Source of the DNA: a virus
Length of the DNA: 27,321 bases
Reading direction: 5' to 3' (one strand)
IMG/VR virus record: IMGVR_UViG_3300047373_000076
Span: 1 to 27,321 of that record
The notes beneath the pieces are model-generated. The model saw only the letters and a list, made by a program, of their open reading frames with translations. It ran no database searches and was not told where the DNA came from. Below, in pieces: positions 1 through 27,321 of this stretch; positions within the stretch are counted from its first letter, which is position 1; each line of letters begins with the position of its first letter. The position numbers and the translations under genes are program-made.

Positions 1-111
1 CTTCAAGGTCGTAACGCAGAAAACCGATTACACAGTCAGTGGTTCGGTGCAAACCAAAACCGCAAGATCAAAGCGGCAGAGAAGGCAGTGCAATACGCAC
101 TGGCTTCATAG
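1..111 (+). CDS. 3' end of an unidentified gene
   Basis: Frame 1 is open from the window edge to a TAG at 109-111 and encodes the last 36 residues of a protein that starts upstream. The tail is basic and alanine-rich and ends KAVQYALAS. The next gene follows within a few bases and its Shine-Dalgarno overlaps this stop codon, so the two are probably co-transcribed. The fragment is too short to assign a family. Confidence 0.6.
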   Translation, partial: LQGRNAENRLHSQWFGANQNRKIKAAEKAVQYALAS

Positions 112-120
112 GAGATGAGT

Positions 121-303
121 ATGAAATTAGTTATGGACAAACGTGATCCAGACCTATATGCCGAAGATGTTAGCGAAGCAGAGTTTATTTCTCTGCAAGC
201 TACCATTCGTACATTGAATATAGATTTGATGGATGACAACTTTGAGCAATATCAATTCTTTGTAGAACGAGTTGGTGATAAAGCCTACATTCGTAGGAAA
301 TAA
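121..303 (+). CDS. Small hypothetical protein, 60 aa
   Basis: This small acidic protein begins MKLVMDKRDPDLYAED. There are two in-frame ATGs, at 115 and 121. The AGGAG at 110-114 touches the first and sits six bases before the second, so I chose 121. The second half (LMDDNFEQYQFFVERVGDKAYIRRK) looks like a compact alpha/beta fold. I see no known motif. It sits between an unknown gene and a late-promoter-like octamer, which makes it the last gene of the preceding unit. Function unknown. Confidence 0.7.
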   Translation: MKLVMDKRDPDLYAEDVSEAEFISLQATIRTLNIDLMDDNFEQYQFFVERVGDKAYIRRK

Positions 304-307
304 ATGT

Positions 308-315
308 TATAAATA
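308..315 (+). promoter_or_regulatory. T4-type late promoter box TATAAATA
   Basis: The octamer TATAAATA at 308-315 is identical to the T4 late-promoter -10 consensus recognised by gp55-programmed RNA polymerase. It lies in the short gap between two genes, about 20 bases before the start codon at 337, so it can serve the structural-type block that follows. The same octamer also occurs at 2369, 3990, 13314 (all inside genes) and 22555 (intergenic). Confidence 0.6.
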
Positions 316-336
316 GAAGCAACAAGGAGAATTACT

Positions 337-1098
337 TTGAAAACGATTTTAGATATCAGGGATGAGGGTGACGTATTACTAGAAACTCGTCAATCCGATA
401 GGTACGAAAAAGAAGTTGCTGACTATGTCAATGCAATGAAAGACTGGTCGGCAGAACGTCCGAAGGTCAGTACTAAGTATTCTGATGTTCTTATAAAATC
501 AGAAGGTGGAGAACAGTCTTGGCTTGAGGTCAAGATGAATCACACCGACAACTTGGCAAATCCACGTATCTACTTTGATGGTAGAAAGTGGGCAACTACT
601 TATAGTATGAAGTCTGCTCATAAAGCAGTTGAGATTATGAACAAGTCGGACTCTGCCAAGCAGTTTATCAAAGCTATCTCTGAATTCAGTGGTATCAAGA
701 ACCCCAAGATCCCTACAACCAAAACAGGTTTGAAGGATAAGGATGCAGTTCCTTTAAATGTAATGAAGGAATACTTTTCTCAACCGGGGATTAATAGGTA
801 TCTTACATCGTTGCCTAATGTAAATCTTGGTGAGGTTATCACAGATCACTACTTGAATAATAAAGCAGAACCTGCATTCTATATGCAAGCGGGTGATGAC
901 TTCTATATGGTTGGTAGAACCAACCCTCTTAAATTAAAAGGAAACATACCTCTACTATCTGGAATAGGTGCATTTAAAGTGCGTGTATCGACTAGATCTC
1001 AGTACTATGAAGTGCAAGCTGAGTTGAAAATCATGAAGATGCCAGACAGTAAGTATTCCCTTAAGCCTAAAACACGTAAAAAGAATCCACTAAAGTAA
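337..1098 (+). CDS. PD-(D/E)XK nuclease-like protein, 253 aa
   Basis: The gene uses a TTG start at 337 with AAGGAG at 324-329, seven bases upstream. Residues 49-67 read SDVLI...SWLEVKM, i.e. D50, E64 and K66 spaced as in the D-(x)n-E-x-K core of PD-(D/E)XK nucleases, with hydrophobic strands on both sides. This is a motif-level inference and other family features are not obvious. The C-terminal 25 residues are lysine-rich. It is the first gene behind the late-type promoter and sits with probable virion components, so it may be a late-expressed DNA enzyme. I am confident of the gene and only moderately of the nuclease call. Confidence 0.6.
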   Translation: MKTILDIRDEGDVLLETRQSDRYEKEVADYVNAMKDWSAERPKVSTKYSDVLIKSEGGEQSWLEVKMNHTDNLANPRIYFDGRKWATTYSMKSAHKAVEIMNKSDSAKQFIKAISEFSGIKNPKIPTTKTGLKDKDAVPLNVMKEYFSQPGINRYLTSLPNVNLGEVITDHYLNNKAEPAFYMQAGDDFYMVGRTNPLKLKGNIPLLSGIGAFKVRVSTRSQYYEVQAELKIMKMPDSKYSLKPKTRKKNPLK

Positions 1099-1107
1099 GG
1101 ACAGAAC

Positions 1108-1338
1108 ATGGCATGGGTAGCAGTACCAAATAACCCTCAATGGGAATACAACAACTCACCTTCGGATCCGGGGGTGGGTTCTCCTCATCGTGCACTATGG
1201 TTAAAACAAACCAATGGTGTTAGAACATTTGGTTCTGGATCAGGTGCTCATCAGGTGTACACTGAAGTTCGTAAAGTTGGTGACACAACTAGAACTAGAG
1301 GTGAACTAAGCAAAACATTCTGGGATAGTCGTGCCTAA
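1108..1338 (+). CDS. Small conserved phage protein, 76 aa
   Basis: Begins MAWVAVPNNPQWEYNN, with AAGGA about eight bases upstream of the ATG. The protein is rich in Gly, Ser, Thr, Asn and aromatic residues and contains a GSGSGAH segment; it has no signal peptide or membrane segment. Its stop overlaps the next start by one base (TAATG), so the pair is translationally coupled. The composition suggests a small virion or assembly protein, but I cannot assign a function. Confidence 0.75.
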   Translation: MAWVAVPNNPQWEYNNSPSDPGVGSPHRALWLKQTNGVRTFGSGSGAHQVYTEVRKVGDTTRTRGELSKTFWDSRA

Positions 1339-2567
1339 TGTTATCCTTTAATGAATCAATGCTTACTGAGCAAAAGAATACTCATATGACACACATTGAG
1401 GATAAGGTTCTCTATGGTGGTGTTGATGGTACTCGACAAGCTATCAACGCATTGCGTGAGTTACGTGATATGTTAGGTGGTGCTCACAAAGGTAACGTCT
1501 CTATCAAATGGGATGGTGCTCCTGCGATCTTCTGTGGGACTGACCCTAATGATGGTGAATTCTTTGTTGCCAAGAAAGGCATATTTAATAAGAACCCCAA
1601 GGTATATAAGACTGCCGCCGAAGTTGATGCTGACACTAAAGGTGATCTAGCTGATAAACTTAAGGCGGCATTGAGGTATCTACCATCTTTGGGGATTAAA
1701 GGTATAATCCAAGGCGACTTTCTGTTTGGCCCTGGAGACACAAAAAAGGAGAAGATAAACGGTGAAGATCTCATCACTTTTCATCCTAACACTATTGTCT
1801 ATGCTGTTCCTGCTAATAGTACTGCCGCAAGAGAAATCAAAAGCGCACAAATTGGAATCGTTTGGCACACATCCTATAGCGGTAACGACTTTGAAAGCCT
1901 TAGAGCTTCCTATGGAGTAGATGTATCCAACTTCAAGAAATCCCGAAACGTATGGTCACAAGATGCTATGTTAAGAGATATGACATCTATGACAATGACT
2001 GCAAAGGAAACTGAGAATGTTACTAAGATCCTTAGCGAGTGTGGTAAACTATTCAATACCATCTCAGGAACAACTCTACGGAGTCTCGAATCGAACAAAG
2101 TCCTCGCACAACATATTGAACAGTACAACAACACGTTTGTCAGAAGTGGGACGATCATCAAAAACACAACCACTCATACCGCAGGTCTCATCCGTTGGAT
2201 CAAAGGCAAATACCAAAAGGAAATAGACAAGCTAAAGACCGAAAAGGGTAAGAACAGACGTAGAGATGCTTTAAACGAGTTATTGTCGTTCTTCTCACCT
2301 GCTAACAAACAATCTTTAATTCGTATGTTTGAAATGCAAAAACTTATTGTATTAGCCAAATTAAAACTTATAAATAGTCTTAATAAACTAAGTAAAACTA
2401 AAACCTTCGTTAAGACCAAAACTGGTTACAAAGTAACTGGTGAAGAGGGTTATGTAGCAATTGATAAACTTGGCGGTGATGCAGTGAAAATCGTTGATCG
2501 TATGGAGTTCTCCTACAACAACTTTTCACCCGATACATTAAAAGGATGGGACAAACCAGGAAGATGA
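1338..2567 (+). CDS. KxDG nucleotidyltransferase / RNA-ligase-like protein, 409 aa
   Basis: Residues 54-64 (VSIKWDGAPAI) hold a K57-W-D-G60 motif that matches motif I (KxDG) of the ATP-dependent DNA/RNA ligase and capping-enzyme superfamily, in which the lysine is adenylated. FFVAKKG (75-81) and IIQGDFLF (about 122-129) could correspond to following motifs. The C-terminal half is helical and lysine-rich. I believe it belongs to the phage family catalogued as DUF6267, but that is from memory. The N terminus (MLSFNESMLTEQ) shows the short F...L-x-E pattern seen in several neighbours. Activity is inferred from the motif only; motif V is not clear. Confidence 0.65.
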   Translation: MLSFNESMLTEQKNTHMTHIEDKVLYGGVDGTRQAINALRELRDMLGGAHKGNVSIKWDGAPAIFCGTDPNDGEFFVAKKGIFNKNPKVYKTAAEVDADTKGDLADKLKAALRYLPSLGIKGIIQGDFLFGPGDTKKEKINGEDLITFHPNTIVYAVPANSTAAREIKSAQIGIVWHTSYSGNDFESLRASYGVDVSNFKKSRNVWSQDAMLRDMTSMTMTAKETENVTKILSECGKLFNTISGTTLRSLESNKVLAQHIEQYNNTFVRSGTIIKNTTTHTAGLIRWIKGKYQKEIDKLKTEKGKNRRRDALNELLSFFSPANKQSLIRMFEMQKLIVLAKLKLINSLNKLSKTKTFVKTKTGYKVTGEEGYVAIDKLGGDAVKIVDRMEFSYNNFSPDTLKGWDKPGR

Positions 2568-2570
2568 CAA

Positions 2571-3023
2571 ATGACATTCAGAGATAAAATTCTAGAAAAC
2601 TTAGAATTCAGAGACTTATCTGAGGATCCATGTTGGGATACTCATAAACAAGTAGGAACTAAAATGAAGGGGGGCAAAGAAGTCCCTAATTGTGTTCCTA
2701 AAGAAGAAGTAGTGCAAGAACTCACTTCTGCTGAAAAGAAGCTTATTAATCAAATGTATGACAAAAAGGGTAACCTTACACCTATGGGTAAGAAGGTTAT
2801 GGCTCATGGTAAAGCAAACAGCAAACTTACTCCTAAAGCAAGAGATGCTGATAATGCGAGACGTAAAGAATACAAAGCATTTCAAAAGAGCAAAGCTAAC
2901 GAAGCTAAAAAGCCCGGTCTGTGGGATAATATGCATGCTCGTAGGAAAGCTGGTAAACCAAAACTTAAGCCCGGTGATAAGAATTATCCTAAAACTCTTG
3001 ACATTGAAAAGAGTAAAAAATAA
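2571..3023 (+). CDS. Basic phage protein with CW...NCVPK module, 150 aa
   Basis: Residues 20-44 contain a small module, DPCW-x7-GTK-x3-GKEVPNCVPK, with two cysteines (C21 and C41). I recognise it as recurring in many large-phage proteins. A second recurring module, GLWDNMHARRKAGK, lies near the C terminus. The rest is Lys/Arg-rich and probably nucleic-acid binding or disordered. The N terminus, MTFRDKILENLEF, has an F...I-L-E pattern like the neighbouring proteins. The gene is packed four bases after its predecessor and overlaps the next by one base. Precise function unknown; a minor internal virion protein would fit. Confidence 0.65.
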   Translation: MTFRDKILENLEFRDLSEDPCWDTHKQVGTKMKGGKEVPNCVPKEEVVQELTSAEKKLINQMYDKKGNLTPMGKKVMAHGKANSKLTPKARDADNARRKEYKAFQKSKANEAKKPGLWDNMHARRKAGKPKLKPGDKNYPKTLDIEKSKK

Positions 3024-3622
3024 TGAAAACCTTTAAGTTGTTCTTAGAACGAAACTACGCCAAAGAGTACGAAAACTACCAAGGCAAGCCTGAGCAAATC
3101 GAGAAGCGTTCTTCTCGTAACAAGGCACGTAGACTAATGGCTAAAAAGATGAATGTCAAGGGTAAAGATGTTGGACATAAGGATAATGATCCACTGAACA
3201 ACGATCCTAAGAACTTGCGTCTTGAAGATCCGTCAGTCAATCGTAGAGAGCCACGTCTTCGTGACAATCCTGTTGAGGAGTCTGTACAAGAGTTTAACGG
3301 TCCTCGTAGCAGAGGTCTATTACATCGTAAAGGTGTAAAGGGTACATCTTTTGCAAATAAGATGAATAAAACTCATTCTCAAAACAAAACAGACCAACAG
3401 AAAGCCGCCGCTCGTCAGAAAGCCGCCGCCGCAGATCATGCCGCCTTCCGTAAGAAGTATCCTAACATCAAATTCGATGAGGATAATGTTGATGAATTGG
3501 CAATGACACTCAAGTCATTACGTAAATCGGGTATTAACAGAAAAGATCTTGACAAACAGACTAAAAGTGTTAAAACAGATCTTAAAGCTCTTCGTAGTAG
3601 GTTAAATAAGGTAAAGAAATGA
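3023..3622 (+). CDS. HNH-like endonuclease/DNA-binding protein, 199 aa
   Basis: Residues 47-75 contain GHKDNDPLNNDPKNLRL followed by NRRE, the layout of an HNH core (H52, D54, N64, N73; an H-N-N variant in which the last His is replaced). An Arg/Lys-rich helix precedes it. The middle has an unusual alanine-rich segment (QKAAARQKAAAAD) and the C terminus is a lysine-rich coiled coil. The protein begins MKTFKLFLE, close to the T4 IPIII capsid-targeting peptide. Catalysis is uncertain because of the replaced residue. It is translated in an overlapping set with the genes on both sides. Confidence 0.6.
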   Translation: MKTFKLFLERNYAKEYENYQGKPEQIEKRSSRNKARRLMAKKMNVKGKDVGHKDNDPLNNDPKNLRLEDPSVNRREPRLRDNPVEESVQEFNGPRSRGLLHRKGVKGTSFANKMNKTHSQNKTDQQKAAARQKAAAADHAAFRKKYPNIKFDEDNVDELAMTLKSLRKSGINRKDLDKQTKSVKTDLKALRSRLNKVKK

Positions 3623-4062
3623 AATCATTCCTAAAATTCCAAGAAGATTGTTACGATCCTAATAAACACCAAGAAGGTACGCCCCAAGCTACTGCACGTG
3701 CAAAAGCTATAATGCAACCTAACGAAGAAGTTGAAGATGTGGATGAAGTTTTATCCATTAAACAACGTAGGGATCGTGGCATAGCGGCACGTAAGAATAA
3801 GACTAAAATGAAGATGGGTCGCAGAAGAGCGGCAAATAAGATAGCTTCTACTGATAAACTGAAGAAACGTGCACAAAGACAGGCTCGTAACCAAATGGCT
3901 CTTAAGATTGCCAAGGACGGTCCTAAAAAAGACATGACTCCTGCACGTAAAGCAGAGATTGAGAAGCGTTTAAATAAGATGAAACCACGTATAAATAATA
4001 TTGCAAAACGTATGATGAAAGATGTACGTAAGGCAGAGATAGCAAGAAAACGTGGAAAGTAG
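3619..4062 (+). CDS. Very basic coiled-coil phage protein, 147 aa
   Basis: Starts inside the end of the previous gene (four-base ATGA overlap). It begins MKSFLKFQEDCYDPNKH, again with the F-x-x-F-x-E signature. Most of the remaining sequence is Lys/Arg/Ala-rich and predicted helical, for instance MGRRRAANKIASTDKLKKRA and RKAEIEKRLNKMKPRI. I recognise this arrangement as common in T4-like marine phages, without an established function. Its strong positive charge fits DNA binding inside the head. A TATAAATA octamer at 3990-3997 lies in its last 75 bases and could fire the next gene. Confidence 0.65.
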   Translation: MKSFLKFQEDCYDPNKHQEGTPQATARAKAIMQPNEEVEDVDEVLSIKQRRDRGIAARKNKTKMKMGRRRAANKIASTDKLKKRAQRQARNQMALKIAKDGPKKDMTPARKAEIEKRLNKMKPRINNIAKRMMKDVRKAEIARKRGK

Positions 4063-4070
4063 TATTACTT

Positions 4071-5006
4071 ATGGCAATCGCATCATTTAGCCAGTTCTTA
4101 GTTGAAGAGGAACAAGCTGTTTATTTTACCTTTGGTAGAATGAATCCTCCGACTATTGGTCATGAGAAATTATTGAAGAAACTGGCATCAACTGCGGGTA
4201 GAAATCCTTATAGGGTGTATCTATCACAAAGCCAAGATAAGAATAAGAATCCTTTGTCATACAAAGACAAGGTAAAGTATGCTCGTAAGATGTTCCCAAA
4301 GCATGCTCGTCAAATTATGATTAATAATAAAGTTAAGACGGTATTTGATATTGCAACAACATTATATAACGATGGTTTCAAAACTATCGTAATGGTTGTA
4401 GGATCTGATCGTGTAAACGAATTTGATATACTATTGAATAAGTATAATGGAACCAAGTCTAGACACGGTTTCTATAACTTTAAGAAGATAACAGTCGTAT
4501 CGGCTGGTGAAAGAGATCCAGATGCAGACGGTGCTGAAGGCGCATCTGCTAGTAAGCAAAGAGCAAGTGCAAAAGCAAACGACTTTACAACTTTCTCCCA
4601 AGGTCTCCCTAAACCATTAAGCAATTCTGATGCAAAGAAACTGTTCAGTGATATCCGTAACGCTATGGGTATTAGAGAGCAAGCATCATTTAGGCACCAC
4701 GTAGAACTCGAATCAGTTTCTGAGGAACGTGAAGCCTTTGTTAACGGAGACCTATTCACGGTAGGAGAGTCCGTCATAATAAAAGACACCAATGAGGTAG
4801 GTAATATCTCAGTACTTGGTGCCAACTATGTTATTGTCGAGACAGCCACAGGACGTACACGTCAATGGTTGAAATCGGTAGAAAAGATAGAATCGGTTGT
4901 TGAACCTGTTAAAGAGGAAATAACTAAATCTGAGACCCTTGCAAAATATTCATTTGCAAGTTACGTTAAAATATATCCAGATGGGGGAACAAGTGATAAG
5001 TTTTAA
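4071..5006 (+). CDS. Nucleotidyltransferase (NMNAT/cytidylyltransferase-like), 311 aa
   Basis: Residues 17-35 read VYFTFGRMNPPTIGHEKLL. T28-I-G-H31 matches the (H/T)xGH active-site motif of the HIGH nucleotidyltransferase superfamily (NMN adenylyltransferase, FAD synthetase and cytidylyltransferases). VVGSDRVNEF (109-118) fits the central strand and SASKQR (159-164) fits the second signature (ISxTxxR). A C-terminal segment (about 228-280), LFTVGESVIIK...RQWLKSVEKIE, looks like a small SH3/KOW-type barrel. The N terminus (SFSQFLVEEE) has the shared F-x-x-F-L-x-E signature. The substrate is not known: NMN is possible, but no NAD-salvage partner gene is visible nearby. Confidence 0.75.
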   Translation: MAIASFSQFLVEEEQAVYFTFGRMNPPTIGHEKLLKKLASTAGRNPYRVYLSQSQDKNKNPLSYKDKVKYARKMFPKHARQIMINNKVKTVFDIATTLYNDGFKTIVMVVGSDRVNEFDILLNKYNGTKSRHGFYNFKKITVVSAGERDPDADGAEGASASKQRASAKANDFTTFSQGLPKPLSNSDAKKLFSDIRNAMGIREQASFRHHVELESVSEEREAFVNGDLFTVGESVIIKDTNEVGNISVLGANYVIVETATGRTRQWLKSVEKIESVVEPVKEEITKSETLAKYSFASYVKIYPDGGTSDKF

Positions 5007-5286
5007 AAAGTATATGGCTGAAGCAAGGGGCGAAGATGCCAAAGGCCATAAAATAGCAACCAAAGATGGTGCTGGAATGACTAAGAAGGGTGTTGCGGCA
5101 TATAGACGTAAGAACCCAGGAAGTAAACTCCAGACCGCAGTTACTGGTAAAGTCAAACCCGGCAGTAAAGATGCTGGTCGTAGAAAATCATTCTGTGCTC
5201 GTATGAGTGGAGTTAAGGGTCCTATGAAAGACGAAAAAGGCAGACCTACTCGTAAAGCCATGTCTCTCAGAAGATGGAAGTGTTAA
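4993..5286 (+). CDS. Small conserved basic phage protein (DUF6321-like), 97 aa
   Basis: The C-terminal part (SFCARMSGVKGPMKDEKG, then ending SLRRWKC) is a signature I associate with the phage family DUF6321, from memory. An earlier KKGVAAYRRKNPGSK segment is also typical. Possible starts are ATG 4981 and GTG 4993. The GTG has GGGGGA four bases upstream and yields VISFKKYMAEAR, which aligns with the N termini of neighbouring proteins, so I prefer it. It overlaps the previous gene by 14 bases. The protein is strongly basic with two Cys in the terminal module. Function unknown. Confidence 0.7.
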   Translation: MISFKKYMAEARGEDAKGHKIATKDGAGMTKKGVAAYRRKNPGSKLQTAVTGKVKPGSKDAGRRKSFCARMSGVKGPMKDEKGRPTRKAMSLRRWKC

Positions 5287-5289
5287 ATC

Positions 5290-5571
5290 ATGTCAGATAT
5301 AGATTGGAAGAAACGCTTAGATCGGATCGAAACAAAGATGGATAAGATGAGCGATGTCTTAGTGTCATTGGCTCGTTTTGAAGAGAAAATGGACGCTTAC
5401 AACGAATATAGAGAACGTTCATGGGATCGTATGAACAAGTTCTCAGAGAAGCTTGATGTAATTGAAAAGATGTGCGATGATAATGCTCGTACTGTACAAA
5501 CTATTAATAAACTATTCTGGATAGCAATTGTTGCTATTTCGGGATCAATCGCCGCCCAATTGTGGATGTAA
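5290..5571 (+). CDS. Coiled-coil protein with C-terminal membrane anchor, XhlA/holin-like, 93 aa
   Basis: Residues 1-70 are charged and heptad-like (WKKRLDRIETKMDKMSDVL, LDVIEKMCDDNARTVQTIN). Residues 74-92 (FWIAIVAISGSIAAQLWM) form a single hydrophobic membrane segment at the extreme C terminus. This architecture matches the XhlA (haemolysin/holin-associated) type of phage protein. It lies about 2 kb upstream of the spanin genes, which makes a lysis or membrane role plausible. Assignment is by architecture alone. Confidence 0.6.
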   Translation: MSDIDWKKRLDRIETKMDKMSDVLVSLARFEEKMDAYNEYRERSWDRMNKFSEKLDVIEKMCDDNARTVQTINKLFWIAIVAISGSIAAQLWM

Positions 5572-5582
5572 AGGAAAATCAC

Positions 5583-6368
5583 ATGGATAAAGATGTAATG
5601 ACAAAGTTGGGCGATGCATACGCAGAAGTCCAAGAAGCAAATGCAAAACAAAGAGCATTGGCGAAAGCCGCTAAAGATGCTAAATCAAAGGACAAAGTGT
5701 CTCTTAAGAAGGCACCTTGGGACAAGAAGGAAGAAGTAGAAGAAGATGCTTCTAACGACAAGTCTGATGATGGTGAAGGTCTGGATAAAGCAGATCCTAA
5801 AGCCGCTAAGAAGAAGTTCAAAGATCGTAAAGATAAAGATATCGATAACGATGGTGACACTGACTCGTCTGATGAGTACCTTCATAAACGCCGTAAAGCT
5901 ATTAGTAAAGATATGGCTAAGGAAGAAAAAGACGAAACTACTCCTTGTTCTGAGTGCGATGGATCAACAGAGAACCACGCAAAGGATTGTCCAAAGAACC
6001 CTGATGTTAAAAAGGGTGGATCGGAGAAAGCAGTTATGAATCCTAAAGCTGATACTAAAGTCGAAACTAAAGAAAATAAGAAATGGGTTGTTTACAACCG
6101 TATCATGGAAAAGGCACGTGCTGACCAGACTAAGAATGCTGTCAAAGCTATGGATCCAGAAGATAATCAATCTGGTGAAGAGAAGAAGTTTGTTGATGAC
6201 CACGAAAAGATGGGAGTTGCAGACAAACAGTCAGATGTAGCTGATATCGCAGTAGCAATCAAAAAGAATAAACAAGCTATCGATAACCCAACTAAACCAG
6301 CCGCACTTCGCCCTGGAGACAATAAGCAAGGTGACTTGAAGGCTGATAAGCCAGAAGGAAAAATGTAA
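5583..6368 (+). CDS. Charged protein with DxDxDxD calcium-like motif and Cys/His cluster, 261 aa
   Basis: The ATG at 5583 has AAGGA seven bases upstream; an in-frame GTG at 5562 is less likely. The protein is highly charged and probably largely disordered. Residues 84-100 (DKDIDNDGDTDSSDEYL) match a dockerin/EF-hand-like acidic loop that recurs in large-phage proteins, followed by HKRRKAISK. Residues 122-136 hold C-S-E-C...H...C (C122, C125, H132, C136), a possible small zinc site. Its position between the coiled-coil membrane protein and structural-type genes suggests a scaffold or virion role, but this is not proven. Confidence 0.6.
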   Translation: MDKDVMTKLGDAYAEVQEANAKQRALAKAAKDAKSKDKVSLKKAPWDKKEEVEEDASNDKSDDGEGLDKADPKAAKKKFKDRKDKDIDNDGDTDSSDEYLHKRRKAISKDMAKEEKDETTPCSECDGSTENHAKDCPKNPDVKKGGSEKAVMNPKADTKVETKENKKWVVYNRIMEKARADQTKNAVKAMDPEDNQSGEEKKFVDDHEKMGVADKQSDVADIAVAIKKNKQAIDNPTKPAALRPGDNKQGDLKADKPEGKM

Positions 6369-6701
6369 ATGATTAAACCCCCACAGTGGTGCTCAAAGGC
6401 TATTCCAACTGTTCGTGGATGGAAACATCACGCACGTAGAGAGATCTTGAAGCCTATGCGCTTCACTCAAGAACAGGTAGATGAATATATGAATCATATT
6501 AATGGTGAACCAGAAGTAATCGTGGAAGTTCCTACAATCGAAGAACCAGCTATGTTAAACGAAGCACCTGTTCCGGGTAATTTGGAAGACATGACTAAGG
6601 TACAACTTGAGGCATTAGGTCGTCAAAATGGTATCGAACTTGACCGTAGGAAGGGTAAAAAAACTTTGATAGATACAGTTAAGAAAGTACTGAAATCATA
6701 A
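6369..6701 (+). CDS. Phage protein with C-terminal SAP/HeH-like helix pair, 110 aa
   Basis: The N-terminal module PQWCSKAIPTVRGW...ARREILKPMRFT is a recurrent phage sequence preceding a helix (QEQVDEYMNHI). The C-terminal 35 residues, DMTKVQLEALGRQNGIELD then KKTLIDTVKKVL, resemble SAP/LEM/HeH helix-extended-loop-helix domains that bind DNA. A Pro/Glu-rich linker joins the two. It starts directly after the previous stop codon. A DNA-associated virion or assembly protein is likely; exact role unknown. Confidence 0.65.
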   Translation: MIKPPQWCSKAIPTVRGWKHHARREILKPMRFTQEQVDEYMNHINGEPEVIVEVPTIEEPAMLNEAPVPGNLEDMTKVQLEALGRQNGIELDRRKGKKTLIDTVKKVLKS

Positions 6702-6718
6702 TCAAAGTGAAGTAGTCT

Positions 6719-7081
6719 ATGGAAATACAATTAACTGAGGATAACATCCCACTATATGCCGCCAAGCATTATTACAATCCACTTGGATCGGATCATGAAG
6801 AGTTTATAGAAGACTTAAAGAGACTGAAATACGTTAAGCGGTTGGTGAACAGATTTACTGAAACAGGATATCTGGCTGACCGCCTAATACTCAATCATCT
6901 GATTGTTATTCATAATGTGTTCGGTGTACAGCCAGGTGTGGCTATGTTGAGGATCAAATTGACAGATGACCAAATGTGTGTCATTAAACCCTTCTTGGTT
7001 TTTCTACGGTACATTACGAATGAAGAAATCACTAATGTGCCTATGGATCCTATAGTGGTCGAAAGGTTAAGGAATATATAA
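6719..7081 (+). CDS. Conserved T4-like phage protein, 120 aa
   Basis: An all-helical globular protein beginning MEIQLTEDNIPLYAAKHYYNP. The segment LILNHLIVIHNVFGVQPG is what I recognise as a hallmark of a conserved but uncharacterised family in cyanophage-like myoviruses. No membrane segment or catalytic motif is evident. It ends one base before the next ATG, so the two are co-translated. Probably structural or assembly-related, judging by company. Confidence 0.65.
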   Translation: MEIQLTEDNIPLYAAKHYYNPLGSDHEEFIEDLKRLKYVKRLVNRFTETGYLADRLILNHLIVIHNVFGVQPGVAMLRIKLTDDQMCVIKPFLVFLRYITNEEITNVPMDPIVVERLRNI

Positions 7082-7642
7082 ATGGGCATACTATCAAGAG
7101 CAGGAGACCTAGTCTATACATTGCGTTTTCTCAGGCTTTTAACAACGCCTTTTGAGAACACGACTGCGTATGAGATGGGTCTTATTGATGATAAAGGTAA
7201 GGTTCTAAAGAAAGCTTCTACACCAGAAGAAAAGAGTGCACACAATGCATTCCATAAGCTCGTATTTAATATTAAGAAACTAATACCAGGAAAACGATTT
7301 GGTTCGTATGCCGCCGCACTATATCTTCTTAAAGAGAAGTATGGAGTATCTAACTTCGAAAAGATCTTAAAGGAGAGTGGTATAGATACACTAGACTTTA
7401 TGGCAGAAGATAGTGAGTGGTTTGTATTAGAGAATAAACAATTATCCCCTGGCGTGTACAGGGTAAATGGTGACAAAGTAATTAATGATACATGTGAAGA
7501 AGTTGTTACCAAAAGAGATCAGGTAAGAATTAAAGAAGACTCTTTCCCTATCGGAGATGTCCTAGGATTGGACATTTATGAGGTAACTCATATGAGAACA
7601 GGTAAAGAGATCTACATCACGGCAGGAGAATTAATCAGATGA
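7082..7642 (+). CDS. Conserved T4-like phage protein, 186 aa
   Basis: Begins MGILSRAGDLVYTLRFLRLL, an amphipathic N-terminal helix, then a conserved FENTTAYEMGLIDDKGK segment and SYAAALYLLKEKYG. The C-terminal half (about 105-186) is a beta-rich segment with YRVNGDK and VLGLDIYEVTHMRTGKEIYI. I recognise it as a protein conserved in marine T4-like phages, possibly structural, but no function is established to my knowledge. It overlaps the next small gene by ATGA. Confidence 0.65.
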   Translation: MGILSRAGDLVYTLRFLRLLTTPFENTTAYEMGLIDDKGKVLKKASTPEEKSAHNAFHKLVFNIKKLIPGKRFGSYAAALYLLKEKYGVSNFEKILKESGIDTLDFMAEDSEWFVLENKQLSPGVYRVNGDKVINDTCEEVVTKRDQVRIKEDSFPIGDVLGLDIYEVTHMRTGKEIYITAGELIR

Positions 7643-7815
7643 TTAAAGAAGATGCACCTACTAACTCAGTGGCACATGGCGGTGTTGATATGGCACCCAA
7701 TGCAGTACCTAAACCTAAAGAGATTAGTGTAACAGATAAAAGACATTCTAAAAAGAAACAACCAGTGTTGTTAAAGAGATTTAGAAAGTTTCAAGAGGGT
7801 TGGAAGAATGGCTAA
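7639..7815 (+). CDS. Small conserved phage protein, 58 aa
   Basis: This short frame starts at the ATGA overlap (ATG 7639, TGA 7640-7642) and ends TAA 7813-7815, eight bases into the next gene. The sequence begins MIKEDAPTNSVAHGGVDM and ends LLKRFRKFQEGWKNG, with a basic middle (KRHSKKK). Small proteins starting with EDAPTNS and ending in a basic KRFRKF tail are common in T4-like marine phages. Interlocking overlaps on both sides support it being real. Function unknown. Confidence 0.75.
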   Translation: MIKEDAPTNSVAHGGVDMAPNAVPKPKEISVTDKRHSKKKQPVLLKRFRKFQEGWKNG

Positions 7816-8224
7816 AGTATACCTATTCATAATCCTAGTATCTATCTTAGGATCCAGTGGATATGGTGGATACAGATATTACTTATGGTCTCAAGAGACT
7901 ATGAACACACTTCGTGAGAACAATGTGAAGTTAGAAGCTGTTACAGTTACACAGGCTAACACCATCAAAGAGATGACAGAGAATGCAGAACGTAATGAAG
8001 CATTAAATGCAAACCTAACTAAAGCACTACAGAACTCACAAGTACACTTGGATGCTTTGAGAAGTAAATTCTCGAAGATTGATTTAACTATGGAAGCTAT
8101 AACAAACCCACAAGGTTTGGAAGAAAGGGTTGACAATGCAGTCGCTAGACTTATTAAAAGAATTGAAGATGAAACATCTCCTCCTACTGACACCGATGAT
8201 GCTGATGGGGTGTCTGGGCAGTAA
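7808..8224 (+). CDS. Inner-membrane spanin-like (Rz-type) protein, 138 aa
   Basis: An N-terminal hydrophobic segment (residues 3-19, KVYLFIILVSILGSSGY) acts as a signal anchor. It is followed by a long periplasmic coiled coil (about 28-120, e.g. NNVKLEAVTVTQANTIKEM) and a Pro/Asp-rich tail. The downstream gene starts inside it in another frame and encodes a small lipoprotein, the classic Rz/Rz1 arrangement. Together they would fuse inner and outer membranes in the last step of lysis of a Gram-negative cell. Identification rests on architecture and overlap. Confidence 0.7.
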   Translation: MAKVYLFIILVSILGSSGYGGYRYYLWSQETMNTLRENNVKLEAVTVTQANTIKEMTENAERNEALNANLTKALQNSQVHLDALRSKFSKIDLTMEAITNPQGLEERVDNAVARLIKRIEDETSPPTDTDDADGVSGQ

Positions 8225-8531
8225 CGTAGAACCGAAGGTAATTACGCAAACAGAATTTGTGCAACAATCTGTGCCTATCCAAGCCAGACCTAAAGGTGTG
8301 GCTATGCCACCTGTAGATTGGTATGTGGTTAATGGAGATAACGTTGACGAATTCCTACAGAGAGTTCAAGACGATACTGGACAACCAGTCTTCTTTGCTA
8401 TTACACCTAAAGGATATGAGAACCTAGCACTAGGCATTGGTGACCTACGCCGATACATCAAAGACACTCAGGCTATTGTTGGATACTATGAGGAAGCTCT
8501 AGATCCAAAGGAAGAGCCAACTGAGGAATAG
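8169..8531 (+). CDS. Outer-membrane spanin-like lipoprotein (Rz1-type), 120 aa
   Basis: Starting at ATG 8169, the protein opens MKHLLLLTPMMLMGC, a lipoprotein signal with lipobox L-M-G-C and lipidated Cys15. An in-frame ATG at 8130 would bury this signal, so 8169 is preferred. The first 56 bases overlap the coiled-coil spanin gene in a different frame. The mature part (PIQARPKGVAMPPVDWYV) is proline-containing and longer than lambda Rz1. An outer-membrane spanin is the most likely role; a different phage lipoprotein (e.g. exclusion) remains possible. Confidence 0.7.
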   Translation: MKHLLLLTPMMLMGCLGSNVEPKVITQTEFVQQSVPIQARPKGVAMPPVDWYVVNGDNVDEFLQRVQDDTGQPVFFAITPKGYENLALGIGDLRRYIKDTQAIVGYYEEALDPKEEPTEE

Positions 8532-8538
8532 TGTCACA

Positions 8539-8568
8539 TGTAGTGAATTAATTTGATTATTTACTACA
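8539..8568 (+). terminator. AT-rich inverted repeat after the spanin genes
   Basis: TGTAGTGAAT at 8539-8548 pairs with ATTTACTACA at 8559-8568 over ten positions (one G-T wobble), with a 10-base loop. It follows the spanin stop and precedes TTTAGCTATTT and the nrd promoter. It may be a weak terminator for the upstream unit or a site that overlaps regulation of the promoter. It is not a canonical GC-rich stem. Confidence 0.4.
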
Positions 8569-8576
8569 TTTAGCTA

Positions 8577-8605
8577 TTTACAAAGACTCAATAATGCTAT
8601 ATAAT
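8577..8605 (+). promoter_or_regulatory. Sigma70-type promoter for nrdB-nrdA
   Basis: TTTACA (8577-8582), a 17-base spacer, then a perfect TATAAT (8600-8605). The predicted start is near 8612, directly before the hairpin at 8616. It lies in the only sizeable gap before nrdB, so it likely drives the ribonucleotide reductase genes by host RNA polymerase. Confidence 0.75.
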
Positions 8606-8615
8606 ACTACCAATT

Positions 8616-8637
8616 GGGATGAGTATCCTCTCATCCC
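8616..8637 (+). promoter_or_regulatory. 5'-terminal hairpin of the nrd mRNA
   Basis: GGGATGAG (8616-8623) and CTCATCCC (8630-8637) form a perfect 8-bp stem with a 6-base loop, followed by ATTTTCT. It begins only a few bases after the expected transcription start. It is therefore a 5'-end structure that could protect the mRNA or, with the T-stretch, act as a weak attenuator. It ends 23 bases before the nrdB ATG. Confidence 0.6.
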
Positions 8638-8660
8638 ATTTTCTATGGAGAATCCCCTAC

Positions 8661-9632
8661 ATGCTGTTCGAAGAACAAATTTCAAGAAAGCCAGATCTCT
8701 ATCCATGGACTAAACAGTTCATTGAGGCGATATGGAAAGGCTTTTGGACACCCGAAGAATTCAATTTCCGCTCAGACTATTCACAATTTAAAAATGATTT
8801 AACTCCCGCAGAACAGCAAGTTGTTGTTAAAACAATGTCTGCAATTGGTCAGATCGAAATCGCAGTTAAATCCTTTTGGGCAGATGTAGGCAATAACTTA
8901 CCACACCCATCAATCAAAGATCTTGGTTACGCTATGGCTAACTCAGAAGTCATTCACAATATGGCATATGAAAAGATCCTAGACGTATTGCATCTTACTC
9001 ATGTATTTGAGGAGAACCTAAACGTTGACGTTATTAAAGGTCGTGTGGATTATCTTCGTAAGTACAATAAGAAAGTTTACAAAGATGCACGTAAACAATA
9101 CATTTATTCAATTGCCCTCTTTACATTGTTTGTAGAAAATGTTAGTCTGTTCTCGCAGTTCTATATCATTATGCACATGAATCGTAATAAGGCAGTGATG
9201 AAGGACTGTGCACAACAAGTACAATATACACGTAATGAAGAGATGCTACATGCTCAAGTGGGTATCAAGCTGATTCAAACATTGCGTGAAGAGTATCCAG
9301 AATTGTTTGATGATGAAATGGAACAGCGTATCAAAGAAGAGTGTGTAGAATCTCTACGTGCAGAAAGCAAAGTAATTGATTGGATTATGGACGGACACTC
9401 TGCACCCGGACTAAGTGCTGATATCCTAAAGTCTTTCATTGCAAAACGCATGGCAGACAGCATGGATTCTATTGGCATAGATAGTTCTGAAATCGTATAT
9501 GATGAAGGACACATTGAAGAGACTTTTTGGTTTGATGAAGAACTGTATGGTGCAAACATGACAGACTTCTTCCAGAAACGTCCTGTTGAGTATGCAAAAG
9601 GTAAAGGCATTTCCGCCGATGACTTATTTTGA
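8661..9632 (+). CDS. nrdB: Class I ribonucleotide reductase beta subunit
   Basis: The radical-generating small subunit of ribonucleotide reductase, partner of the downstream nrdA product; it supplies dNTPs for phage DNA synthesis. From ATG 8661 (323 aa) the protein begins MLFEEQISRKPD. Visible metal-site residues are E66 (QIEIAV), E96 and H99 (SEVIH), then FVEN and NEEMLH later. Tyr103, four residues after H99, matches the radical tyrosine (Y122 of E. coli NrdB). Hence it looks like a functional tyrosyl-radical enzyme. The start at 8619 would run through the leader hairpin; GGAG at 8647-8650 supports 8661. Confidence 0.93.
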   Translation: MLFEEQISRKPDLYPWTKQFIEAIWKGFWTPEEFNFRSDYSQFKNDLTPAEQQVVVKTMSAIGQIEIAVKSFWADVGNNLPHPSIKDLGYAMANSEVIHNMAYEKILDVLHLTHVFEENLNVDVIKGRVDYLRKYNKKVYKDARKQYIYSIALFTLFVENVSLFSQFYIIMHMNRNKAVMKDCAQQVQYTRNEEMLHAQVGIKLIQTLREEYPELFDDEMEQRIKEECVESLRAESKVIDWIMDGHSAPGLSADILKSFIAKRMADSMDSIGIDSSEIVYDEGHIEETFWFDEELYGANMTDFFQKRPVEYAKGKGISADDLF

Positions 9633-9642
9633 GGAGTAGATA

Positions 9643-11292
9643 ATGGGCTTTGAATGGGCTAACGAAGATTCACGGACATTCCTGTCTCGTGGATACATTG
9701 ACGGTAACATGACCGTTGAAGAAAGAGTACGTAACATTGCACAAGCGGCAGAGAAGTCTCTTGGCATTGAAGATACAGGTTGGAGTGATAAGTTCTATGA
9801 CTATATGAGTCGTGGTTTCTATTCACTATCAAGTCCTGTATGGGCTAACTACGGAACACAAAAGGGATTACCTATCTCATGTAATGGTGTGTTCATTGAT
9901 GATGACATGGAAAGCATCTTAGGTAAGGTTGCTGAAGTTGGAATGCAAACAAAGATGGGTGCAGGAACTTCGGGTTACTTTGGTGCATTACGTTCACGTG
10001 GCACACCTATCAAATCAGGTGGTACGGCAGATGGTCCTGTACACTTTATGAACTTAACTGAAACTACTGTAGATGTGGTTGCACAGGGTAATGTTCGTAG
10101 AGGATCCTTTGCGGCATATCTTGACATTGAAAGTCCAGACATCATGGAGTTCCTTGAGTGTCGTGAAGAGGGTTCTTCTATTATCAATCTAAGCCTTGGT
10201 GTTACGATTGGTGATGAGTGGATGCAGTCTATGATTGATGGAGATGCTGACAAACGTACCATTTGGGCAAGGATCTTACGTAAACGCCGTGAAAGTGGAT
10301 ACCCTTACTTGTTCTTTAAAGACACAGTAAACAATGCACGTCCTAAAGCACTACGTGATCAGAATATCCCTATTTGGGCATCTAACCTATGTTCAGAGAT
10401 TGCACTACCATCATCAGAAGATGAATCATTTGTATGTAACCTAGCTTCTATGAATTTGCTCAAGTATGACGAGTGGAAAGAAACAGATGCTGTTGAAGTT
10501 ATGATCTGGTTCCTTGATGCAGTTATGGAAGAGTACATCGAAAAGACTGATGGTATCAAGTTTATGGAAGCATCAAACAATTTTGCTAGACGTTGGAGAG
10601 CATTAGGTCTTGGTCAACTTGGTTGGCATTCATATCTACAATCTAGAATGATCCCATTTGAGTCATTTGAAGCACATATGCTCACCGTAGAGATTTCTAA
10701 GTTTATTGAAGATCGTTCCCATGCCGCATCTAAAGAGTTGGCTATCGAATATGGCGAACCAGAAGGTATGCTTGGTTATGGTATGCGCAATCTCACAACT
10801 TGTGCAATTGCTCCGACAACAAGTTCTTCTTTCATCTTAGGTCAAGTATCGCCATCTATTGAACCGTTAGCATCTAACTACTTCACTAAAGATCTTGCCA
10901 AAGGTAAGTTTACATATCGTAATCCGTATCTTGATGCAGTGATTAACGAATACCCTGTAGATCATAAAGAAGTATGGATGTCTATCCTAAAGCATGGCGG
11001 ATCTGTTCAGCACCTAGACTTTCTTTCTGATAACGAAAAGAGTGTATTTAAGACGTTCAGTGAAATCACACCACTAGTAATTGTCCAACAGGCAGGTGCA
11101 AGGCAGAAATATATAGATCAAGCACAAAGTTTAAACATTATGATTCACCCCGATGTATCCGCTAAAGATGTGAATGCATTGATTATTGAGGGTTGGAAAT
11201 TAGGTGTTAAGACGTTTTATTATCAGAGGTCTGCTAATCCAGCACAAGAACTGGTAAGAGACATCATGAACTGTGCGGCATGTGAGGCATAA
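9643..11292 (+). CDS. nrdA: Class I ribonucleotide reductase alpha subunit, short form without ATP cone
   Basis: Large catalytic subunit, 549 aa. Key residues are all visible: C80 (PISC) and C265 (FVCNLASMN) as the redox pair, N248-L-C250-S-E252 as the active-site loop, the Y526-Y527 radical-transfer pair (TFYYQRSAN), and a C-terminal C544-A-A-C547 tail for thioredoxin or glutaredoxin reduction. The E. coli and T4 proteins are about 750 aa. Here the N terminus starts close to the catalytic barrel, so the ATP-cone activity-control domain is absent and dATP shut-off should not apply. GAGGAG precedes the ATG; co-transcribed with nrdB. Confidence 0.93.
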   Translation: MGFEWANEDSRTFLSRGYIDGNMTVEERVRNIAQAAEKSLGIEDTGWSDKFYDYMSRGFYSLSSPVWANYGTQKGLPISCNGVFIDDDMESILGKVAEVGMQTKMGAGTSGYFGALRSRGTPIKSGGTADGPVHFMNLTETTVDVVAQGNVRRGSFAAYLDIESPDIMEFLECREEGSSIINLSLGVTIGDEWMQSMIDGDADKRTIWARILRKRRESGYPYLFFKDTVNNARPKALRDQNIPIWASNLCSEIALPSSEDESFVCNLASMNLLKYDEWKETDAVEVMIWFLDAVMEEYIEKTDGIKFMEASNNFARRWRALGLGQLGWHSYLQSRMIPFESFEAHMLTVEISKFIEDRSHAASKELAIEYGEPEGMLGYGMRNLTTCAIAPTTSSSFILGQVSPSIEPLASNYFTKDLAKGKFTYRNPYLDAVINEYPVDHKEVWMSILKHGGSVQHLDFLSDNEKSVFKTFSEITPLVIVQQAGARQKYIDQAQSLNIMIHPDVSAKDVNALIIEGWKLGVKTFYYQRSANPAQELVRDIMNCAACEA

Positions 11293-11303
11293 GAAGGAAC
11301 ACA

Positions 11304-11453
11304 ATGGCAAGAGCAACTAAGATTGAATGTCCGATATGTGGCGAAGAGACACTAGTGGAAGTAATATCAGGCGAAGACCCCAACCACTGTCCCATGTGTG
11401 GACATCCAGTTATTATTGAAGAAGACGGATATGACGAGGAAGATGACTACTAA
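11304..11453 (+). CDS. Small zinc-ribbon protein, 49 aa
   Basis: ATG 11304 has AAGGA seven bases upstream. The protein carries two knuckles, C9-P-I-C12-G and C29-P-M-C32-G, 16 residues apart, forming a zinc ribbon, and ends in a highly acidic tail (EEDGYDEEDDY). It follows nrdA by 11 bases and is probably in the same operon. A metal-binding or nucleic-acid/protein-adaptor role is likely; a direct role in reductase assembly is speculation. Confidence 0.8.
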   Translation: MARATKIECPICGEETLVEVISGEDPNHCPMCGHPVIIEEDGYDEEDDY

Positions 11454-11478
11454 ATAGCACTGTAATATGAGGTGATCT

Positions 11479-11919
11479 ATGTGGTTATATGAAAATAAAG
11501 AATTTAAGCCCACCCACGAGGAGTTATCCCAATGGGTGGGTTTTGTGTATGAAATTACTGATACCGCTAACGGTATGAAGTATATCGGTAAGAAGACCTT
11601 TTGGTCTAAACGCCGACTAGCCCCACTCAAGGGAAAGACTAGAAAACGTATCGTAGTAAAAGAATCCGATTGGATGGAATACTACGGATCCAACGAAGCA
11701 ATCAAACAAATACTGACAGAAGACGTTGCAGAACGTTTTAGCCGTTCTATCGTGCGTTTATGTACAAGTAAGGGGGAAATGTCTTATATGGAAGCTAAAG
11801 AACAATTTGATAAAAACGTCCTTTTTGACCCGAATTATTATAATGAATTCATAGGGTTAAAGTGCCACTCAAAGCACGTTTCCCATTTAGCCCCGGAAAT
11901 GATCAATGGTAGACGTTAA
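11479..11919 (+). CDS. SegE-like GIY-YIG endonuclease-type protein, 146 aa
   Basis: Residues 20-43 read V-GFVYEITD...GMKYIGKKTFW, the two-strand GIY-YIG core (GFVYE for GIY, KYIGKK for YIG). SRSIVRLC and SYMEAKEQF follow at the positions of later conserved helices. Similar small stand-alone GIY-YIG proteins in T4-like phages are called SegE-like. Whether it is an active homing nuclease or a domesticated phage enzyme cannot be told. GAGGTGATCT precedes the ATG. A strong terminator-like hairpin lies inside its first 20 codons. Confidence 0.8.
   Translation: MWLYENKEFKPTHEELSQWVGFVYEITDTANGMKYIGKKTFWSKRRLAPLKGKTRKRIVVKESDWMEYYGSNEAIKQILTEDVAERFSRSIVRLCTSKGEMSYMEAKEQFDKNVLFDPNYYNEFIGLKCHSKHVSHLAPEMINGRR
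11509..11540 (+). terminator. Terminator-like hairpin inside the GIY-YIG gene
   Basis: CCCACCCA (11509-11516) pairs perfectly with TGGGTGGG (11533-11540), and the stem is followed at once by TTTTGTG. The 16-base loop includes GAGGAG. It lies 30 bases after the start codon of a live reading frame, so untranslated RNA might terminate here at the end of the nrd transcript while translation would melt it. Coding constraint could also explain it. Confidence 0.4.
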
Positions 11920-12118
11920 AAGAGCTAACGAACTGCATTGGGCAGTCAAAGGTCATCTGATACCAGAGGTATATGACTTAGACGAAATCCAAAGGATCTA
12001 TGATAGCTACCTGTTACGTATGTGGGGAAACCACGAATACTGTTATAGATTAGAAGGTTTCGAAGAAGCTTGGGAAGAACGTCAAATGCGAAAGGTTGTA
12101 ATGAAAGGTTACGATTAA
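11906..12118 (+). CDS. Small hypothetical protein, 70 aa
   Basis: A predicted all-helical protein with many aromatic residues (YDLDEIQRIYDSYLLRMW, EEAWEERQMRKVV). It overlaps the end of the GIY-YIG gene by 14 bases and is followed by an intergenic promoter, so it closes that transcription unit. The start ATG 11906 has only a weak upstream Shine-Dalgarno, consistent with coupling to the previous gene. I do not recognise a family. Confidence 0.65.
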   Translation: MVDVKRANELHWAVKGHLIPEVYDLDEIQRIYDSYLLRMWGNHEYCYRLEGFEEAWEERQMRKVVMKGYD

Positions 12119-12121
12119 CAC

Positions 12122-12150
12122 TTGACACACTATTTGTCATATGCTATATT
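12122..12150 (+). promoter_or_regulatory. Extended -10 sigma70-type promoter
   Basis: Perfect TTGACA (12122-12127), 17-base spacer, TGC plus TATATT (12145-12150). The predicted start is near 12157. It follows the pattern of four other promoters in this window: TTGACA, N14, TGn, then a -10. Drives the gene at 12180. Confidence 0.8.
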
Positions 12151-12168
12151 AGTTATGATAACAAATAG
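12130..12168 (+). promoter_or_regulatory. Inverted repeat enclosing the promoter -10; RBS-blocking hairpin in read-through RNA
   Basis: CTATTTGT (12130-12137) is the exact reverse complement of ACAAATAG (12161-12168). CATA/TATG inside can add four pairs with a small bulge. The right arm runs into the AGGAG (12167-12171) of the gene at 12180. The left arm is upstream of the predicted start (about 12157), so only RNA arriving from upstream could fold this way. Confidence 0.6.
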
Positions 12169-12179
12169 GAGTGATTCGA

Positions 12180-12416
12180 ATGGATGATATCATAACATAT
12201 AAAGGTCAAGAGTTTGACGGTATTCATGGAGGACCTTTTGACAGGGGCATTATGGATTCTTATTATCGTAGGGGTTATAGTCCTCACAAGTATCCTAACG
12301 GAACTCACAACCTACCACGTATCGATAAAGATAATGGGCTGACTGCCGATGAGACTCATGCATACTGTATGGGATTTGAATATAATGAAGAATGTGGAGA
12401 TTATAAAGAATGGTAA
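12180..12416 (+). CDS. Conserved small phage protein, 78 aa
   Basis: From ATG 12180 (AGGAG eight bases upstream) the protein begins MDDIITYKGQEFDGIHGG. The HGGPFDRGIMDSYYRRG segment with PHKYPNG and a terminal GDYKEW is one I recognise as widespread in large marine phages, without a known function. It is soluble and aromatic/glycine-rich. Its expression appears to be under a local promoter with an overlapping RNA hairpin. The alternative GTG start at 12171 would place the codon inside the Shine-Dalgarno. Confidence 0.75.
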   Translation: MDDIITYKGQEFDGIHGGPFDRGIMDSYYRRGYSPHKYPNGTHNLPRIDKDNGLTADETHAYCMGFEYNEECGDYKEW

Positions 12417-12586
12417 AACAGAAAATGTTTGTTGCAAAATACATGCTATTTAATGGTGTATCCAAAGAAGCTTACTTTACATCGAATAAAGAAGCAATGA
12501 AATGGGTTACTGAAGCAAATAGTAGTAATCTACTAGAAAGCTTTATCATCGATAATCGTGATGTTGGAATGGAAGAGTTCATATGA
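12410..12586 (+). CDS. Small hypothetical protein, 58 aa
   Basis: A short frame starting seven bases before the previous stop and ending with an ATGA overlap into the nuclease gene. It begins MVKQKMFVAKYMLFNGVSKE and reads as a beta-beta-alpha fold (YFTSNKEAMKWVTEAN). Tight overlaps at both ends support a real gene. No family recognised. Confidence 0.7.
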   Translation: MVKQKMFVAKYMLFNGVSKEAYFTSNKEAMKWVTEANSSNLLESFIIDNRDVGMEEFI

Positions 12587-13425
12587 TATTAATTGATTAC
12601 AATGCTATTGCGGTAAGTACGTTTCTATCGTCAAAGGTAGATCCAACTGAAGATGCTTTACGGCATATGATTCTTAACCAGATCCGTATGTATCGTGCCA
12701 AATACTTTAAAGAGTTTGGTGAGGTATGTATTGTTGCTGATGGTACAGGAAACTTCCGCAAAGATATCTTTCCACAATACAAACATAAGCGTAGGAAGTC
12801 ACGTGACGAAGGTAGTATTGATTGGAATGAAGTGTTTCGTTGTATCAATCTTATTCGTGATGAGATCCGTGATAACTTTCCATATCGAGTCGTACATCAA
12901 GAAGGTTGTGAGGCCGATGATTCTATTGCGCAAATTTGTTACAACACACAAGAGTTTGGTTGCTATGAGCCAGTGATGATTATATCTGGTGATAAAGACT
13001 TTGCTCAACTACAAACACTGAAGAATGTGCAACAGTATTCTCCTGTCACAAAAAAGATGATAGTAGAGCCAAACCCACGTTTCTTTTTAGAAGATCATAT
13101 CCTTAAAGGTGATGCTTCTGATGGTGTTCCTAATGTACTGAGTGACGATAATGTGTTTGTTGATGAACGTAGACAGAATACCTTAACTGCTAAAAAGAAA
13201 GCAATGCTTATGGAAGATCCATCTGCACTAGGAGACGAAGTCCTACGTAACATACATCGTAATCGTAAGCTGATAGACCTCAAAGAGTGTCCAGAAAGTG
13301 TAAAACAAGATATTATAAATAACTACGATAGTCAAGACCCTTCAGCTAATAATACTAAGGTTCTTAATTATCTCTTGACTAATCGATGTAGATTATTAAT
13401 TGAAAGTGTAGGAGAGTTTATTTAA
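12583..13425 (+). CDS. rnh: T4 RNase H-type 5'-3' nuclease (FEN family)
   Basis: 280 aa; removes RNA primers and 5' flaps from lagging-strand fragments. FEN/5'-nuclease motifs appear in order: D5 in LIDYN, VADG (51-54), CEADDS with E110, D112 and D113, SGDKDFAQLQ with D137 and D139, and GDASDGVPN with D177 and D180 next to the helix-hairpin region. These are the two-metal acidic residues expected for activity. T4 RNase H is 305 aa, so the length fits. The start overlaps the previous gene by ATGA. A TATAAATA octamer at 13314 lies near its end. Confidence 0.88.
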   Translation: MILIDYNAIAVSTFLSSKVDPTEDALRHMILNQIRMYRAKYFKEFGEVCIVADGTGNFRKDIFPQYKHKRRKSRDEGSIDWNEVFRCINLIRDEIRDNFPYRVVHQEGCEADDSIAQICYNTQEFGCYEPVMIISGDKDFAQLQTLKNVQQYSPVTKKMIVEPNPRFFLEDHILKGDASDGVPNVLSDDNVFVDERRQNTLTAKKKAMLMEDPSALGDEVLRNIHRNRKLIDLKECPESVKQDIINNYDSQDPSANNTKVLNYLLTNRCRLLIESVGEFI

Positions 13426-13426
13426 C

Positions 13427-13849
13427 ATGACACTAGTTTATGAAGTTCTGCAAGACGTTCTAAATGCAGAGACAAAAGAGGATCGAATTAAGATTCTTAA
13501 AAAGAATGAATCATGGCCTTTAAAGGACATTATTCGTGGAACCATGGACGAGACAGTAAAGTGGAATTTACCAAAAGGTGCTCCACCATATACGCCTAAC
13601 GTAGAAGGTTCCGCACCATCATCCCTAGCAAAACAACATAAGAAGTTTGTCAACTTTGTAAAAGGTGGACCCGGTGACAACTTGCCGCCTATTCGAAGAG
13701 AGAACTTGTTTGTTGAAATCTTAGAAGCCATACATCCCAAAGATGCGCTCTTGGTGATTGATATGATCAATAAGAAACGGATGAAGGGTTTGACCCGAAA
13801 AGTTGTTTATGAATCCTTCCCAGGATTACTCAAGGATGCCTCTGGCTAA
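13427..13849 (+). CDS. Conserved T4-like phage protein (DUF6433-like), 140 aa
   Basis: Begins MTLVYEVLQDVLNAETKEDR. The features I recognise are an N-terminal helix, KWNLPKGAPPY, a LxxFxKGG-type segment (FVNFVKGGPG), ENLFVEILEAIHPKDA and a KGLTRKVVYESFP tail. These fit a conserved T4-like phage family listed as DUF6433 (from memory). It follows the 5'-nuclease gene by one base and is followed by a strong terminator, so the two end a replication unit. A role in replication is inferred only from position. Confidence 0.75.
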   Translation: MTLVYEVLQDVLNAETKEDRIKILKKNESWPLKDIIRGTMDETVKWNLPKGAPPYTPNVEGSAPSSLAKQHKKFVNFVKGGPGDNLPPIRRENLFVEILEAIHPKDALLVIDMINKKRMKGLTRKVVYESFPGLLKDASG

Positions 13850-13881
13850 TGAATAACCAAAAACTGTAACCAACTAACCGA

Positions 13882-13911
13882 GGTCATCCCATTAATGGGT
13901 TGGCCTTTTTT
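13882..13911 (+). terminator. Rho-independent terminator
   Basis: GGTCATCCCA (13882-13891) and TGGGTTGGCC (13896-13905) form a 10-position stem (one mismatch, one G-T wobble) around a TTAA loop, followed by six T. It lies just after the stop of the DUF6433-like gene and is the clearest terminator in the window. Confidence 0.85.
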
Positions 13912-13933
13912 ACTTTAAGGAAAACTAACTAAT

Positions 13934-14107
13934 ATGATATCAGCACAAATTGAGCGTCTCAAAAGAGACTCACGTGAACTAACAACATATTCAAAGAAAC
14001 TGGCTAAAAAGGGTAGAAGCGACTTAGTCCATAAGATTATGTTAAAGAAAGAGTTCATTGATCAGCACATAGCGGATGTAGTGTCGGAGCAAAATAAGTT
14101 AAATTAA
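13934..14107 (+). CDS. Small coiled-coil phage protein, 57 aa
   Basis: A small helical, strongly basic protein beginning MISAQIERLKRDSRELTTY, with SKKLAKKGRSDLVHKIMLKK in the middle, forming a probable antiparallel coiled coil. Similar 55-60 aa proteins are frequent in marine T4-like phages. The AAGGA upstream (13916-13920) is rather far (about 14 bases), so the initiation signal is weak. It sits between the terminator and the next promoter and may be expressed by read-through. Confidence 0.65.
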   Translation: MISAQIERLKRDSRELTTYSKKLAKKGRSDLVHKIMLKKEFIDQHIADVVSEQNKLN

Positions 14108-14121
14108 TCTAAAGGAATCGC

Positions 14122-14150
14122 TTGACACCTTTGCTGATTGTGTGTATAAT
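14122..14150 (+). promoter_or_regulatory. Strong sigma70-type promoter
   Basis: TTGACA (14122-14127), 17-base spacer and TATAAT (14145-14150), both perfect consensus hexamers. Start expected near 14157. It drives the gene at 14184 and possibly those after it. Confidence 0.85.
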
Positions 14151-14174
14151 AAGATAACATTGTTAGCAAAGGTG
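14126..14174 (+). promoter_or_regulatory. 10-bp inverted repeat enclosing the promoter; RBS-blocking hairpin in read-through RNA
   Basis: CACCTTTGCT (14126-14135) is the exact reverse complement of AGCAAAGGTG (14165-14174), and GAT/GTT inside can add three more pairs with wobbles. The right arm contains the first half of the Shine-Dalgarno GGTGGAG (14171-14177) of the gene at 14184. The left arm overlaps the -35 and is absent from RNA started at about 14157. Confidence 0.7.
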
Positions 14175-14183
14175 GAGAGTATT

Positions 14184-14753
14184 ATGAATATCTTTATATT
14201 AGATAAGTGTCCTGTCAAATCAGCACAGATGCAGTGCGATAAACATGTAGTTAAAATGATCCTAGAAAGTGGTCAAATGCTATCTACTGCACACCGTATG
14301 TTAGACGGTAAACTAACAAAACGTCCATCACAATCAGGCAAGACTATGTCTAAGTATTGGGAGCTATCAGATCCTATTATGGAAAAAGCACTATACAAAG
14401 CTGTGCATACTGGTCACCCATGTACTGTATGGACTATGGAAACTAATTCTAATTACAATTGGCATTACAAACACTTCATTGCTCTATGCGATGAGTATAC
14501 CAAACGTTATGGTAAGGTGCACATGACAGATACTAAACTGCGTGATATACTACGCCGCCCACCTGTAATGACTAACTACAGTAATGAGCGCACACCTTTT
14601 AGACTTGCTATGGGTGCATCACCAGAATGTATTGACCATTCAGATCCTATCGGTTCATACCGTAAGTTCTATCAAACCAAGCAAGAGCGTTTCTCTATGA
14701 CTTGGACTAACTCTATCGTTCCAGATTGGTTTAGATATAACGTAGCTATATAA
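14184..14753 (+). CDS. Conserved phage protein of unknown function, 189 aa
   Basis: Starts at ATG 14184 with GGTGGAG six bases upstream; the longer frame from 14142 runs through the promoter -10 and is rejected. It begins MNIFILDKCPVKSAQMQCDK. CDKHVVKMILESGQMLSTAH is the hallmark of a family common in large phages, with several invariant His, Cys and Asp that could bind a metal or form an active site. Other conserved pieces are HPCTVW, NYNWHYKHF and the C-terminal SYRKFYQ...PDWFRY. Function is not established to my knowledge. Expression is likely early, from its own promoter. Confidence 0.75.
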   Translation: MNIFILDKCPVKSAQMQCDKHVVKMILESGQMLSTAHRMLDGKLTKRPSQSGKTMSKYWELSDPIMEKALYKAVHTGHPCTVWTMETNSNYNWHYKHFIALCDEYTKRYGKVHMTDTKLRDILRRPPVMTNYSNERTPFRLAMGASPECIDHSDPIGSYRKFYQTKQERFSMTWTNSIVPDWFRYNVAI

Positions 14754-14778
14754 GAGCATAACAGATAATGGATGGATC

Positions 14779-15012
14779 ATGCCAGTATATACAATAAGAG
14801 ACAAGCATAGCGGTGAAGAGTGGGATACCGTAATGTCATTTGGTGCTCTACAAGACTATCTCGAAGAAAACCCCAACTTAGTTCAAGCTTTATCAACACC
14901 CAAGATTGTTGCACAAACAGGTGGTACGTTGTCTAGAACATCAGATGGTTGGAAAGATCATCTAAACAATATGCATAAACATGCGGGACGAGAAAGTAAA
15001 ATTAAAACATGA
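14779..15012 (+). CDS. Small conserved phage protein, 77 aa
   Basis: Begins MPVYTIRDKHSGEEWDTVMS. This pattern, followed by LQDYLEENPNLVQALSTPKIV and a TSDGWKDHLNNMHKHAG tail, resembles FmdB-type small regulatory proteins in overall layout, but the zinc-binding cysteines are missing. It overlaps the PhoH gene by four bases (ATGA) and is probably in the same unit. Role unknown. Confidence 0.7.
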   Translation: MPVYTIRDKHSGEEWDTVMSFGALQDYLEENPNLVQALSTPKIVAQTGGTLSRTSDGWKDHLNNMHKHAGRESKIKT

Positions 15013-15704
15013 GTCGGAAGCAGACTACCAAGAGCATGATCCTACGTTTGGATAACATGTCAGAATTTGAACCTATTACCGACAATCAAGCACTAGCATG
15101 TGAAGCATGGGAAGAAGGAGACAATCTTGTTTTATCAGGATCAGCAGGAACAGGTAAGACTTTTCTTGCTATCTCTTTAGGACTTGAAGAAGTTCTTGAC
15201 AAAGAGACAGAATATGATAAACTAACAGTTATAAGATCTATTGTTCCAACAAGGGACATTGGGTTTTTGCCAGGAAATGAAGACGAAAAGAAACAAGCGT
15301 ATGCATCACCCTATATGGGTATCCTAACTGAGTTGTTCCAAGACAATCAGGCATGGATGAAGCTACAGGCTTCTAACAGCATAGCGTTTGAAAGTACGTC
15401 ATTCATTCGTGGTATTACATTAAATGACACGATTATTGTCGTTGACGAAATGCAGAACTTGACCTTTCACGAGTTGGATTCGGTTATCACTCGTATTGGC
15501 AACAACTGTAAGATTATCTTCTGCGGAGATTTCCATCAGTCGGATTTCCGCTTTGAAGACGAGAAGAATGGACTGCCACCTTTTTTGAATATTCTTGAGC
15601 AGATGAGAGACTTCACGACTGTAAATTTTGATTGGAAAGACATTGTACGATCAGGTATTGTACGAGACTATATAATGACTAAGGAAATGAATGGAATAAG
15701 GTAA
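15009..15704 (+). CDS. phoH: PhoH-like P-loop ATPase
   Basis: 231 aa, the usual size of phage PhoH proteins. Walker A is GSAGTGKT (44-51). The PhoH-type segment VPTRDIGFLPGNEDEK (80-94) carries the conserved GFLPG. Walker B is IIVVDEMQN (142-150, D146-E147), and IIFCGDFHQSD is the following sensor region. PhoH proteins are ATPases with RNA/DNA-related roles and are very common in marine phages; their role in infection is unsettled. Overlaps its neighbours on both sides, so translation is coupled. Confidence 0.9.
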   Translation: MSRKQTTKSMILRLDNMSEFEPITDNQALACEAWEEGDNLVLSGSAGTGKTFLAISLGLEEVLDKETEYDKLTVIRSIVPTRDIGFLPGNEDEKKQAYASPYMGILTELFQDNQAWMKLQASNSIAFESTSFIRGITLNDTIIVVDEMQNLTFHELDSVITRIGNNCKIIFCGDFHQSDFRFEDEKNGLPPFLNILEQMRDFTTVNFDWKDIVRSGIVRDYIMTKEMNGIR

Positions 15705-15862
15705 TGGCTAAATTTGCTAGGTACGATCCAAGAAACAAGAAGATGAATAGGAATAAGACGAAAGCAATCAATAAAGATTTCCGTATTAAACCTATTGAGA
15801 AGAAAGTGAAAGATATAAAGAATGAGGAAGTTCAATCACACTCCACTGGACTTAGGGTATGA
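15704..15862 (+). CDS. Small basic phage protein, 52 aa
   Basis: Starts at the TAATG overlap after PhoH and ends 41 bases inside the next gene. The sequence begins MAKFARYDPRNKKMNRNK, a start I recognise from small basic proteins of T4-like marine phages, and continues Lys-rich. Probably nucleic-acid associated; no function known. Confidence 0.7.
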   Translation: MAKFARYDPRNKKMNRNKTKAINKDFRIKPIEKKVKDIKNEEVQSHSTGLRV

Positions 15863-16508
15863 AGATTTACTTGCTGAAACCGCATCAACTGGTAGAACGT
15901 ATGTATGTCCAGAAGGTAATAGATATCCTAGTATCACCACTGTGCTATCAATACTCAGTCGGGACTCAATCGCAAAATGGCGAAAAAAAGTAGGTGAAGA
16001 GGAAGCTAATAGGGTTTCACATCGTGCTTCTACAAGAGGTACGGCAGTTCACGACATTGTTGAAAAGTATTTAGATAATGAAAACATAGATCCAACTAAA
16101 TATACATTAGATGTAATACAAAGTTGGATGAACCTTATGCCCATCTTAGATGAGCGTATTGGCGACATCTTTATTCAAGAAGCTCCACTCTACTCCAAAC
16201 ATCTTGGTGTGGCAGGTAGAGTTGACTGCGTTGGATACTTTGATGGTGTGCCTAGTATAATTGATTTTAAAACGAGTAAAAGACCGAAGAAACGTGAATG
16301 GGTAACAAGTTATTTTGCACAAGAAGCCGCATATGCAATTATGTGGGAAGAAAGAACTGGAATGCCTATCACAAACCTTGTAACAATAATGGATGTAGAT
16401 GGACATGAACCTGTCGTATATAAAGAACACCGTGATACTTGGGTCCCCAAGTTACTTGAGACAATTGATCTCTACTGGAATGACAAAAAGAAAAACACTC
16501 TCAATTAA
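15822..16508 (+). CDS. PD-(D/E)XK exonuclease, RecB/Cas4-like, 228 aa
   Basis: Motifs of the RecB-type nuclease fold appear in order: RGTAVHDIVE with H77, GRVDCVGYFDG with D135, IIDFKTSK with D148 and K150, and Q167-E-A-A-Y171 (QxxxY). These are the metal-binding and catalytic residues of the family. The protein probably trims DNA ends during phage recombination or host DNA breakdown. Start ATG 15822 overlaps the previous small gene by 41 bases. Substrate polarity cannot be read from sequence. Confidence 0.85.
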   Translation: MRKFNHTPLDLGYEDLLAETASTGRTYVCPEGNRYPSITTVLSILSRDSIAKWRKKVGEEEANRVSHRASTRGTAVHDIVEKYLDNENIDPTKYTLDVIQSWMNLMPILDERIGDIFIQEAPLYSKHLGVAGRVDCVGYFDGVPSIIDFKTSKRPKKREWVTSYFAQEAAYAIMWEERTGMPITNLVTIMDVDGHEPVVYKEHRDTWVPKLLETIDLYWNDKKKNTLN

Positions 16509-16608
16509 ACAATGGGAACGTAAACGGAATGGGAAGATGAACCTTGTATGGATGCTTGGTTCATTCTACTGTTTAAACAACTGGACTGATTGGAAACTAG
16601 GAAAATGA
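16480..16608 (+). CDS. Mini-protein, 42 aa
   Basis: A short frame starting 29 bases before the exonuclease stop and ending in an ATGA overlap with the next gene. It begins MTKRKTLSIKQWERKRNGKM, then a tryptophan-rich, moderately hydrophobic segment (LVWMLGSFYCLNNW). The Shine-Dalgarno is poor, so it relies on coupling. A longer in-frame start at 16399 lies wholly inside the exonuclease gene and is rejected. Real gene is likely but not certain. Confidence 0.5.
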   Translation: MTKRKTLSIKQWERKRNGKMNLVWMLGSFYCLNNWTDWKLGK

Positions 16609-16829
16609 ATATCTTCTCCATCTTAAACCTACGTACTGAATTTGATGAAGTTATGCGTAAGTCTAATAAGTCATGTAAAAGTGATATAGATAGTTTAAGA
16701 GCTTTTGTAAAGCAATGTACTAGACCGTCTAAGGCATGTGTATTGGCTAAAGCTATTATAGGAGAAATCAATGGAACAGAAACCAAATTCGTTCGGGGTG
16801 ACACCAAAGGTACTATGCGCAGACTCTGA
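16605..16829 (+). CDS. Small hypothetical protein, 74 aa
   Basis: ATG 16605 overlaps the previous stop (ATGA). The product begins MNIFSILNLRTEFDEVMRKS and is helical and basic with three Cys. Its last 59 bases overlap the next gene, whose own Shine-Dalgarno lies within it. A TTG at 16590 is an alternative start. No family recognised. Confidence 0.55.
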   Translation: MNIFSILNLRTEFDEVMRKSNKSCKSDIDSLRAFVKQCTRPSKACVLAKAIIGEINGTETKFVRGDTKGTMRRL

Positions 16830-17136
16830 CCTTAATAAGGCAGACAGTAATAACGATGGTGTTATCACAGACGCAGAAATAGCTCGTCAAGAGAGAATGA
16901 TTCGTCTCGAAAACGAAGATAAAAAAGAAGATGCCCAACGACAAATGGCTTGGTTTTGTCTTGTGGGAATGCTTGGATATCCGTTTGCAGTTATCCTAGC
17001 CGTTGTGTTTGGAGTAGACAGTGCCGCTAAAATCCTAGGAGATATGGCGGGCGTATATTTCATTGCGGTTGCAGGAATAATTGCGGCATTCTTTGGTGCC
17101 GCCGCTATCAAGTCTAACGCCGCCGCCAAGAAGTAA
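16771..17136 (+). CDS. EF-hand membrane protein with two transmembrane helices, 121 aa
   Basis: ATG 16771 has AGGAG six bases upstream. Residues 25-36 (DSNNDGVITDAE) form a complete EF-hand calcium loop with D25, N27, D29 and E36. Two hydrophobic helices follow: about 59-81 (WFCLVGMLGYPFAVILAVVF) and about 89-113 (LGDMAGVYFIAVAGIIAAFF). The C terminus is Ala/Lys. Such EF-hand plus two-helix proteins occur in other large phages. The topology would suit a holin or a calcium-sensing membrane protein, but neither is shown. Confidence 0.75.
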   Translation: MEQKPNSFGVTPKVLCADSDLNKADSNNDGVITDAEIARQERMIRLENEDKKEDAQRQMAWFCLVGMLGYPFAVILAVVFGVDSAAKILGDMAGVYFIAVAGIIAAFFGAAAIKSNAAAKK

Positions 17137-17151
17137 TTATGAAAGTTTGTT

Positions 17152-17937
17152 ATGAAAAGATTAATCTATCAAGTGTATGTTGGGGCAAGATCTAACTTAT
17201 ACGATTGGTGTACTGAAAGTGTAAAGGCATATGCAGAAAGCATTAATGCCGATTATATCTTACAGACAATGCCCAAACTGTTTATCAAACCAGATCCCTT
17301 TACTACTAATCGTAGTGAGGGTGCTTCTCGTTTAGGATACCTTCCTATCTTTGAGAAAGAGAATGCCTTTGAGTATTTCCCTGAGTATGATCAGATAGCT
17401 ATCATTGACAGTGACATCTACATTCGTGAGAACTCTCCCAATGTATTTGATGAGATAGGTGATAACGACTTCGCAGGTGTCTATGAACGTGAGATGCCAG
17501 TCACTCCCGAATACGCTAATAAGATCCGTAACTATTCTAGAATGCAGTATAGTTCTCTTGACGGTCAGTCAGGTATGGACTTCGACTTCGATCATCCTAA
17601 TGGTGGTGCGTTTATGAATATGGGCATGATGGTCATGAATAAATCGTTCTCAAAACAATTAAATGGTATGTCACCCAAAGAGTGGATCACCCAACCTATG
17701 TTTAAAGCATTCGTTGATGGTAAGGGTACGTGGAAGTGGTCAACAGATCAGACACTGCTTAACACATTTATTAACATGAATAAGATCAGTGTAAAACATC
17801 TTGACTATAAGTTCAATGCATTGTATACTGCAATTCCTAATGACTATTTGAAAGAAGCACATTTTATCCACTTCTTCCTTAAGGATAAGCTTCCTAACAG
17901 AGGTGAGAATGTAGAGGAGCTAAAGCAAATTGTCTAA
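17152..17937 (+). CDS. GT-A glycosyltransferase, GT8-like, 261 aa
   Basis: Starts the glycosyltransferase run. The fold begins with KRLIYQVYVG, an AYAESINADYIL helix-strand and then IAIIDSDIYI with D86-S-D88, the DxD motif that binds the metal-nucleotide sugar. GGAFMNMGMMVMNKS later fits the GT8-type acceptor region, and AHFIHFFLKDK fits the C-terminal His. The sugar and acceptor are unknown. Overlaps the next gene by eight bases. Likely a cytoplasmic enzyme that modifies virion, glycan or other phage-specified acceptors. Confidence 0.75.
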   Translation: MKRLIYQVYVGARSNLYDWCTESVKAYAESINADYILQTMPKLFIKPDPFTTNRSEGASRLGYLPIFEKENAFEYFPEYDQIAIIDSDIYIRENSPNVFDEIGDNDFAGVYEREMPVTPEYANKIRNYSRMQYSSLDGQSGMDFDFDHPNGGAFMNMGMMVMNKSFSKQLNGMSPKEWITQPMFKAFVDGKGTWKWSTDQTLLNTFINMNKISVKHLDYKFNALYTAIPNDYLKEAHFIHFFLKDKLPNRGENVEELKQIV

Positions 17938-18724
17938 TCTAATATATCAATACTATCAAGGGAATGTAACTACTGGCATATGGGCAGGGGTTAAACTCAT
18001 GAAAGCCTATGCTGAAAGAATTGGTGCTGAGTACATTTTTGATAACAATCCAAATTGGATACACACCACACTATCTCCATACTATGGCGCATTTCGTCCA
18101 GTGATTGATCCTGAGTTTAATAAGTATGACAATATCCTATTTGCAGATTGTGATATCATTCCTATTGATGGCCTTACTGATAACATCTTTGATGAGATGG
18201 ATGATCACGATCTATTGCTTGCCGAAGAATGGAACCAACCAGAAGCAAGAGCCAAATATAATGTTGGTGGTATTACTGGTGCTAGAGATGATGAGTGGGC
18301 AGAATGGGCTAAACAGACATATGGGGTGACTGTGCCAAGAACTGAAAGTGGTAGGGTAAGAGTATTTAATTCTGGCGTTGTCTTGTACTCCAAAGAGGGA
18401 CGAAAGAAGTTTCGTGACCTTGTTGGTGACTTTCCTCTGTCTGTTGCACTTTACATAAGTGGAGCCAATAGATTTCCTAAATTCTATACACTTGATCAGA
18501 ACTACTTAAATATAATGATGTGTGGTGTCAATTGGGGATTGTTAGACTATAAGTGGAATAGTTCAGTAAGCTATGTGCCACAAACACAAGATCCAAGACC
18601 TGTACTTGATTTAAGAACAAAAGATACTAAGTTTGTTCACGTACAAATAAGAGGTAAAGGAGACTTTCCTATATGGAAGATGCAGAAGATTGCTGATAAA
18701 CCTGTGGAAGAATGGAAGCTATGA
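17930..18724 (+). CDS. GT-A glycosyltransferase-like protein, 264 aa
   Basis: Related in plan to the previous gene: NLIYQYYQG, MKAYAERIGAEYIFD, then ILFADCDIIPI with D73-C-D75 as DxD. VFNSGVVLYS (about 144-153) is the usual N-S-G acceptor-side motif and TKFVHVQIRGKGD is the C-terminal His segment. The shared beginning (IYQ-Y-G...KAYAE-I-A-YI) suggests duplication and divergence from its neighbour. Substrates unknown. Confidence 0.75.
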   Translation: MSNLIYQYYQGNVTTGIWAGVKLMKAYAERIGAEYIFDNNPNWIHTTLSPYYGAFRPVIDPEFNKYDNILFADCDIIPIDGLTDNIFDEMDDHDLLLAEEWNQPEARAKYNVGGITGARDDEWAEWAKQTYGVTVPRTESGRVRVFNSGVVLYSKEGRKKFRDLVGDFPLSVALYISGANRFPKFYTLDQNYLNIMMCGVNWGLLDYKWNSSVSYVPQTQDPRPVLDLRTKDTKFVHVQIRGKGDFPIWKMQKIADKPVEEWKL

Positions 18725-18740
18725 CGAAAAAGGAACTAAT

Positions 18741-19310
18741 ATGATTAATGTTGAACTAGGCCATGTAAAGAATTTGGTAGAATTTTATGATGAGATCCGT
18801 AGTGGTCAAGAGGGAGAACATGGAGATGATTATTGTGGTCAACATGATGCTATCAAGTTCTATGCTAAAGATTGTGACAGTTATAGAGAACTAGGAACAC
18901 ACCAAGGTGGCACATTAGCCAATGCACTTCTCAGTGGTTTTGATTATGTAGAAGGTGTTGATATTGATATGCATCGTTATCGCAAATTCTGTCAACCCCA
19001 TGCAGAACACTATGCACGAGAGAATGGCATTCAGTTAGTTATTAAAGAAGTTGATAGTGCAGGTTTGGGTGCTGTGGGTAGACAAGTAGATATGCTGTTG
19101 ATCGATAGTATTCACAAAGCCTACCATATGACAAAAGAATTAGACCTACATGCTCCTCTTGCTAGGAAGTATATTGTAGCACACGACACAAACACAGTTC
19201 CAGAACTACAAGCTTGTCTTGAGAGGTTCTGCCAAAAGAACTCCGAGTGGAGCATCATTGAACGTGGAGTTGTTAATGTTGGCTTTACGGTGTTACAGAA
19301 GAATGCCTAA
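18741..19310 (+). CDS. SAM-dependent methyltransferase-like protein (O-methyltransferase type), 189 aa
   Basis: ATG 18741 with AAAAGGAA about seven bases upstream. Motif I is ELGTHQGGTLA (50-60), acidic motif II is GVDID (72-76), and VDMLLIDSIHKAYHM (116-130) with D122 and H125 fits a metal-assisted site; VAHDT (146-150) follows. This layout resembles class I sugar/rhamnosyl O-methyltransferases (CmcI or Methyltransf_24 type). Placed inside the glycosyltransferase run, it probably methylates a sugar made by its neighbours. Confidence 0.7.
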   Translation: MINVELGHVKNLVEFYDEIRSGQEGEHGDDYCGQHDAIKFYAKDCDSYRELGTHQGGTLANALLSGFDYVEGVDIDMHRYRKFCQPHAEHYARENGIQLVIKEVDSAGLGAVGRQVDMLLIDSIHKAYHMTKELDLHAPLARKYIVAHDTNTVPELQACLERFCQKNSEWSIIERGVVNVGFTVLQKNA

Positions 19311-19977
19311 TATAATATTACAACACTTCGATGGAGAGCTACGTGAACTAGATCTTCTATCTATGACAAACATTCAAAATTATGCAAAAGATGTTGGTGC
19401 AGACTATCAACTTGTCAAAGGCATGCCATTCCGTGATCATCTAACAGCACCTTGTCAGAAGGTGTTCATGATCGACGAACAGTATGATGATTATGATGAT
19501 GTTCTAATGTTAGACATTGACATGTTTGTACCAAAGAATATGAATAAGAACATATTTGATGAAGTGGGTGTTGGTTTATACAATCCTATTCAACAGAATT
19601 TACATGCCAAGTTGGTGAGACAACACTCTTTCCAAGGATCCATGGAAGCTCCTTATTGGGGTGGTGCTATCTACAAGATGGATAGAGCATTACGTCAAAA
19701 GCTGAGATCTGGATTAGGTGGTAATGAGAATTGGATGAATGCGTACAATCAACCATATCAGTGGGAAGACGAAGGCATCTTTCATACACTTGCTTTTAGA
19801 ACAGGTGTTAAGATATCCGATGATCAGTTCTTACATCCAAAGTGGTGCTATGACAACTATCTAGAATATCCACAATACGCTGGAATGATCCATGTGCGTA
19901 CAAAGATTACACCCACAGGACCTAAGCAAGAGAAGATCAAAAACTATAGAGCATTAGTGGAAAGGGGTATTTTATAA
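19303..19977 (+). CDS. GT-A glycosyltransferase-like protein, 224 aa
   Basis: ATG 19303 overlaps the methyltransferase stop by eight bases; the longer frame from 19219 lies inside that gene and is rejected. MPNIILQHFDGELRELD opens the fold, NYAKDVGADYQLV is the typical helix-strand, and VLMLDIDMFV carries D71-I-D73 (DxD). YWGGAIYKM is the acceptor-side motif and GMIHVRTK the C-terminal His segment. Nucleotide sugar not identifiable. Confidence 0.72.
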   Translation: MPNIILQHFDGELRELDLLSMTNIQNYAKDVGADYQLVKGMPFRDHLTAPCQKVFMIDEQYDDYDDVLMLDIDMFVPKNMNKNIFDEVGVGLYNPIQQNLHAKLVRQHSFQGSMEAPYWGGAIYKMDRALRQKLRSGLGGNENWMNAYNQPYQWEDEGIFHTLAFRTGVKISDDQFLHPKWCYDNYLEYPQYAGMIHVRTKITPTGPKQEKIKNYRALVERGIL

Positions 19978-20672
19978 TGGAAGCCCTTGTTATTACCATA
20001 AAGGGTAATGAATTAAGTGAAACTGCCGCCGCTAACTGTATTGCATCTTCAGCTAAGTTGGATAATAAATTTAGAGTAAAGACCTTTGAAGCTACCACAC
20101 CAGAAGATGTTGAAGAGTGGGTTAAGGCATACAAGCTTACATGGAATTGGCCTTGGGATGGTGAGATCCATGACATGGCCTCTGGACTTAGGAAGGTGGC
20201 ATATCAAACGGCTAACCGACATGCTCGTGTGGCATGTTCAATGAGTCATTTTAGATTATGGGATAGATGTTCTAGAAACAAATCGCCTATGCTTATACTA
20301 GAGCATGATGCAATATTTACAGACAAGATTAACGTTAAGACCTACCTAAACAAGGGATTTAATATCATAGGTATTAATTCTCCACTAGGAGCAACACGTA
20401 AGTCACAACAATTCCATGATATAATACAGAACAGAAAAGAAGTTATACAACCAGTTCCCCATATAGATGGTTGGGGTGTGCCTCAAGGTATCGCTGGAAA
20501 CAGTGCATATATACTAACACCAGATGGGGCTGATGATTTGCTGAGAGCATCCTATCAGTATGGTCTGTGGCCTAATGATGCTATAATGTGTAGACAGATG
20601 ATAAAGCATATAGGTGTGACTAAGAAGTATTACACTACAATTCAACGTACTAGGAGTACGACTACGTTATGA
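19977..20672 (+). CDS. GT25-family-like glycosyltransferase, 231 aa
   Basis: MEALVITIKGNELSETAA is the characteristic opening of GT25 (LPS/LOS-type) transferases. The signature ACSMSHFRLW (86-95) and PMLILEHDAIF with E109-H-D111 (ExD/DxD equivalent) match the family. AGNSAYILTPDGADDLL is the following conserved block. In bacteria GT25 enzymes add galactose or similar sugars to surface glycans. The start overlaps the previous stop by one base. Confidence 0.78.
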   Translation: MEALVITIKGNELSETAAANCIASSAKLDNKFRVKTFEATTPEDVEEWVKAYKLTWNWPWDGEIHDMASGLRKVAYQTANRHARVACSMSHFRLWDRCSRNKSPMLILEHDAIFTDKINVKTYLNKGFNIIGINSPLGATRKSQQFHDIIQNRKEVIQPVPHIDGWGVPQGIAGNSAYILTPDGADDLLRASYQYGLWPNDAIMCRQMIKHIGVTKKYYTTIQRTRSTTTL

Positions 20673-21319
20673 GAGCATTTGTTATCACAATAAAAGATAA
20701 TCCACAGAGTGTGGAGATGTCTGATCGTTGCATCAAATCATTTAAAAAGCATAATGATGATAGTATAGAAGCATTTGATGCTATAACACCAGAAACAACT
20801 GAAGTGTTTTCTTTGGCACATTACCACGGAGTTCCTGTAAAGAACTTCTTAGAGAAATACTCTAGATATGATAGATGTGTATCCGCATTCCTATCACATT
20901 TTCTTTTATGGAAGAAGTGTATTGAGCTAGACGAATCTATTATCATATTCGAACACGATGCTGTTGTTAAAGCACCCATTCCTAAGATGCCATTCAACGG
21001 ACTTGTGAACATTGGAAAACCAAGCTATGGTAAATACCTCATACCTAACCTAGGTCTTGGTAAATTGGTTTCAAAACAATACTTACCCGGAGCACATGCG
21101 TATGCTATTACACCCAAGGGTGCTGAAGCTATCATTGCCGAGACAGTATTCAATGCACAACCAACAGACGTTTATCTTAACAATAGATTATTTCCATGGA
21201 TTGAAGAGTACTACCCATGGCCTGTAGATTGTGAAGATAGTTTTACAACTATTCAGAATGAGACAGGTTGTTTAGCCAAACATAATTATGGAAACGGAGA
21301 AGACTATGGGATTATCTAG
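20669..21319 (+). CDS. GT25-family-like glycosyltransferase, paralogue of the preceding gene, 216 aa
   Basis: Same architecture as the previous gene: MRAFVITIKDNPQSVEMS, AFLSHFLLWKKC (73-84) with S76-H77, IIIFEHDAVV with E95-H-D97, and GAHAYAITPKGAEAII. The EHD triplet and the ITIK opening are shared with its upstream neighbour, pointing to tandem duplication. It overlaps that gene by four bases (ATGA) and the next by 14. Confidence 0.76.
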   Translation: MRAFVITIKDNPQSVEMSDRCIKSFKKHNDDSIEAFDAITPETTEVFSLAHYHGVPVKNFLEKYSRYDRCVSAFLSHFLLWKKCIELDESIIIFEHDAVVKAPIPKMPFNGLVNIGKPSYGKYLIPNLGLGKLVSKQYLPGAHAYAITPKGAEAIIAETVFNAQPTDVYLNNRLFPWIEEYYPWPVDCEDSFTTIQNETGCLAKHNYGNGEDYGII

Positions 21320-21938
21320 TAAACAATTCAATAAACTTTATATAACAGGTTGTGATAAGAATACAGACTGGATGCTACCTTGGTTCGAAGAGAACTTTAC
21401 TCTACACAATCAAGATGCACAATTGGCTGTATATGAGTTCGATACATTCAGAGAGGATTTGGAAGGTTGGTTTAAGAAACCTGCAGCGATGATAGATGCG
21501 TCTCAGATTGCAGATCAGGTTGTTTGGATTGATACCGACTGCCACATCAAGGGCAATCTAGATGGGATCTTTAATCACATCACACCCAATAAACTTACTA
21601 TGGCTATTGATCGTCCTTGGACTACACGCCGTTCTAATCGTGGAACTTGGTATAATAGTGGTGTTGTGGGCTTTGAAGGTGTTCCACCAGTACTATCCGA
21701 ATGGGCTAGATACATTCAAGATGGCTTGACAAAAGAAGTTGGTGATCAGGAAGTATTGAACTGGATGTTAGGTGGGGATCCTATTAGAGAGATTACTCAC
21801 ATGAATACATTGCCACCTATGTACAATTTTCTACGCCTAGATATACAAGATGAGTACCCAGGATATGAGAGTGCTAAGGTTGTGCACTGGACAGGTGGTA
21901 AGGGTAAAGAAGTAATTAAAGAGATGATGAATGTCTGA
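21306..21938 (+). CDS. GT-A glycosyltransferase-like protein, 210 aa
   Basis: ATG 21306 has GGAG six bases upstream; ATG 21288 lies further inside the previous gene. VVWIDTDCHIKG contains D76-T-D78 (DxD). TWYNSGVVGF is the N-S-G acceptor motif and AKVVHWTGGKGKEV the C-terminal His segment typical of GT8-like folds. The only GCWGC pentamer found in the window (21483-21487) lies in this gene. Substrate unknown. Confidence 0.73.
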   Translation: MGLSSKQFNKLYITGCDKNTDWMLPWFEENFTLHNQDAQLAVYEFDTFREDLEGWFKKPAAMIDASQIADQVVWIDTDCHIKGNLDGIFNHITPNKLTMAIDRPWTTRRSNRGTWYNSGVVGFEGVPPVLSEWARYIQDGLTKEVGDQEVLNWMLGGDPIREITHMNTLPPMYNFLRLDIQDEYPGYESAKVVHWTGGKGKEVIKEMMNV

Positions 21939-22530
21939 AGATATTGTTAATGTTATTGGTAATGGTCAGTCCGCTGGATATTTCAAGGAAGATCAAAAGG
22001 GCATTCGCCTAACGTGTAATCTACCACCATTTGAAGTGAAGAATGTATTTGCAACTATTATGGTTGACTTCAAGATGATGAGAGCAATCCAAGAAGGAAG
22101 TGTAACAGTTCCTGGTCATTGGATACTTGGTAACAGACCTAAGATCCACATGGAACAAAACTCTAGCTTTTACATGAAGCATGCCTCACAGATACGAGGC
22201 TTCTATCTAGAAGTACCACCATATGCACGTAATGCCACAGATTTTAATTGTGGACATGTAGCAACTCACTATGGTGTGAGTAGATGGAAACCAAAAGTAT
22301 GTAACATGTTTGGATTTAACTCTATCTTTGACTTTGACATGACAAGTGCTACAGACTTCTATCTCGAATCAGATCGTGGTGATATAAACAATAATAGATT
22401 AGCAAACAATTGGAGAGGTATTTGGCCTCAGTTGTTTAATGAATTTCCAGATACAGAATTTAGGCTACACCACAAGCATGCTAATGCTAAAATGCAGTGT
22501 CCCAAAAATGTCACTATTATTACTCCTTGA
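21931..22530 (+). CDS. Unassigned protein of the glycosyltransferase cluster, 199 aa
   Basis: Begins MSEDIVNVIGNGQSAGYF. The GNGxS turn after a beta strand resembles the nucleotide-binding loop at the N terminus of DUF115 or sialyltransferase-like proteins, and FNCGHVATHYGV and MFGFNSIFDFDMTSATDFY are further conserved-looking blocks. It overlaps the preceding glycosyltransferase by eight bases and ends the cluster, so it probably belongs to the same pathway. Glycosyltransferase activity is a guess. Confidence 0.6.
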   Translation: MSEDIVNVIGNGQSAGYFKEDQKGIRLTCNLPPFEVKNVFATIMVDFKMMRAIQEGSVTVPGHWILGNRPKIHMEQNSSFYMKHASQIRGFYLEVPPYARNATDFNCGHVATHYGVSRWKPKVCNMFGFNSIFDFDMTSATDFYLESDRGDINNNRLANNWRGIWPQLFNEFPDTEFRLHHKHANAKMQCPKNVTIITP

Positions 22531-22555
22531 CATCAATTAGAACGTTTGTTATTAT
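22527..22555 (+). promoter_or_regulatory. Extended -10 sigma70-type promoter
   Basis: TTGACA (22527-22532), 17-base spacer, TGT plus TATTAT (22550-22555). The -35 overlaps the stop codon of the previous gene. Predicted start near 22562. A late-type TATAAATA box overlaps its -10, giving an early/late pair in front of the small genes at 22592 and 22629. Confidence 0.7.
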
Positions 22556-22562
22556 ATAAATA
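22555..22562 (+). promoter_or_regulatory. T4-type late promoter box TATAAATA
   Basis: A second intergenic copy of the exact octamer TATAAATA, sharing its first base with the sigma70 -10 just upstream. It would start RNA near 22570, before the small gene at 22592. Confidence 0.5.
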
Positions 22563-22591
22563 ATAAAGCGACTAAAGAAGGATCATTAACT

Positions 22592-22678
22592 ATGACCGAT
22601 TCAGACCAATCCTTCGATAACAAGAAGGATGACCCTCACGATGACTGGTCAAAACACCCAATCCCCCAACCTAGATAG
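22592..22678 (+). CDS. Very small acidic protein, 28 aa
   Basis: ATG 22592 with GAAGGA at about the right distance (22577-22582). The product is MTDSDQSFDNKKDDPHDDWS followed by eight more residues ending PQPR, strongly hydrophilic. Its second half overlaps the next gene in another frame, so it may act as a leader peptide controlling that gene's translation. It has a double promoter directly upstream. Confidence 0.45.
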   Translation: MTDSDQSFDNKKDDPHDDWSKHPIPQPR

Positions 22679-22952
22679 CATATACAAAAAGTACTCAGAT
22701 GTAACCGACAGGAACGACAACATGTTAATCCCTTGGTATCTGATGGCATGTTATGCATACTACGTTGACGATGAGCCAATACTTGAAGATGTTATCTTTG
22801 ATAGGCTAACTAAGAAACTACTTAAAGTGTTCGATGACGTTGAGCACATGCATAAACATTATATAACAAAGGATATGCTAGAAGCAGGAACATACCTAGG
22901 AGAATATCCGTCTAGAATAAAGTATGTTGTAGAAGATATTAAAACAACATAA
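22629..22952 (+). CDS. Conserved phage protein with LigA-Ia-like motif, 107 aa
   Basis: A helical protein with WYLMACYAYYVDDEPILEDV then IFDRLTKKLL. The YY-x2-D-x-P-x3-D-x2-FD-x-L pattern resembles the N-terminal (Ia) helix pair of NAD-dependent DNA ligases, although no catalytic domain is present. The later HMHKHYITKDML contains clustered His. Starts at 22629 or 22641 are both possible; the Shine-Dalgarno spacing is poor for each, which fits coupling to the upstream mini-ORF. Function unknown. Confidence 0.65.
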   Translation: MTLTMTGQNTQSPNLDSIYKKYSDVTDRNDNMLIPWYLMACYAYYVDDEPILEDVIFDRLTKKLLKVFDDVEHMHKHYITKDMLEAGTYLGEYPSRIKYVVEDIKTT

Positions 22953-22956
22953 ACAC

Positions 22957-22985
22957 TTGACAACCCCTCAGACAAATGCTAATAT
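22957..22985 (+). promoter_or_regulatory. Extended -10 sigma70-type promoter
   Basis: TTGACA (22957-22962), 17-base spacer, TGC plus TAATAT (22980-22985). Predicted start near 22992. Drives the gene at 23008 and possibly the exported protein at 23177. Confidence 0.78.
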
Positions 22986-22992
22986 GAGGGGT
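22963..22992 (+). promoter_or_regulatory. Inverted repeat straddling the -10 (operator or hairpin)
   Basis: ACCCCTCA (22963-22970) is the exact reverse complement of TGAGGGGT (22985-22992), with 14 bases between that contain most of the -10. Arm centres are about 22 bp apart, near two helical turns, so a dimeric repressor site is possible. Alternatively the RNA stem in read-through transcripts would sit six bases before the Shine-Dalgarno at 22998. Confidence 0.55.
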
Positions 22993-23007
22993 AAATTGGA
23001 GAATCAA

Positions 23008-23166
23008 ATGGCATACCCGAATCACTTAATCGACTACGAAGCAGATCCAGAGCAATTACTAAAACTTAAAAAAGCTCTTTCTGAAGCGAAACTTGATTAT
23101 ATGATTACAAACCGTGATGGAGCCTTGGTGCAACTGAACGTATGGGTAGGCAAGATTAATGATTAA
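23008..23166 (+). CDS. Small hypothetical protein, 52 aa
   Basis: From ATG 23008 (GGAG six bases upstream) the product begins MAYPNHLIDYEADPEQLLKL, then an amphipathic helix and a beta hairpin (YMITNRDGALVQLNVWVG). An in-frame ATG at 22984 lies upstream of the expected transcription start and is rejected. It has its own promoter with an overlapping inverted repeat. No family recognised. Confidence 0.7.
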   Translation: MAYPNHLIDYEADPEQLLKLKKALSEAKLDYMITNRDGALVQLNVWVGKIND

Positions 23167-23176
23167 GGAGAATAAT

Positions 23177-23671
23177 ATGAATGATGATAAATTAGGCTAC
23201 TTGGCTATTGGTGCCGCCGCTATACTAATTGCTTTTACTGCGACAAGTGCAAAGGCAAACAATGCAACGCCAATTAACGGTACTATTCAAGATTATTATA
23301 AAGTTGTACAAGACAGTGAACCATACACAAAGAAAGAGTGTGTGAATGTAAACGTTCCAGTATATGGTAATGTTACACAAGAAGGAGATGCCGCAGGTGG
23401 AGCCTTGCTTGGTATGATCCTTGGTGGTCTTGTTGGTAAAGGTGTTACAGGTGACGATAAAGGTGCCGCCGCAGGAGCTATCTTTGGTGGTCTTGTTGGT
23501 GCCGATAAAGGTGCTAAACCAAAATCTGGACAGGTTGTCACAGGATACCGAACTGAGAACCGTTGCGATTACGTAACTTATTATCGTACCATTGAGCGTA
23601 CTGAGTATGATTACTCAATCATTAATTGGAAAATTGACGGTGTTACTTACACAACTGAATTTGTAAAATAA
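23177..23671 (+). CDS. Exported glycine-zipper protein, 164 aa
   Basis: ATG 23177 has a perfect AAGGAG six bases upstream. Residues 6-27 (LGYLAIGAAAILIAFTATSA then KA) form a signal peptide with an Ala-Lys-Ala cleavage site. Residues 73-109 form two glycine-zipper repeats (GGALLGMILGGLVGKG and GAAAGAIFGGLVGAD), as in the 17-kDa antigen family of outer-membrane proteins. Cys55 and a later Cys (NRCDY) could form a disulphide. A phage-coded envelope protein of this kind might affect superinfection or envelope integrity; the role is inferred. Confidence 0.75.
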   Translation: MNDDKLGYLAIGAAAILIAFTATSAKANNATPINGTIQDYYKVVQDSEPYTKKECVNVNVPVYGNVTQEGDAAGGALLGMILGGLVGKGVTGDDKGAAAGAIFGGLVGADKGAKPKSGQVVTGYRTENRCDYVTYYRTIERTEYDYSIINWKIDGVTYTTEFVK

Positions 23672-24303
23672 TGAGCGTCACGGAGTATACAGTAGCTCCG
23701 ATAACCATACAGGAAGCCACACCATTTGTAGAGAATTGGCACTACTCCAAGAATACAAATGGTTTGGCTACACGATATTGTTTTGGACTGTTTAGAGGAT
23801 CCGAAATGATTGGTTGTATGATTTACGCCTACTTAGGTATGGCGAGTGTTTGGAAGAAGTATGGTGAAGTAGAGACAGACGTAGTAGAACTAAGGAGACT
23901 ATGCTGTATTGACGATACTCCCAAGAACACTGAAAGCTACTTTATAGCGAAAACTATTAAGTGGTTGAAGGCAGAGACTGATTGTAAAGTAGTAGTGAGT
24001 TATGCAGATACCATGCAAGGTCACGTTGGAACTATATACCATGCATCTAACTTCTATCATCTAGGCATGACAGCCAAGGGTAGATCGATAAAGATTAAAG
24101 GTAATAATCGTCTCTATCATGAGAAGACTATTAGGACATACTATCAACCTGTGAACGGAGAAAGACGTTTGAAACCATATGCTCAGAAGATCAAAGAGCA
24201 GTTGGAGAATGGTGAAGCAGAGTATGTCCATAGTGAAGGTAAACACATATTCGTCTATCCTTTGAATAAAAAAGAGAGACGAAAGTATAGGAAGTTAATA
24301 TGA
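23671..24303 (+). CDS. Mom-like acyltransferase (GNAT fold), 210 aa
   Basis: The layout resembles the phage Mu Mom family, whose member converts adenine to a carbamoylmethyl form and blocks restriction: W23-H-Y-S26, a central FGLFRGSEMIGCMIYAY strand pair, VVELRRLCCIDDTPKNTESY (71-90), VVVSYADTMQGHVGTIYHAS (107-126), and a basic C terminus. Blocks such as ELxRL, SYAD and GHxGTIYxAxNF are what I recognise. The substrate (DNA base or other) is not proven. It starts on the last base of the previous stop and overlaps the membrane-protein gene by four bases. Confidence 0.7.
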   Translation: MSVTEYTVAPITIQEATPFVENWHYSKNTNGLATRYCFGLFRGSEMIGCMIYAYLGMASVWKKYGEVETDVVELRRLCCIDDTPKNTESYFIAKTIKWLKAETDCKVVVSYADTMQGHVGTIYHASNFYHLGMTAKGRSIKIKGNNRLYHEKTIRTYYQPVNGERRLKPYAQKIKEQLENGEAEYVHSEGKHIFVYPLNKKERRKYRKLI

Positions 24304-24590
24304 CAAGTTTTATTATGGATTGGTGGAATTTAGTGATGGATCATGAAAGAAATCCATTGTCTAACATCAAAGATTTGAGAGTACGTCATCTCGTTATGCA
24401 AATACTTGCATGGATGTGGTGTATCGTATTCACGGCAATGACAGGTACATGGATGTACTTGGGTATCAATATTCTGTTTCACGCATTGCTATTGTGTGGG
24501 ATCTTTATAACAGTATCGGTGTTCGAAGCCGCTAAACGTAAACCGCAGATCTTTTATACACTGCGTGGTGAAGGTGGAGAACACGACTAG
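24300..24590 (+). CDS. Conserved two-helix phage membrane protein, 96 aa
   Basis: An N-terminal amphipathic part (MDWWNLVMDHERNPLSNI) is followed by two membrane helices, about 32-53 (VMQILAWMWCIVFTAMTGTW) and about 55-74 (YLGINILFHALLLCGIFITV), then a FEAAKRKPQIFYTLRGEGG tail. I recognise this layout as a frequent protein of marine T4-like phages, of unknown function. Overlaps the Mom-like gene by ATGA. Inner membrane location is expected. Confidence 0.7.
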   Translation: MTSFIMDWWNLVMDHERNPLSNIKDLRVRHLVMQILAWMWCIVFTAMTGTWMYLGINILFHALLLCGIFITVSVFEAAKRKPQIFYTLRGEGGEHD

Positions 24591-24613
24591 GACGTTCTGG
24601 GTAGCACCAGATA

Positions 24614-24774
24614 ATATGGGTTAGCAAATCCCATATGATGAGAAGTGATGTTGCAGTCACAACAAAAGGCTCGATGGAAGTATCTCGGCACGAGTTTGCC
24701 GTTAGCGAGATAGAGCGGAGTTATACCAAAGGATATTAAACGTACTACAATATCTGACGTTGAGAACTCTTCTC
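24614..24774 (+). ncRNA. Candidate structured RNA upstream of the tRNA
   Basis: The 200-base gap 24591-24790 holds no plausible gene but has four local hairpins in a row. ATATGGG/CCCATAT (24614-24636) and TATCTCG/CGAGATA (24681-24712) each have 7-bp perfect stems; the latter contains an inner GCA/TGC pair. TGTTG/CAACA (24649-24664) and GAGAA/TTCTC (24762-24774) each have 5 bp. The sequence ends 16 bases before tRNA-Arg. It may be a small RNA or a long processed leader; no known RNA family is recognised. Confidence 0.35.
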
Positions 24775-24790
24775 GCATACCACAGATTTA

Positions 24791-24867
24791 GTTTCCTTAG
24801 CTCAGTTGGATAGAGCAAGTGCCTTCTAAGCACTAGGTCATAGGTTCGAATCCTATAGGGAACACCA
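24791..24867 (+). tRNA. tRNA-Arg(UCU)
   Basis: A complete cloverleaf: acceptor GTTTCCT with AGGGAAC (one wobble), D stem GCTC/GAGC, anticodon stem AGTGC/GCACT with loop CTTCTAA (anticodon TCT at 24825-24827), and T arm ATAGG-TTCGAAT-CCTAT. Discriminator A is followed by an encoded CCA (24865-24867). It reads AGA/AGG arginine codons, which this phage uses freely, so it probably supports late translation in a host where the matching tRNA is limiting. Confidence 0.93.
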
Positions 24868-24887
24868 AACTAGAAGGAATGGTTCAT

Positions 24888-25412
24888 TTGACAAGCCTAG
24901 ATATGCTAAAGAGGACAGGAACGAATGCTGAGAGTGATGAATGTTATACTCCATCAGATCAGATCATTCCTCTTCTTAAATATTTAGATAAGGATAAGAC
25001 TTACTATGAAGCAACTTCTGGAATCTCTTCTAACATACTTGACGGAATGGTTAAATTCGGTTATAATGTGGTTGGAAGTGGGGGAAGAGACTTTTTTGAA
25101 TGCAATTCTGATGACGTGTTTGATGGGATTATTACTAACCCACCTTATAGTCTAAAGGATAAGTTCATTGAACACTGCTATTCGTTAGGGAAACCATTTG
25201 CGTTATTCCTACCTGTAGCATCTTTCCAAGGTGGTAAACGTGGACAGATGTTCATGGACTATGGTATGTCATGTTTAGTCTACAATAATAGAGTAGACTT
25301 CACAGGTGGTGGTGCACCACATTTTGGTAACGCTTGGTTTATGCATGGGATCCTACCACCCAACACGATATATTGGGCTAATAACCCAAAGATGAGAGGA
25401 AAGCGAAAATGA
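24888..25412 (+). CDS. NPPY-type DNA methylase-like protein, 174 aa
   Basis: TNPPYSLKDKFIEHCYSLG carries the NPPY motif IV of N6-adenine and related amino-methylases, and FALFLPVASFQGGKR and TGGGAPHFGNAWFMHG are typical following blocks. Motif I is degenerate: EATSGISSN where F/P-x-x-G-x-G is usual, and the acidic residue after beta 2 is missing (VVGSGGRDFF). No target-recognition domain is present. TTG 24888 has AGAAGGA nine bases upstream and is preferred; ATG 24879 touches the Shine-Dalgarno. Overlaps the ABC-GNAT gene by ATGA. Activity is doubtful or altered. Confidence 0.65.
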   Translation: MTSLDMLKRTGTNAESDECYTPSDQIIPLLKYLDKDKTYYEATSGISSNILDGMVKFGYNVVGSGGRDFFECNSDDVFDGIITNPPYSLKDKFIEHCYSLGKPFALFLPVASFQGGKRGQMFMDYGMSCLVYNNRVDFTGGGAPHFGNAWFMHGILPPNTIYWANNPKMRGKRK

Positions 25413-26470
25413 AGGTAACAGTAGAACGTGATAAGATCACAGATGAGATCAGCGAGATCTTCGACTATGAGTTTGACGGAACATCTACGTTCCATCCTCA
25501 TGAGATTAATTCATTAGATCGTGAAACCGTTCTATCTGATTTTGGTATTGGTTTAATTGTGGGACCTTCGGGATCTGGCAAGACTACTTTACTGAAAGAG
25601 TTTGGTGAAGAGTATGAACCTTATTGGTTTGATAACAAATCTATTGCTTCTCATTTCGATGACATCGATGACGTACAGGACAGACTAGGTGCTGTTGGAT
25701 TTAACTCTGTACCGTCTTGGATGCGTCCCTATCATGTACTATCTAATGGTGAACAGTTTAGAGCTAGGTTAGCTCGACAGTTAGACAGCAACATTGTTGT
25801 TGATGAGTTCACATCTGTTATCGACAGAGATGTTGCCAAGAGTTGTTCTAATGCTATCTCACGATATGTTAAGAGACACAACTTAAAGAACATTGTATTT
25901 TCATCTTGTCATTATGACATTATTGAGTGGTTGCAACCAGATTGGGTATTTGATACTCAGACTGGTAAGCTGACCACAAGGGGGTATCAAAGGCCAGATA
26001 TCGTTCTGGAAATTTTACCTTGTACCAGAGACATCTGGACGCACTTCAGCGACCACCACTATCTCGACCACAACATCCACAAAGGTGCATCTTGTTGGAT
26101 CGCAACATGGAACGGCAGACTTGTCGGATTTCTTTCTAGCCTAAGCATGCCTTCGGGCAGTCTTAAGAATGCATGGAGAGCACATAGAGTTGTGATACTT
26201 CCAGAGTTCCAGGGGCTAGGTATTGGTGCCAGACTTATGGATGCCCTAGGTGATATGCACGTTGCAGAAGGTAAAAGATTCTTTCTCAAAACAAGTCACC
26301 CTAGACTAGGCGAATACTGTAATAGAAATGATGCTTGGAAAGGCACATCAAAGAACGGTATTGCCAGACCTGACTATAAAACTAATTCTAGTACCTATGG
26401 CGGATTTGCTGAAGGACTACAAAAGCATATGAATAGAATATGCTATTCCCATGAATATATCGGAAAATAG
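25409..26470 (+). CDS. ABC-ATPase / GNAT acetyltransferase fusion, 353 aa
   Basis: Residues about 40-190 form an ABC-type ATPase without membrane segments: Walker A GPSGSGKT (52-59), signature LSNGEQ (111-116), Walker B NIVVDEF (128-134), switch His SSCHYD (H168). Residues about 200-353 form a GNAT domain with HRVVILPEFQGLGIGARLM (259-277), whose Q-G-L-G-I-G is the acetyl-CoA pyrophosphate loop, then TSHPRLG. Soluble ABC-GNAT fusions of this type occur in phages and bacteria but are poorly characterised. By analogy with Mom and TmcA, an ATP-driven base or RNA modification is plausible, not shown. Coupled to the methylase-like gene. Confidence 0.8.
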   Translation: MKVTVERDKITDEISEIFDYEFDGTSTFHPHEINSLDRETVLSDFGIGLIVGPSGSGKTTLLKEFGEEYEPYWFDNKSIASHFDDIDDVQDRLGAVGFNSVPSWMRPYHVLSNGEQFRARLARQLDSNIVVDEFTSVIDRDVAKSCSNAISRYVKRHNLKNIVFSSCHYDIIEWLQPDWVFDTQTGKLTTRGYQRPDIVLEILPCTRDIWTHFSDHHYLDHNIHKGASCWIATWNGRLVGFLSSLSMPSGSLKNAWRAHRVVILPEFQGLGIGARLMDALGDMHVAEGKRFFLKTSHPRLGEYCNRNDAWKGTSKNGIARPDYKTNSSTYGGFAEGLQKHMNRICYSHEYIGK

Positions 26471-26473
26471 TAC

Positions 26474-26502
26474 TTGACATTAGACGAATCACATGCTATT
26501 AA
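26474..26502 (+). promoter_or_regulatory. Sigma70-type promoter with extended -10
   Basis: TTGACA (26474-26479), 17-base spacer, TGC plus TATTAA (26497-26502). Predicted start near 26509. Drives the gene at 26532. The -10 is the weakest match of the family. Confidence 0.7.
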
Positions 26503-26536
26503 TAGTATGTAATCTCAGAAAGGATTCGTTAATGTC
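26476..26536 (+). promoter_or_regulatory. 14-bp hairpin enclosing the promoter and burying the start codon
   Basis: GACATTA-g-ACGAATC (26476-26490) pairs with GATTCGT-TAATGTC (26523-26536): seven plus seven base pairs with one bulged G. The right arm contains the end of AAAGGA and the whole ATG at 26532-26534. The left arm is the -35 and early spacer, so it is absent from RNA started at about 26509 and present only in read-through RNA from the ABC-GNAT gene. Confidence 0.75.
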
Positions 26537-26822
26537 TTACTTAGAAATCATCAAAGAAACAATGGATGACCTGATCGTCTGCTCCACTAACTTTAAAGAG
26601 TGTAAGCGTGATGCTGAACGTGCTCTATCTAATGCCCTGAGTGGTGATTATGATTGGGATAACGACAAAATCATTGAGACACTTACTGGTGCTTGTAATG
26701 ATGCGGCATTTGACATGGATAAGTGTCATGACGAAATCATAGAGATCAAAGATCGTTTGGATCTTTTGATTGCCAATGCTGAGTTTAATGAAGTAGCGCA
26801 AGCCGCTATAAAAGGAGTTTAA
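26532..26822 (+). CDS. Small acidic helical protein, 96 aa
   Basis: ATG 26532 has AAAGGA seven bases upstream; the longer frame from 26493 overlaps the promoter and is rejected. The product (MSYLEIIKETMDDLIVCSTN...) is helical and acidic, with four Cys and an IIEIKDRLDLLIANAEFNEV helix. No family recognised. It heads a run of small genes with a local promoter and a start-burying hairpin, which suggests early, tightly switched expression. Confidence 0.7.
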   Translation: MSYLEIIKETMDDLIVCSTNFKECKRDAERALSNALSGDYDWDNDKIIETLTGACNDAAFDMDKCHDEIIEIKDRLDLLIANAEFNEVAQAAIKGV

Positions 26823-26823
26823 T

Positions 26824-27006
26824 ATGAATACTAATTACCAAAATGCCTATGATCAGGCTTGTGAATTAATCGATATGTGTCCTGACCTAGAGATTACTTC
26901 TGCGTTTAAAGAATGTGCTTTTAACGTTGGTATCCAAGAGGGTGACGAGTTAGGTAACTTTGTTACTTGGGCTTGGAATAAAATAACTACTTCTTACGAA
27001 GGGTAA
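26824..27006 (+). CDS. Small acidic protein, 60 aa
   Basis: Follows the preceding gene by one base, with AAAGGAG nine bases upstream. The product begins MNTNYQNAYDQACELIDMCP and is helical and acidic with three Cys and several Trp near its end (FVTWAWNK). Same operon as its neighbours. No family recognised. Confidence 0.7.
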   Translation: MNTNYQNAYDQACELIDMCPDLEITSAFKECAFNVGIQEGDELGNFVTWAWNKITTSYEG

Positions 27007-27011
27007 ATCGA

Positions 27012-27173
27012 ATGATAGAACAGTATGAAAATGAAATCAAAAAGTTAGAAAAGTTACTAACTAAGTTTTACGGTAACACTTCATCAGTAAAAATGAAGAA
27101 GTATGCAATTGAGAAAAAGATTGCCAAATACCAAGAGATTGTTGATGAAATGAATCTAATACTTGCGATTTAG
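27012..27173 (+). CDS. Small coiled-coil protein, 53 aa
   Basis: ATG 27012 follows five bases after the previous stop. The product begins MIEQYENEIKKLEKLLTKFY and continues MKKYAIEKKIAKYQEIVDEM: two amphipathic Lys/Glu-rich helices, probably a helical hairpin. It closes the small operon before the next promoter. Function unknown. Confidence 0.65.
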   Translation: MIEQYENEIKKLEKLLTKFYGNTSSVKMKKYAIEKKIAKYQEIVDEMNLILAI

Positions 27174-27176
27174 TAC

Positions 27177-27205
27177 TTGACAAGCCCGAATCGATATGCT
27201 ATAAA
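27177..27205 (+). promoter_or_regulatory. Extended -10 sigma70-type promoter
   Basis: TTGACA (27177-27182), 17-base spacer, TGC plus TATAAA (27200-27205). Predicted start near 27212. No inverted repeat with the downstream start region is visible here, unlike related promoters. Confidence 0.8.
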
Positions 27206-27236
27206 ATTAGTATAGACAAAAGAAAGTGAGAATCAC

Positions 27237-27321
27237 ATGACATATGACCAACAAGATGAATACTTCGGTTTCCACCAAAACGAAATGAACTACAACTCAA
27301 TCTGGTCTTGTGACCTAGAGT
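27237..27321 (+). CDS. 5' end of a small hypothetical gene (runs off the window)
   Basis: ATG 27237 opens a frame that remains open to the end of the window, beginning MTYDQQDEYFGFHQNEMNYN. A GTGAG lies upstream and a promoter is about 30 bases away. Rich in Gln, Asn and aromatic residues; no family can be assigned from 28 residues. Confidence 0.6.
   Translation, partial: MTYDQQDEYFGFHQNEMNYNSIWSCDLE

Follow-up and report, generated by a model that had tools for sequence, protein, structure and literature searches.

In T4-like phages, T4 included, a subset of sigma70-type (early) promoters probably carry in the spacer between their -35 and -10 elements a translational lock on the gene they serve, and sites 2 and 3 of the window studied here probably belong to this subset. 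The window is the whole 27,321 nt stretch analysed (IMGVR_UViG_3300047373_000076, positions 1 to 27,321) and comes from a marine T4-like phage, of which it is a part. In the proposed mechanism, the spacer would encode a strand complementary to the translation-initiation region of the same gene. Read-through RNA from the upstream gene would hold both strands, which would fold together and hide the Shine-Dalgarno (SD) sequence or the start codon. RNA from the gene's own promoter would start 3' of the spacer strand, and since this local RNA begins after that strand, its ribosome-binding site would be free. Translation of the gene would be confined to the time when its own early promoter is active, and middle or late read-through RNA would leave it silent. 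The proposal rests on complementarity, on an excess over chance, on placement (spacer with initiation region), on compensatory turnover and on a predicted change in accessibility. We infer from these that read-through RNA is made at the sites and that the helix forms in cells, where it would block translation and limit the genes to the early period.

Promoter sites in the window

The pattern TTGACA-N16-18-TANNNT occurred 7 times on the two strands of the window, against 1.87 expected (pattern scan). Promoters and start sites were predicted, p values are per test and uncorrected for the number of tests, and the opening cost is the cost (kcal/mol) of opening the SD-ATG stretch in long or local RNA. 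The features of the four proposed sites were as follows.

12122..12150, + strand: site 1 promoter, TTGACA-N17-TATATT (sequence, pattern scan)
12130..12137, + strand: site 1 left arm, CTATTTGT, marginal (sequence, stem scoring, fold)
12161..12168, + strand: site 1 right arm, ACAAATAG, adjoining the SD, marginal (sequence, fold; decays in relatives)
12180..12416, + strand: site 1 gene, 78 aa, unmatched in profile/family searches
14122..14150, + strand: site 2 sigma70-type promoter, TTGACA-N17-TATAAT (sequence, pattern scan)
14126..14135, + strand: site 2 left arm, CACCTTTGCT, within the spacer between -35 and -10 (sequence, stem scoring, fold)
14165..14174, + strand: site 2 right arm, AGCAAAGGTG, into the SD (GGAG) (sequence, fold, homologues)
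14184..14753, + strand: site 2 gene, 189 aa, pyrimidine-dimer glycosylase (DenV) family (PF03013 3.6e-05, phrog_624 9e-55)
22957..22985, + strand: site 4 promoter, TTGACA-N17-TAATAT (sequence, pattern scan)
22963..22992, + strand: site 4 inverted repeat, ACCCCTCA / TGAGGGGT, around the -10 (sequence, fold)
23008..23166, + strand: site 4 gene, 52 aa, unmatched in profile/family searches
26474..26502, + strand: site 3 promoter, TTGACA-N17-TATTAA, weak -10 with TGn (sequence, fold)
26476..26490, + strand: site 3 left arm, GACATTAgACGAATC (fold)
26523..26536, + strand: site 3 right arm, GATTCGTTAATGTC, over the ATG at 26532 (fold)
26532..26822, + strand: site 3 gene, 96 aa, unmatched in profile/family searches

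A preliminary description of this DNA had placed sigma70-type promoters, with the -10 between the arms of an inverted repeat, at three sites and possibly at a fourth. That arrangement was recovered at sites 1-3, and the promoters of the window sites are TTGACA-N17-TATAAT-like. At sites 1-4 the left arm ends 5' of the predicted -10 and therefore lies upstream of any expected start site. The description also had the right arm covering the SD or the ATG, with long RNA locked and local RNA free; folding bore out both points at sites 2 and 3, site 1 followed weakly, and site 4 did not follow. Two of the four sites (2 and 3) were strong and site 1 was marginal. The idea of four equal examples was dropped on the folding results, because site 4 stops short of the ribosome-binding site and site 1 is marginal.

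At site 2, the -35 TTGACA (14122-14127) and the -10 TATAAT (14145-14150) flank a helix strand that can be extended inward to about 14141 through G-U pairs. Opening the SD-ATG stretch cost 14.8 kcal/mol in long RNA and 5.0 in local RNA; refolding with 40, 100 and 150 upstream bases gave 15.3, 12.8 and 12.2 against 3.5 for local RNA, and 0 of 200 spacer shuffles matched the cost. With both RNA versions folded, as had been proposed, the predicted helix over the SD was present in the read-through RNA only, and the same was true of the ATG helix at site 3. There, the -35 TTGACA lies at 26474-26479 and the weak -10 TATTAA at 26497-26502, and the helix, longer than first described, has 14 pairs around one bulge and takes in the ATG and part of the -35 box. 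Its opening cost was 12.7 long and 4.1 local (with the promoter coordinate one base off in that fold), or 8.6, 9.8 and 11.3 long and 4.0 local on refolding, and was matched by 3/200 spacer shuffles. Two relatives of the site 3 gene were found, both 100% identical.

The stem of site 1 has 8 bp and touches only the first AGGAG bases. Its score was at the 95th percentile of cross-pairs, and its opening cost (4.0 long, 4.3 local; 5.2-5.4 against 4.3 on refolding) was matched by 8/200 shuffles. The arms were broken in the homologues found in L004, L005 and G001, where the G001 spacer pairs elsewhere at -11.6, and were absent in those found in L142 and L148. At the possible fourth site, the promoter and the arms (22963-22970 and 22985-22992) were present as suggested, but the right arm shares the last -10 base, does not extend past the expected start site and stops 15 bases short of the ATG. 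Its opening cost (2.3 long, 1.8 local; 2.7-2.8 against 2.3 on refolding) was no better than chance, since 159/200 shuffles did equally well. Only identical sequences were found as relatives of site 4. This site, with its SD spared, resembles a class of hairpins that pair just after the -10.

Spacer pairing in T4-like phages and marine relatives

Stems between the spacer of a sigma70-type promoter (-35/-10) and the initiation region were counted as strong at <= -12 kcal/mol. In seven T4-like phages pooled, the spacer paired with its own initiation region in 26/240 starts, against 9.3 expected. The enrichment came from four of the seven: T4 (10/31 against 2.1 expected, 0/5000), JS98 (5/38 against 2.0), CC31 (4/30 against 2.0) and KVP40 (3/17 against 0.6). 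No enrichment was seen in this test for RB49 (p=0.46), RB69 (p=0.089) or 44RR (p=0.13). Among the outgroups, strong initiation-region stems were not enriched in FelixO1 (1/13 against 0.2, p=0.15), Syn9 (0/9) or S-PM2 (0/7); T5 had 0/9 with a shifted mean (p=0.025).

The T4 genes with this pairing include regB, denV, alc and motB.2. The preliminary description had set the window sites against the late promoters of T4; sigma70-type promoters of T4 itself carry the same design. The denV arms differ in sequence among T4 (TCTCCTGTAG / CTACAGGAGA), RB69 (TTCCTCCAAG / CTTGGAGGAA) and CC31 (ATCTCCGTTTGT / ACAAACGGAGAT), and complementarity is kept. Among T4-like orthologues compared within families, own pairing was favoured with p=2.5e-4 for the initiation region and 0/20000 for the whole leader. 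The 26 locks of the seven phages had a median opening cost of 13.1 long against 3.2 local, whereas the 214 other promoter starts of these phages had 4.2 against 3.1. For T4 gene e, whose lock is documented, RNA starting at -90, -40, -30 and -25 (points chosen by the analyst) gave 15.7, 15.1, 13.1 and 6.0. Gene e folds as published; as a class, the T4 TATAAATA promoters showed no enrichment (19 starts, p=0.30).

At the marine loci (65 representatives), own spacer with initiation region gave -7.30 against -5.62 when permuted (0/20000), with 8/65 at <= -12 against 1.4 expected, and the position controls were flat (upstream-of-35 with initiation region, p=0.72; -10/discriminator with initiation region, p=0.76). 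Contig G010 had 9/42 strong stems against 1.8 expected. The window's nearest long relative, G001, was borderline at p=0.021 with 2/20 against 0.6, one of the two having been scanned from a wrong internal start. Mosig, HTVC008M, C48C1, G009, G011 and G012 showed no enrichment in the initiation-region test. Own pairing was stronger than cross pairing in the DenV-like marine family of site 2 (-9.83 against -6.11, 0/20000, 14 representatives) and only modestly so in the HAD-like gene family (p=0.011, 28 representatives).

Covariation of the arms in related phages, which had been put forward as a check, was found at site 2, where the lineages L004-L008 and L009-L011 have changed yet complementary arms. 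The converse, homologues that keep gene and promoter and lose the arms, had been named as evidence against the switch, and here the picture is mixed, since several homologous loci show such loss. The design is missing from 9/14 promoter-bearing DenV-like representatives, and at the C48C1 locus (L130) gene and promoter are kept and the arms are gone. Together with the site 1 homologues, these armless loci indicate that the design is gained and lost over time and that the genes can do without it.

Second hairpin class and alternative explanations

A second class of hairpins, commoner than the lock, pairs just after the -10, upstream of the SD, and spares the ribosome-binding site with equally strong stems; the lock does not explain it. 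In 44RR, one such hairpin is repeated. Control signals were also seen for upstream-of-35 with the initiation region in 44RR (p=0.004) and with the whole leader in 44RR (p=0.011) and KVP40 (p=0.017). Non-promoter starts showed no overall excess (49 own against 42 shuffled of 1236), with an excess in two phages, 44RR (15 against 4) and RB69 (8 against 1).

It is unlikely that the inverted repeats act on the promoter as DNA elements, whether operators or palindromes (a repressor dyad, or DNA structure at the -10), with incidental RNA pairing. In 48/96 strong stems the base directly 3' of the -10 is the first of the right arm, which makes the repeat near-symmetric about the promoter. The strand-asymmetry test for RNA, with G-U to A-C mispairs at 26:16 for own and 216:231 for cross pairs, leans towards RNA and is not decisive, so it is compatible with a role in DNA. 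Against this, no common arm sequence, as a shared repressor operator would need, was found among the window sites or between orthologues. The arms are unlike each other at each window site, as had been noted earlier, and they differ between orthologues too while complementarity stays, a pattern not expected of a single site bound by the same protein. An operator also has no need to pair with the SD, yet 3 or more SD nucleotides are paired with the right arm in 36/43 strong sites (the <= -12 rule; site 4 is counted although its SD is spared).

That SD pairing is equally unpredicted if the hairpins serve the 3' end or the processing of the upstream mRNA, for instance as nuclease barriers after the stop, and happen to overlap the next promoter in a compact genome. 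This account, which we consider quite improbable, draws on the -35 often lying a few bases 3' of the upstream stop codon (abutting it in 27/43 locks and 165/352 others, p=0.053), on the SD-sparing second class, and on a precedent, seg43(25), where a free ribosome-binding site is preceded by a stable hairpin (accessible text of PMC2988022). It fails to predict the higher opening cost at strong sites.

Intrinsic terminators halting read-through RNA 5' of the gene are very improbable here: no T-run or U-tract follows the right arms at window sites 1-4, and what comes after or overlaps the right arm at sites 2 and 3 is the SD and the start codon. In favour of such an account, some marine relatives have stems that enclose the -35 box in their loop (upstream-of-35 with spacer, p=1e-4, 4/65 at <= -12 against 0.44) and a T-run follows at L018 (promoter 643) and, by eye, at L016:12807. 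Chance pairing of pyrimidine-rich spacers with purine-rich ribosome-binding sites, which could account for site 1 alone (95th percentile) and for the site 4 opening cost within its shuffles, is hardly credible in general, since real spacers permuted against real leaders, composition kept, formed fewer strong stems.

Relation to known locks and significance

The ribosome-binding sites of T4 e, soc, 49 and I-TevI, and likewise of segB, I-TevII/III and Aeh1 mobE, are sequestered in upstream-initiated RNA, and a promoter inside the structure gives RNA without the 5' strand (accessible text of PMC3014915, PMC2988022). The spacer-encoded lock resembles e, soc, 49 and I-TevI in having the promoter within the structure, a predicted local RNA without the 5' strand and predicted opening costs of the same order; by folding, the SD or start codon is paired in upstream-initiated RNA at sites 2 and 3, unlike at sites 1 and 4. 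It differs in that the 5' strand lies within the -35/-10 spacer and the inner promoter is sigma70-type rather than late; of the 5 occurrences of the late-promoter motif TATAAATA in the window, 0 are at the four sites. In the IS10/Tn10 transposase gene, fold-back inhibition works by read-through RNA from outside hiding the ribosome-binding site, which stays exposed in RNA made from the inner sigma70 promoter. That system concerns one transposase at an element end; here many unrelated phage genes have their own arms, and no transposase at an insertion-sequence end was found at the four sites (the site 2 gene belongs to PF03013, and no family was matched by the other three).

The promoters at T4 regB, alc, denV and motB.2 are of the T4 early class (sigma70, UP/-35/TGn/-10), to which the window sites belong minus the T4-specific details. 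One review describes the genes under such locks as all late (accessible text of PMC2988022); the T4 genes here include regB, for which a typical early promoter and a need for tight control are reported (accessible text of PMC3014915). A spacer/ribosome-binding-site link is not described in the accessible text of the 2010 early-promoter review (PMC2988021), and no description of locks in T4 early promoters was found among the matches listed or in the accessible text of these three reviews.

The wider reading, that T4-like phages use the sigma70 early-promoter spacer as an anti-Shine-Dalgarno strand so that genes are silent except in own-promoter RNA, seems to us evenly balanced between true and false. 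With the same even prospect, the silenced genes may be those of host takeover and nucleic acids (regB, alc, denV, motB.2, ndd.4 and others). Known hairpins that hide a ribosome-binding site around an inner promoter delay late T4 genes (accessible text of PMC3014915, PMC2988022). If the reading is true, the device in sigma70-type early promoters would do the opposite job and end expression while transcription goes on, which would explain how synthesis of these proteins can stop at early-promoter shut-off though RNA polymerase still crosses the genes. The -35-in-loop terminators of some marine relatives would then solve this problem in another way, and the 17-base promoter spacer, usually taken as free sequence, could hold an RNA signal that exists only in read-through RNA.

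Predicted promoter hairpins in the window

The window, a virus record of 27,321 bases, is very probably part of a marine T4-like phage that has a late sigma factor, because a relative, L008/G001 (an IMG/VR contig of 159,934 bases, 91% identical in the site-2 protein) encodes homologues of the late sigma factor, late promoter regulator, translation repressor, UvsY and major head protein of C48C1, as annotated in that phage, which is classified in the Kyanoviridae. In T4 the first three are named gp55, gp33 and RegA. Predicted sigma70-type promoters lie in putative hairpins at four sites, the left arm being in the -35/-10 spacer:

Site 1, 12122-12168: 8-bp arms beside the SD
Site 2, 14122-14184: 10-bp arm pair, extendable by G-U pairs
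Site 3, 26474-26536: helix of 14 pairs with one bulge
Site 4, 22957-22992: clean 8-bp repeat

The preliminary description held that these hairpins, with site 4 as a doubtful case, hide the SD or ATG in read-through RNA, which carries both arms, and free it in RNA from the local promoter; the observation was confirmed in part and the interpretation partly supported. Site 2 was the best of the four, and its predicted folding fits the claim. Its right arm enters the SD of a gene whose 189-aa product belongs to the pyrimidine-dimer glycosylase (DenV) family (PF03013), and the predicted cost of opening the SD-ATG region was 14.8 kcal/mol in read-through versus 5.0 in local RNA (12.2-15.3 versus 3.5 with other flanks, matched by 0 of 200 spacer shuffles). 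The site 3 hairpin was also found, longer than first described, and it takes in the ATG and part of the -35 box; folding gave 12.7 for the long versus 4.1 for the local RNA (8.6-11.3 versus 4.0 with other flanks, reached by 3/200 shuffles). Its -10, TATTAA, is weak, and this promoter was absent from those found by the scans. At site 1 the arms were present, but the predicted accessibility switch was marginal (4.0 long versus 4.3 local; 5.2-5.4 versus 4.3 with other flanks, reached by 8/200 shuffles). At site 4 the repeat stood but the hiding of the ribosome-binding site did not: the right arm does not extend past the expected start site and stops 15 bases short of the ATG, and predicted accessibility was almost unchanged (2.3 versus 1.8; 159/200 shuffles did as well). 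The upstream stop codon lies 3 to 14 bases from the -35 at all four sites, and therefore there is no space for a separate terminator between them.

A fifth tightly packed TTGACA promoter (27177-27239) has no arms on the ribosome-binding site. At 22527-22562, TTGACA-N17-TATTAT overlaps TATAAATA by one base about 66 bases 5' of the ATG at 22629, and may represent overlapping early-type and late-type promoters; the window count of TATAAATA was not significant (5 versus 2.77 expected).

Spacer pairing in marine loci

From 1160 distinct marine gene starts, 115 with a strong promoter were reduced to 65 by dereplication. Pairing of the spacer with the initiation region (-20 to +6) was -7.30 for own versus -5.62 for permuted combinations (sd 0.26, 0/20000), and 8/65 stems reached <= -12 kcal/mol versus 1.4 expected. 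Non-promoter marine starts of equal geometry (n=739) gave 19 own versus 26 shuffled, and the signal vanished with the left region placed upstream of the -35 (p=0.72) or on the -10 (p=0.76). A separate signal between the upstream-of-35 region and the spacer (p=1e-4; 4/65 at <= -12 versus 0.44 expected) comes from stems whose loop holds the -35 box, some of them similar to terminators. Such stems, with the right arm in the spacer, were seen in L018 (promoters 643 and 4626) and L026 (gene start 7821), and by eye at L016:12807 and L047:4936; some in this group are followed by a T-run, resembling a terminator that overlaps a promoter.

Homologues of site 2 were found at 80 loci, 37 of them with a promoter under the rule used; their upstream regions comprised 18 distinct sequences, of which 14 remained after dereplication. 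Across these 14 representatives own pairing was -9.83 versus -6.11 permuted (0/20000); the strong pair was missing in 9/14, including the L070 group, whose "promoter" is situated within an upstream reading frame. A like design, with arms read by eye, precedes other genes in other marine contigs, such as one of 115 aa.

Arms in the site-2 family and before the 115-aa gene
Site 2, L001-L008, L028: CACCTTTGC(T)/(A)GCAAAGGTG
Site 2, L009-L011: CATCTCCAC/GTGGAGATG
Site 2, L071: CCTCTCTTGT/ACAAGAGAGG
Site 2, L036, L043, L045: CCCCTGATT/AATCAGGGG
115-aa gene, L073 (by eye): CATCCCTCTAC/GTAGAGGGATG
115-aa gene, L080 (by eye): ACATTCCCTCT/AGAGGGAATGT

At L033:8723-9079, the gene of a 119-aa protein that by its motif looks like sigma-factor region 4 lies behind a predicted 13-bp lock (CATCCTCTCTTGT/ACAAGAGAGGATG); in L047 and L049 the left arm is eroded.

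Predicted locks and a second hairpin class in T4 and its relatives

T4 and six relatives in the Straboviridae were scanned in the same way with an initiation region of -24 to +6. Stems at <= -12 numbered 26/240 versus 9.3 expected over seven phages, and the upstream-of-35 control reached significance in 44RR (p=0.004) and in none of the other six.

Predicted locks at <= -12, and second-class hairpins at <= -9 (observed versus expected)
T4: locks 10/31 promoter-start pairs versus 2.1; second class 6/24 versus 0.7
JS98: locks 5/38, p=0.0036, enriched; second class 8/28 versus 1.4
CC31: locks 4/30, p=0.0002, enriched; second class 4/23 versus 0.8
KVP40: locks 3/17, p=0.0016, enriched
RB69: locks 3/46, p=0.089, not enriched; second class 12/36 versus 2.9
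44RR: locks 1/34, p=0.13, not enriched; second class 12/31 versus 3.7
RB49: locks 0/44, p=0.46, not enriched; second class 15/40 versus 6.5

The seven strongest T4 stems precede motB.2, regB, alc, ndd.4, alt.-3, nrdC.8 and denV (scanned starts at ndd.4 and alc being slightly off the annotated ones). In six of them the -35 starts 3 to 8 bases past the upstream stop; at alt.-3 it lies within alt.-2. The predicted median opening cost of the 26 locks was 13.1 in long versus 3.2 in local RNA, against 4.2 versus 3.1 at the 214 other promoter starts, and a change of at least 4 kcal/mol was found in 25/26 locks versus 27/214 others. The documented lock of T4 gene e gave 15.7, 15.1, 13.1 and 6.0 by the same method from -90, -40, -30 and -25, start points chosen for the calculation rather than mapped.

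Orthologues were compared for 117 of the 240 genes, in 41 families, by shuffling leaders within families (initiation region, p=2.5e-4; whole leader, 0/20000). The letters differ while complementarity is kept at denV (T4, RB69, CC31), regB (T4, JS98; CC31 at -10.0) and alc (T4, JS98, CC31). Complementarity was missing from 44RR in all three families and from RB69 at alc, and the scan contained no JS98 denV start. Own pairing was no stronger than cross pairing in some families, for example -7.0 versus -8.5 in the largest.

With the whole leader used, 73/240 Straboviridae starts reached <= -12 versus 16.6 expected. Over 17 sequence sets, 48/96 strong stems start at the first base past the -10, and right-arm ends fell into two groups, one at or close to the SD and the other some 14-39 bases 5' of the start. 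Second-class stems pair in the stretch that separates the -10 from the initiation region, the right arm starting directly after the -10, with the extended -10 enclosed as a loop and the SD left free. Examples are T4 (NC_000866) at 65798 (ipII), 73938, 20611 and 129917, with others in RB69, JS98, 44RR, RB49 and further phages; G001 showed no enrichment of this class (p=0.89). Site 4 of the window resembles it. Within one gene family, T4, RB69 and JS98 carry the second class and CC31 carries the lock. A near-identical promoter hairpin, GATGGGACT with AGTCCCATC or GGTCCCATC, recurs in 44RR (L347:5010, L347:6938, L348:12900, L350:11957), and a promoter row in L294 (G010; 1482-4241), a 275-kb IMG/VR contig, has GT/CA-rich near-perfect palindromes around the -10.

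Relation to known locks

The IS10 transposase uses the same logic of hiding the ribosome-binding site. According to PMC3014915, the ribosome-binding sites of T4 e, soc, 49 and I-TevI are hidden in long RNA, those of e and I-TevI are freed by late promoters, and the regB promoter is a typical early one, the gene needing tight regulation. Genes so regulated "are all late genes" according to PMC2988022, and a spacer link to the ribosome-binding site is not described in the accessible portion of the T4 early-promoter review PMC2988021. The predicted lock mechanism is well supported at the level of sequence and structure. Its general form reaches beyond the preliminary description: whereas the inner promoter of the T4 late-gene lock is late, the predicted device is an early-promoter version of it.
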